From the NCBI GenBank assembly GCA_022264855.1, contig JABYQU010000021.1:494867-558866 (forward strand): 64,000 nucleotides of DNA. Reading direction: 5' to 3'. Under the pieces are notes generated by a model. It saw only the letters and a program-made list of their open reading frames with translations, searched no databases and was not told where the DNA came from. The position numbers and the translations under genes were made by a program. Shown in pieces: positions 1-64,000 of this stretch; positions within the stretch are counted from its first letter, which is position 1; each line of letters begins with the position of its first letter. The stretch is from Lenzites betulinus. Taxonomy: Eukaryota; Basidiomycota; Agaricomycetes; Polyporales; Polyporaceae.

Positions 1-950
1 CACAACACGAGGTTCGTGAGCGCTACTGCACCGATAGCGAGACCTGCGATCTCGCCTGCCGAGAGTCTCACTGAATGGTGCCCAGATGATGTGGAAGACG
101 ATGTGGGTGCCACAGCAGTTTGTGATCGAGCTGAAATCGACGAGATAGTTGTAGGTGCAGATTCGGAGGCGATGGTGAGGAGAGGGATTGGGTTGTTCTT
201 ATTTGAGGAACTGACGACAGGTGACATAGATGATGAGGGAGTATGTATCGACGTCGTTGATGCGTCGGATGGCGAGGCGGGTGATGTAAATGTACTACTG
301 GAATGTGGGTCGTCGGGTGGGGGCATCACGCTGCCGGCCGGCGCGGTAGAGGTTGATGCTGATGAGGAGGGTGGTGCGATCACTGTGTTCTGAGGCTCCA
401 GAAAGGTGGATGTAGTGCTTTGGACCGTAGCACTTGGGGTGGACATTTCGACCTGAAAGAAATCCAACCAGAATATGCTTCCTGTGTTTTGGACGCGGAG
501 AATATGATCTCCGAGTGCGAGCCCACTTGTTTGCCACAGTAAGGTGCGGTAATGCCGTTTTTTGACAACAGGTGGTTCGTTTGACACCGGTGCATCTTGG
601 TCTAGGGTGACGGCAGACGACAAGGACATCCCGGGGTCAGGGGGTGCTAGCATGCCGTATATAGCGATGGCTGTACCTGTCGATGTGTTGGACACATTAA
701 TGGGGAATGCATACCTGTGGGGGTAATGCGCATACTCACCTGTGAAACGAATCTCAGCGTAAGCGGTACTATCTTGTGTGGATGACAGGGTGCTATTGAA
801 GTTGTTCTGCTGCGGATCGTAGCCGAGTGGTGAATGGTCCCAATCACCACTATATGCAACACCCGAACTTGCATCGTCAATCAGCACAGTGTTGCTAGCC
901 CCTTCGGCAAACAGGCACAGGGTTAGGGAGATGACTACAAAGACGAGCAT
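1..950 (-). CDS. one-pass membrane protein with jelly-roll-like ectodomain (partial, C-terminus off window)
   Basis: Exons 740-950 and 676 down to the left edge; about 295 residues are visible. The ATG at 950 opens a signal peptide (MLVFVVISLTLCLFAEGA). The ectodomain has the conserved pattern IDDASSG, then AEIRFTG, TAIAIYG and WLDFFQV, as in the protein at 9.2 kb. A long Ser/Thr/Pro stalk follows, and a membrane segment (GEIAGLAIGAVAL) begins at the window edge. The intron at 677-739 falls where the paralogue has its intron (between FTG and TAIAIYG). It is 63 bp, a multiple of three without a stop, so an unspliced reading stays open. The family is a common basidiomycete cell-surface type; its ligand is unknown and no function is claimed. 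Confidence 0.75.
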   Translation of the reverse strand, partial: MLVFVVISLTLCLFAEGASNTVLIDDASSGVAYSGDWDHSPLGYDPQQNNFNSTLSSTQDSTAYAEIRFTGEYAHYPHRYAFPINVSNTSTGTAIAIYGMLAPPDPGMSLSSAVTLDQDAPVSNEPPVVKKRHYRTLLWQTSGLALGDHILRVQNTGSIFWLDFFQVEMSTPSATVQSTTSTFLEPQNTVIAPPSSSASTSTAPAGSVMPPPDDPHSSSTFTSPASPSDASTTSIHTPSSSMSPVVSSSNKNNPIPLLTIASESAPTTISSISARSQTAVAPTSSSTSSGHHSVRLSAGEIAGLAIGAVALTNLVL

Positions 951-2377
951 TGCGAGAGTCGTAGACGACAAGTACCGGACGTCCAAGAGGGCACGAGTGC
1001 CACGCAAGTCGAGATAGTAGGCCTCTGGGAACTTGACTGCTAGAAGGTTTATATCAATTTGGTCTTGGGCGGCGATGGCCTGCGTAGAAGCACTCAAGTC
1101 CTGGTCAAAGAAGCGGGGATGTCCGAGACGCAATTTCGAAAAGCCGGTGGTACAGCCAGTGACTGAGTTCGATCCGGAGAGGTACACACTATATAGCGCA
1201 TCCAGGCAGCTCAGCTGAAAACGAGTTCAAGTTGAGTTGGAGCTGAATCAAGAACCTTTACGTTCTCTAGCGACGCACTCTGACATACCGAGACTGCCGT
1301 TACAGACATCCCATCCGCCAGTGCATGACTACTAGACCTAGGCCCCCTAGAAGGTCCGCTGGAAGCTTCCCAGCTTCCACCACCACTGCTGTGCGTTAGC
1401 AGAACGATGGTTCCTGGCAGAATCGCCTTCGCTGCCGTCAATACGTTGAACAAGTGATGAACAGGAGTGGCATAGTAGTGTACTCACGGTTGAACAGTCG
1501 ACGGCGATGACGAGTCGACGGTGCACTGCCGTTGGGGTCGTTCTCTATCCTCCTGGTCCCACTTCCTGAATGGCTCCTCTTACAATCGAAGAGTTAGCTG
1601 TTTTGTGAGGGGAATGCATTTCTCTTGCAGCGTGTAACAGACACAGCGAAGGCGACAGCGAAGCTACTAAGAATGATACATCACGGAGTCATTGGTTCGG
1701 CGTCATGGTTCCGAGATGGAGAACTTGGATTGGTGAAGCTTCTACCCAGCCAGGGCTGCTCACCGAGTGCTACCGCGTGGTTTCGAAGGATGACGGGAGC
1801 TAAAATGATCAATCTCATGCTGTATCCCTAGATGTGGGGCCAACTTCTGCAAGATGTAGTACGTGAGTTACCGCTGATCCAGCGCTTGCGATACATCTTA
1901 CCTAGATTTGGCAATGGCAGAAATCATCCAAATCTCGACGGCCCCTTAGGGTCATGGTTCCCAGTGAGGATATGCTCCGGAGCATGATATACGAGCATTG
2001 CTACAGTGTACGCCGGCACAAATACGCACGATACACTATCTGAACTGATACCGTACTATTGTAGGTCCGAGGAGTCGCCCCCTCCCAAGGGGTACAGCGG
2101 AAGGTATAGAACGCCGTTCGAGTTGCAAACGAACGACGAGCTCCTGGTGGGCTTGAGCTACCATGTCTGAGTATTTGTAGTGCGGCCAGTACTGAGAATG
2201 TTGGAGGCTATCGGCTAGTGATGAATACAGGGTGACGGGATACGAGGATGTCAAGACAGGTGTCGTCTTGCCTACTAAAAGATATTCTAACGATACATGT
2301 TGTATGGGCCTGCGTAACGACGGTTGAGGTCAGCGGGCGCAGTTCAAAAGGGGGTTGATTGTTAATTACGCACTGCA
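951..2377. other. intergenic, no gene recognised
   Basis: Between the start of the left-edge gene and the 3' end of receptor gene A. Minus-strand open stretches at 1211-1453 and 2036-2254 and a plus-strand stretch at 1625-1831 are short. None shows a recognisable domain or a coherent exon chain. A donor-like signal is present near 1481-1486 on the minus strand. An unrecognised small gene cannot be excluded. Confidence 0.4.
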
Positions 2378-4020
2378 CTATAAGATTTCTGTATTCACGT
2401 CATCGTTTTCCGTCGATCGTCCCAAGGTGTCGAATAGAGATACAGATGCGAACTGCGATTGGGGGACCTCGATTGACGACAGAATAATGCTTGTGTGTTG
2501 ACCCTCGAGCCCTATCTGGCGTAGGTGTAGCAAGAACCTCGCGACTAGAATCACACTCAGGCTGCAAGTACCATCGAGGTCAAACCGGGTTCGGCGCCTA
2601 TACGGCGGCACTTACACTGTCACGATATCTGCGAGTGCGCCGTTGATCTAAGTAGGAGTGGTCTTCAATGTTCTGCCTGATGCGATGTAACAGGACCAAA
2701 CTGACCGCTAGCTGGAGAAATATGATGTCGAATAGGTTGAAGAGAAAGAGCACTCTACATTCATCTGCGTGTTGGCAATAGAATGATCCAGATTGAGTTG
2801 ATACCGGAGTAGGGTACGCACAGAAAGTATATAGAACCTACGGAAACGATCCATCAGTGCGTGAGGTTGACAGCCTCGATCCTGACGAACCGTCCTTGCA
2901 TAGAAGTTTTGTCAATGAAAGTGACGTCCCATGGGCCGTCTGATCAGGACGATAGCTTTTGTATGTCTGCAGCAAGGTTACGACCAGCACCAAGAGATCA
3001 GAAAGGATCGCCGATGCTCTCGCGGCAGTGGCCACTTGTGGTCACGTTCAATGACTCGGATGAGCGCACTTTGTTATACCGAGTGTAGACGGGTACATAC
3101 GGCTACCTCACGCCAGTCAGCGGCCACTCTTCCACACATGGGTGTACTCACATTTGATAAGCACCCAGGGCTATGGTATTGTTGCCTCCACAGCCAACGC
3201 GCGGAGCTTTGTATACAAATACAGATAGATCGATTATCTGGTACTGTCGAGCAACGTACTTCAATCAGGGTAGGAGAATCATACGAAGCTCTCGGACGTA
3301 CCAATTCCGCAGCTGGTAGAACCAAGCCAAAGCATAGTACAATTATGAGCAGCCATATGCGCTTCCCACTAATCGCATACACTCGCAACGCAGAAAACGC
3401 TTCGAGAAAGCCGTCAGTATTTCCTCTTTGATTGATATATTTGGAAAAATGTACCTGCGATTGAAAGCCAGGTGGCCACAAGGAAGAGTGCATCGAGCCA
3501 TAGAATGGCCGTACAACTGATGCTTGTAGGTCAGACCGAGAAGAGTCGTGTGCGGACGGTGTGAAATCTGTACGTGCCTCTACAACGCATAACTTAAGGG
3601 CTTACTCCCTTGCGACCAAATTGCTGTCACTCACCTTTGCAGACTGGCCCGGCCATTGAAGGCGCTCCAATATCATCATGAGTCGGTTTGAGAGAGCAGA
3701 ATAGCGGACAGCGACGTAGAGCACGGCATATCCCCAGAATCCCCCCGTCCAGATCAGGGTAACCTCGCGGCTTGCAGTGAGTAATGTGTCGTACACTAGC
3801 AGAGCTATGACAGTGAAAAGATGGTGTTAGACAGCTGTCAACGGCTGGATACAGCACAGCTTACTAGTAGCCGACATGTGGATGTAGTCCGCAACCGTGC
3901 TGTGCAGGCGAGCATGCGAAATGTCAGTGTGGTTCGCAACGAGAAAGGGGACCGGGACTCCACGCACAGCTGTATATATGACGCCAAATCCGCGCGTAAG
4001 GAACTAGCTGTAGTAGTCAT
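2378..4020 (-). CDS. DUF6533-type seven-helix membrane protein, gene A
   Basis: Thirteen exons in my model: 3968-4020, 3865-3899, 3635-3804, 3578-3579, 3455-3516, 3302-3399, 3152-3258, 3101-3102, 2891-3034, 2822-2837, 2706-2754, 2616-2647, 2378-2561. They sum to 954 nt (317 residues) in one frame from ATG to stop. Family marks: LLVYDTLLTASREVTLIW in helix 1-2, AFSALRVYAISGK after helix 3, SAILSDLLVLVVT, LLCKDG before the helix-6 junction, and ILVARFLLHLRQ at the start of the cytosolic tail. Two exons are only 2 nt long (AG and CC). The intron after the first uses a GC donor (GCACGT). DUF6533 proteins are predicted receptors with unknown ligands; the G-protein link is inference. Exon lengths match gene B closely. 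Confidence 0.85.
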
Positions 4021-4502
4021 CTCTGGCGTGATAAGGAGGGTAAGAAGGAAAAGTGGACGAGGCGGGATACTATAGGGTTGCCGCCTTCACAATACCCTAC
4101 CGGTTTATAACGGACAAGGGGTGCATCGAAGAGAGTCGCGGCTTCTTTGGATCAGTCAAATGTACTGCCTCGAAGGTAGCGCTACGCCTAACCGCAACTT
4201 CTTCGCGGCTCGCATGGATTCTCGGGATGACGTTGTAACTACACGCGGGAGCGGAGTCCTGTTGGTGGACACTATGGTCAGCATTTTATGTATCCGCATA
4301 CACCCGCTACAAGTTGAGATCTCACCCATCCCAATTGTCGAGCCTCATAGCGAGCTACAGCAACTGAATCCCGTCAGCTTATGTAGACGTTGCAAGGGGT
4401 ATATAGAGGACGCTAAACCGATGTACAAGAAATCGTAAGATCTGTCGTTACCAATCATGGAGCAAACAGCGCCGGGGAGCAACGCGCCATCCCACCATCG
4501 TT
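4021..4502. other. intergenic, nothing recognised
   Basis: Upstream flank of gene A and 3' flank of the sorting nexin. Plus-strand open stretches at 4053-4438 have no recognisable domain. Confidence 0.4.
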
Positions 4503-7227
4503 CTACCAAAACTTGCCAAAGACGCTCCCGCGTGCCGGAGATGTCACACCTCCGAGGAGCATCCCGACGCCTTCCTGGATCGCAACACTGACTGGCCGCA
4601 TGGGTGCAGAATCAAACACATGGGGACACGGCTGCGGGAGCGGGGGTGGGTTCAAACGCGGATGCTCTAGCTCGCGCTCGTATATCGATGGTTGGCGCGG
4701 GCCAGTGCGCGCCAGCTCGTCGTACTGCGGTGGGTCGAACGTTCTTCGGGCCGTACGGAGTCGTGTCAATATCTAGCAATGCTTGTCAGCGGAGTCGGGT
4801 CATCCGCGGGGAGTAAGGCGCCCTTGCCTGTTCGTAAAACGCGATTTCCCCATCTAGATGTTCTTTGGCGAGCTCCTGGAAGTCTTCGACTTTCTGAGTG
4901 TGGTACGTGTCCATCTCCGCCATGGTGATGTTGAGCACAGTCTCACAGCGAGCGGCCATATCTTCGTCCTCCTAACGATATCTGGTCAAGACACGTAGGG
5001 AAGGACGCACGTAGTACAGACTTACCGCGCCTTCACGGACCGAATCCTGGTATCGCGATAGTGTGGACGTATGAGTATCTATGACTGGCTAGTCGGCCGC
5101 ACGTTTGAGGTGAGCGGAATGACATGGTGGGCGCGTTGCTATAACACACTCACAGCATATAACGCGGAGGGGTGCGCGACGTTCTTGAACGCTTCGTGTG
5201 TGGCAAGCTGTGTTCGGCGTGCCTAACAACGATAGACGGCAAACAGACCGATACACACATGGTTCCAGAACAACACGGATTAGGACGTACATGACTGTCG
5301 TAAAGATCAGCAACAATCTGCAGCGTTTCCGAGGTTTTCTGCATCGCTTTCGTGAGCTTGAGGCAGCCTATACGGTAAAGATCAACGCAGTGCCGGCAAG
5401 AAGGATATGAGAAACCGTACTGTCACAGTTTTCTCTCCAGCACCACGCCCCTTCCGCGTTGAGATGACCGCGCGTTGAGTGGTCCTGGTCCTCCTCGTCA
5501 TCGTCATCGATCCCTGTGGTCGGTGCCGACGCGAGAGGTTTCGCGGTAATCAGCGACTGCAGTGTATACGACAACAGCCGCTCTGCCTTCGACATCTCTG
5601 TCCGATTTGTTAGCGACAAAGCCCCGTCTACTACATAGAATCACTGACCCATACGCGCCTCGCGTACCCTGCCGAATATGTTACGTAGGCTTTGTATTCC
5701 CTTCCCCACAACACGGGTGTGATTCACGAAACGATCGACCGCATCTGACGCCTCCTCCGCGTCGACGTTAAACGCGGGGTGGTACACGTTCGCATAGAAT
5801 GCGGGGCCCTTGGGCGGTAGCGCGAGATAGTACGGTAGCTGCTTCTTCCACTCCTGTCGCACAACGTTCAGCAGGTACGTGAGATGCGCGTGTGTCTGCT
5901 GGTGGACCCACCGCATCGCTCTCACAACCAAGGAAGAACGTGAGCACTTCTGCGTACCGCGCAACGGGATGCCGGGTGACGCGGTTGATGTACCGCTCTA
6001 GGTCGCCCCGGCGCGCTTCCACGAAGTCATCACTGAACCGCCCTGCGTATTGCTTCTCGGGAAGTGGCGGGAGGGCGATTCCGGGAAGCAACCGCGTGAG
6101 TGCGGTATGCAGTGCCACGAAATGGGAGAACCGTCGGTGCACCGTAATTCGCATCGGGGAGGGAGGCGATGCGTCGTCCTCGTCGTCATTGTCATTGTCC
6201 GGGTCGGACGCGGAACGGGAGTGCGCTAGTGCGTCGAATGAGGTGGTAACGGTATACATGGTGTATGCGCCGGTAAGCATCGAAGCCCGCTTCGACGGTG
6301 AATGGACGAGGACACGAAAAGGGGGCACCTTCGTCTTCCACGACGGTCCCGCCTCCACAAAGTGCCTCTCCGCCTCAGCGATGTGGCCAATGACGCTCTC
6401 GCGCTTCATATCGTCGTCTGTCACGCTGCGACTGTGTTGATGAATGGGATGTGACTCCTGGGCAGTGGGATCCGCAGAGCTGCCTTGCAGGACAAACTCC
6501 TCTGCACCGCTCGTGACAAAGCTCGAGAACCTGTTCAGGCTCTTGCCGCCAAGGAGACTGCGTCGAAAGCTAGGGAACCACTCGCCTGTGGTCTGCGGAA
6601 CGATGGGGAGAGCCTCTGTGCCGCGTACCGGCGAACCTCTTGGAGTGATAGAGTCCCCGGACGCCTCTCTGCGGCTCCGTATGCGGGAGTGCGTGGAGGG
6701 CACCAGCAGACCCTCCGTCTGGGCGAACTCCGCTGTAAACTGCCACTGCATCAATAACAATGGCCCGATGGAAACGAAAGGGCGCGCACGATGTAGTATG
6801 AGCGCGGGATGAGGCCCATCTCGCTCTCCGGCCCTCCCTCATGCGATCCCCGCGCAAGCCTCGCGAGGCTCCAGCCCTCCCCGACGTCCTCGCGCATGAT
6901 CTCGAGCTCATCGCCCGCCTCGATGTGCGTGAGCTCCCGGAACTCGGCCTTGCCCTGGAAGGCGTAAAGCGCGCGCGCCGGCCGCCCATCCTCGTCGTCT
7001 CCCACATCGTCTTCTGCGACGCTATCACCGCCGTCCTGCTCCGGGGTCGGTGCTGGCTCCTCTTCCTCTTCCGTTACATCTTCTGCTATAGCGATCTTGC
7101 CCTTCCCGCTCTCCGTGTGGATACTGTTTAGGCTCAGCCGTGCGCCGCCCTCCGGGCTTGCGAGCGTCCATGCAGCCGATGTGTTGATGCCAGAATCGAA
7201 CTCGAGTGAGCTCGCGGTGTCGGCCAT
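4503..7227 (-). CDS. SH3-PX-BAR sorting nexin (SNX9-like)
   Basis: Nine exons: 6790-7227, 5912-6745, 5649-5853, 5421-5597, 5291-5367, 5154-5222, 5026-5088, 4828-4971, 4503-4772. They give 758 residues in frame. An N-terminal SH3 domain starts with ARALYAFQGKAEF (about residues 84-146). A Ser-rich linker follows, then a PX domain from PPFRVLVHSP to YAEVLTFFLGCES (about 288-424) with RRFSHF, the phosphoinositide-contact RxFS type. The BAR region carries YHPAFNVDAEEA, KLTKAMQKTSETLQ, RYQDSVREGA and KVEDFQELAKEHLDGEI. The order fits SNX9/18-type membrane-remodelling proteins that link endocytic tubules to actin. The last intron (4773-4827) has a GC donor (GCAAGG), required by frame. The C-terminal exon is Pro-rich. 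Confidence 0.92.
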
Positions 7228-7606
7228 AGCGATGTGTGGCTGGTGGTCGTCAGAACGGTAGGGGAGGTTGCCGCGGGCGTTGAGTAAGCCCTCAGGCCTT
7301 AGGCCTCAATATTCAATCTTTAGCCAGATCAAGTGACACTGGCTCGTAAACTTCACGACGTTAGATCATAAATGGAGGTTGCTTGTCAGCGTCATAGGAT
7401 GCGCGAGGCGTGAAGCTTGAAGGAAGAGAGCTCGTCGTTGGGACCGATTCGCATCAGCGTCAGCTACAGGCGCCTTTTCACCTTTTCATCTACCACCACG
7501 ACCGACTCTCAGCGATGCTGCTGCAAAAGAATGTACATTCTACAACTACAAGCTTTCTATCTGTGTATGTCTCCTCCTACTCTTCGCACAACAAATGCCG
7601 AGCTGG
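7228..7606. other. short intergenic region
   Basis: Upstream flank of the sorting nexin and 3' flank of the aldo/keto reductase. Nothing further recognised. Confidence 0.5.
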
Positions 7607-8741
7607 TCAGTCGAGGTCGGGGAAGCCAATGTTTCCCCAACCCGTCCAGTCAGGCTTGCACACCCGGATGTGGGTCTCCTTCTCGATGGACGCAAGCTCC
7701 TTGATATCCTCCTCGGTCAAGTCGATGATCTTCGCATTAGCGTCGATCCGGCTCGGGGTGACCGACTTCGGGATAACTGGGACACAGCATACAAGTGAGC
7801 AATCATACTAGGTGCGGGTATGTGCAGGGTGGCGCACCCGTAATGTCCGGCCTGTTGGCATGGAAAGAAATGAGGATGTTCGTAGGGTCGACGCTGTATT
7901 TCTGCGCGATCTTCTGCACAACGGGGTTGGTGCGCAGGGGAGCCGTGTCGGAACCCAGAGGCGAGTAGGCGGTTATGGCAATGCCGTGCTTCCTGCTCTC
8001 CTCTACAATGTCTTCCTGCGTGCAAGCACTACAGAATTGAACGTCAGGGGATATAGTACCCTGTGAGAACACAAACACTTACGGGTGAGACTCGATCTGG
8101 TTCACTGCCGGGACGACCTCCGCAGCCGCAAGCAGTCTCTTGAGATAGGTCACAGAGAAGTTGGACACGCCGATGGCCTTGACCTTGTCCGGGTTCGCCT
8201 TGTAGACGCGCTCCATCTCCTTCCAGGTGTCGAGCCAGTCGTACGCCTTGTCCGCCTTGCCGTCCTTGGTCATCGGGGCCGGCCAGTGCATCAGCCAGAG
8301 GTCGAGGTATGGCGTGTCGAGCAGCTTGAGCGACCGGTCGAGCGAGCCCGCGACGTCTCGCTGGTCCGAGTTGTTCAGCTTCGTCGTGAGGAAGATTTCC
8401 TCGCGGGGCACGCCCGAGTCCTTGATACCCAGCCCGACTTCCTTCTCGTTACCTGGTAGTCGTGCATGTCTGTAAGTCGCCGATCGGCCGCACTCGATCT
8501 CGCCGCGCGATGGCACGTACCATATGCAGTGGCCGTGTCGATGTGCCTGTAGCCGTTCTTGAGCGCATGGGCGACTGCCTTCTCGACTTCGCCAGGCTGC
8601 GACCTCCATGTCCCTGTGTGCCTTGTGAGCAAACTCAAAGGTCTTTGCGGCCGACTTCGTTCGCTGGGAGCTATACGTACCCAATCCGAGAGTAGGCATC
8701 TCCGCACCCGTGTTCAATTTCACGCTCTTTGATGCAGTCAT
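7607..8741 (-). CDS. aldo/keto reductase
   Basis: Five exons: 8681-8741, 8521-8613, 8083-8452, 7838-8028, 7607-7776; 294 residues. The active-site tetrad is visible: Asp and Tyr in HIDTATAYG, Lys in FLTTKL, His in LMHWPAP. The NADP(H) 2'-phosphate motif IPKSVTPSRI is intact. IGVSNF and ITAYSPLGS are family signatures. It should be a cytosolic NADPH-dependent carbonyl reductase; the closest functional groups are glycerol/xylose-reductase-like enzymes, but the substrate cannot be read from sequence. The reading frame is complete and ends with WTGWGNIGFPDLD, a typical C-terminus for fungal members. Confidence 0.95.
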
Positions 8742-9188
8742 GTTAGTTTCTGTGTTTTCTGTTGAACGTTCTTGAGTTGAGGGTTGGTTTCAGAGGGGGG
8801 ATTGGGATCGATGAGAGGGACATGTACTTATACCCGCGAGCGGGGTGTCGGGCGTCCGTTGGTGGCGGCCGATGACGACAACGTCTTCAGGCACTCCCAT
8901 GACTGCTCGAAAGCTGCTGACATATCAGCCACGTTGTTTTAATGTTGAACGTGATGTTGTCACTCGGGATAAGTAGTTGGTTAGTCGATTGCATTCGTAG
9001 CGACCCTATGGGGAAACATCTCTGCCGCCGGGCAAAAGTTGTCGGCGGTCGAGAATCGAAACAGGATATTAGATACAAGATTAGGCATGCGATAACAAAT
9101 AAACAGGCAAATGGTCCATCCGCCACAGTAGATTGAGCGGGCAACAAAAAATGCAACACGTCGAGAGTCTGTCCAATGATTAACACGA
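8742..9188. other. intergenic, nothing recognised
   Basis: Holds the upstream flank of the aldo/keto reductase and the 3' flank of the membrane-protein gene. No convincing coding stretch. Confidence 0.5.
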
Positions 9189-10587
9189 TCACCTTCGCAT
9201 ACGGGCCGCCCACGGAGGGGGTGCAAGACCAGTATGTCCGTCCGACGGGCTACTATGCGGTGTGTAATCCACAGGGGCGTCGGGCATCGGCCGCGTAGAC
9301 ATCCTCAACCCAGGCGGCATTGTCAACTCGGGACTCCCAGGTACCATACGCGCCGTCGCAATGGGCATCGAGATCGCGAGTTCTCGCGCCATGCGCTCTT
9401 TTGAGTCGGTCGTGGGGGAGTACGCAGCGTTGTCGCGCATGACCGACTCTGTCGAGGTAAACACGACCTCTGTCGCGCCTGGGCCTACGCACAAATCGGT
9501 CGTCAGATAGCCGTACATAGAAGGAAGAGGAGGATACCCACTGCTGTTTTGCCGATGTAACCAACTGCTCACAGGACTCGCCGATATTTGCAACATTCGC
9601 AGGTTCTTCCGTGCGCGCCGCCGCCGCCTGATACAGAACCAAACCGCGGCTGCCAGCCCGAAGAGAAATATCACGCCGCCGAGAACAGATCCCACGATGA
9701 CGGCATCGATATGCGAAGAGTTGTGCTGAGGAGCCGACGTGGACGGGCTTGGACTGCAGACCCACAAGTAATCAAGGACGTATGGCGTGCCTGTCGTGGA
9801 TATAGTGATTGTGAGATTATGCTGTCCGGGATGTAAGGGGGGCGAGTGGAAGAATTGTTGGTTGGGGATGCACATTGCACTCGCAGGCAGGGTGAAATCG
9901 AATGCTGGCCGACCGTCGATTGAATATGATGCGTTGGGCGGCGGAGAACTGTTGTTACTTTGTTGCACCGTACCGAACACTACGATGCTCGTCCCTTGGG
10001 GAACATCATGAGTCGCTCAGATGAAAGGGGAACTTGTTCCTAGGGAGACTCACCTGAGAAATCCATGTCAACGGTCGATCCATTGACAGTCGTAGAATGT
10101 GAAGTCAAGCTCTCCCCGTTGGGGTCTCCAGACGTCAAAACCCAGCCAGGACCATATTTAAGCACTCCATCGTTTTCGTTTATGACCTGGCACTCCCGAG
10201 GATCGGGAGCAATGGAATGCATTGCAGCGCCGCAATCTTCGTGGCTTTGTCCCTGTCCGGACCCGGTGGCACCAGAGCTGTTTCCACCCGGGCTGCCTGA
10301 ACCAGGCTGACCTGTCGCTGTCAGCAGCAATCCTTGCGGTCCACGACAGATACGCACATTCCCCGGCCCTTTAGTTCCTCCATTGGATCCTCCTCCCTTA
10401 TTCCCGCCTCCTGAACCGCCTCCCCCCGAATTACCAGGCGAGTCTTGATTATCATCACCACTGGAGCTGAAGTTCAGTACATGCGTCTTCCACATACGCA
10501 GACTTAGCTCGGCACATACTTGCTATGATGCGTGGATGGTCCATTGAAAGGAACCAAGGTGGCGTTCTGCGAAGAATCTACACGATA
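9189..10587 (-). CDS. one-pass membrane protein with jelly-roll-like ectodomain (N-terminus unresolved)
   Basis: Three exons join in frame: 10520-10587, 10054-10466, 9189-9994. The second carries a Gly/Ser-rich spacer followed by LKYGPGWVLTSG and STTVNGSTVDMDFSG. The third continues TSIVVFGTV, a cysteine pair, VLDYLWVC, a short Ser-rich stalk, a membrane helix (IDAVIVGSVLGGVIFLFGL) and a basic anchor (CIRRRRRARK). A cytosolic tail of about 120 residues follows. It is built like the left-edge gene and is probably a cell-surface protein. Upstream exons encoding the signal peptide should lie between about 10590 and 10830, but no ATG-led exon could be chosen with confidence. Confidence 0.75.
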
Positions 10588-10589
10588 CT

Positions 10590-12532
10590 ATCAGTTCTGC
10601 GAATTCGAGCCTAAGTTGATGTTGGGACACACCGCGAGGGGCCAGCCTCCGCCATGTCGACGCAACAAGGCTTGCCATCTGAGGTTGAGTGGGAAACAGA
10701 GCACGCCTGAGTAGACATCGTCAATATTGCAGACGCTCTCCTAACATGCACGGCACTTGCCTGAAAGAAAAACGTCGCGCTCCGTGTCGTGGCAGGTGCG
10801 GTCAACGCAGAGTGCAAGAGCCACAGACGGGCGCAACGCCCGAGAGACCTCCTCCTGCTTTAAACCTTAGGCTCGGGCGCAACCAACGATGCCGGCCGGC
10901 GCGATGCCATGCGAGCAACAAGATGGGCCGCTCGCCAGGGTCCGCACCACTCCATACCGCGACTGCGCGATGCGGGAAATGCCACCGAGCCGCTTCTTGA
11001 GAAAGTGTCTCGGTCTATGACAACCTGTGAACAGGATCATGGGAAGACGTGCCACAGAGTATGCGCCACCGCGGGCCCGTCTGTCACCGACGGTTCTGGC
11101 TTCAGTATTGCGCCGTGCCAGTGGTAAAACGTCCACAGGTATTTGATGGCCATTGTGAATATGTGGGTTACGGCGACTCGTACACCCAGATGCATGACTG
11201 ACCTTGGAAAAAGTAAACCTATGACCGCACAACCTCATGACTACGGCAACAGTTCAACTCACGGCGCTTCTACAGTGCCTCCATGGGAATATGGGTCCGC
11301 TTGCAACTATCAAGGCGTTGAGGCCGGCGCACCTCGGAGACCGTGGCTGCCATGTCGACGGCTCCTCCAATACATTGTCGGTCTTGGAAGTATCTTGTAC
11401 GCCGAATGAACAGCCTTCCGTACAGCATCTGCCACGTTTGAGAGATGGTCAAAAGACTATGTTCGTAGCGCAGGGTGTGCGATGGCGTTGACTTTGGGCA
11501 GTGTGTGATAGATGCATGATGAGAAGGGACTTGAAAGAGCCCAAGAGGTTGTTGCTGTGAAAGATAAGATTAGATCATTGAGGCACGTTACAAGTCATAC
11601 TTGTCAAGCCAACGGCCCTCTTCTTAATGGCTCGGAATTATTCGGGTTAATCTTGACATGGACCTGGGGATGGGGAACTTCAATGACCTTTGGTCAGCGA
11701 GAGGCATGAACAGCGCGTATTGGGCTGACCTATAACCAACTTTACTTCGATCGGAATAGCAGTACATCATTCAACATGACATGAGAGGCCGAGTGTTGAC
11801 GATGACCGTTTCCCCGCCAACGAAAGACTTCCCAACCAAAAACAGCACGAACGCGCCCACATCCATGTGTGACCCAGCCGCCTCCACGCCGGAAAGCACA
11901 GGTATCCCGGAACGTAAAATGGGGGAACTGGCCAGTGGTGTCCGCGCGTCCTTGCTCCGACAACTCCGTGAGGAAACACTGACACACTAGATGCGATGCT
12001 ATCAACGTGGATACTGGAGGGAGCAGCTCACGTGCAAGGGAGTGTTGCGCGCGCAATCGCGAACTTGAAGAACCTGTAAGGCGGCGGTTGAGCATGCAGT
12101 ATCCTGTCCGAGAGGCATCGTAAAACACGTTGTATACTCGGTCAGGGTGGGCATGGCCCGCACCTCTGTCCTCACTACGGCTCGGAGGGAAGCCTGAGCA
12201 AAGCTAATGATGCGGTCAGCGCACTATGACACCTCCCACATCACTAGAGAACACTCACCGTCCAATCTATGGGCCCAAATTATCGTATGGCTCACATTAT
12301 CGTATGGCTGATATCTGGAGCGAAGGGGATAACAGTATTCAGTGACGAGGATTCGTTGAGTAATCCCCAGATGTGCAGGTGTTAAATCTGTTGCATTAGC
12401 GGGAGCACGTAATATGCATATATCGATGTTACAGTACTGGTACTATGTTACATGACACGGGGTGCATGTGTGCATATATCCACTTCCACGCACCTCCCAC
12501 CTCGAACCCGGAGAGGGGAGACGCGCATCCCA
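10590..12532. other. unassigned region with 5' part of the membrane-protein gene and a 14-bp direct repeat
   Basis: The proximal part probably contains the first exon(s) of the preceding minus-strand gene. Further on, minus-strand open stretches (10867-11238, 11742-12128) show no recognisable domain. A 14-bp direct repeat (attatcgtatggct) occurs at 12279-12292 and 12296-12309. Confidence 0.4.
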
Positions 12533-14299
12533 CTACGAGTGCGCGCTCAATACCTCGTAGTACGCAGCGTACTCCTCCGGCGACATCGCGTCTTGGTGCT
12601 CTTCCGTGACCTGCGAGAGTGGTATTGACTCCCCGTTCACTGGGTGCATCTCATCAGCATCGCATGGAAGTCGGCAAACGGGCTGCACAACTCACCAGAA
12701 ACCATCGGGTCGTCATCCATCGCCATACCGTTCGCTGACGGAAGCATCTCAGCCTCAATGCCGTTCGTGTATGCCGTCGCCGTCAGCTCGACCATGTCAT
12801 CGACGCGCGGCATCTTCGGGGTGCTGTTTCCGGTCCCGATATCGTCGCGTGAACGCGAGCGTTTTCGGTATTCGTTCAGCGAGTCGAGGTACTCGATCGA
12901 GGGCTTTACGTCCTCTTCCCCACCGAACCCGTTGAGTCCTGGCGTGGCTACGCCGGACGCTGGAGTGGATGCCGCCAGAGAGGCGTAATACTGGTCGTAG
13001 TCTGTGTTTCATCAGGGTCAACGAAGGGGGGTACTGTGATGCTTGGGACGTACAATCTGCCTCATCGGCCTGTACTACTACAGGCTTCACATCCTCTCCA
13101 TTAGGGATGAGCGGCGGCCCCTGGACCGCCCCCAGACCCCTTAGAATAGCATCGTTCGAGCTCGGGAGCCTGTTGGGGTCGACCCCCGATGTCACTTCAG
13201 CCCGGGCGCTCTCCTTGACACCCAAAGCCGTGAGATCGCCCGATATTGTGCTCTGCAAGTGCCACAGCGGTAGCGCGTTCTGCTGTCGTTTCGCGGCGGC
13301 TTCGCGGTCGCGCTCGAGACGCGCCGTCTCCTCGTCTTTGTCCACCGATAGAACGACACCGATCGTATCACCTTGACGACCGTCCCCTGAAGAACCAGCG
13401 ATTTTGAGTCCGCCATCGCGAGAGGCAGCCTTCGCACGCTCCTGCTCGGCAAGATGGTTCTTGATCCAGACGGCCACATCGAACCTATCGGAAGCGGGAT
13501 GAACGGAGGAGGATAAAGACGTTGCGAAACGACGTACGCAGGGAGCACCATGTCCTCCGTCTTGCGCAGGCCCTCGAGGATGAACCGCATCTGGCGATTG
13601 AACCGCTGCATGCGATCCTGGCTCCCGACCACGTTCTCCGCGTTCTCGTTGTCTATGAGCTCGGCACTACAGATATCGCAGTCGAAGGTGTGCTGCACAG
13701 GATTGAAGAGGCGGTCGACCTCGAGTGGCTGGAAGGACTTGTGGCATTGCGGACATATGTAGCCTTTGCTGTCAAGCTCGTTCCGGAGACCCTGGTCGAT
13801 GATCCGCCGCATCTCGGCCATGCGCCACTTGACGACATTACAGAAGTTCTGGTAGTCGATGTAGAAGTATTGACGGCCAACGGAGCGCTGTGCGCCCTCT
13901 TTGAGCTCGTTCTGGCGGTATCTTCAAGTGGCAACACGACGGTTGGAGGACCAACTCGTGAAAAAGAATATAGATACGTACATGCGAACGAGCCTGTGGC
14001 CCTCGAGCGTCGCCATGATCTTGTTCAGCTCCTTGAGCTGCAAGCCCATCCGGCCGGCCAAATCGTCATCCTTTAGACTGTGGCGCGTGAGCGATCAAGC
14101 GTATATGATATTCCCGCACAATCTCCCACCCCCACACTTTTTACAGCTTCATATCGCTCGAGCAAGCGTATACTTACACTGGATGACGGACGAGCTGATC
14201 CATGACAACAGTGAACCTGGGTTCGTAGAATGCCCTTGAAACATGTTGCACTAGAAGACGGAGAGTCTCTTGCTCGTCCTTCAACAGGCCTGCCGCCAT
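12533..14299 (-). CDS. TFA1: transcription initiation factor TFIIE subunit alpha
   Basis: Six exons: 14178-14299, 13982-14077, 13538-13921, 13054-13484, 12696-13001, 12533-12639; 481 residues. The winged-helix N-terminus is recognisable (AFYEPRFTVVMDQLV, then LKDDDLAGRMGLQLKELNK and RQNELKEGAQR). The four-Cys zinc ribbon follows at about residues 126-165 (CPQC, then CDIC). Acidic and charged regions occupy the C-terminal half. TFIIE alpha recruits TFIIH to the RNA polymerase II pre-initiation complex in the nucleus. The length is close to fungal relatives. The start is set by the ATG of the exon encoding MAAGLLKDEQETLRLL; all junctions keep frame. Confidence 0.95.
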
Positions 14300-14667
14300 C
14301 GGAGGCCACAGTGGCCGCAAAGAAGACAGAAAGCCGCGAGAGCAACGATATAACAAGCAGCAGTGATCGTGGTTGTGAGTGAACCGCAAATCTGATTAGA
14401 CGCCCACGAACGTTCATTAATGAATAAAATGATACTGCGTATAGTAGTAGTAGTATCAGTAAGTGACTTATAATTAGTAAGCGAAAGTGAGAAGTGCAAA
14501 AGAAACGTTATGTGCTGCATCCAAGCTGCACCGACGACCAAACAATGCACGAATTGTGTATTGTACAATATATTATACACAGCGGCGCGTCATATGATAT
14601 CATACACAAGCAAGCAACGATACAATGTGCCACGATCCGCCCGCCTAGACCGTCCAAAGCCCCAACG

Positions 14668-16211
14668 CTACTTCCCCGTCTCCTCATCCTCAAGTTCGAA
14701 CGCGGTGCATCGCACCGCCGCAAGCCACTGGGAACGCTCCGCCTCCTTCCGACAAACTACACTGTTTCCCGCACCCATGCACTTCCCGTTCGCGCACGCG
14801 GACACTGATCCTCCGCCACGCTTGCGGAACATCATACCGCTAGACAGGCCAAACCCTCCCGCGGCCGGACCTCCGACCGTGAATTGCGGACTGGCGGGGT
14901 CCGGGATGCAGCCGGCCCCTGGTAAGCACGGGAGCAGGGTGGGAAGAGTTGTGGGCGAGGAGCCATAGGTGACGATACGGATCCGCTGGGCGGCAGACAG
15001 CGTGGGGGACAAAAACGAGAGGACGTGCAATTGTAGCTCCGTCGGGAGCCGCATGAAGGGGAAGTGGGGCTCGGGCGAAGAGGATAACGTGGATAGAGAG
15101 TAGGGTTCGCCGATCGAGGAGAAAAGTGTGTTGGCGGAGATCTGGACGCATGAGCACGACTCAGAGCACGGAGAGACGATGGCAGTAGAGGGCGCTGCGT
15201 CGCGGGCCTTCGGTCGGAGGAGTAGGAGGCGCGAGTAACGGAGGAGTGCTAAGGCTTCTTTCTCTACCATATACTTCAATGTTGAGTTCCGGGCTAGCGA
15301 CCGTTTCAGGTCGGTTTCGACATCCTGCCATCGACCATGGAAAACGTCAACGCTCTCCTCTCCTGCGGAGAAGTCGCTGTCTTCAGGTTCTTTCGACAAC
15401 CCGGTGGTGTAGAGCTCCATTCGCAAGAGCGTGTAATTCGCAAGGCGGATAGCATGAACAAGGGACCCTACGCCCCGAACGCGAAGCTGATTTCCGTTGA
15501 GTTTGAGCGCGTGAAGGCGGCATCGGGGGGACGTCAAATATTCCGAGAGGTAGGGCGCAGCGGCCTGTGAGAGGCCGCATACGGAGAGGTTTATCTCGCG
15601 GAGATAAGGTGCGTCGAGAAGAGGTAGAAATTGAGCCAGGAATGCATCCGTGAGTAGGTCGTTGTTGGCTAATGAGAGGGTTTCTAGGCGAGACGAATTG
15701 AGGGCCAGTGCAAACACAATAGCTACATTCGGCTCTCCAACGAAGACGTTCTGGTTTTGTTATCAATAATGAACCCTAGAACGATGGGTTTATAAAGCAC
15801 TCACGTTATGGAGGAAAAGCTCCCTCAATGTGATGTTCTCTTGGACGTACCGACTGATGGCGAGAAGTCCCCGGTTCCCTATACCATTCCGGTTGAGGCT
15901 AATCTCCCCAATCTTGTATTTCCGACCTGCGTCCGAGGATAGAAAGCCGAAAAGCTCTTCACAGCCCTCGTCGCCGAGGGAATTGCTCCCGAGTATGAGC
16001 TTCGTGACAGACCGCCGAGAAAGCATGTCCTTAAGGACTTCCTGTGCCCCTGCATCTTCTTTTAGCAAAAGGAAGTTTGTTCGTTTGAATAAAACACACC
16101 ATTGACAGACGTCAGACCTGCATCTATACTCTCGATATGGCTCCGCGCGGCAAGAGAAACTTTGGGTGCTCCCGAGCGTTGAATAAAGCCATTCAAGACG
16201 AAGGATTGCAT
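14668..16211 (-). CDS. leucine-rich-repeat (RNI-like) protein with C-terminal F-box-like motif
   Basis: Three exons: 16100-16211, 15805-16058, 14668-15750; 482 residues. The N-terminal two thirds holds ribonuclease-inhibitor-type repeats, for example VTKLILGSNSLGDEG, IGEISLNRNGIGNRG, LETLSLANNDLLTD and LREINLSVCGL. From about residue 350 an F-box-like stretch appears (RLPTELQLHVLSFLSPTLS), followed by a Gly/Cys-containing tail. This is unusual, as F-boxes generally lie N-terminal to the LRRs. It may be a substrate adaptor of an SCF ubiquitin ligase; the target is unknown. The start MQSFVLNGFIQRSG is the only ATG that opens the correct frame through the first donor. Confidence 0.85.
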
Positions 16212-16732
16212 GCTTCTTGTGGCCCTCTGTCCCCTACGTCTTCGTTATCGTTGTCGTCGTAGGTATGGTATATCAAGACGTGTCGGTCATCAACATAAGA
16301 GGGATAAGAGGGGCCCGAAAGGAGCTGAAGAAAGTAATTAAGTACAGGGAAGTGTTGGTAAGCGCCGAATACCGCTGCCGCTACTACGCGCACTTAGGGC
16401 GCTTAAAGATATATTATGAAGCTTTCCTCTATATCTACGACTTGAAGTAGTCAATGTGTACGGCACGTTCGGACTTCGTGCTGCGTGCTCGTGGCTAAGC
16501 CTTTCCCATGCACTTTATCAGATAACGTCCGCACATCCGCAGTTGAGATAAGCCCTAGGGCCTACAGGCTACCGGTCGGATCTCCCGGCATCATTGCCAG
16601 CCCATGCCAGTGAAGCCACCTGGGCCGTACTACCTGAGGCCTGAGGGCCGTACACACTGGTGGTTTGCAAAATGCCCAGCCTGTTACACATCGTGTAGAT
16701 GCAATGTAGATGATAGCGCAAGTGACTCTGAA
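16212..16732. other. intergenic, nothing recognised
   Basis: Upstream of the LRR gene and downstream of receptor gene B. No coherent coding stretch. Confidence 0.5.
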
Positions 16733-18531
16733 TTACACCCACGAAGTCGCCTCCATGACCTGCTTCGCCCCACGCAAATCCGCGTCCGAGTCTGGACCTT
16801 CATCGTCCATCTCTTCACCTGCCACGCTCCCCTTCTCCTCCATGTGATCCATCATATCATCATCTGATTCGTGCGACCCGACGGTTACTGCGCCGCCCAT
16901 CGTGTCGAGAATTCCTGGCCGGAAGCACAACGACGTCATCGGAGAGGATGAGAACCTCGTGAGGTCGATCTCCGAAGAGCTCTCCCCCGGCCAGGCTTTC
17001 TCTTCAAGCTGGGCGCGCTGGTCCCGGAGGTTGAGGAGGAAACGCGCCATGAGAATCGCGCTCAGTCTGCAGGATTAGACGGTGGAATTAGTTCTGATAC
17101 GAGATACGGCGAATGAAGGCGAAGGACGGGACCGTACGTTACAATCAGGTCGTTCAGTAGATTCGTGCCCTGCGGTTCGGTAATGAGAATTTGACAGCCA
17201 TAGACTGTATGAAACCTTGTGTGAGCTTACTGTTGTTGTAATGTACACGATTGCACCCAAGTTGAGGGCGGAGATTGCCCTGGAAGGGTTGAGCACTTAT
17301 CATAGCTGTTTTGGCCTCAATGCTTACAGGAAGTATACAGTTCCTGGGGTGATAGTCTCAGTCTTGTCTCAATTGGATCACGTATAGAGCTCGGTATTAA
17401 TACGTACCGTCACGCAAAATTAACGCAGAGTAGTCGGCGCTGAGCTTTACTCTCCTAGTGAGTGAGTAGACTCGGAACGTCTTCATCCACGTTAAAACAA
17501 CGACGAGACCATCTGAGAGGATGGAGATTATACGCGTCGCTATCGATACTGCAGTCGTATTGGGCAAGGGTTAGCAAGGCCCAATTCATTCAAACGATCG
17601 TCAGGGGACGCTAACGCACGACTGCAACATGTCAGTGTTAGTAGATGCATTTCATCGTAATATAAAGCACGTCACGAACGTTTTGTATGCCTGCGCAGTC
17701 ATCGCAACTGGCGCAGACTGACATGTATAGAGCCTGGTGGGTATGATGTAGGCCGCTGACGCAGCGCGGAAGAACTGATACATGATTCAACACACAAACA
17801 ATCTCACCGCGATGGCGGGAGGCCAGGAGAAATACGAACCAAGTTTGCGAACGCGGGGAATACGCCCATGAGCATGATGAGCGCGAGCAGCCGAATGTCA
17901 CGATTCCAGAGAGCATACACCCGGATAGCCGCGATAGCTGGGCAGTATTAGTATGGCATCTTGTCAGGGAGAGCTACATGGACTTACAAGAGAGTACGGT
18001 GATCAATGCGGAAGTAGTCACAGCTTGAAACCACAATATCGTGTTACAACTGGACATGGTCAGATAGCGGTTCGCCAGACTGACTCCACGCATGCTCACC
18101 TCTACAAGAGGGATCAGTATTGTGGATGTAACGCGTAGAGGGAATACTCACTGCAGGATCGCGAATGGGGTATAAACCTATTATAGCAAAGATACGGTTG
18201 AGGAGCATGAAATATCGTGTCATGACGAAGAGCGCGGTGGCCCCCGACGGATCGCGTTTCCAGATTTGCTGCACCTCGAGCCGGATGGTGATGATATGCT
18301 CGTAAAATGCCAGTGCTGATGATGTCGCATGATCAGTAAGGCTCCTAAAATTCCTCCACACAGCAACGAGAAGCCAGGGAAGGGTACGTACTGGTTGCCG
18401 CGCACGAGATGAAGAACGATCTGTAATTCCATAGTTAGGCTCGGCAATCTGCATCTACATGTCTGAACCACTCACAGATCTGCATCCCGTAACACTGGCC
18501 ACAGGTGTGCCAGAGGATCTCCCTGCGACAT
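16733..18531 (-). CDS. DUF6533-type seven-helix membrane protein, gene B
   Basis: Thirteen exons in my model: 18476-18531, 18392-18420, 18152-18315, 18100-18101, 17988-18049, 17840-17937, 17680-17774, 17620-17621, 17408-17548, 17328-17343, 17231-17279, 17138-17169, 16733-17066. They sum to 1080 nt (359 residues) in one frame. Marks: TTLAFYEHIITIRLEVQQIW, ATALFVMTRYF, AIAAIRVYALWNR, ISILSDGLVVVLTWMKT, LILRDGTVYFL, AILMARFLLNLRDQ, then an acidic cytosolic tail. Two exons are 2 nt (AG and TC). The intron before the second carries a textbook branch site (TACTAACAC). Exon lengths 62, 98, 141 and 16 are identical to those of genes C and D. A putative receptor with unknown ligand. Confidence 0.88.
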
Positions 18532-19505
18532 ATACTCTACAATGAAAAGCAAGATGCGGGACAGAGGTCCCCAGACCTCCAGCAGCTCTATGCAGTCTCG
18601 AGCGTAGTTCGCGCAGCCTTGTGACTCGTGAGGTCCGAGAAGCTGACTGTAGAATGCGCTTGTGCGCAGCGCGAAAGTGGGGTCCTGTCATGAAACATTA
18701 TCGTCAGCCATTCGGTACAGTATACCGGACGTCCCGGCAGGCAGATCCTAGCGCGTTACATGTGATCGCTTACTCACTTTGTGGTCCCTCTGCAAGCGTC
18801 AGGCCCGGCCTGAAGTCGGCGTTCCTATGGGGGCCCTGCTAAGACTGCACAGGATGACCACGTTTTCCACGGGGTATTCAGAACGTGTCAAGACAAGCAA
18901 CCGGACGTAGAGATACTGAGTTGGACCAGCCAGCAAAGGTTGGAAAGAAACGTGAAGCAGCCCGCTGCGTTGAACTCGGAGCACCAGGCTCTTGGAAGGT
19001 GGGCGCGAAGGTAACAGAAGCTCTCGCAGAGGGCTTCCTCCAAGACGTCCGTAGCTTCCAGGGGAAGTTGGCTTCTCCGCAGGTCCGTCGCCATCGCAAA
19101 TACAGCATGTCGGGCTGTACAGATGCCGGAAACTGTGATGGCGATGCCGGAGTATAGGCAGCTGCTACATCTGCCCGAACGCGTCAGTGATTGTTGATTG
19201 CACAGCACAAAATCACTCAGCTTGGCGGCTGTGGCTGGGTCAGATCAATGTCATTGTCGGTGCCTGTGGATGAATGCCCTGTGATGCGCCCTAATGTTCA
19301 GTCACTTCAGTGGGCACAGTGCCAGTGAATGAAATACAGCGGCTTCGGATGTTGAACGAGCTGGATACCCGCTCTCAAGCATACAATAAGGTCGATGTAC
19401 AAATATATGAATCGCTGAAGTCGAATGCATGGAAAAAGACGAGAGATCTCTACCGGATACTTTACACACTGCTCATCAAACAGCTATAATATACAAATGT
19501 CATTA
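18532..19505. other. intergenic, one unassigned minus-strand open stretch
   Basis: A minus-strand open stretch at 18888-19208 has no recognisable domain. The rest is probably the 5' flank of gene B and the 3' flank of the next gene. Confidence 0.4.
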
Positions 19506-20345
19506 TCATATAGACCGTAAATCGTCTTGCGCATTACCCCCAACTTCCTGCCCTGTGACTTCCACGGCGCCCTCGAGCCGAACGCTGGTGATGCCTAGAG
19601 CGTATTGCGGCACGCCACCCTCGCTGTGCCGCAGCGTGGGCATTGCAATAGCCAGCACCACGCGGAGATGTACCGGGTCTAGAATTGTAGGCGCCTGTGC
19701 AGTAGGCTGCGCGACAGGAGGTAGAGATGGCGGTGACGGCGGGGAAAGGGCGTGGCGTCCCGAGGGGCGGATTTGCGATACGAAGTCGTGCACTCCGATG
19801 GCAAACGGTCGTAAGAACCCTGACGGTACGTGTGGGAGGGGATCGTTGGGCAATTCGTCGGGGCTAGGCTGAGGTTGTAGCACGCTAGCCTCCGGCACAG
19901 GAGATGTACTCTCGTGTTCGTCCTTGGACACATGGATGGGCTAATATGAAGTGATAAGGTTTATTTTTGAAGATCTTGACGGCACCCGGAGGTAGGAACT
20001 CACCATGATGTGCTGCCAATCATCACTTGCAGGCTTCGCGAGCACATCGAACAGCTCCGGTTTCGCCCCAAACTCCTGCTCCCGCCTCCGCCTCTCGGCC
20101 ACACCTAGGAATAGCGGCTCCATCGCGAACGTGCGGCCGTCGTCCCAGGCCCATGGTCCAGTTCCTGCGGGTTCCCACATCCCAGCCCTGCGCCTGCTGG
20201 CGACGACATAGCGGCGCATCGCGAACATGACGAGGAGGCCTCCGACGAACAAGCCAATGGCGAGGAAAGCAAGGATCAGTGCGGAACTGCCGGAGGTGAG
20301 AAACGTTGAGCTTCCGCCGCCGCTGCCCCCCTCGTCTGAGGCCAT
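19506..20345 (-). CDS. small one-pass membrane protein with IAMP tail motif
   Basis: Two exons, 20004-20345 and 19506-19940, give 258 residues. A short Gly/Ser-rich N-terminus lacks a signal peptide and is followed by one membrane helix (ALILAFLAIGLFVGGLLVMFA) with a basic stop (RRYVVASRRR). The cytosolic tail is acidic and Pro-rich. It ends with a conserved motif (LDPVHLRVVLAIAMPTL, then QYALGIT) that recurs in the protein at 26.3 kb. I know this as a frequent uncharacterised type in polypores. It is transcribed divergently from RRP46 over a 330-bp shared promoter region. Confidence 0.75.
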
Positions 20346-20675
20346 GATGCTCTACTTGTTGAGGCGATGAAGCAAGAGGAGGCGATATATAGGCGTAAAC
20401 GGGTGACGCCCGGAAGCCTGCGGGCGTATTACGGACGTGCTATCATGAAAGCGCTATGGAAGCCCGAGAGAGACTCGGAGGTCCTCACAGCCGCAATATT
20501 ATTGTAAGCAAAGTCCGCGTTTCTCGGGCAGACCCCGTGCATTTGGCGCGTCCATTTAAGCGCTCGCGGCTCGGGTACAGCGGGCGCTACATCTCGCTGC
20601 TCACTTTGCTTCATTACTTCCACCGCGTTCCTTCTTGCATTCGCAACGCCGTCTGTTCAAGTAGAACACAAGAAA
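20346..20675. promoter_or_regulatory. divergent promoter region
   Basis: Lies between two start codons facing away from each other (20345 minus, 20676 plus). A TATA-like gatatata block sits at about 20384-20391, some 40 bp upstream of the minus-strand ATG. Confidence 0.45.
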
Positions 20676-21592
20676 ATGTCTTCAGCACTCGCAATACGGC
20701 CGCGTGGGAGGCGCCCAGAACAGCTGAGAGACTGTTCTATAGTGTACGAAGGTTTGGATAGAGTAGATGGCTCCGCGCGATTTAGCTTTGGTGAGTGTCT
20801 CGAAGTCACCTAGGCACGCTTGCAAACAGACTTATATGCGCGTCCATAGGGTTCACAAGCTGCCTCAGCTCAGTCTCTGGACCGATAGAAGTGCGCCCGA
20901 CGCTTGAGAACCCCTCACAAGCCACGCTCGACATCCAAATTCGGCCGCTCGCTGCCATCGCAGGCACCGACTCGAAAGCACTCTCTGCGACCCTCAAATC
21001 CATCTTCTCCCCCGCGTTGCTCCTCTCACGTCATCCGCGAACCCTTGTTCAAATTGTTGGCCAGGCACTGTGCGGCACCGACAGTGGAAACGGCCTTGGC
21101 AGCGCCGGACGCGGTTGGAATGCGAGTCTCACGGCGAGCCTCATCAATGCGACTACAGCTGCATTCGTGAATGCTGGTTCGGTTCCTATGAAGGGGGTCG
21201 TATGTGCTGTTGCTATCGGCCGTCTTCAATCCGAGTCGGAAGGTCCGATCCTTATACTCGACCCGGAGGAAACAGAACTACCGCGCCTTGCAGGAAGCGG
21301 ATGCTTCGCCTTTCTGTTCTCTGCGGCATTATCTAGCTCTGCACCATTGTCTCCGAACTTCCCTCCATGCTCTTTGCTCTGGACGAATTACACTACTGCA
21401 GCACCGTTTGATGTGGCGCAACTTTCGAAGGCTCGCGAGTTGGCGGAGGAGGGCGCGCGACAGGTGTGGCTGAAGTTGAAGGAAAGTGTGGGATCGTTGG
21501 ATATGTCCGCCGTGTCCAAGGTCGAAGTCAAACCACAACTTGAGGATCACCCGGGCGCGATGGAGGTGGACGACGAAAAAGTCGAGATATGA
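20676..21592 (+). CDS. RRP46: exosome complex component RRP46 (RNase PH-like)
   Basis: Two exons, 20676-20790 and 20850-21592, give 285 residues. The RNase PH fold is recognised from the order DRVDGSARFSFG, SCLSSVSGPIEVRPTLENPS, IQIRPLAAIAGT, LLLSRHPRTLVQIVGQAL, NATTAAFVNAGSVPMKGVV and LILDPEETEL. It is a structural ring subunit of the RNA exosome (nuclear and cytoplasmic 3'-5' RNA decay). Eukaryotic members are normally catalytically inactive. The C-terminal helix is followed by an acidic tail (MEVDDEKVEI). The ATG at 20676 is the first in frame and gives a normal N-terminal length. Confidence 0.92.
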
Positions 21593-23392
21593 TGTCGCGT
21601 GAGTAAGCTGTGGGGCATTAATCATTTTCAACCTATCGCTTATTTAGCAGTGCGAAGGCGATCATGTAGGATTTATAGCCATGCGTGTACGCTTATATAT
21701 GCGCACATCATGAACCACGCGGTGTACAGAGGGACCCTGGATAGCCGCCGCTGGTCCGACGCTGGTGTGTATGTGCCGGTCACTGCCGCTTCACAGGCGT
21801 CGTGAACATTGATTTTCATCTCTCATTTCACTAGGCGCGACATATACACGGCAACCGTAGCGCTGTTCGCGCTCTGTCTCGGGAGCTGACATCCAAGCCG
21901 CACCAGAGCTCTATAATCCAAGGGCGCTCGACTATCATCTGCCACCCTATGCTGCTGCTCGATATTCTGTCGCCGCGCACGGAATGCATGACTTCTTCTT
22001 AAACCCGGTGTCCCATAACCGACCGGCGCTGAAATTCGCCTAACGGTTCGTCCTGTAGATAGTCGTCATCTTCTTACATCCACCAGAGAATATTCCTCAA
22101 GTTAACTATCATTGGACTTCGTCACAGTCAGTAAGGGCACAGCACACCTGAGGCCGCGGTAACACGGTGAGCGAGTCGAGTTGGACAGAAGTCCGAGCCA
22201 CGAGTATTCACGAGGTTATATCTCAGATTGACTGGCGTTACTAGTGCATCGGTCATCATTGTGGGGCTTCTACCGTTCAGCGTTCACGCCGGCCTGCTAG
22301 GCCGCAGGAGTTTTACTCATGGTCATCGCATGTGCTGGCGGAAACCGTATCACCTTGAGCTCGCGTCAAAAGAGACCATCCCTACCATGTTTTGGGAACA
22401 CTGTGAAATTGAACTTAATCGCGCTCAACCTCACGGCCGTGCAAGGTTAGTCATCACAGCCTGTGTATAGAGACTGGAAATCGAGTAAGGCCTCTTGTCA
22501 CTTCTCAAATTGGAGCCAAAGTTAATATCTATCAGACGGGAACTACTCGCCTACAACCGATCTGTAAGCACCATGAATGGTCGGGCGGAGTGCCCGCGGC
22601 TCCCCGTAATCCTCAACATCGCATTTCGGCCACGAACGGTCTTCTAAGTAGACGATGTCTCGACACGATGCTCTCCATCGGAGACGATAGAATGTAGCTA
22701 CCTGCCAGCACCCGACGACAGACCAGGCCCGACAGGTTTTGAGCTAATCGACACTGTGTTATGTTTGGGGTGATATCGTACAAATGTCGGAGCATGCACT
22801 CCTCACAGGTCATCAGCCCACCGACATTGAATCCACCGGCGGTGCACAGCGCCCGGAGACAAGGCGGCGAGTGATTATGATGGGTTTGCAAGCACCGCCA
22901 AATTGCATGCAGGGCATCTCTAAGCCTCCTATGCTGATCTGTTTTAAATTGTAGATGCTTTTACTTTACCCTCAACCAGCATCCGCCACGATGTTAACCT
23001 CTCAAGTCAAGAAAATAATGAAGGTTTCAGCCCAAGCACGACGTGAACCTTTCGGTCTTTATCCTCACCGGCTTTGGGCCCCTACATTCCACGCCGAGTG
23101 AGGGGAGCGCCGTAGTGCGGCACGTTAACTTGCACAGGCTGTGCGACGCTTTTGCGGGGCGTTACGAAATTCGCATCATCGCAAGGCCGTCCTTTGCCCG
23201 GTATGGCTATGGTATAATAACGGTGGATGGCTTGACCACTGCGCCACCCATTCCTACTGTACGCGAACGATCTGTCTGTTCCTGTTCACGTCGTAAGTCA
23301 CTTCAACAAAGTGTGGATCCCTTTGCGCGGCTGATCTCTGCCACGATAGATCTTATTACCTTTCCTCTTTAATTCCTCTTCCTCTTCCTGTG
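21593..23392. other. 1.8-kb region without recognised gene
   Basis: Open stretches on both strands are short and have no domain I recognise. A pyrimidine-rich tract precedes the transporter start at 23393. Confidence 0.45.
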
Positions 23393-25364
23393 ATGCATTC
23401 GGTTCTGCCAAACCCCATGTACTCTGCCTCAGCGATGTCGATGAGCACGTTGACGCCTTTACCAGGGGACCATGGGGATACCGAGAAGTCGCCTTTGTAT
23501 ATCCCCGTAGCAGAGCCCGTGGAACCTCCGGCTTTCCGTGAGGTCGAGGTTCCCGACTCCGATTATCCGGATGGTGGACTGAGAGCCTGGCTTGTGGTTT
23601 TCGGGGTACGCATGTGTCTTTGCTGGCGGATCAACGCGAGCTCACTGGGATATACTAAATAGGTAGCGTGTGGGTTGTGTGCTACGTTTGGCTTTGTGAA
23701 TGCATGGGGTGTAAGCACGGCCGCTGACATCATATTCGTCTATAGCTTCTGACCAACTTGCAGGTGTTTCAAGCATACTATGAACAAAACACGCTGCGAG
23801 ATATGTCGCCTTCAGATATGTGAGTAACGCTACCAATCATTAAGTCGGGATGTACTTACAAGAGACAGTGCGTGGATAGGGTCAATCCAGGTACGTAGGA
23901 ATATGATGTGGGCCTTCTAAATACTGACAATCTTTAGTATGCACTCGTGTTCATGCCCGGTCTAGTGACCGGCCGCCTATTCGACATGGGCTACCTCAGG
24001 CTTCCTATAGCGTTTGCATCCGCCTTGCTTATCCTGTGCGCCTTCTTGACTGGTGAATGCAAGGTGTTCTGGCAGTACCTTCTGTGCCAAGGATTCGGCA
24101 TCGGAGTGAGTGCTCGCACCGTAAATATTGCACAAGACTACTTGCTCACCTTGCCACCAGATTGGCAGCGGAATTGTCTTCACCGTTGCAGTGGGTACCA
24201 TCCCTCACTGGTTCAAAAAGAAACTTGGACTGGCGTTGGCGGCGATGGCGGCAGGTTCCAGTGTCGGGGGAACGATTTTCCCCATCATCTTGAGGAACTT
24301 GCTTGAGCACACCAGGTTCGTGAACCTCACACGTATCTCCGGGTGTTCTCTAAGACTGCGCAGCTTCCAATGGACGCTGCGTATTACGGGTTTCATCGTG
24401 GCCGGACTTCTTCTCATTCTCAACCTGGTATGTCAATGCATGTACATATGCCTATTATGTATTTTCCCTCACTGTCTTTCGTGCAGACTATCAAGCGTAG
24501 ACTTCCACCTAAGCCACAGTCTGGCCCGTTCATCAACTTCGCGTTGTTCAAGTCTTCGCCCTTCACTATCTACACCCTATCGCTCTTCATGGGATTCCTA
24601 GGCATATACACCGTGGGTCGATCCCATTCCCGGCCCAGCGAGTATCTAACAAGATTGCTAACAGACTCATTACAGTGTTTGACTTACTTGTCTATCAGTG
24701 GTATTCTCGCAGGCATCAACCAGGGTCTGGCGTTCTACCTTCTCTCCATCACCAATGCGTGCTCGCTTTTCGGTCGCCTCGGCGGTGGCATTTTGGCTGA
24801 CCGCTATGGTGAGTTCATGGAACCAGTCTGCTTTCCCTGAATAAATCCTCATATCAAGTTTTATAGGCAACTTGAACACCCTTGCTCCTCTTACCTTTAT
24901 CGCGGGGATTATGACGTACGCCTGGCCGTTTGCCCAGACTCAGGGCTCTCTGATCGCCATTGCTGTCCTATACGGGTGAGCACGATCGTCGCAGCTTCTT
25001 CGATGCTATCATGTTAACAGTATATCCGGTCTGCTAGTCTATCCTCTGGCGCATTTGTGGCCATCTTTGGAGCACCTCTGGTGAATATGGGTGCGATCGC
25101 CGAGGTGGGCATGCGTACGGGCATGGCGTTCTCCATCATGTCCCTTGGGGCACTTGCTGGGCCCCCAATTTCTGGCGCGATATTCGACCACACGGGCTCG
25201 TTCGAGAACGTGGGCTACTACGCTGGTACGTCCCTTTCCAAATCTCCGGATTAAACAGGCAGTCATTGATCGTTAACTTAGGTACCACCGTCATGGTATC
25301 GGTCGCCCTTATGCTCGTTGTTCGACACCTCCTCCTTGACGGGCGGTTTATCGGTCACGCTTGA
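23393..25364 (+). CDS. MFS transporter, monocarboxylate (MCT) type
   Basis: Twelve exons: 23393-23605, 23663-23710, 23764-23819, 23869-23890, 23938-24105, 24161-24315, 24364-24427, 24487-24612, 24676-24808, 24867-24975, 25038-25225, 25282-25364; 454 residues. The N-terminal cytosolic segment ends with DYPDGGLRAWLVVFG, the fungal form of the MCT signature before helix 1. Family marks continue with GFVNAWGVFQAYYEQ, SDIAWIGSIQ, GRLFDMGY, VGTIPHWFKKKLGLALAA, NACSLFGRLGGGILADRYG and YGLSSGAFVAIFGAPL. It should be a plasma-membrane proton-linked carboxylate or related solute transporter; the substrate is not readable. The 22-nt fourth exon is required by frame. Confidence 0.93.
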
Positions 25365-26324
25365 TCTCCTCTCTTGCTTCATATCCACACGTCTCCGTAA
25401 TGAATCGGTCTGGAGGACTTAGCGCTCATTAATCAACCGTTACTATACATACTCACGTCTTCGTGCATCCTTCGCTCGGTTTACGGACTAATCATTCGCT
25501 TTGATTTGATTTCAATGGACACTGTGTGGACATTCAAAAAAATTGTATACAGATGTAGTGTATCAATGCATCGTAGTCACTAGCACGCAACAGCAGTCAT
25601 CTCACGTACTCAGGGGATATATAGGAAGCACTGACTCCCCGTTTGTAGTCCCTTGCCTTTTCCGGGAGAACACCACAGCACAGCCACTGGCTCGCAACGG
25701 GCCAGCGCGCTAAGTTCAACTCATATCCGAGTGCTGACCATGACATTAATTAGCTTTCCTTGTACTCGGAGTACATCCGGCTGGTGTGTTACTGAACAGT
25801 GGCGTAATGCCGCGTCTGATTCGCATCATCAAGGTGGGTTCCGGCTCTCTGGGGAGTCAAGTGCACTGATATGACTCACGTCCAGCCAACAGCAGCGGGC
25901 GGCGCTTTCCGATACGAGGACCCGTTTACTCGCAACCCGATCGGCCTGCTGGGTCCGACCGGTGTCGCTGAGGTATCGCCGTCGTGCGCGTAGCTTTCGA
26001 ACCCTACGCTTCACCGCCGAGTGCACGACTGAATAGGCAGCGTCTTCTCGCATTGAACGCTGCATGGCACGCAGTGCTGCAAGGTTCAAACTGTGGTCGC
26101 GACAGTGGCTTCCATCGCGAGGCTGAGCATTGAACAGACTTCGTCTAGCGCTCAGGCTGAGTGACTCACTGCCGCCTGACCGCAGCGGCGCCTCCGAAGC
26201 CACGCCTGCGTACGGCTGCTGTTGTGATACATAAAGCCCCAACATTGTCCCCGGACGCCATCCCGCTATCCACACCCCACAAAACAACCACTCAATTTCA
26301 ACGGATTTCAGTCGCCTCACAAGT
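25365..26324. other. intergenic, nothing recognised
   Basis: Contains the 3' flank of the transporter. A minus-strand open stretch (25829-26320) of 163 codons has no recognisable domain and may be chance. Confidence 0.4.
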
Positions 26325-27281
26325 ATGTCGTTGCGGTTGGATCACCCCACCCACCACCTCACTAGTCACTTTCTAGATACTTCAATCACTCCCGCCGCAA
26401 CCATTCCACCCTCCCTCTCGCAGCTCTCTCCATCGAGCCAGCAAGATGTCCCGAACCACCATGACTCAGCTTTGTGGCAAATTCCAGCTACACAAATGAA
26501 GTCTCACAGCTTCGAACCAAAATCCGCGCCTCTAGGTGACTCGGAAAGCATGGTACGTTGCACAAACAATCTTGTTGTGCTCTCTCTCACGCATATCTAC
26601 CAGACCATCTCTCGACGATCAACAGCAGGCGGCATGCTTACTGGATCGGCCGACGACGGAAAGAGCAACGGCCTCTCCCAGTCTCCTGCACCATCTGGCG
26701 GGGGAGGCCATAGTACGTCAGGCATGCAGTCATCCCCGATCGTCGCAGCCCTTGTGGTGGTCGCAATTGTCCTACTAGGGTCAATACTCGCTTGGTGGAT
26801 TATTTCGCGCATCCGGCGCAGTCGAAGAGGACGCCCGAGTGCGCCCCTCAAAGAAGCGTGCGACTGCAAACCAGTCCTCTCAGACGTCATTCTCGGTCAC
26901 CCATCTGCTACGAAGGATTTATATCATGCTCAATGGGAGAAGCTAACAGTAAGTGTCCCTCCTCTCCGTCTACGTCATGTGCTCACTCTCTTGCAGCCCA
27001 TCTCAGCGGATTGCGCATCCGAAGATGATCGCAGGCGTTGGCAATCCTTGTCCGAGGACTCCCCCGACGACATCTCCCTTTCGACTTCTTCTCAATCGTA
27101 CAAGTCTAAGACGGCGCCCTTTTCTTTGTTCTCAAGAGCCTCCTCCCCTGCGACCACTCTTACCCCTGACATGGAACCCGTCGAGGTCAAGGTGACGATA
27201 TTCATCGCGATGCCTTCCCAGCATGCGTCGCAGTTTCCTGGGGAACTTTGTATCGGTGTTTCACAGTCCCCATTATTGTGA
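26325..27281 (+). CDS. small one-pass membrane protein with IAMP tail motif
   Basis: Likely exons 26325-26552, 26604-26948 and 26997-27281. Both putative introns (51 bp and 48 bp) are multiples of three without stops, so the unspliced frame is also open. One membrane helix (PIVAALVVVAIVLLGSILAWW) is followed by a basic anchor (ISRIRRSRRGR). The tail ends in MEPVEVKVTIFIAMPSQHA and ELCIGVSQ. This matches the tail of the protein at 19.5 kb in order and spacing, so the two are paralogues. The true start is uncertain: the ATG at 26325 gives a Ser/Pro-rich N-terminus, and an in-frame ATG near 26632 would give a short Gly/Ser-rich one like the paralogue. Confidence 0.65.
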   Translation: MSLRLDHPTHHLTSHFLDTSITPAATIPPSLSQLSPSSQQDVPNHHDSALWQIPATQMKSHSFEPKSAPLGDSESMVRCTNNLVVLSLTHIYQTISRRSTAGGMLTGSADDGKSNGLSQSPAPSGGGGHSTSGMQSSPIVAALVVVAIVLLGSILAWWIISRIRRSRRGRPSAPLKEACDCKPVLSDVILGHPSATKDLYHAQWEKLTVSVPPLRLRHVLTLLQPISADCASEDDRRRWQSLSEDSPDDISLSTSSQSYKSKTAPFSLFSRASSPATTLTPDMEPVEVKVTIFIAMPSQHASQFPGELCIGVSQSPLL

Positions 27282-28293
27282 TCGTTCGAACTCGAGCACC
27301 TTTTCATCTATCTCATACAGCGTACTTTTAATGATTCCGTCGTATCTATGGCCTCCACTTTCATTTCCGCCCATGCGAGACATGCCCGACATGCGCGTCC
27401 CCGGACCACTGTGACTGGCCCCTTCGCCACCGGCGCAAGTACATCTGTGCGCGTGTTTGTATTCTGGAATAGTCACGACGTCTGATACCGCAGCAGCATG
27501 CGGAAACGGGCGAACCCGCATGGCCACATGTCAGATTCTTTATGTGCTAGTCCTTCGAAGTTCCCTACAAAGTCCGGACTGGTCCGACCTGACCGGACAT
27601 GCGGCACCGGCCGCGGCGCCCATTGCGCGGCTATTGTAGTATCACGGTCCTGCCGCTTCCCATTACGAAAATATCAACATCAGAAGCACGTATGGTTTGC
27701 GATGCCTCCTGATGCCCCACCAGCGAGCCATCTTCGCACATTCGAATTTTTAGGCGGCTTGCACGGAGTAGTATGGAACTTCAATGGAAGCCTCGGGGAG
27801 CAAAGGCACGTACTTGTGGTATTAATACTAATCAGTACACCCCCGCCAAGGTCCATCAAACTCGTTGCACAGCAGCCCGAGGGTCTCAGGAGGTCTCAGG
27901 CCGGAGTACAGCAGAATACAGCAGGCACAGCAGCTGAGTGCGACCGTTGCACGCCTTTTCCCCGCTGGCATCATCCGAGTGAATGGCTCCGGCGGGCGTG
28001 CACAATTTCGCTCAAAAAGTACGCTTCGTGCTTCTCCCCGGAAACTCACCCCATGGGGTGGAGCTCTAGAACCCTGCGCAATGCGGTGGGCGCGCAGACT
28101 CAAATGCTAAGGCCCGGAAAGAAAGCGATCCCGCGATAACATCCCTCCGCGAGACCGGAATTGCGCTTCGAACGCGAACAACTTGAGGCTTGGGACGACA
28201 CCCAGTGCAGGGAATCGACATATAATAGGCACTAGTCCATGTTGAAGCTGCTGCCCCTGATCAGCCCCCAACGCCCCCCGACACGCAGCATCC
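27282..28293. other. intergenic, promoter of receptor gene C
   Basis: A 213-codon open stretch at 27498-28139 is rich in Arg/Cys and shows no domain; it was rejected as a gene. A TATA-like block (catataatagg) lies at about 28217-28227, some 70 bp before the start of gene C. Confidence 0.45.
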
Positions 28294-30191
28294 ATGTCTG
28301 ACGGTGCGGATGTGGCACAGGCGATTGCGGATTCTTACAGCCGATTGTGAGTCCGTATCTGACTACGTACCGCAGTTTGTTTCTAACTTTCTCGCGCCAG
28401 ATGGATTGAAAACTATTGCATCGTCGCGTCCTCAGGTCGGTTTCCACAGAACTTGGCCGATCACAATACCCGCTGGCTCAATTCACGCTCTTTCAAACAG
28501 CACTCCTCTTCGCGGATTCGCTCACCACGTTGACAGACGAGGTGCAACGAATATGGCATAGAGAGTTTTCGGGCGCAACAGTGGTGTTCCTTTTGACGCG
28601 TTACGTCGCGGTGGCGGAGAGAATTGTTCTCGTCGCGAGTGTATTTTTGCCGACAGTGCAAGACAAAGTGAGTGCTAAACGTCTTCTCGCGGTTTCCCGG
28701 ACTCTGATGAATACCACTCTCGCCTACAAACGCTTTTTGTCTTGTGCTGTAGAGGTTCGTCCAAGTTTACTATATCACTTCATAGCGTTGACCTGATAGG
28801 ATGTGGGCTGCAGCTGCGTTCCAATACTGCGACTGGACGATGTCCTCACGGACATCACTTACTTGATGTTTGGTGGTGAGCCCGTGTTGCAGTTTCAAGA
28901 AACAATCGAAACAGCTGACACAATACTGTAAGTGTTCATGACCCTCCGCGCGCGAGGTATCTGGGGCCGCGGTTGGATACCGATTGCGATACTAGCACTT
29001 CTCGCCCCCGTCCGTTCCGCTATTACGATAGTAAGGTTCTATTCCCATCCGTACATCGGTCCGTTGTGGCTGACGGCTGACGTCCCACAGTACGCACAGA
29101 CGCACTATACTCCGATTGCATTCGGCGCCCCTTTGTACGGATGCGGAGCTGCGTTCAACCTCACCATCAGCCAGTTGCGGGGGTAAGTCCCATGTTAACC
29201 CTCTCTGATTCAACGACGCTGATAGTTTGTGTTGTTGGGGATGCCCGTAGATGTGAGTGTGTCCCGTCTGATAGCGCGTGAGCATACCTAACATTGCCCG
29301 CGTAGTGGGAATCGCTTCGCGGGCCGCCGCTTTATCAATCGATACCTTTGTGCTCGTTCTGACCTGGATACGCACGCTTGGCATCAAGAGGGAGTCAAGC
29401 AGACTTGGGATGCACACCCCGCTCGTCACACTCCTGCTTCGCGATGGTGAGTGGTACTATCTATTCAGACCGGCCCTTGCTAGTAAACGCACACTGACAT
29501 TTTAAAAGGGACGATGTACTTTCTGTGAGCACGCATGGAGTACACCTCCTGAAGCCCTACAGACGTTGACAATCCCGAGCGTAGGGTCATCTTATTTGTC
29601 CAAGTTTTCAGTATTATCGCGAGCATTGTAAGCTCCAGGTTTGTATGACACGAATTGTGGTGCTAAGTGATTTTTTTCTTAGGTCGGAAATGTGGGCATG
29701 AAGGGATGAGCCACTATCGTAGTGTACTGACATATTCATCTTCATAGGCCTTCGTTCTCTGGGACATCTGGCCGTACTTCGACCAAGTGTATGCTCTCAC
29801 TTCCACAGATGTGCTCACTTACACCGCTGACCATTATTCCAGACTCACCGTGATCTTCTCGTGCCGATTCATGCTCAGCCTCCGCGGAGTGTACCTCAGC
29901 AACCACAGCACGGAGTCGGAGTCCGCGGAGAACAGTGACGAATACGGCCACGGGACGTACTTCACTAGCATGCGGTTCTCCTCGAGCATCGTCGGAAACA
30001 TGGGCGCCCCGCTCGACACGTTTGGCGTAGCCATGAAGGACTATAGCTATACGATCACCGAAACTATAGGTGACGACGAGCCGCCAGAGCTGTCGCGCGA
30101 CCCGATCGTGGCGGGGCTACACCATCCGGCAGGCATCGAGCTTCCGGAAACCCCCACGGCTGCCCATCAATATGCTAGGGAATCAGCCTAG
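28294..30191 (+). CDS. DUF6533-type seven-helix membrane protein, gene C
   Basis: Fourteen exons: 28294-28346, 28401-28435, 28501-28667, 28753-28754, 28814-28875, 28933-29030, 29091-29182, 29251-29252, 29306-29446, 29509-29524, 29585-29627, 29683-29691, 29748-29788, 29843-30191. They sum to 1110 nt (369 residues) in one frame from ATG to stop. Marks: ENYCIVASSALLFADSL, GATVVFLLTRYVAVAERIV, LRARGIWGRGW, GIASRAAALSIDTFVLVLTW, VTLLLRDGTMYFL and VIFSCRFMLSLRGVYL. Two exons are 2 nt (AG, AT) and one is 9 nt (Val-Gly-Asn). It is a close tandem paralogue of gene D, sharing the C-terminal ELPETP motif. Receptor role inferred from the family; ligand unknown. Confidence 0.9.
28753..28754 (+). other. 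2-nt exon, site 1, gene C
   Basis: Sequence context ctgtAG|AG|GTtcgt. Upstream intron 85 bp with GTGAGT donor; downstream intron 59 bp with CTGAT branch and CAG acceptor. AG plus the first base of the next exon makes the Ser codon of Ser-Cys. Without these two bases the rest of the gene is out of frame. Equivalent exons: 3578-3579 (A), 18100-18101 (B), 31547-31548 (D), all AG. Confidence 0.8.
29251..29252 (+). other. 2-nt exon, site 2, gene C
   Basis: Context ccgtAG|AT|GTgagt. Flanking introns are 68 and 53 bp. The two bases bridge a GGA codon and a Leu codon before GIASRAA. Equivalent exons: 3101-3102 CC (A), 17620-17621 TC (B), 32017-32018 GA (D). Frame is lost without them in every gene. 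Confidence 0.75.
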
Positions 30192-31086
30192 GGAGATCGT
30201 ACTGCGATGTAGGATATATTCTAGGCGTGGCGTTTGATATGCAAATGGGCATCCCGTGGGAGCATTTGTACTCACTTCGTGAGGCCGATTGTCAATAGGG
30301 GGCGTGTTTAGTGCCCTAGGGCCTACGGTAAGACCTTGAGGAACGTGCTGTGTCGCTCTAAAGCATGGTGAGCATCATTTCTGGGTTTACAGCCTTGAAG
30401 CGTAAAGCCGGATAGCAGTGTAACCACGTGCAAAACTCTATGCACCGCATGATACGATGTAGTGGTGGCTCATTGCGATGACCTTCACCGATGTCTGACT
30501 GCTTTTGGCGTAGACCACCACTGCACTCACGAGTAGGCTCCAGCAATCTCCGCATTTACATACGAGCTGATAAAGGCCCGGCTTTCAGGTACTCCCGCCT
30601 TGGCCGCGTTGACACCGCCGATGGTGGTGAAAGTTCTATTAATTGTGATCAGCTGTTCGTTGCCACCTGAAAAAATGGAGACTAACATCTTACAGCAAAC
30701 GTCAGTGGGACTGCTGCGACCTGTCGAAGAAGATACCGGAAAGGAACGTGGAGGATCGCCATGCTGATCCCCGCGGAGGCCCAGAAGCGAGCCCGAAGCG
30801 CTGCTTACACAGCTCCCCTAAGTTACGCGAATCACGTCTGCGCGAGCCAGAACGGATGCGGTTAGCTCGTTCCCCTTGCACTCCTTACCCCCGCTCGCTC
30901 CGGCAGAGCCGCTGGATGCACGATACACAGTGCACCGATCGGACTCCGCCCTTATAATAGTCACTCCTTCGGACCCGGTACCAAACCGCACTCTACCAAG
31001 CCCACGACGCCCCGGCCTCGCCGCAGCCCTGCGCTACGTAGCCTGCCTCCCCCCTCGTACGGGGACTCGGAGCCCCCCTCGTTGCT
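30192..31086. other. intergenic between tandem receptor genes C and D
   Basis: No domain recognised. A TATA-like block (cttataatag) at about 30951-30960 lies roughly 130 bp before the start of gene D. Confidence 0.45.
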
Positions 31087-33003
31087 ATGTCTTCTGACGA
31101 CGAGGACGTCACGCAGCAGATCTTCGATGCCTACAGCCGAATGTGCGTTGTGCCGGGCACCATCGCCGCGTTGTCCCTCGCCATCTGAGACCCACTAACT
31201 GCCCGCCACAGACTAGTCGAAAATTACTGCATCATCGCGTCCTCGGGTGCGTGTTGCGGCTTTCAGTTGTTGACGGGTGTAGGTCATCGGTGCTGTGCCG
31301 CTAACGTCGGATCCACAACACAGTCCTCCTCTTCGCAGACACGCTTATGACCCTCACGCGTGAAGTCCAACGGATATGGCAGCGACGGTTCACCGGGGCG
31401 ACCGCCGTGTTCTTGATCACTCGGTATGTCGCCGTAGCCGAGCGGATTGTGTTGCTCGTCAGTTTGTTTCTCCCAACGGTCGAAGACGCGGTAAGTGGTA
31501 AGTCCATTGAATGTTTCCCTGACTAATGCGTGTATATCCTTCATAGAGGTGAGTGTATGGTGGTTCGGAGGCACTGAGAGGGTCTGATAGTCCCTCTAGC
31601 TGCGTCCCCGTTCTGCGCCTCGACGACACACTTACGGACATCAGCTACCTTATGTTTGGAGGTATGTTTGTTGACTCCATACAAACACTCGGAGCGCTCA
31701 CTCTGTAAGAAAGTGTTCTTAATCCTCCGAGCCCGAGGGATATGGGGAAGAGGATGGGGGCCTCTCATCATCCTTTCCCTGCTCACACCCATTAGACCTA
31801 TCCTTAGTATTGTGAGCATTCTTCATCGACTGCGGGGACTACACACGTCTGAACCTTGCGTCCAGTATAATCAGGTGCATTACACGCCCCTAGCATTCGG
31901 GCCACCTCTGTATGGCTGTGGGGCGATCATCAACAATAATTTATACACAGAGTAAGTACCAAACTCTCCTGTTCCCCGACGTGCACTAGTTTCTGACTCT
32001 CGTCCAACTACCACAGGAGTGAGTCCTCCTCGTATAGGGGGCCCACCTGGACGTTCATCGACTCATGCCGTTATAGTGGGAATCGCATCACGGGCTGCCG
32101 GACTGGCGTTAGACGCGACCGTTCTCGTCCTTACCTGGGCTCGGACCATCGGCATGAAGCGCGAATCGCGCCGGCTGGGGTTGCATACCCCGCTGGTCAC
32201 ACTGCTACTTCGTGATGGTGAGTGGCCATTAAGCAGACCAGAAGTACGCAACGCTTACCTGTAGTAGGAACCCTGTACTTCTTGTAAGTCCCCATTGAGA
32301 GCAGCACTGGGAGAATAGCTCAACGAGTGGCGTGCTAGAATAATCCTCATTATTCAGATCTGTGGCATCGTTTCGGTGTCGGTGAGTGCAGCGTCAAGAC
32401 TACAGTATATCGCTGCGGCTTACAAACGGTTCTGACGCAGGTCGGGAACGTCAGTATCGTCCGTTGTTATCTCACATGCAGATCGCTCACCAGCTGCGCA
32501 GTCTTTCGTACTCTGGGATGTCTGGCCATATTTCGACCAAGTGTATGCCGCCGCGCCTCGCCTGATGCGCAGCCCTACTAACCAGCATCATGCACAGCTT
32601 CACCGTCATTTTCTCCTGCCGATTCATGCTCGACCTCCGCGGCGTCTACCTCGTCGATCCGCTCCGCACGCACCCCGGAGAGGGAGACGACCTCTACGAC
32701 GAGACGAACCCCCCGATCTCCGGGCTCCTCTTCTCCAGGAGCATCGTCGGGAACATGGGCGCGCCACTCGACACATTCGGGACCAGCACGAAGACGGCGC
32801 ACTCGCGCGCGCCCAGCGGCGCGAGCACCCTCGGCGCGTCGAGCGGGTGGACGCGCTGGAGCGCAGGCGAGAGCGAGGAGACGGAGGTGGGAACTGCGGA
32901 GGAGGAAGAACTCGAGGCCGCGTCGCCGGACCCGCTCTCCGTGGGCTTGTACCATCCTGTGGACGTCGAGCTACCGGAGACGCCGTCGACCGCGCACGTA
33001 TGA
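31087..33003 (+). CDS. DUF6533-type seven-helix membrane protein, gene D
   Basis: Fourteen exons: 31087-31142, 31212-31246, 31324-31490, 31547-31548, 31600-31661, 31714-31811, 31866-31951, 32017-32018, 32077-32217, 32268-32283, 32339-32381, 32441-32449, 32502-32542, 32598-33003; 1164 nt, 387 residues, one frame. Exon lengths 35, 167, 2, 62, 98, 2, 141, 16, 43, 9, 41 are identical to gene C. Marks: ENYCIIASSVLLFADTL, GATAVFLITRYVAVAERIV, GIASRAAGLALDATVLVLTW, LLLRDGTLYFL, VLWDVWPYFDQV and VIFSCRFMLDLRGVYL. The cytosolic tail is longer and more acidic than in gene C and ends near VELPETPSTAHV. Two exons are 2 nt (AG, GA). Confidence 0.9.
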
Positions 33004-35731
33004 TTGTGCCGGATGACTGGTTACAGCGCTGCGTCGGCGAGCCGGAACTAGGATCTGACGCGCAACAGAGCACGTCACGAAGAGTCGATGAAGACGGAGC
33101 CGACAAACGCTGAGGTGCACGGAGCACACTCGACGAGCGGCAGCAAGCCGTTCCACGCAGCAGACTCCACGACTGGAAGCTGCAGCGCTGAAAGGCATAG
33201 GGATCTATAGGGACACATAAGGTATCCTTACACGACGTCACTTGTAGTGTTCTCTTCACACGGTAGGCAAGGCGCAGGCCCATTGCGAGAACGTGGGGAG
33301 AAATTCCAAGATTCGGTGAACGATTGCGGGCGTTAAAGCCCTTTTTTTGAGGAAATCATACATTTCAGCGGCGTTTCGCAGCCGATGGTTTCCAGACGTG
33401 CCCGCCACGTCGAAGGCTTCAGCAGTGCAACGACAGGAGTACATTCGTGATGAGCTGGTACTGCAGTGGGCTCAAGGCCACATGAAGAGGCGTTCTACAA
33501 CGCGGCGAACCACTCAATGCATTGCTGCGCAGCGTCAGCGAGTCAGCATAGGTATTTAGAAGTGGAAACATGCTCACTATCGAGACTGTGGAGAGGCTGC
33601 TGTTTGTAAACACCGGGGAGGTACACACCATGGCATTCATATGGCTCATATACTACCGGCCAAAAGCGCTCAGCTGGATACAATTGGCAGGGTCCGGGCA
33701 CTTGGGATGTAGCCGGACCTCGACGGGAGCAATGTTATCCGACGTTCCAAGTGTATGTCGGCCCAGAAGAACGCCACATGCATTCGTTAAACAGTGGTTA
33801 CCCACGTCCACATCGCACGTGGAATAAGCGAAAGGCTGGGCGTCGAGAACAGAAGCACAGGCGTTCCAAGTAAGATGCCACGGACACGGCGATGCTTGAC
33901 ACAGAAGCACCAGTCAACGCCCCGCAAGCCGGCGGATCGCTGAACAGGATATCTACTGTCCAGACCGAAGGAGGCACGAGGGAAGAAGAGGGCCCGGGGC
34001 AACAGTAGAAGTCTGAGGGCACCGGGGTATATCCAGCACCCCTCGGCTTCGAGGCCCAGCGCATGTCACAGGCGCAGAAAGAGACTTAGGTAATTCCCGA
34101 TGTGCGAGCGGAGGAATCAGAGAAGTGCTGCCACCCTCACCCAACAATACGCCATTCTGCATGCTGAGCCACGGGCGTCGGACGCGCAACGGCGCAAGTC
34201 GTGCAGGATAGTAGAGCTTCATCCAGCAGTAGGTCCTCGACTGGGCCAGATGGAGATTGCACGACAAGAGGCGATCGCCAGAAGGGCATCGAGTAGGGGA
34301 ACATGAGGAACCAGACCGGAGAGAAGAACGGTGTTGCCACGAGAGTGTTGGGGCCGATGTCCGAGGAAGGCAAGATGTCACCCTGCGGCGATTCCTGTAG
34401 ATCACCACCGGCAGACCGTGGGTTCTACGAGGACCCCAGACAATGCTAGAGTATATGTGCCGGATTCCGCAGGACTAGCGGCCCGCTCAACGGTAATGAC
34501 CTAGGCAAGGACCTAGGTCGACCGGTCGAATATGTTGAGCCCGCGTAGAGTAGTGATAGTCAACCCTCTGAGTACTTCACGAGGCGTTTGGGCCTAAAGC
34601 GGGGAAGGGCCTAGCAGCCCTTTTCAGCCGTTAGCGGGCCCAGTGGCTTGAAAGTCCAAAGACAAAAGCAGGACTACCGCCCTGTGGTATGAACCAGCGG
34701 GGCCTTAGTTTCGATGCTAGGCAAAAAGGTGGGAGCGTCGGCGCTCACCTGGATTCCGTGGTCGTGAGTAAGCGCACCATGCTCTGTAGACACTCCATGC
34801 ATAGGCTTGGACAGAGGTCCAAATTGAGCCACGGTAGATATGCTCTACTCCGTGGTTTCTCGGAAGTGCGACCACGCCTGACGCGAGCATCGCCAGGGGT
34901 CCTCCTGCTCCTCCTGGGCGCGTATCTATTGAGAAACGCGAAGTGATCTGGCTGAGCGGCCCACGCGACATGCTCCGCGGTCGGCAATAGTCAGGGACAT
35001 GCTTGCCCCTGCTTGCCCTGTGTGAAGGGGCAGACTGAAAAAAAAACCAGGAGCACTGTCAGCGATGGTATCGACCGCGGGAACTCGCGCTCTCTGTACT
35101 GTACTGTACCTCACACTCTCCTCCTGCTTGGGCGGCTCGCAAGGGCCGTCCGCAAACGCTGCTATTGAGCGCGCTGTGCTCACGATCTGGCCGTCGAAAA
35201 GTCGACGCCGTCGCGGGCGTTGAGTGCCAAGTTGTACAAAGCTGGGTATTGGGTAAGCGCCCGGCGATTTGGGCGCAAAGTCGCGAGTTTCCCACGTGCA
35301 CACTCTTTGAACTCCCCTAACATCAAACCACCGTCCGCGGCGACGCCTGGAGGATTGCTCTGTAAGTCGGCTACCTTCACAGTCTAGACGAAGGCGGGGA
35401 CGAGCGCAGGCCAGAATCTGAGACGGAGACAGAAAGCGGCCGGCTGTGCGAGAGACAAACGGGCGGCGGGAGTTCTGGCGGCGACGAGTCGGAAGGGGCG
35501 ATTTGAGTCGGAGTGAGTTGCCTGCCCTCCACACCGACTGCTCCGCCGCCCGACGCCTTCTCGTCCTCTCTTCGTCGCCTGCGCTGTCCTCGACGCATAC
35601 CACAACTCTCGAGATGGCTCACCCGCTACTTGTCCCACAGCTCTCACGACGACCACCGCAACGACCACCCATCGCCACACGCCGCTTACCCCAACCCGCT
35701 CGCCGTCACCACACACATTCCATCACATAAC
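33004..35731. other. 2.7-kb region without recognised gene
   Basis: Many overlapping open stretches on both strands (for example 33953-34408 and 34926-35603, minus) are Arg/Ser-rich and show no domain. The distal part, rich in C and T, is the likely promoter and 5' leader of the Zn2Cys6 gene. Confidence 0.45.
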
Positions 35732-37116
35732 ATGTCGTCCGACGGTGCGAAATCGACATCCTCGTCGTCCGCATCTCCTGAGGGCGGCCAACCTCCGGCG
35801 GTCCCCGTCCCCCAATACGCTCAACCACCGCCGTACAACGGCCACTACCCGCCTCCGCCGGGCCCCTACCCTCCATTCTATGCCTACCCCGTCCCCGACC
35901 CTTCCCACCACGACCCGAACGCCGCAAATGGGCAGCCTACACAGCCGGTCGCGCCATTTTTCATGGCTGTACCCCCTCCCCCTCCCGGAATGGTGTATGC
36001 TTACCCTATGCCTACCGCTCCCGGTATGTTCCCTGTATTCATGCTCTCCGCCACTACTTATCACGTACATCCATATCGCCATCAGGCTATCCATTCGCAA
36101 CGGGTGTGCCGCCACCGCAGCCCGCACCCAAGCCCAAACGCAAGCAGGTTAAGATGGCGGTGAGTAAGCCTTCTGCTGTCATGTGCCTCCGGGATCCAGC
36201 ATGGCGATCAAACGCCGACCGGTCCTTCTCGCGTTTCTGCCATATCACGCGAAACACCGGTGGCCAGCTTCACATTGCATGTTGTAGCTCAGAACTCACG
36301 GAGCTGATACACCATACCACAGTGCACGAACTGCGCAAGTGCGTGCAAGCGCTGCGACGAGACGCGCCCCTGCGAGCGCTGTATGAAGTACGGCCTGGCG
36401 GAGACATGCGTCGATGGAGTGCGCAAGGAGCGCAAGAAGGGCATCAAGCGTGGCCCGTACAAACGCAAGAACCGTAATGGGTCCGGCGAGCCGTCCCCTG
36501 GTACGTCCCCAACCGGCCCGTAGTACCTCGTCTTGAACCAGCCCGCTTAATAGACTTGTCCGCAGGAGGCGAAAGCGAGCAGCCCGTCGCACCACCGGCC
36601 GGCTATCCAATGCCGCCTGAGGGGTATCCGTTCCCGTTCGTGTACCCTCCGTACGGGTACATGCCCACGCCGCCGGATGGACAACCGCATCCCGAGGGCG
36701 CGCCGAACGCCGCCCCACCCGCGCTCCCACACCCGGTATATCCCCCGTACCCCGCCATCTACCCCCACCCATACGGCGGCTACCCTGGCGCCCCTCCCAT
36801 GGGCTACCCACCGCTCATGCCCGCCCCGGTCGCGGCCTCGCCGAGTAACGTCGCAAAGCCCGACTCGGCCAGCGCTCCGCCCGCCAATGGCTCTGCATCC
36901 ACGGAGCCTACTAAGAGCAAGAAACGCAACCGAGGCAAGGGAGAAGAGGGCGCGCGCACGTCGAAGAAGAACAAGAACGCGCAGGTGGAGGAGGGTCAGC
37001 CAAACGGGGACGGGAGCTCGGCGCCGGCAAAGGAGCCTCCGCCACCGCCGTTTGCGGGCCACCCGGAAGGGGCCGCGTTCAACGGGCCGGAGCCACGCCC
37101 GCTCATGGCGATGTGA
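35732..37116 (+). CDS. Zn2Cys6 transcription factor with Pro/Tyr-rich flanks
   Basis: Four exons: 35732-36023, 36086-36159, 36323-36500, 36566-37116; 364 residues. The Zn2Cys6 cluster opens exon 3 (CTNC, six residues, C, DETRP, CERC, eight residues, C), followed by the basic linker ERKKGIKRGPYKRKNR. Both flanks are low-complexity, rich in Pro, Tyr and Gly (PPPYNGHYPPPPGPYPPF, YPPYPAIYPHPYGGY), as expected of a disordered activation region. The C-terminus carries a Lys/Arg cluster (KSKKRNRGKG), a likely nuclear signal. A central fungal-TF homology domain is absent. Its binding site and targets are unknown. Intron positions around the cluster are shared with the broken gene at 46.8 kb. Confidence 0.88.
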
Positions 37117-38166
37117 CGGTGTCCGCGGTACCCGGTGGACGATAACTCGCGGGCACACGCCGTCGCAGGCTGCGCACGTCAGACACCTGTCGCCGGCCTT
37201 CGTGGTACCTCGTGGATGGACGGTATCCCTGCCGGGTCCTGGGTGTGTGTTACAATAGAATTCGCGCGCGCTCGTGTCCGTCTCGTCGTCCCCGTCTCCG
37301 TCACCGTCACCGTGGTTTCTGTCCTGATCGCTCGCGAGTCTCGGCCGCCCCCGCACGGCGCTGAACCCGTCTTCACGTTCTTTGAGCACCAACAGCGTCC
37401 CGGATCACCTCGCCCCACCTTCTGTTGCGCCGCAGACCGCGTGTGTGGCCGGCTATGGGGTGGGGACCAGACGCTGTTGCTGGCCAAAAAGCTGCAGAGT
37501 GGTTTTGTATGTGCGACGTAGTACAATGAAGTCTCCGTGTATGTGTGTGTATGTACGTATGTATGTTCTCGCGCCGTCTCTGGTCCCGGATAGGGTTTGT
37601 GTATGTGTACCGATCTGTTCCCCGTCCTGTCTGTATTCGTCTAGAGGGTGGCGCGATCGTGATCGCTGTCGCCTGTGGCTGTGGCTATGGTTCCCGCTCG
37701 TCCTATGATCGGTTCGTTCTTGATTCGAGTGCTGTCAATCGGTGTGCTTCTTCTTGTGTACGATAGCCTTCGATATACACGCTATATTCTCGATATGTCT
37801 TTGAGTTCCTTGTTTGTGGTTGTGGTCCCCGCCGATATGAAGACTGGAAACAGCCCGCACTTACTGGCACAAAGTGATGCAAGTTTGGTCATGTTCGACT
37901 CAGGTGAAAGTTAACTCTTCAAATCAACGGGCTGACTCTTCAAAACTTGTACCGCCTTGTCATGCACAGAATATCCCGAACCCCAGAGGCCCCGACTCTG
38001 CAGCACCAGCAGTCGGCGCCTATCTCATACGCCACCGCGAAGCGCCGGAAGGTTGTTTGATTCTAAGGCTGTTGCCAAACAAAGACCTCGGACACCGCCC
38101 ATGCCAGACGGCCGAGCGCGCGTTGCACCAAACTTTCCAGCTCTCACTCTGTCTGCAACGTCCACC
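37117..38166. other. intergenic with TG-rich repeat
   Basis: 3' flank of the Zn2Cys6 gene and promoter of MAM33. A short (TG)n/(TATG)n tract lies at about 37538-37566. No coding stretch recognised. Confidence 0.5.
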
Positions 38167-39322
38167 ATGTCTGCCCTCCGTGCCCTTCGTCAGCTTGCTC
38201 TTCCCTCTTCTCGTGCCTTGGCTTCGCACTCTGCGGCGCGCACGGTCGCCCGCAGTGCGCTTGCGGCCCGTTTTGCACCTGCTGTTGCGTCACGAGCGTT
38301 TTCGGTGACGGCTCGCAGGGCTGGCGAAGGTGCTTGTGAGTAGCATAGTTTTTACTATTCCAGCCACTGGGATAGCTCTGCAGACGAGTGTTGTTGCTGA
38401 TATACGCGTCAGCCGACGTCGCGCTTGCACAGAGGCTCGCGGAGGAGCTCAAGTACGAGAACGAGGCCGCTGTTTCTGGCGAGCCTGAGTTCTTGAAGGC
38501 CTTCAAGGCGCAGGGCACATGGGCCGTACGTGTTTACTGCTACTGATAGGTGTGACATGGAAAATAATGCCCCGTCTGCAGATCGAAGACGCCTCGGGCG
38601 CTGATGAGGTCACCCTCAGCCGGAAGTTTGGCAACGAAGAGTACGTTCGCAGCACAATTCGACAACACAGTCCCGTGCTGACGTCTTCTCTAGCATTCGC
38701 TTGATCTTCTCTATTGCCGACCTCCAAACTGAGCAGGAGCCGGAGTTCGAGGAGGGCGAGGAGGCTGCCGAGTCTGAGGAGAGCGAGGCGCCCCTTCACT
38801 CGCTCCCCATCCGGTGTTCGTTCTCCTTTACCAAGGTCTGTGCTGGTTTTTTCGTTTTATGTCGAACACTACTAACGTTGTCATCTCAAATCGTCAGGCT
38901 GGCGCACCTGGCGCGCTGACCATCGACGCAATGTGCCAGGAGGGCACGTTCGTTATTGACAACATCTCCTACTACAACGATGCCAAGGTCGGCACTGAGC
39001 TCACCGCTGAGGCCGACTGGAAGCGGAGGGGATACTACCTTGGACCTCAGGTGCCCTATGTCGGTTGTCGTGATTGGAGACAGAAGTGACTGATGAATTA
39101 TTGTAGTTCGACACCCTCGACGTATCGCTCCAGGACGAGTTCGACAAGTTCCTCCAGGAGCGTGGCATCAACCAGACGCTGGCTTACTTCGTCCCCGAGT
39201 ACGCTGAGCACAAGGAGCAGAAGGTTTGTCTCGTTGGCTTCCGTGGCGGTGCAGTGCTAACCAGTCGTCTACAGGAGTACGTCCGCTGGCTCGACAACGT
39301 CAAGGGCTTCGTGGAGGCCTAG
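38167..39322 (+). CDS. MAM33: mitochondrial matrix acidic protein MAM33 (p32/gC1qR family)
   Basis: Seven exons: 38167-38335, 38413-38525, 38582-38640, 38694-38835, 38898-39050, 39107-39223, 39275-39322; 266 residues. The first about 50 residues form an Arg/Ala/Ser mitochondrial presequence (MSALRALRQLALPSSRALAS). The mature part has the p32 pattern: LAEELKYENEAA, IEDASGADEVTLSRKFGNE, IFSIADLQ, a long acidic loop (EFEEGEEAAESEESEA), FSFTKAGAPGALTIDAMCQEG, LQDEFDKFLQERGI and YVRWLDNVKGFVEA. MAM33 forms a doughnut trimer in the matrix and is linked to mitochondrial translation and respiration. The model is complete and of normal length. Confidence 0.96.
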
Positions 39323-40396
39323 ACGCTGTCTTCCTTTCCTCGATACGCCACTACCACTTAGCTTAGACGGAGTTCCGGGCTCTCGCCCTCCAAAATATGC
39401 TCTATAATCGTACGTACGTAGGTCCGCTTACATCCTTAATACACACCCTTCTCGTTTTCCGTCCGGAGGAAGGCTTGCGGCGTGCAGGTGGTTCAGCAGG
39501 TAGGTGTTTATCATTACCTTAGATATAATGTTACGAGCCTCGTGAACGTCCGGAGAGGCGCGTGGCGGCGTATAAGTCAATGGTCCGAGGGCAAGCATAC
39601 TTCTCAATTTATACGCCCAGACTTTCGCCCGCTCTACCTCCGCAGTACATTGGCGTCTGGGCTCATCTGGTCCATAGATTCGCCATAATGGTAAAACACT
39701 GTTGATAGTCCATGCATCGTACCTGCTCGCACCCACGCTTGGCCGACGCACGTTCGTCCTCCTATCTTTCCCTGTGGTGTAACTGCCATCGGGTAAATGT
39801 ACTTGGCACACTTTTATAGCAATTTTCCTGCTGCGTGGTTAATCTGAGAGGCTGGCATTGGAGTCCACGAGGACATGGGGTAAGGAGGCGGTGAGGTTTT
39901 GCAACACTTGGCGAGCAAACTTCAGCGAAGTAGAGTTCGCCGAGCTGAGCACGAGAACCCCGGGTCGTGCTTCCAAGGCTCTTGATCACATCCAATCCTT
40001 CTCATGTCGGCCTTTGCTCACTTAGCCGTGGCAGCTGTACGCCGTCTGCACATACACTAATAGTAACCGGGGGTGTTTTTGTGTGCTCCGTCATCGAGTA
40101 GATTATCTTATCTGAACCACAATGATCCGGAGCGGCCCAGGGCTGCCAGGCACCGGGCGAGTTAGCACCGAAAGCGGCTGCTTCGGGCGGCCTGCTTGCT
40201 GTTTGAGGACAGCCAAGGCCGGAGGGATCTAGATCTAGCCGGGGATTAACGCGACGATATCTCGTTCGCTCCGCGCCACAAACTGCACAAGTATGACACA
40301 AATTGCCCAGGCCCGCTCCTTTCCCCCCTCTTCATCCCTCTTTCTTCCCCCCACCACTCTATATCTGCCCCATCACTCCCTGGTGCTTGCTGCTCG
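39323..40396. other. intergenic, nothing recognised
   Basis: Minus-strand open stretch 39428-39811 has no domain. The distal part is C/T-rich ahead of the transporter start. Confidence 0.45.
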
Positions 40397-42350
40397 ATGC
40401 CTGGGACCCCCATTGGCCCGCTTCTCAAGACCACATTTGAGGTACGTGCACCCCGCGTCAACCCGCAGCACTGTGTTCTTAACCAGACAATCTGTAGTCA
40501 ATCCTCGAAGTCTTTGTGATATGCGCGGCAGGATACTTCCTCGCGAAGAAAGGCATCCTTGATCGGGCTACGCAGAAGGTACGTCTCGGTCCGAGCAGCT
40601 TAGCAGAATTTGTATTTACACACTTTGCATCTCTCGCGTACAGAAACTCAACCGTCTGAATGTGTCTATATTCACACCCTCCCTCCTCTTCTCCAAAGTT
40701 GCGTTCTTCCTATCACCAGGTACGTTGTCGCTTTCGCATACATGAGTTGTGCTCACGCAAGTATCAGCGAAACTCAAGGAGCTATGGATCATTCCTATCT
40801 TCTTTGTTGTGACCACATTGGTGTCAATGCTGGTCGCGTATACGCTGAGCGTACTACTAGGGCTCAAGAGGTCACAGAGGTCAGTTGTTCGGTGCGCAAG
40901 CAGCTCATGGGTACTCATAGTTCTCGCACAGGTCGTTCGCCATCGCAGCATCCATGTTTATGAACTCGAATTCGCTCCCTATCGCTTTGATGCAAAGTCT
41001 GGTGATCACCGTGCCAGGCTTAAAGTGGGGGGACGATGACAACAACGACGCGATGGTGGGTCGAGCATTGACGTACCTTGTGTTGTATTCGACACTAGGG
41101 ATGGTGGTGAGTCTCATACGTTATCTGTCACCCGGCTTATCTGACACCAGGTTAGGTACGCTGGAGTTACGGTGTTCGCCTGTTGTCCCAAGCGGATCCA
41201 GAACCGGTTGAGCAGGAAGCTGTGGACGAAGTGAGCCCGCTACTGAGTCCTGAGGAGGTTCCGTTCCCTCCTTCCCCCGAAGAAGAGCGGGTGCTCCGCC
41301 ACGAAGGCTCCTCGACTTCAATCGCTTCGGATGATTCACATACGATGCCACAGCCCGGACCGGGCACGAACCCCGGCCTGTCCGTGGAAGAAGTCGGTGG
41401 CCGCAAATTCTTTTACTCCTTCCCCAATACCCCTGCGTCGCGCCGCGCGGATCTTCCCTCCTCGTCTGTGTCCGGCACCACAACAGAATACGAGGACGAT
41501 GCGGACGATGATTTCGAGCTCCCGCCATCTCAACGCGTGCGGACGGAGCCAACCTCGTCACGATGGCAATCGCGCATCCGACGATTCAAGCGCAAGCTCC
41601 ACAAAGGCTGGCGCACTCTCCATGAATTCATGACCGCCCCCTTATGGGCCGCCCTCGCATCTCTGGTGGTCGCATGCATCCAACCTCTGCAACACGCTCT
41701 CGATGACCACTTCCCGCCCATCAAGGGTGCTCTCGCCAGCGCGGGGAACTGCTCCATCCCAATAACCCTTGTCGTCCTCGGCGCGTACTTCTACACCCCA
41801 CCGGACCCCGCGGATCCCCGCGGGCGCTCTGCGCTGCCTGAACACCATACACCGCAGCCCCCTCGCAACGAGTCTCGCGCGTCGCTGCTTGAGAATGTCC
41901 GGGACATGTTCTCGAGCAAACGTCGGTCCGAGCGCGGGCCCTCGCATGGCGCCTCGGCGAGTAAGCAGGTGCGCCCGGGAGAGACGAAGACGGTCGTCGT
42001 CGCGATCCTGTCGCGCATGATCATCACGCCGCTGCTCCTGCTCCCGCTCATGGTGCTCTCGACGAAATTCGACCTCCAAGAGGTGTTTGACGAGTGCGTG
42101 CCGCTTCCCCATTTTCTGCGTCGCTGTGAGATGCTGATGAGTTGGCACATCTAGCCCGGTGTTCGTCGTGTCGAACGTGCTGCTGATTGCGTCGCCGCCG
42201 GCGCTGACGCTGGCGCAAATTACGCAGGCTGCGTCTGGGGATGCATTCGAGCGCCTGATCAGCCGCACGATCTTCTGGGCGTACTGTGTTATTACCCCGC
42301 CGTCGACGATCATCTTCGTCGTCATCGGCCTTATCCTTTCGAAGCTATAA
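40397..42350 (+). CDS. auxin efflux carrier-like (AEC/PIN-type) membrane transporter
   Basis: Seven exons: 40397-40441, 40498-40578, 40644-40719, 40768-40879, 40932-41106, 41156-42093, 42155-42350; 540 residues. Membrane helices come in two blocks separated by a long acidic and basic cytosolic loop (about residues 185-330). The first block includes SILEVFVICAAGYFLAKKG, LNVSIFTPSLLFSKVAF and MNSNSLPIALMQSL, the AEC core with the Asn-Ser motif. The second has FVVSNVLLIASPPALTLAQIT and FWAYCVITPPSTII. Fungal relatives (ECM3-like) reside in the ER or plasma membrane; the transported compound is unknown. A large exon carries the loop. Confidence 0.93.
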
Positions 42351-43032
42351 CCGTATTGAAGACGCAACACCGTATACATCGTAGTAGGGCCACAGTAACG
42401 CGCATGTGAATTGGTAGATTAATGGACAGTATAGTGAGCATTCTTCAATTTCCTGGTCCTTTACGTTGTGCTAGATGAACTTTTAGATACATACTCCCTC
42501 ATACATAGTGTATCATTCGCAATATTACCATGATGTAGTGTCTTGAACCCGTACTGCTTTATCATCGACACCGATCATCCTCGTATACATCCCGAGGCCC
42601 GCTTACACGACCAGAGCTAATGATACGGTCTCGGTCCCTTTGGTGCCTTCGGTCTCATCTAAAGGTGCGTAGATCATTTGTCACCCTTGTCATCGGTCGG
42701 GATTCGGAATGTCACTGGTCAGCGCTTACATACGCTTACCGAGGATATGCTGACACAGCCACAAGTCCAAATGCGGCGGGTTCGAGAAGGTTCGCCCCTT
42801 TGCGAGAAAGTGCGCGCAGCGTCGAGGCAGGACACGAACGGCTCGGACACGTCGTCTGCGCCCGCCGCCACGACACGTATCCTCCGTCCGGGGATACTAT
42901 ATAGGGCTGTATCGGGGGGATGGGGAATCTGCACCAGACGTGTTTCCATCGCCCGCGTCTTACTCTTCAGCGTTCGCAGCAATATCCATCACACCTCCCC
43001 GCCGCTCGTCTCCCACCCTCCACATCCCAAAT
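42351..43032. other. intergenic, nothing recognised
   Basis: 3' flank of the transporter and promoter of the next gene. A TATA-like block (actatatagg) lies at about 42896-42905. Confidence 0.45.
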
Positions 43033-43785
43033 ATGTCCAGCCCTATCTCCATCCCTGCAGTCAACAAGTCTCGTGGCGACAGCGCTGCTGCGCGCTCGCT
43101 CCCCACCCACGTGAACGGCAGCAACGTGTACATACCTGTACACCGACGGAATGCGTCGTCGCTCCCCGAGCGCTCCGACATCCATGCGCACTTCCCTTCA
43201 GGCACCGGGCCTCTGCCGATGGCACGCGCCCCTTCGCCTTCAACTCAATATCAAACTCCACACCGCAATGGTACGCGCGCCTTCTCCCGTCCACGCGCAT
43301 ATCCAGATATCCTGACATAACCCTCATCTGATCCAGCTTCAGCGGATATACCCCTCGCCTCAATAATACCCCAAGCGCGCACGTACTCGTTCGCTGCTCT
43401 TCTCGCGTTCTCGTCATCACGGACCGCGAGCCTCTCCCCGTCGCAACACGCCCAGGTTGCCGCCCATCTCCCCCTCATGCTTCGCCGCGGCGCCCCCTCG
43501 CCACCCTCCCACTCCCGCTCGCCCGCTCGGATGACACCAGCTGCAGAGCTCCCTCAGAGGAAGGCGGACGCACCGCTTCGCAGGCGGCGCACCGGGCGGA
43601 AGCCCGCGGGCGCGAAGGCACGTGTACCGCCCTCTGTCGGCGCAGATGTCGAAGAGCGGCGCCGCCGGACTGCGTACGGCGCGGGCTGGGGATGGAGCCC
43701 CGCGGAAAGGGTTGCGGGGAAGAGGATCGAGTTTGGGGGGGAAAGCTGGCGGACCGCGCGGGTGCCAGTTGCGGCGATAGCGTGA
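43033..43785 (+). CDS. basic Ser/Arg-rich protein of unknown function
   Basis: Two exons, 43033-43270 and 43337-43785, give 228 residues. No known domain was recognised. The N-terminal part contains VNGSNVYIPVHRRNASSLPER. A middle stretch, ARTYSFAALLAFSSSRTASL, could be a short helix. The C-terminal third is rich in Arg/Lys/Pro (PLRRRRTGRKPAGAKARVPP) and may carry a nuclear signal. Codon use resembles neighbouring genes, and the single intron restores frame between two well-biased exons. Function unknown. Confidence 0.65.
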
Positions 43786-44806
43786 GCCGCGCGCGGTAGA
43801 AGGTGGATCGCGGCGATGAGCTGCCATGGACATAGTTGTGCTACGTACTGTATGAATAGTTTAATGGAAGACAGATGACACGACACATCATGATGGATAT
43901 GTCGACAAGAGTGGGTCTCGGCGAGATAACACTGTCATAGAAGTACCTCAAAGGGGCGGAAGGGGAAAGTACTTACCCATGGGATACTCATGGGATGCGC
44001 CTTCAGGCTTCGAAACTGTTCAGCGCGCGCAAGAGAACACGCCGCCGCGCCCTTCGTCGCCATAACTTGGCAGATGGTCCACCGGTGCGGCGAATTTACC
44101 GGCGAGACGCGGCTAAGAAGGGTGCCGTAGTGTGCGTGCTGCTTGTCGTGCATAGCACACGATGTGGAGGCGCGCCCACATGCGGTGTGCATGCAGCTAC
44201 GCCATCTACAACCGAATGTTCCAGGCGACTGTCCGCCACCTTGCGCCGTTCGACGGCTGTGGAACGTGACCATGGGGTTCATAAGTATGTGGGTATGAAC
44301 CTTAAACCTATGTAATGCTAGTCAGCCTTGAAGTTCAAACTCAAGGTTCAAGTTATCACAGCGCTGAATTCGCTGCGGGGGTAGGGAGTTACATTTACCC
44401 TCGGCACGGGGCTAAGGAAGCAACATTGCCCGCTACTAACAGGAACTTGACAGTAGGGCATGCCCGACCATTTAGTCAGTTCAAGGTTGGAAACTTTCTT
44501 GATCATTGGTAGGCTGTATAGATCACGGCCACCGCTTTACTATGCAGCGACTATTACATACCTTCAGTGAGCTTACCGTTTGCCCAGATGCACGCTGTTA
44601 CAAGGGTACATGGCCCAGATGTGCCAGTATGGCAAGTACACAGTGACTATGTACTTGCCAGTCAACAAATTACTACTATTTAGAGGTACTAGCAGACTAA
44701 TAGCTTGGGCTCGGCATATCGGCGCCTTTACTTCGGATCCACCGGCAACATCCGGAGCTTTCCCTAGAGTGCGCGCCTAGCAAGGTCGCCTTTCCTGGTA
44801 TTAGCA
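43786..44806. other. intergenic, nothing recognised
   Basis: Open stretches on both strands lack domains. It contains the hairpin listed separately. Confidence 0.45.
44630..44660. repeat. 11-bp inverted repeat (hairpin)
   Basis: Perfect arms TGGCAAGTACA and TGTACTTGCCA flank a 9-nt loop. Could be a small foldback or a protein-binding palindrome; no further context. Confidence 0.7.
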
Positions 44807-45790
44807 ATGTCGTACACTCGGATGCTCAGAGTACTTTCGGTGCGTATCCTTTGTTCTGCGCGAATTTGTTGTGCGACTGATCAAAAAACAGAGTAGGAGA
44901 GTTCTTTCAGGTGCCGCTACCGCGGTCAGCGTGCATGAAGCACGCGACAAGGTGCGCCAAAACACGATTCGCATATATGCAGCCACCTAGCTGATCGCCT
45001 AATGTTTTCAGCTGCCCATCTACCCTTCCCCCGACGCCGAGGTCGTACTGCTAGAGACCCCCTCAGAGCTCGAAAAACAGATTGGTTTCGGCCGGCGCGC
45101 GGTGACCACCACGTACTTGGATGCGCATGCGAGGCTACAGGGTGTTATTTCGCGGTGGATTGGCGTTGAGCAGGCGGTTGAGAGTACGCCCATTTCTTGT
45201 GGTATGGACTGCTCACACTCACGACATTATGCACAATCGCAGGTAGAGTGAAGTCGCTAGTCGCCCACGACGAACCCCTCACGCCCGGAATTCTCTACGT
45301 CGGCGTGGCAACCCTCACAGGCTCCGTCCTTGCCCGCAACCGCCTCTTCTGGAGACTCACTCTCCCTCCCACTCTCCTCATCCTTTCCCTCAATCATTTC
45401 CTCCCCAAGACGACCTACAACGTCTCCTCGTACCTCACTGAGCTTGAGGAGAAGCATTTCCCCGCGTTCGCCGAGAAACACGAGATTGCGAAGCAGCACA
45501 GCGCAATGACGTGGGAGCGCGTCAAGGATGCCACCCATAACGGCCGGGAGACGTTTTCGAGCGGTGTCGCTGGGTTAGTGGGTAGAGTGGAAGAAGCGAC
45601 TGGCTTGAAGCTGCGAGAGACGTTGGGATGGAGGGATGGGGCGATGCAGACTGCCGAGGCTAGGGTGCGCGAGGTGGTAGACACCGCTAAGACGTCGGCG
45701 GTGGCTGCTGAGACCGTAGTCAGTACGAAGGTGGCGGAGATCAAGGATGCTGTCACTGAGAAGGCACCACCGCCAAAACGCCTTGTATAA
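44807..45790 (+). CDS. MICOS complex subunit, apolipoprotein-O-like (Mic26/Mic27 type)
   Basis: Four exons: 44807-44839, 44892-44951, 45012-45183, 45243-45790; 270 residues. Recognised by LPIYPSPDAEVVLLETPSEL, the RVKSLVAHDEPLTPG segment and the two-helix block GILYVGVATLTGSVLARN and LFWRLTLPPTLLILSLNHFLP with short spacing. A long amphipathic C-terminal region follows (TWERVKDATHNGRETF and later repeats). Mic26/Mic27 sits in the mitochondrial inner membrane, binds cardiolipin and supports crista junctions. The first intron joins TCG to AGTAGG; the nearer acceptor at 44910 would break frame. Confidence 0.9.
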
Positions 45791-46844
45791 GGTCTTCCAT
45801 ATTGCATGTTCTCCCTACCTAATAGATAACCGTCAAGCGAATTCTCAGGTGTCAAGCTCCATGTACGGTGCAGATATCCAGACTATACCTGCTGCAGGCC
45901 GCAGGTGGTATCATAGACAAGAGGCACTCACTGCTCTGGGTTTGCAAGGTGGGACCAAGTGAATAGTAACAGGGTTTCCCTCGAGCCGCAACATGGCCAG
46001 CTACCGTAAGGATGCGAACCTTGTGGTCAACGGGAATCTCGTGTAAGGTGAAGCCCCGATGTCGTCGTGAGTCCGGAAAGATACCGGCCTATCCAGGGGT
46101 CTTAAGCTTCATGGCGCATAATGGTCACATAGCTGAGGACTCCCCTGCTGGACTCCCCGCAAGGATTTTCATCCCACGTGCGAAACCATGATTTGGGCGT
46201 TTATTATACAACTCCACTTGCATCCGCTCCTCTGACATGGACAACGCAGTAGGTAAACACAGAACTTACAAGAGGATGTATTGTACTCCAGGACTCCTGT
46301 GGGGGAATCACAGCCTCATTGGCTTTGCATGCTCGCATGCGCGATCCTGCGCATCTACTATCTATAGCCACATCCTTTATTCAGCTCGTGCACGACCCAC
46401 CACGAAATGTCAAGCTCTCGAGCTTTCAGAATCTCAAGCGCGAGCGATGTGAACGATGCGATTGAAGCCACCACTAGGCCCTAGGGGGGGCAAATATCAG
46501 AACGAGGTACCGGAATATGATGCCGCTCGTCTGCGCTACATGTACAATCCGCTAATTATAAGTAAATTTACTGACTGTTGGGGACGTCCGTTGCCAGTGC
46601 AAGCGCTGCCGAGGTTGACCGGAAGTTCGGATCGATTTTCGAAGACACATCACTGCGGTACCGCTACTTTACGGTCCTCCCTCTCTGTGCGTTGCTGGGC
46701 GTAATTGCCACTATTGATGCAGACTTGGTATAAGACTTGGTATAAAAAGCCCACCATGCCCCGTCAACCTTTGCCCCCGACAACCTGTTCACTCTGGCCT
46801 CCCAAAGGCAGCGTCGTAGTCAACACGCACTGCGCTACACGGCA
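45791..46844. other. intergenic with tandem TATA-containing repeat
   Basis: No coding stretch recognised. At 46721-46746 the unit agacttggtata(a) occurs twice in tandem; the second copy ends in a TATA box (tataaaa, 46741-46747) about 100 bp before the ATG at 46845. Confidence 0.5.
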
Positions 46845-47683
46845 ATGGCGGAAGCTACCACCCACGCGGACTTTGCGCACTTTGATCACTCTGCGCGCCC
46901 CGTTCCTCGTACTCACACACGCTACCTTCACGATGACGCTACGCGCTTAGCCGCCGGTGAGGGTATGGCCCCGCTCGGCCCGGACACACAACGTATCAGG
47001 GATGGTCATCTCTACACAGGTATAGACCCTCTGGCAGTAAGAGTTGTCCAAGGTAGATCCACACTAGGGACTGATCCATACGATGATGTGTTATTACAGC
47101 TGCTCCTATATGTTGTACATTTCCTTGAGTTAGGCTAATATACTATCCGTCAGTAGCAGATGACTCGGAAATGGGGATCGCTCAGCCCTTGACGCCGATG
47201 GACTCGGGTTCATTGGCTCATGAGACCACTCAGTTCCTCCCAGGGCCTCAGCTCAGGAGCTGCACTATCGAGACCGGACAGACCCGCAGATCTCGTGGCG
47301 TAGCGGTACGGACACTCGTGAGGTGTTATCATTCGTGGGCTCAACACTGATCTTACTATAGTGCACCAACTGCCGTTCGATCCACAAACGATGCGGCGAT
47401 GGACGCCCGTGCATAAGATGTATACAGCGCGGTTTACAAGATACATGTATTCGGCACGCGAGGACGACCCGCCCACCGCATGCAGGCTATACTTCTTACG
47501 CACACTACGGCCACCCCGTCGCGCCTGCTGCTACTCCCAGCCCCGGTGAGTTTCGTTGATACGCCACCGCTTGAATGTCGTAGTCTGATGCGACGACGCG
47601 GCCGCATTAGGTTTTCCATGTCCCCCTTGGTGGCCTACCGGGTTGGCCTCCATGATCCCCTACATGCAGCCATCTCACGGGTT
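46845..47683 (+). pseudogene. Zn2Cys6 transcription factor gene truncated by a transposon end
   Basis: Exons 46845-47019, 47154-47305, 47362-47545 and 47611 onward join in frame. Exon 3 opens with a Zn2Cys6 cluster (CTNC, six residues, C, GDGRP, CIRC, eight residues, C) of the same spacing as the factor at 36.3 kb. The two introns flanking the cluster sit at identical positions and phases in both genes (phase 0 before the first Cys, phase 1 after). Exon 4 starts a Pro/Trp/Tyr-rich tail (GFPCPPWWPTGLASMIPYM), then runs into the transposon terminal repeat at about 47685. Translation would continue through the repeat to a stop at 47823-47825. Either this is a broken gene or it makes a short chimeric factor with an intact DNA-binding domain. 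Confidence 0.75.
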
Positions 47684-47684
47684 C

Positions 47685-48243
47685 AGTCACTGCGTAAAGC
47701 AGAGAATGATCCGCGACCATTGCCCTCGAGTAATCTCAAATAATAGGAATAGCCCCACAGATACGTCGAATAGCTCGAGAATGACCAGAGTGTCGCTCAG
47801 AACAACGAGTTTGGGGTTATCCTGAATAGCCGCCTGCATTTCCCACCGGTAATCTGAGATTACCTTTGGCGCTACCTCACGTATCCCAGCGTATCCCGTC
47901 CATGAACGTTTCCTGGGTGTGTAACGGGGCGTGATCCTCTTATTTCTCTGAGTAACCTTGTTGCGCCAAGTGTCCTCTGGAGTTGCGTTCGTCAGGGAGT
48001 GCTTTCATCCGCCCACAAGGAGTTCACCAAGATGTATAAAGGCGCAGGCCATGTAGCGATCAAGTCCCAGTACGCGCCCACTTCGCCCCCGATGTCCAGC
48101 CGCCCTCATCCCCTGATGGTATACAAGCAAACCAACCTGCTACGCCCACGCGTCCTTCTTGCGCCCTCTCCGCTTCCTCATGAGCCCACCCGCAGGACTG
48201 CCAGTGTTCACCGCCGCGCTTCTCGAGGCCGACTCTCTGGCCC
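47685..48243 (+). repeat. left terminal inverted repeat of the transposon
   Basis: Matches the reverse complement of 58090-58636 over almost its whole length by eye, with scattered substitutions and small indels. It contains a TATA box (gatgtataaagg, tataaa at 48035-48040) and a decayed copy of the first exon of the right-end accessory gene: ATG at 48116 reads MVYKQTNLLRPR, then loses the frame and stops at 48260-48262. Confidence 0.85.
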
Positions 48244-48383
48244 CGATGATTTAGGTGAATGATTGGATGCTTATATTGCTCATAGAAAAGCGACTCCCCG
48301 TCTGTTGTATGAGTACAAAAAGTTCACGATTACCACTTATACTAGTATGGATCTAATTTGGGAGGGGGGGTTTTCCTGATGAT

Positions 48384-48925
48384 GAAGCTGTACTTCGCGC
48401 TCAAACTGCGACCAGCCACTCCCACTGCTCCCTGTTGCTTTGTGGTCATTATGTCTGATTGTCTACGTGCTGTACCTGCTTTCCCAATTGTATATATATT
48501 GCTGCGAATGCGCTATTGCGTGGGCGGCAGTCCGTTCAGTAATATAAGCGCTAAAAACGCCACCAAGGCCGAGATTGCTGCTAAAGTAAACCTGCGTGGT
48601 GCTTAGCATTTCCCCAAGATGACCCGGCGGCTGCGTCGAATAGCCCACAGGTTCAACGCGGGACATTCTCCATTTCGCGCGGCATAGTCCGAGGGTTCAC
48701 GCGAGATTTCAAAAGTATCCCCGAGGGATTTGCCAAGTGCTCCTCGCCGGTCACCCGGGGGCTACGCGACGTACTCACCCCGGGTTATTGGGTTGCGCAA
48801 CGGGACGCATTTAGGAATGACCAGCGTGGAACATCTGGCATGACGCACGCTGGTTATTCCACGAGTAATTCATGATTTCCGCGGCAATAACCGCCGATGA
48901 CTTTTCTCCCGTTTACGCAGTGACT
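48384..48925. repeat. left arm of internal 1.2-kb palindrome
   Basis: Pairs with 49022-49564 as an inverted repeat of about 542 bp, separated by 96 bp. The tip at the centre reads gtttacgcagtgact, the same terminal motif as the outer repeats. The arm is therefore a transposon end of a related subfamily pointing inward. Confidence 0.85.
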
Positions 48926-49021
48926 CACCTTCCCCTCCGTTGGAACCGTACGGGTCATGGTTGTAAACGGTATTGGCACTAGAGCTGGGAAGAGGCTGCG
49001 ATAGCCCTAAGACGCGATGTC

Positions 49022-49564
49022 AGTCACTGTGTAAACCGGAGAATAGTCAACGGCAGTTATTGCCGCGGAAATCATGAATTACTAGTAGAATGACCAGCGT
49101 GCGTCATGCCAGATGTTCCACGCTGGTCATTCCTAAATGCGTCCCGTTGCACAACCCAATAACCCGGGGTGGGTACGTCGCGTAGCCGCCGGGTGACCGG
49201 CGAGGAGCACTTAGCAATTCCCTCGGGGGATACTTTTGGAATCTCGCGTGAACCCTCGGACTATGCCGCGCGCAATGGAGAATGTTCCGCGTTGAACCTG
49301 TAGGCTATTCGACGCAGCCATCGGGTCATCTTGGGGAAATGCTAAGCAGCACGCAGTTTACTTTAGCAGCAATCTCGGCCTTGGTGGCGTTTTGAGCGCT
49401 TACACTACTGAGCGGACTGCCGCCCACGCCATAGCGCGTTCGCAGCAATATATATACAGTTACGAAAGCGCGTACAGCACGTATGCAATTAGACATAATG
49501 AGTACAAAGAAACAGGCATCAGTGGGTGTGGCTGGTCGCGGTTTGAGCGCGAAGTAGAGCTTTG
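49022..49564. repeat. right arm of internal 1.2-kb palindrome
   Basis: Begins agtcactgtgtaaacc and continues as the inverted copy of the left arm, ending near gcgaagtagagctttgc. Both arms contain a conserved gaccagcgtg block and an AT-rich stretch with tatatata. Confidence 0.85.
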
Positions 49565-49862
49565 CGATGTGCGGAGCGAGGGCGTCCTTCGTGCTGGGGG
49601 TGAAGCTTCAAGCCCATCGATGGGCAGGCTTGGTCGATGGGTCCGTTGTTGCGGCGGCGTCGCACAAAGGGCGGCACAGGAACGTGCCACGTCCACGAGG
49701 GCACTTGGGCAGAGGGCAAATGGTGCTCGGGGACGTAGCATCGGCCGAAAGGACTTGGAACACGGTCGCTGCGCGGTATAAAAGGTGAGCATGAGCCCCT
49801 GCTGTCAAGGCGCGACACCTACTCAGCTTCCTTCCTTGCAAAAGCCCTCGAAGTCCCCTACG

Positions 49863-52356
49863 ATGTCTCAACATCCTACTCATGCAACTGTTTCTGAGGG
49901 AGCAGCGGACGGGGCGACACAGCCTAGTAGCATCATACATCCTGCGTTATCCCAGGATGCGATCCCCGGCGCCCAGCAGGACAATATGCCGGCGACGCTG
50001 AACAGTGGCAGTCATCCTAACATGGTGGGTCATTCAGTCTGGTGCAGCAAACGCAACAGAACACACTTAGCTCATGCTCCTCCTCAGCCCAACGGTTCGG
50101 GCGCGGTTGGTATGGGTCCATACTCCTATGGCGCAGGGAGCTACCATGGTCCTGGGAGTGGGCTCGCCATGATGAATGGCGGATGGGATATGATGGGGCC
50201 CGCGCCGCACTTGGGAGCTCACCATCTGTCGCCAATGATGTACTGGTCTGGTATGATGCCGGGAGGTATGCCTGATGGTCAGTTAATGTCTCGTGCATCG
50301 TCTTGAGAGCATGACACTTACATGAGGGCTCGCGCAGGTCGTGGTATAAGCTTGCCACACCAGTCGCCTACGCCAAAGTTGACGGCACACACTGGTCAGT
50401 CGATGCCAGTGTCGTTCGCGCCGCCCGCAACGCTTCAAGGCGGTACAATAGCGCTGTCGATGTTCTCACCCGACTGGCTCGATCCGAAGCTGCACGACAC
50501 AGGTCCTTGTGGGGTTTCGAGTGAGTTTCACACTTGGCATTATGCGCGCAAAAACAAGATCGACTTACCCTTGTATCTCAGCTACATCCGAGGCCACGCC
50601 GCAGGGCAGAACGTCCGGCGATCCCCCCACGGCTGGTAGTGAACGTTCCGCGGATTCTGGAAAAGCAAGCAAAGGTCAGCGAACGAACGTATAATATCCC
50701 ATTTCGTTACTCACTCCCCCTGGCGTCCTACCATGAGATGTCGTTATGACCACGCTTGAGGAACACAAGTCCCTGCGTGCCGAAGTCCTTCAATGGGTTG
50801 CCGAGGCCGTCGAGGCGGAGTTGCAGGAGAAACTGAGACCGCTGATTGAATCCGAAATGGAAGACATCTTTGGCAAGGACGGGAAGTCGCGCGGCACTGA
50901 TGTACCTCAGGTGCTCCAGGTTAGCACTCTCTAGTTATGCTCGGATGTGCATATCTGACCTTGTACGCCCAGAACGCGGTGCATGCTGACATGCGCATTC
51001 TACTCGGTGTGCGCGAGATGAACCCGTCGGGAGCTGGTACTAAGAAGTCCTTCACTCTGCCACACCCTCTTGAGCCTGGCGAAGACGCGCGGCATGCTGA
51101 TGACGGCGCACCTTTACACAACCCGGATTGGTACGCCAATGTGGACGCCGAGGGGGTGAACCAGAACTATGTTTCAGCCTCCGTGTCGCTAGTACAACAG
51201 AACGCTGGTGAGTTTCGATGAGATGTATGTGACAAAAACTCAGACTTACTTGCTGCGAGCACAGAGGCGCATCATCTTCCACCGCCGTTGGCTCAAAACA
51301 CGGAGCTGATAGAAGTCGTAGTGAAAGGATACTTTAAGAGCATGAAGCGCAAGTATCAGATTGACAACGGGGGGCCGGCGGTCCAGGAGCGGCATGTGAA
51401 GAAGAGAAAGACGGTCAAGAACCATGCACGCAGACATCGAGTGAGTACTTACCTGTGGATGTTGCTTGCACATACAACTTACGCTCTTCCCCATGTCAGC
51501 TGGCCAACATCATGCGCATCGGCATGGAAGCATTCGAAGTCATCTTCGGAGAGGTGCGCACCGTCGGACTTCCATCAGTCGTATGCACGCCTTGCGTGTC
51601 CGACACGGCGACCTCCGATGGCGTGGCCGGAAATGAGCTGCGTGATTCGTATAGGAAAGATGCGGACGTGGGGGTCGGGGCATGGGAACTTCGAACGCCG
51701 CTGTGGCGATCGCGCAAAGTACGTGCTATCTATGAACGAAGCGTCACCTCACGTTGCTAAACGATATAATGTAGCTCACCCGGCTGTATATGGTGCTGGC
51801 AGTGTTGTCGCGCTTCGTCCGTGAACACGAGGACGTCTTGGATCTCAAAAAGGACATCAAAAAGCTTGTTGGTGATGCCATATCGGAGGCACACGTCTCA
51901 CCCGAAGTCGCTGAAAGAATTCGGGTCTTAAGGGCTCGCTACCAAGCCAAGGTGGAGGCAGCTGTGAAAGGTTGGTCGACGATCCTGATGAAAGCAGGTC
52001 ATCGCATTCACCGCTTCCGCGGGCCCCTGGAGAACGCACAGACTTTCCCCCCGAAAAACCTTAAGAAGTACACGGTCTACAAGGAGTATATCAACGACCA
52101 ATGGGTGGGGCTGAACAAACAGAACTCACGGATGTTCGCTCGCGCGCCATCTTGCCCTAGCAACTGGACTATCTTGGACCTCGAGTTACCTGACTCTCTC
52201 ATTCCCGTGGACGATCTGGCTTGGTTGGCTAAGTTGGAGGAAGACGGTTACGAAGCGGACGGGGACGGGGACGAGGAGGACGACGATGCTGGCAATCATG
52301 GCGAAGAAGAGGTTGACGAGGACAGTGAGGATGACGACGAGGACGGTGACGTGTGA
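49863..52356 (+). CDS. transposon accessory protein (plus-strand gene)
   Basis: Multi-exon gene with a TATA box at 49777-49783 and ATG at 49863. The N-terminal part is rich in Ser, Met, Gly and Pro (GSGAVGMGPYSYGAGSY). A central helical region (EVLQWVAEAVEAELQEKLRPLIESEM) is followed by NPDWYANVDAEGVNQNYVSA, a basic stretch (HVKKRKTVKNHARRHR) and a highly acidic end (EEEVDEDSEDDDEDG). This composition fits the second protein carried by CACTA-like elements in agaricomycetes, presumed to bind element ends. Clear exon bodies lie at about 50752-50918, 51265-51438 and 51800-52356; several junctions in the first kilobase could not be fixed. Confidence 0.6.
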
Positions 52357-52500
52357 GAGTCAGTACTTACGCACGATAATCTAAAACTTGAGGCAGCTGT
52401 TAGCGGCCGTGCATTCTGTACCTCGTCAACATGTGTCGTAGATATCCTACGCAAATTACAACGTGTCTGTGTCAAATATTACTTCTCTTGAACGGCTGTC

Positions 52501-55500
52501 TCATTTATATTCGTCAGCTTTTATGTTGATAACAGCTTCGAGCGCACTTACAGCTCTCGTCAAAGGCATGGTCAACCAGAACATATCGTCAGCGATATTG
52601 ATCGTGTGGCAGGCGACGGGCACGATGATATCGGCCAAGGATATGAGACTGTTCGGGCCGGCATCGAGTGTCGGGTCCAAGTGTTCGTTCGCGGCCCATA
52701 GCTGCAGCGAAAAGTGGTGTTCACTGTGATCGTCGCGTCAGCACGGTGCCACAAGTAATACATTCCGAGTAAGTGACGCTTACCACGGCGCCCAGGGAGT
52801 GTCGCTCAAGGACGCAGCTGAACGTCGCAGCCACAAAACATGCGCAAAATAGTCGCGGATTCCGCATGTGTCGTCGATGTACAGCACTATGTCCTGAATT
52901 TCACCCACCCACGTTGCACCCGTGCCAGAGACTCGGCATAGGGCCAGAGAGTTGACGTTAGTCATCGAACGATGGGCAGCATGGTATCGATGGCCAGCGA
53001 CGATTGCATAGTCGAACACTGTGGCCATGTTGGCGAGCCTGCGGCTGCGAGGATTGGTCGTGAGGGCGACATCCGAGTGGAATGGTTGCTCCGGAAAGCG
53101 TGTGTTCATCCAGGCCACAAACTGGAAGTAAATCTTCGTGGAAAGCGCCTCGCGCGATGATCGCGGACTGAAGGACATGCCAATATTGTCTATGAGTTCG
53201 GGCGCGTGTAAATCAGTCAACACTACGTTGAACAGCACAGTGGTGTACAGACCATCCTCGTGCTGTTCTTCCAGTTCTTGTGCAAGTTGCTGCAAGTCCC
53301 GCGATTGTCCGACGATGCTTCCATCATCAGCTTGCACGCCATAGGCATGGTCTTGCTCGCGGGATTGGACATCCCTTCTGTCATCTGTATCCACCAGGCG
53401 GAATCAGCATGAAAGCTTCAAACAAGCGTGTCACTCGTATTACCGTTCTGTGCAAGCGTGCAGAGCGATGAAACTCCCTGAAGAAGGTGGTCTCGATCTC
53501 CCCACCCTCATGGTTGTTCGTGCGGTAGCTCTTAAGGATCTTGTTCAGACGTTCGAAAAGAAACGTCCAAAACTCCCGAAGCGGTCCATAATCCCGTACA
53601 AACTCGGGGGTATGCGTGGCGTAGTGATGGTTGGGGCGTATCACCTCGGGGCCGTACAACTGTCCCACAGGTGACTGGTTAGGAAACTCGCGACTGCCCG
53701 AAAGAAATTGGGGCACGAACCTCCATAAGTTCAATACAGTATTCACGCATAAGTGTGTCCGCGCGCTGCAGGTCATCCTCGTGTACTTGGTCGGCGAGAT
53801 AGAGCTTCAGTGCACTGCAGAGCTTGAGGAAGTTCGTCAAATCACGCGGATGAAGTTGGGAGGGGTGGGCACTGTCGTCGGTGGGTTCAACATCCATCCA
53901 GTCATCGTTGTCGTCCAGGTCGATAGCACCTGCATCATCGGCCTCCAGAACAAGTTCCTATCGATGATGTTAGACTATCAAGTTTGATCCCAATATGTCA
54001 CGCATACCTTGCCCTTCTCTGATGGCTTGCGTGCGCGGGACGACCTCCGCGTACACTCATCACCTTCGCCCTAGCGCAAATGTATGTTAGTTCCAGTCCG
54101 ATGCGTCATGGATGATCTCTGACTCACCGACTCGTTTGGGCTTGATTTATTAGCTCGTGCACGCCCTTTGCCCTTGGTCGAAGTGGCGACGCGCTTGCGC
54201 TTTGCTGTCTGCTGCTCCTTGCGTTCGGCCACGGTTGCCCTGAGAGCGATTCGACGTTTCTCAAGCCAGTTTGGATCTGAAGGTGTTTCGACGCCTTCCC
54301 ACAGCTGTGGCAGCTATAGTTGATAGGATACATGCTTAGCACACAACCGACGAGTAAGTTAGCCCACATTACCGCGATAGGTCCCACAACGGTAGCAAGA
54401 ATCAGCCATTGGTCTGCAGTCAATGAGCCGCCAGCCGGCTCGCCAATAAGGCGCGGGAGCCTACCCAATTTGGATGGGAGGGAGAGCTGTATAGCTTAAT
54501 ATCAGCGCTGCGAGCTAGCACCGAAGTAGGTATGCATACCTTGCCAAGGATGTCGTGGAGAACCCGCAGCTCCTTTGTCTTGCGGAATAATTTCAGCTGG
54601 ACCCAAATATGGTAGAAGTGAGTTTTGACAACGCCTGGCATACGGAGGGAGGAGTCAGATAGATGTTACAGAGCAAGAGAACAGATCCTAACGTACCTAG
54701 AAACAAATTGTGCATCGGGTCAACGACAACCATGCGACACATGTCAAAGTACGGCAAGCGCGCCAGTTCGGACCACCGGGTGGCGTAAGCTCTTGCATAT
54801 TCGTCACGCGCGGACTTCGATGTGCATGCTTGATATTCAGACATCATTTTGCGATGGTGCACGTCTGTGCGTTCGCGACACCCTGTAGACAACGCCCAAT
54901 TAGTGACTAGACTGCAAGAGGCAACGGTGTGGATACGTACCTCCTTTCGTGAATGCTGCTACCGTTGCCTTCAAACCTTGAGAGATCCAGTCCCGAGTAC
55001 AAAAGAAGGTATGCGCGTGAGACCCGAAACCTCCAATCTTGTGCGCGGCTGGTTTGTCACAGAAGACCCCCACAAGTGCGACACGAACCAAGCGTCCGCC
55101 GGGACTTTTGTGAGTCGGTAGCACAACGCCATGAAGCCAGAGTCGGATGAGCTCGTTGACCAGCACGCGTACATACCGTTGGGTCTGATCAGGGTCCGTC
55201 TCTCTTGGTCCAGGGATTATCATACTCAACAGCAGGTTACTTGCCCGATATCTGCAGCGAGCAGGTAAAGAATTGATCAGGAACATGAGCACTAGGATGT
55301 GACATGTAACCGACCTGAGATGAGGCGGGAAGTTGACTATGTTGAACGACATGGGACACGAAGTATATGATGGCGCAATCAGACTCCGTAGGTACGAGAA
55401 CCTTGTACCAGAAGCGTGAACATTAGATCATCAGTCGCCCCAGACGAATGAGTAACAACTGACCAGTCGATGCCCAAAGCCAGTCCAATGCGTAGTTCTC

Positions 55501-57051
55501 CTTGCGGGCCCTCCGGAATGTCCCGACGAAAGAAAGGACGGCCATCTGGGCCGAGCAAAACCTTGCTGATGGCGCCGTCGAAGAAATCACATAGCCATCC
55601 GCTCCAACGGGGTCGACGGCGCCAAGAATCCATAGCTTCCTCATGGCCAGGCTGCAGCAGAATCTCGGCGAGCTGCTCGGTAATACTCTTGAATGGTGCC
55701 ACAAGGATCGCTTTCGCGCGCCGCCGTTCCGCACGATTACGGGGACGGCCGGGGGGACTGATTCCCACTTGAAGAGGGGACACCGCATTTACAGCAGCAT
55801 GAGTTGACATTGGCGGTGACGCTCTCCGGGTGAGGTTCTAAGCAGGCGGGGCAGGTGGGTAGTAGTTGGAATGTCGGCTCAAGAGCGAGCGCAGACAGCG
55901 CACCCGCAAGTGACGAATGGAGGGCAGGTACGAGATGGGACTGCCCTGCTTCTGCCAGAATGAAGCCGACGACCGTGAGCGCGGTGTTGCAGAAGCGATA
56001 TGGGAGATGTGCTACGAGATGGAGCCAAGATACCAACAACATTGCCAGAACGACCGCGGGGTGACCAAGGGAGAGGTCGCCCCAGCGAGGACTCATCCCA
56101 TGTTGATACCCGTCACCGAAGACATCTGGTTCGTCGACGCGGACAGGGCGTCCACGTTCAGGGAATAGGTTGGCCACGAGAATCGTTGAACGAGTCCGAT
56201 TGCACACCGCCGTTCTTCGATGACACGGCATCGGGAGTGGTATGTCGTCCAGAGGGAGTGAGGGCCGGCTCAGGCAGTGATGCGGAGCTTGAGCTAGCGG
56301 CTGACACGTCCTGGTCACCATCGAAATACTCCCAATCATGTCGACGATTTCTTCGCTGTCTCCTGTGGGCGATGTAAGCAATGGTCCGTGCTATCGAGCA
56401 CCAACAGACATACCTGGAGAGGTCCCTGGCGGTAATAGCAGGTGGCCTCCGGAGTCGGAAGCAACAACAGCGCACTCGAGGGGGGCTACAAACAGCGCTG
56501 CAGTTGCCAGCAAGCCAGTCGAACATGGTGGTGGTTGGGGAGAACAGTGCGTGATGAACGCCCACGGTGCTTGCATGGGCGCTGGGGGAGCCGAAGCACT
56601 GCCAGTGGCGGCCGGCGCCGGAATGTCTTCACAGGATCGCCGAGCAGGCCGCAAATCAGCCGCATCAGGTGGTATGGTTGCGAGAGACATAACCCTTGCG
56701 GGTTGGGACATCTACACATGAAATATCAGCGACGGCCTACCCAGTGAGCATGTAGCATACCTCTTCGAGATCTGTGGGCCTCGGGTGAGCACCCGCCGCG
56801 CTAACCGCGGTTGTAGGGCTGGATGCCACGGCGAGTTTGTTCGGGGTTTTTAAGGCCAGTAACTTGTCCTTCACCTTGGCTGAGGGTTTGAGCATGACGC
56901 GACGACGCTCTTGTGCATAATGACCATTCCGTGTCGATTTCGGGCGCATAATACCCTTGCACCGGCTGCAGAAACATGCGAAAAGCTGCGGTCGCATGAA
57001 ATCAGCGTAGTACTAATCTGACAATACAATATCACTTACCTTGGAGGTCAT
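52501..57051 (-). CDS. Tnp2-type transposase (CACTA/Plavaka family)
   Basis: Large multi-exon gene. Early exons 57040-57051, 56761-56985 and from 56711 encode a cysteine motif (CFCSRCKG) and a membrane-like stretch (LVAHLPYRFCNTALTVVGFIL). Core signatures follow in family order: GELRIGLALGIDWFSYLRSL, CPMSFNIVNFPPHLR, VLVNELIRLW, GGFGSHAHTFFCTRDW, YATRWSELARLPYFD, VVVDPMHNLFLG, RLPRLIGEPAGGSLTADQW, PLREFWTFLFERLNKILK, NNHEGGEIETTFFREFHR, and near the end VPVACHTINIADDMFW. Most exons are intact. Two places do not join cleanly by hand: near 55770, and between 52785 and 52716. A lesion or an unusual intron is possible there. A TATA-like block lies at about 57186-57198. Confidence 0.82.
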
Positions 57052-57403
57052 CGCAGCCTAGTCCTCCGAGCGTGAACGTGCGGGAACAGGCAACGAGCCG
57101 AACAACTCAATGTTAGCGCCCAAGGATGATAGCGGAGAGAGTAGAGTGTGGGGGCGATCGTGGGCCTCCTGCCGTCCGCAGAGAGGTTTATATATAAGAC
57201 CGCGCTGGTTAGCGTGTGCGAGAGTACACGCGCGATAGCCCGTAGGGGTTGTTGGCCATGTAGAATGACTCCAGGGATATCCACAGTGTCCCCCCCATAG
57301 CGCGCAGGTGCATGCTGTTTGGCGCTGTCACAAATCCTAACCTCGCATATCAAGAAGCACTAGCATCTATACATTCTTTCGTCGCGCTCGTAGTTAGTCT
57401 ACA

Positions 57404-58214
57404 CTAGATATTTAACGGGCCCAGGACACTCCTGTGAGCGTCCTCTCCCCCGGCGTCTCCTCCCGCGGACAAGCTCGTGCCTGGCTCCCTTCCCTCCTGC
57501 AGAGACAAGGCATGCATGGCGTCCACCAACTGCAACGGCGAACGACGAGGACGCGGCCGAGGTGGCGTGCGCGTTGGGTCGATCACGCGAGTCCGCATGT
57601 CACACACTTCCTGTAATATTGTATGTCAGTTCCCAAGTTAATATACAGCCAGCTGGGTCTGCGTTACCTTGATACGAAGGGCAAACTCAAGTACCTTTCT
57701 CCACTCGTACGCCGCGGGTAACTCTCCTGGTGTGGTGAAAATTTGGATCACCCAGCGCATCAGCCACTCGTAACTCCGGTTGCGCCGAGCGAGCTTGCGG
57801 GGCGCGCGCGCCAGAGTCTTGAGCCAGGTGGGCGCCGATCGCTGACATTCATCGCCGACAAACTCGGCAATGAAGACTACGAGGGGCGTCATGAACATCC
57901 GTGGGTGTAGGACCAAGCGCAGCTTGTAAGTCGAGGGATCCTGGAAGATGCCCTCGACTGCGCCCTACAAATTTGTTAGTGAGTTATTGAGGCAGTTGAA
58001 TAAGAACAAGGTTACTTACTCGGATCTCTTGCACTTGCAGTTGCACAATGATGTTGGCTTTGTATGGCTCGAGGGTTACCCGCTCGAGCCCCAGAAAGTC
58101 GCCGTCGAGAAGCGCGGCGGTGAACAGTTCTGCGGGCGCGGTGGGCTCATGAGGAGGCGGAGAGGGCGCAAGGAGGTCGCGTGGGCGTAGCAGGTGTGTT
58201 TGTTTGTAAACCAT
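57404..58214 (-). CDS. transposon accessory protein starting inside the right terminal repeat
   Basis: Three exons, 58020-58214, 57668-57964 and 57404-57610, give 232 residues in frame. The ATG lies about 80 bp below a TATA box (58291-58296, minus strand) within the repeat. The sequence begins MVYKQTHLLRPRDLLAPSP and continues FLGLERVTLEPYKANIIVQL. A core of short helices follows (RMFMTPLVVFIAEFVGDE, YEWLMRWVIQIFTTPGELP), then a Pro/Arg-rich tail. No known domain. The left repeat carries a decayed copy of its promoter and first exon, so the gene is part of the mobile unit, not a captured host gene. Confidence 0.7.
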
Positions 58215-58636
58215 GAGGGGATGAGGGCGGCGGGACATCGGGGGCGAAGTGGGCACGTACTGGGACTTGATTGATACATGGCCTGCACCTTTATACATCT
58301 TGGTGGACTCCTTGTGGGCGGTTGCGAGCACAAGCTTGCCAAACGCAACGCCCAGAGGACACTTAGCGCAACGAGGTTACTCTGAGAATAAGAGAATCAC
58401 GTCCCGTTGCACACCTAGGAAACGTTCATGCGCGGGATACATGAAGTAGCGCCAAAGGTAATCTCAGATTACCTGTGGGAAATCCCGGCGGCTATTTGGC
58501 ATAACCCCAAACTCGTTGTTCTGAGCAACACTCTGGTCATTCTCGAGCTACTCGACATATCTGTGGGGCTATTCCTATTACTTGAGATTACTCGAGGGCA
58601 ATTCCCGTGGATCATTCTCTGCTTTACGCAGTGACT
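58090..58636 (-). repeat. right terminal inverted repeat of the transposon
   Basis: Inverted copy of 47685-48243. Its tip reads (plus strand) gctttacgcagtgact. It includes the promoter and most of the first exon of the minus-strand accessory gene. Confidence 0.85.
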
Positions 58637-60909
58637 CACCTGTACTCACAGGTTCGGATTCACCAATTGCGTGGTACATTGCGCATGCCGGCCGAGTTCA
58701 ATATCGAATATCGGAATTTCCAAGTCTGCCGCCCGCCATCCCCAGAGGCCTGCCGAAAATATCGCGCCAAAACCGATGGCTATTGCGCGAGACCGGCATT
58801 CTAGCCGTACATCGACCTTTCGCAGGAATCCCGGAGCCGTATGGGACCACTGGGCCCCACGGTCAAGGTGTTGGCTCGAAGAGCAACCGACGTACATGCG
58901 CTTCAAGACCCACCCAGGTCAGAATCAGGATGTGGTCAGACTTAGCTACATGCGCGGGTGGTCGTTGATGTTAGCGCGCGATCTGGGACGGGGGAGGTAA
59001 GGATACCTTACCGCCCTTGACGCCATGGTGTGCTACTCCGAAACGGCGCTGCGTGCATATGTTCTCCGGAGGTCCAAACAGACGTTCTGCAGGGGCGGAC
59101 GTATCCCGAGGAAACCCATTCGTGAGTCGTGAGTCGTGCCGCGGCGGCTGAGGTTTTGATGTGATTCACGGTTTCGGGGCTGCCTGGAGTCGACTCGATG
59201 GACGCGTTGCACCGGGTGTTGTCTCACACCGGGCACGTCGGAGACCCAAGACGAAGATCCAAGGAGCCGTGCGCTCGAACGTATACGGGTTCTCGAGCGC
59301 AGACAGTCTAAGTAGAAACGGCGGTGAGTCAACCGCAACTATGCAACGGCATCCGTATATGCAGCTCGCCTACTACAACATCGATGATCAATAGAACTCA
59401 CCATTCTCGTAACCACCCGGTAGGGGGAGGGCTTGCGCGGGCTCGCCCAAAACGGACAGAAATAGACGAAACTCCCGCAGACTGGATATTAATTTGCTCG
59501 GAGTCCTTCTCCTTGCCCGGTCTCCTTTGCAGGACTCCGAGCGGCTGAGCGTGGTTTGAGGTCGACAGCTGTGGCGGAGAATTCTGTGTCACTGGCGCCA
59601 CCCCACCGCCGCCGCCTGCACCGAATCAACCTCGGTGCTCCACGGACACTTAGTACGGCTCATATTTGGAGGCGTGCGCGCCCCCACCGGGAGCATGGAG
59701 ATTGTCAAGCTGTTGCACCATACCAGCTGAGCACCTCCGACTCATGTACGCCCATGCACATACACCACGCACACGGGCGCTGCCCCACAATAATCTCGCC
59801 GATACCTCGCCCCGGAGCTACCACTGGGACCGCACACCCCCATCCCGCGAGGAGTCACCACGAATATCGCGCTGGCCCGGACCAGACCCAGACCATAGGC
59901 CTGCGGGGCGGGGCTATCCAAGGACCAACATGAGAAGCCTCCGAGCCGGACGAGGCCCAAGCCTGTCCGCAACTTGAAGTACGCAGGTCCCGAAATAACC
60001 GCATGCATCGCATCTTGGCATGTGTGACGCCGCCAGCTGGACACGTATACGTATATCGTACACACGTATATCATGGGGCAGACACTACTGGTAGCTCCGG
60101 CTCGGGATTTCGGAAAAGGACGGCCTCGCACCTCCTACTTCCTGTTTGCCTCCATTCCAATTTCCATGAACGTGGAGTCCCATGTCAGATCCGAGCACCG
60201 CCAAGCTACACCTGTCGGCGCCAACGATATTAATATGAGGCAGTTGTGCCGACGCGACACGCAACACCCAAGCCGCACTCGTACACACCACATACATTGA
60301 TACAAAATTGTCTTCCGGATCTCGAGCCTCGACGCGAGAGGTGGCCTCGCCGGGCATGGAACGGGCTTCCTCGGGGAGCTGGAACTGCTTTTTCGGGGTG
60401 TGCGGGCCGGGGCGTGGGCTACTATTAGTATCGGTATCAGCACCCGGCTAGGCATGTGCATGCAGGCCAAGCCAGTCTCAGTGTCGCGCAATGCAAACGC
60501 CCCTCTTACGGGTGATACGGAGCTCGAGGAGTCGACCAAGGGGCTGATCGTTGAACATTGAGGGGCAGACGACCGCGCGCGGGGGATGCGAGTCATATTA
60601 CATGCGTTCTAGTACAACAGGGCGGCTCGTGGGGGTGCGATGATACATGCATATGCGAAGACAGCGGGGGGATGGGAGTGGAGCGGGGCGGGGCGAAGCG
60701 AACTCGAACTCGAACTAGAGGGGGGTGAGGATGCGGATGCGCGAAGAAAGCCCGACGAGACGACGACGACGACCTGCACGAGTACTAACAGCGGGCGGAG
60801 GAGTAGAGTAGTATACACAGACACACGCGGAGCCCGGACGACCTGCAGAGACCACGATTCACGATAAGATAGAACTGCGCCCAGCCGCGGAGGCAACCGC
60901 GGCGGATTA
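58637..60909. other. 2.3-kb region without recognised gene
   Basis: Right flank of the transposon. Open stretches (58582-58968, 58671-59000 plus; 59742-60131 minus) show no domain. They do not resemble the missing C-terminal part of the Zn2Cys6 gene broken on the left side. Confidence 0.45.
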
Positions 60910-61826
60910 TTATCGGTCGCGCGCGCCCGAGCTCGTCGTGCTGCGCTCCGCACTCGTGTGCCGCCGCGCAGCCTCGTCCGCGCGCTCCGCATGCGCGTCG
61001 AGCAGCAGCGAGTTTGATCGCCATCGACTCGCGCGAGCGCGGCGAGCCCCCCGCCGCCCCCCACTCGCGCCACTCTGCGTCGAGGAAGAGGAGTACGGCG
61101 ACGGCGGCAGGGCGCCGTCGTGCGAGGGCGACGCATACAGGCGCGGGGGCGGCGAGCGCGACGTGCGCCGGCGTTTCCGCGGCTGCTCGGCGCTGGTAGA
61201 GGGCGAGCGCGCGATGCGCTCGCGCGACTCGGTGAGGGACGACGAGACGGAGTCGGTGCGCCGCCGCGCGGGGTCGTGGTGCAGCTGCTGCGGGATGTGC
61301 GCGTGCGGGGAGTGGTGGTAGGACGCGGGGGGCGAGGGGAAGTGGTGCGCGTGCGCGTGCGCGTAGTGGTGGTGCGAGGGCGGCTCGGGGACGTGCAGGG
61401 GGAGCACGGGCGGCGCGGGGGGCGCGCTCTGGTACATGTCGAGCATCGCGCGGTGGAGTGTCGCGAGCGAGGCGAGGCGCTTGGGGGAGGGGGTGATGTC
61501 AGGACTGGGTACTGATAGACGTGGGTGCGGCTAACTGACCTGGTCTTCGGAGCTCTTGGCGTTCAGCATGGCGAGGAGCATTTCGCGGTCGCCGTCGCCG
61601 CGGGCCTTGTAGGCCTCGAGGATCTCGCGCAGGGTGGGCGGGGGCGGCTGTGGGTGCGTGAGCTGGGCTGTAGGGAGGGTGTGCGTGCGTGCGCTGGGCT
61701 GACCTGTTCCAAGACACGCCAAGAGGCGGCGAGGACGGACTTCATGGTGTAGTCGGGGTGGCGGTAGTGGGGGAAGGCGGGCTCGGGGGAGAGGGAGATG
61801 TGGGGCGGGGATGGGAGGATGCTCAT
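60910..61826 (-). CDS. conserved Pro/His/Ser-rich protein of unknown function
   Basis: Three exons, 61704-61826, 61540-61662 and 60910-61479, give 271 residues. The N-terminal two exons form a compact helical region (HPDYTMKSVLAASWRVLEQ, then TLREILEAYKARGDGDREM and LLAMLNAKSSEDQ). I recognise this as conserved among basidiomycete hypothetical proteins. The rest is low complexity: His-rich (HHHYAHAHAHHFPSPP), a Ser/Arg segment with basic clusters (EQPRKRRRTSRSPPPR) that could be a nuclear signal, and an Arg/Ala-rich end. A role in nuclear regulation is only a guess. Confidence 0.75.
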
Positions 61827-63980
61827 GGGGTTGGCGGGGCAGCGGGGGCTGGAGAGGGACGGCGAGGAGGGCGTTGGAGGATCGCTGCGTATTTGAGCAA
61901 AGCCAAGTCGATGGACTATCTTTGACTCTCCCTGTCGACTGTCCACAGAGTAAAATTAGCGTGCCAAGACTTGCTCGGAACCCATCCCCACCGCAGGCTT
62001 CCGCCGGCCACGCGCGCCGCCCCGGCCGCCACGGCTGGGGCTGCGCGCGCGAGCATGCGCGGGGTGCGCGTCGCGGGCGAGTGCGCGCACGGCGGGGGTG
62101 TGGGCCCGCGGGGGGCGTGCGGGGGACGGGGAGGAGGAGGAGGAGGAGGAGGAGGAGGGTGGCGTCTGCCGAAAATAAGCATCGGTGTTCGACCTATTCT
62201 TGCACGAGAAAGGCTTGGCAGACCGGAAACAGCAGGGCCAAGTTGTCATCGCACTATCAGCAATATAATCCGCCTATTTTTGTGCCCTTCGCTCTGCGCT
62301 CCTGTGTCACGCCGCTGCCTGCGTCGCGCATCGCCCTGCAGCCCGCCCCCCGTCGTCTGCGGCCTGCCCCCGCCAGCCGCGTTATCCGCCGCGCGCCCAG
62401 CATGTGCTCCCATCTCACCACGGCCTCCCACCCGCATCACCCGCCGCCGCCCCAAACCCATCAGCCCCTCCCCGTCCAGAATTAGTGCTGTTACTGCCAA
62501 GGCGAGCCAAGTCCTCTCAGCCTCCGCTGTATCTTCCGCGTTTCCCCGCCGCCACATTCATATCCTGCCCTCGCACACGCCCGTGCCCCCTTCGCGCGTC
62601 GAGCCCACACGGCCCATTCAACGCCTCCAGCCGTGCGCCATACTTATCACATGGCCAGAATAGGCCTCTCCCCGGCCTTCTTCCCTGTCTCGATGTAAAT
62701 GCGAACATGTCGCGATGATGCGCTCTGCTGCCGCGACGCTCGGGCAGCGGCCGACCGCGCGGTTCCTCCGACGCGCCCTCCCCGCCGATGCTCCCCCATC
62801 CTCTGAGTCCCATCGTGTACCGCCGTGCCGGTCTCCTTCACGCAAGCATGGATCCACCGATGAGTGAGTGAGTGAGTGAATATTCGACCAAGTGCGAGCG
62901 TACAAACTCCGATCTCGTCGGCGCTACTTCTAACTAGAGATAATGTAATGCCCTTTGTATCCCTCAGAGTAGCCGACCAACGAGACGCACGCAAACACCG
63001 AATCCCGAGCACTACTTAGATGCCAGTGCATGCCGATATCCCTTGACCGTAAGGCGTCACGCTCAGCGCAGACTACGACCAACGCCTGTCATGACGTTTT
63101 TCGGCATGGCAGGCGCTGTTTATCATCGAAAGGCCGAAGAGATGAGCCAGTATTGGTGGGGTCCTGACCCGCGTCCGCACCGAAAAACCCATGGGGAAAA
63201 CCGGCCCAGAAACGAGGCACACAATCCCTCACGCCCTCTGCACGGCGATCAGGACCCAGGATAACGACACACGGTAGTACATTCTGTAATCGCCCGATAG
63301 TTACGAGAAAGGAGTGAGGTAGGGTTTGGCTGCCAGTCACGGCAAAGTGCGTGAATAGTGATATGAATTGAAATTGACTCGCAGCGAGAGCAACACAGAC
63401 GGTAGGCTAGTCGAGCACGAGGCTATACGACGGAGCTGGTGTTACAAGGCGTTGTTATACGCAATGCTGTAAATTGCACCCCTATGTTGGGAGATGCGGT
63501 AGAACAACGGTTTGCTGCAATCCAGCCCACTACCACTGCAAGAAGCCTTGTTACAGGTCATCCAGAGGTGGCATACAAGTCAACCGTTGTCAAACTGCGT
63601 TGGTATACGCTGGCTCTTTTGGAGCCCCTATTTTGTGATACATCCAAGCATGTTCGATGCCATCCACCCAATTCCGGGCGGGTTTTCGCTCTTATACACT
63701 GCGAGAGCCCTTGTTACGGGTCACCCAGAGCGTTAGAGAGTGGTATGGTCGAGGTGAGGGCGGGTGGTGGTGGATGACAGTGAGCTCATCGACGCCCATC
63801 CCGATCCTCGATCAGGTCACACGCACTAGCGCCCATAAGGTGTCACGCTGTCACATTTTCCCACCACATGACCGACGCGACGCGCACGGTCGGCCCCGCT
63901 GGCACAGCAGCAGCCCTTTTGACTCCTGCCTCCATCCGCCACCGCATATAAAGCTGCTTCCCGGCCTTCGTGCCCTCACC
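61827..63980. other. 2.1-kb region without recognised gene
   Basis: C/G-rich leader side of the preceding gene, then a stretch with no domain. At 63550-63571 and 63709-63731 an imperfect 22-bp repeat (ccttgttac, then gtca, ccagag) occurs. A TATA box (catataaag) lies at 63944-63952. Confidence 0.45.
62131..62158. repeat. (GAG)n microsatellite
   Basis: About nine GAG/GGA units in tandem inside GC-rich non-coding sequence. Confidence 0.9.
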
Positions 63981-64000
63981 ATGCACGTCTTCCCGACTAT
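63981..64000 (+). CDS. start of a gene leaving the window
   Basis: The TATA box about 30 bp upstream, the ctcacc context before the ATG and the first codons (MHVFPT) indicate a 5' end. Too little is present to name it. Confidence 0.4.

What the first reader, a model, noticed from the sequence alone, without database searches (positions are those of the whole stretch)
2378..33003. Four paralogous seven-helix receptor genes each require two exons of exactly two nucleotides
Seen: in genes A (2378-4020), B (16733-18531), C (28294-30191) and D (31087-33003), ATG-to-stop frames close only when two 2-nt exons are included, at the same two places relative to the helices. The lengths sum to 954, 1080, 1110 and 1164 nt, all multiples of three. 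Exon lengths 62, 98 and 16 are identical in all four genes, and the exon after site 2 is 144/141/141/141. Each tiny exon is bordered by AG and GT (one GC), with introns of 49-85 bp. A single long intron at either site would run 108-146 bp and leave the frame shifted by two. Known: single-nucleotide exons have been reported in plants; I know of no family-wide conserved pair of 2-nt exons. Inferred: skipping either one kills the protein, so inclusion could act as an expression switch.
Basis: partly seen in the sequence, partly recalled or inferred. Interest (0 to 1): 0.93.

Follow-up and report, generated by a model that had tools for sequence, protein, structure and literature searches.

The report
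Paired two-letter exons across receptor family
A large family of membrane-protein genes in this fungus appears to be spliced through two exons only two nucleotides long, at the same two places in about fifty distantly related gene copies, among the smallest exons known; RNA proof is still missing.

Summary
All four window genes close their frames with two 2-nt exons. I took all 81 DUF6533 exon hits of the window's own 37.4-Mb genome and modelled each locus with a spliced aligner that may place exons of any length. It placed 115 two-nt exons, all at exactly two profile positions: 62 at site 1, 53 at site 2. Of 68 well-modelled genes 49 carry both, on 24 contigs, at median 25% pairwise identity. 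Other tiny exons at these sites are 5, 8 or 11 nt, all 2 mod 3. At site 1, paralogs lacking one or both introns carry the equivalent bases in continuous frame. Joined, the flanking introns would be 102-197 nt, against a median of 60 nt elsewhere in these genes. Best reading: constitutive 2-nt exons, introns removed one after the other. The proposed expression switch has no support. Single-nucleotide exons are published, so this is a new variant of a known kind; my searches listed no paper on 2-nt exons shared across a family. No RNA was available.

The parts
2378..4020 (-). gene A, DUF6533 membrane-type protein, 13 exons in the model, 939 or 954 nt CDS
   Evidence: Pfam PF20151 43.6 bits
3578..3579 (-). 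gene A site-1 two-nt exon AG (introns 55 and 61 nt; second donor GC)
3101..3102 (-). gene A site-2 two-nt exon CC (introns 49 and 66 nt)
16733..18531 (-). gene B, DUF6533 protein, 1080-nt CDS
   Evidence: PF20151 exon hit
18100..18101 (-). gene B site-1 two-nt exon AG (introns 50 and 50 nt)
17620..17621 (-). gene B site-2 two-nt exon TC (introns 58 and 71 nt)
   Evidence: found with the family profile, not with the single D seed (which used a 15-nt exon there)
28294..30191 (+). gene C, DUF6533 protein, 14 exons, 1110-nt CDS
28753..28754 (+). gene C site-1 two-nt exon AG (introns 85 and 59 nt)
29251..29252 (+). gene C site-2 two-nt exon AT (introns 68 and 53 nt)
31087..33003 (+). gene D, DUF6533 protein, 14 exons, 1164-nt CDS
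31547..31548 (+). gene D site-1 two-nt exon AG (introns 56 and 51 nt)
32017..32018 (+). gene D site-2 two-nt exon GA (introns 65 and 58 nt)
32441..32449 (+). gene D nine-nt exon (third tiny-exon position, in frame; a like one can be read in C at 29684-29692)
   Evidence: 10 aligner models have a 9-nt exon at profile columns 206-209

Best explanation
Both sites hold a constitutively included 2-nt exon between two ordinary GT-AG introns, 49-85 nt long in the window genes. At site 1 the first intron is in phase 0; the exon (mostly AG) plus the first base of the next exon forms the codon just before a conserved cysteine. At site 2 the exon completes one codon and starts the next, near the start of a later hydrophobic segment (profile columns 142-156). 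A 2-nt exon cannot be recognised across itself, so (inferred) each intron is defined on its own and the two are removed one after the other; the first removal leaves an ordinary exon-intron junction for the second. The double-intron state is old in the family: it is shared by paralogs at about 25% identity. It is kept because the exon carries needed coding bases and loss of one splice site breaks the frame. Shown from sequence: positions, frame need, splice-site and length statistics, conservation, copies with introns missing. Inferred: inclusion in mRNA, order of splicing, constitutive use.
For: (1) Free placement: in 81 loci the aligner put 62 two-nt exons at column 54/phase 0 and 53 at column 139/phase 2, none elsewhere; the other tiny exons at these sites are 5 nt (2), 8 nt (5) and 11 nt (4), all 2 mod 3. 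(2) Forbidding internal exons under 3 nt lowers the score in all 61 of 68 genes that use one, median 13.3 nats, range 3.8-29.3. With the profile blanked around both sites, flat intron lengths and no branch-point term, 52 of 68 genes still choose one, at the same two columns only. (3) Half-introns have median 58.5 nt, like the other introns (60); joined they would be 102-197 nt, while 5 of 434 other introns reach 100 (the 67 genes scoring 110 or more). (4) The upstream half-intron has its own CTRAY branch motif in 66 of 110 cases (mononucleotide shuffle 17.8; other introns 221 of 443); 44 of 70 when branch points were not scored. (5) At site 1, copies with introns missing carry the bases in continuous frame: L008 (downstream intron absent: intron, then AACTGT), L050, L054, L040, L055 (upstream intron absent), L058, L065, L068 (neither). 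L008 lies inside the main clade, on a branch of support 89/86, not starred. At site 2 the copies with an intron missing (L069, L019, L060) belong to the clade with the 8-nt exon, so they speak for that form only. (6) Donor-side compensation: where the 2 nt match the AG of the donor consensus, the intron side is weaker (rho -0.41, p 9e-6, 110 exons; site 1 alone -0.40, p 0.002). (7) dN/dS beyond site 2 is 0.05-0.64 in 10 of 10 close pairs, 0.07 for C-D.
Against: No RNA was available. All genes come from one genome and share ancestry, so the counts are not independent events. Circularity: the D seed and the two other seeds were spliced or guessed by hand with the Ser-Cys of site 1 in them, and the first profile was built from 21 models that already had two 2-nt exons. 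With the sites blanked, 16 of 68 genes do not choose one, and margins are small (median 5.1 nats, least 0.0). In 35 of 57 genes the site-1 exon is AG, the same letters as the end of the second intron, so one intron cut two bases before its AG would give the same mRNA there. Downstream half-introns have fewer branch motifs (43 of 110; 20 of 70 in the unscored run, against 218 of 454 other introns). The compensation is not significant within site 2 (p 0.49), and the intron side of the donor was part of the model score. dN/dS between the sites is 1.40 in one of 10 pairs and cannot be computed for C-D there; one of the ten pairs contains L013, whose model has a stop. No copy lacking introns was found for the 2-nt form of site 2. 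In L041 and L009 the aligner chose no tiny exon at site 2, although each holds an AG-NN-GT there; L009 runs into a stop soon after. L046 has lost AG-NN-GT at site 1.
Confidence: 0.92

Rival explanations
1. Each site is one long intron whose non-canonical 3' (or 5') cut keeps two bases in the mRNA, for example a cut just before the final AG.
For: For 35 of 57 site-1 exons the mRNA would be the same; it would need only one splicing event per site.
Against: It leaves unexplained the AG-NN-GT at fixed positions, the doubled intron length, the branch motifs upstream of the AG-NN-GT, the donor-side compensation, and the 5-, 8- and 11-nt exons in other paralogs. It needs a cut without AG at the intron end.
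Confidence: 0.04
2. The exons are real and their inclusion is regulated: skipping throws the frame and turns the receptor off.
For: Skipping gives a stop in the aligned part in 52 of 56 (site 1) and 42 of 52 (site 2) genes (L013 left out). A regulated microexon is reported for Trichoderma Xlr2 (PMC11121469, abstract start in the listing).
Against: Nothing I looked at in the sequence points to regulation. Both exons are kept in 49 diverged paralogs, and paralogs without the site-1 introns exist. Any gene with a frame-needed exon would look the same.
Confidence: 0.07
3. Stwintron or recursive splicing: nested introns, or a zero-length ratchet point (AG|GT), remove the whole stretch and leave nothing in the mRNA.
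For: With an AG exon the pre-mRNA reads ...AGAG|GT..., which also holds an AG|GT point (36 of 57 site-1 introns). Stwintrons are known in fungi (listing).
Against: Leaving nothing shifts the frame by two. Copies without the site-1 introns have the two bases. At site 2 only 6 of 53 have an AG|GT.
Confidence: 0.02
4. The genes are decayed and not spliced to a full protein; the tiny exons are a modelling artefact.
For: No expression data. L013 has a stop in its own model and L009 in its site-2 reading.
Against: dN/dS under 1 beyond site 2 in 10 of 10 pairs; a cysteine right after site 1 in 64 of 68; a fixed exon length after site 1 (62 nt in 54 of 57); 67 of 68 models without a stop.
Confidence: 0.01

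Closest known systems
Single-nucleotide exon of Fusarium CYP621A P450 genes (PMC12940212, parts 1 and 2 of 3 read)
   Same: Fungal, frame-needed, AG/GT-bordered exon between two short introns, joined length about twice a normal intron, supported by an intronless relative.
   Different: One nucleotide, one per gene, 20 orthologs of one subfamily, with SRA reads; here two nucleotides, two per gene, 49 diverged paralogs of one genome, no reads.
Single-nucleotide exon of Arabidopsis APC11 (PMC4674806, passages)
   Same: Ultra-small constitutive exon; its authors propose intron definition with removal of the two introns one after another.
   Different: Plant, single-copy gene, one nucleotide, tested with reporter constructs.
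Microexons of Phanerochaete chrysosporium P450 genes (PMC1184071, passages)
   Same: Basidiomycete gene family with tiny exons and frequent 45-55 bp introns.
   Different: Shortest exon reported there is 6 bp; microexons there are not restricted to one P450 family.
Stwintrons (abstracts in the listing)
   Same: Two short fungal introns removed in consecutive steps.
   Different: Nested introns that split a splice element of an outer intron; here two coding bases must stay between the introns.
Near intron pairs (PMC2891723, passages)
   Same: Two intron positions a few nucleotides apart.
   Different: The premise there is that such introns very unlikely coexisted within one gene; here they appear to coexist, two nucleotides apart, at two sites in 49 genes.
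SNB1 (snowball) family of Agaricomycetes (PMC10949477, passages)
   Same: DUF6533, seven predicted helices. The VLWD exon of C/D resembles the site of the published snb1 guide RNA (12 identical bases with D, compared by eye).
   Different: Orthology of C/D to SNB1 not tested; the two mentions of exons in that paper concern the guide RNA, not tiny exons.

Membership tests
Ultra-small constitutive exon (APC11 / CYP621A kind) | bordered by AG and GT/GC, with complete introns on both sides | tested here: met
   110 two-nt exons in 68 genes; half-intron median 58.5 nt
Ultra-small constitutive exon (APC11 / CYP621A kind) | needed for the reading frame | tested here: met
   stops on skipping in 52/56 and 42/52 (L013 left out); score loss in all 61 genes
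Ultra-small constitutive exon (APC11 / CYP621A kind) | a relative without the introns carries the same bases in frame | tested here: met
   site 1: L008, L050, L054, L040, L055, L058, L065, L068. Site 2: only for the 8-nt form (L069, L019, L060); none found for the 2-nt form
Ultra-small constitutive exon (APC11 / CYP621A kind) | seen in spliced transcripts | not testable with these tools
   no RNA data held
Stwintron | an inner intron splits a splice element of an outer intron and no exon base remains | tested here: not met
   frame needs 2 mod 3 bases at both sites
Zero-length recursive splice site | AG|GT with nothing left in the mRNA | tested here: not met
   frame shift by two; site-1 copies without introns keep the bases
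Regulated microexon switch | inclusion differs between conditions and changes the product | not testable with these tools
   no RNA data held
DUF6533 (PF20151) membrane proteins | PF20151 match over the curated cut-off | tested here: met
   A 43.6, C 44.2, D 44 bits; B by exon hit, 37 bits; cut-off 24.1
DUF6533 (PF20151) membrane proteins | seven membrane helices | tested here: inconclusive
   family hydropathy shows about six segments in the profile, which omits the N-terminus; no helix predictor run

The most novel reading that the evidence does not exclude
A pair of 2-nt exons, each flanked by two separately spliced introns, is an ancient fixed feature of most DUF6533 receptors of mushroom-forming fungi. 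It has persisted through the family's radiation, so introns two nucleotides apart can coexist stably for very long times, against the working rule that near introns exclude one another. DUF6533 gene models in public fungal genomes would then be broken at these sites as a rule.
Probability: 0.6. Interest if true: 0.9.

Novelty: new variant of a known kind. Interest (0 to 1): 0.85.

Why it matters
If transcripts confirm it, one fungal genome holds more than a hundred 2-nt exons at two homologous positions, a natural series for asking how a spliceosome handles an exon too short to be seen. The paralogs are sequence variants with the same geometry, and copies lacking one or both introns serve as built-in controls. 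It questions the rule used in intron phylogenetics that introns a few bases apart do not share a gene. Practically, gene callers and read aligners with a minimum exon length would shift the frame of these proteins; the domain family includes snb1, a gene needed for mushroom development (PMC10949477), so models of these membrane proteins may often be wrong after about the first quarter of the protein (inference; no public gene model was inspected).

Tried and rejected

A single long intron with another in-frame junction: rejected by the constrained alignments, intron-length statistics and site-1 paralogs without introns. Stwintron and zero-length recursive splicing: rejected by frame.

Structure prediction was not tried: spliced proteins are not readable from one frame of the DNA and fall outside the stated rule. 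A PDB sequence search with D found nothing up to E = 1.

Exclusions before counts: all 81 PF20151 hits were modelled; most statistics use the 68 with profile score over 100, another the 67 with 110 or more. The 13 dropped are weak, partial or differently built; among them are five more 2-nt exons at site 1 (62 of 81 against 57 of 68). L013 is left out of the skipping counts because of a stop in its own model.

Whether other gene families of this genome have 2-nt exons was not tested.
Full report
The window lies on contig C23 of a 37.4-Mb genome, G000. The four genes match Pfam PF20151, DUF6533. One paper, of which I saw passages, describes this domain as a basidiomycete-specific region of fungal membrane proteins and reports seven predicted helices in its member SNB1 (PMC10949477). 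That the genome is a basidiomycete's is inferred from this.

OBSERVATION. I wrote a spliced profile aligner in which exons may have any length from 1 nt and introns are GT/GC-AG of 38-170 nt. With protein D as the only seed it returned both 2-nt exons of A, C and D and the first of B; D itself is circular there, because its seed was spliced by hand. A joined intron would span 102-146 nt rather than 108-146.

WIDER FAMILY. PF20151 gives 81 exon hits in the genome. I fetched all loci, built a profile of 243 columns in two rounds and modelled each locus. The aligner placed 115 two-nt exons: 62 at column 54 with the upstream intron in phase 0, 53 at column 139 with the upstream intron in phase 2, and none anywhere else. 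Two genes have 5 nt at site 1; five have 8 nt and four 11 nt at site 2. All are 2 mod 3. Of the 68 genes with score over 100, 57 have site 1, 53 have site 2, 49 have both. The 49 lie on 24 contigs and have median pairwise identity 25%, minimum 13%. The exon after site 1 is 62 nt in 54 of 57.

THE EXCEPTIONS. The 11 genes without a 2-nt exon at site 1 are: four of one clade without the upstream intron (L040, L050, L054, L055) and one of that clade without either (L058); two without either (L065, L068); L008 without the downstream intron; one with 5 nt (L066); L031, where AG-AG-GT is present but was not chosen; and L046, where it is gone and the aligner used a 20-nt exon. At site 2 the 15 exceptions are four 11-nt; three 8-nt; L069 and L019 (8 nt fused to the next exon, by length); L060 (no intron); L058 (35 nt in place of the tiny exon); L065 and L068 (one intron); and L041 and L009. 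L041 holds AG-GA-GT with a 60-nt intron before it and a frame that fits the family after it; L009 holds AG-TG-GT but soon runs into a stop. The aligner chose neither.

COPIES WITHOUT INTRONS. These work like natural cDNA for site 1. L008, inside the main clade (support 89/86, not starred), reads GACAAG, a 53-nt intron, then AACTGTGCC: the two bases plus the base before the cysteine codon, in one exon. L065 and L068 read through without any intron, with a Thr codon (ACA, ACC) before TGT; L058 has AGC before TGC. Their frame is what the 2-nt exons restore in the others. For site 2 the only copies with a missing intron belong to the clade whose exon has 8 nt; I found none for the 2-nt form.

STATISTICS. 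Half-introns: 218, median 58.5 nt; other introns of the same genes: 434, median 60, five of 100 nt or more; joined: 109, 102-197 nt, median 121 (67 genes). The model prefers introns near 57 nt, so I repeated the run with flat lengths up to 240 nt, no branch-point term and the profile blanked around both sites: 52 of 68 genes still chose a 2-nt exon, at the same two columns only, half-introns 47-98 nt. Forbidding exons under 3 nt costs 3.8-29.3 nats in the 61 genes concerned in the full model and a median of 5.1 nats, least 0.0, in the blanked one. In joined introns, AG-NN-GT with both halves 45-110 nt occurs in 56 of 57 and 53 of 53 against 6.1 and 5.0 in shuffles. Counts for other spacings: 0 nt 36 and 6, 6 nt 32 and 28, all of the remaining lengths from 1 to 12 nt between 1 and 14. 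I take the high 0 and 6 to be letters overlapping the AG exon and the GTNNGT-type donors; this was not tested. These introns were chosen for their 2-nt exon, so the comparison among lengths, not the near-100%, is the informative part.

SPLICE SIGNALS. CTRAY branch motifs: upstream halves 66 of 110, downstream 43 of 110, other introns 221 of 443; mononucleotide shuffles 17.8, 17.3 and 68.4. In the run that did not score them: 44 of 70, 20 of 70, 218 of 454. The downstream halves are thus poorer than ordinary introns; a single-intron reading would predict the reverse, motifs mainly downstream. Exon-side and intron-side matches to the donor consensus trade off (rho -0.41 over 110; site 1 -0.40, p 0.002; site 2 not significant, p 0.49), which suggests U1 reads the two bases as the exon end of a donor. 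Paralogs are not independent, so the p-values are indicative only.

SELECTION. In ten close paralog pairs dN/dS beyond site 2 is 0.05-0.64. Between the sites it is 0.12-1.40, above 1 in one pair and not computable for C-D. Upstream of site 1 it is above 1 in one pair, which contains L013. Translation in the frame past both sites is therefore under constraint.

AGE. In a maximum-likelihood tree of the 68 proteins the four states (both, site 1 only, site 2 only, neither) need 8 changes against 18.2 in shuffles; the site-2-only label by itself is not clustered (4 changes, shuffled 3.9). The 49 with both lie in a group of 55 whose basal fork is weak (65/78); site 1 is also found in the separate C43/C65 clade. 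The root is unknown, so I claim only that the double state is old relative to most of the family, not its date.

MECHANISM. Best reading: constitutive exons, intron definition, two introns removed one after the other. The APC11 authors argue likewise for one nucleotide (PMC4674806, passages). A switch is possible but unsupported.

NOVELTY. Reports seen: 1-nt exons in Arabidopsis APC11 and Fusarium CYP621A. The latter calls itself the first for a fungal gene and cites exons of 2-5 bp in Arabidopsis, Drosophila and humans. Phrase searches for 2-nt exons gave three papers in all: a sago palm genome note with one annotated 2-bp exon in an uncharacterised gene (PMC8760474, passage), an HLA-F paper where the words mean something else (PMC7725694, passage), and a rare-disease database paper (title only). 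Searches for very small exons found 57 and 85 papers, of which 30 each were listed; none listed reports 2-nt exons shared across a family by title or abstract start. The library lacks most subscription journals. The near-intron-pair literature holds that introns this close very unlikely coexisted in one gene (PMC2891723, passages). So the kind is known; the paired, family-wide form is not, as far as these searches show.

Noticed in passing
L046 (C19:61452): Site 1 has lost the AG-NN-GT (AG|GT only) while its sister gene C19:49226 keeps AG|AG|GT; the aligner closes the frame with a 20-nt exon. Possibly a natural loss of the tiny exon, or a dying gene.
   Followed up: partly
window 32441-32449 and 29684-29692; ten models in the genome: A 9-nt exon at profile columns 206-209 is a third tiny-exon position in part of the family, in frame.
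   Followed up: partly
site 1, profile column 55, and columns 125-126: Site 1 lies directly before a cysteine kept in 64 of 68 genes; a second cysteine is frequent before site 2 (45 rows at column 125, 20 at 126). The pair recalls the extracellular disulphide of G-protein-coupled receptors (recalled, not tested).
   Followed up: no
G000 contig C19, about 49-191 kb: 16 of the 81 DUF6533 hits lie in one tandem-type cluster.
   Followed up: no
window 29585-29642: In C the last third has alternative exon choices (58 nt by the aligner, 43+9 nt by hand) that the profile does not decide.
   Followed up: no
L013 (C19:68898) and L009 (C21:588028): Two paralogs with premature stops in their models or readings, possibly decaying genes.
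   Followed up: partly
window 8079-8741 (-), 13192-13821 (-), 45197-45790 (+): Neighbouring open frames look like an aldo-keto reductase, a TFIIE-alpha-like protein and a MICOS apolipoprotein-O-like protein (labels recalled, not searched).
   Followed up: no
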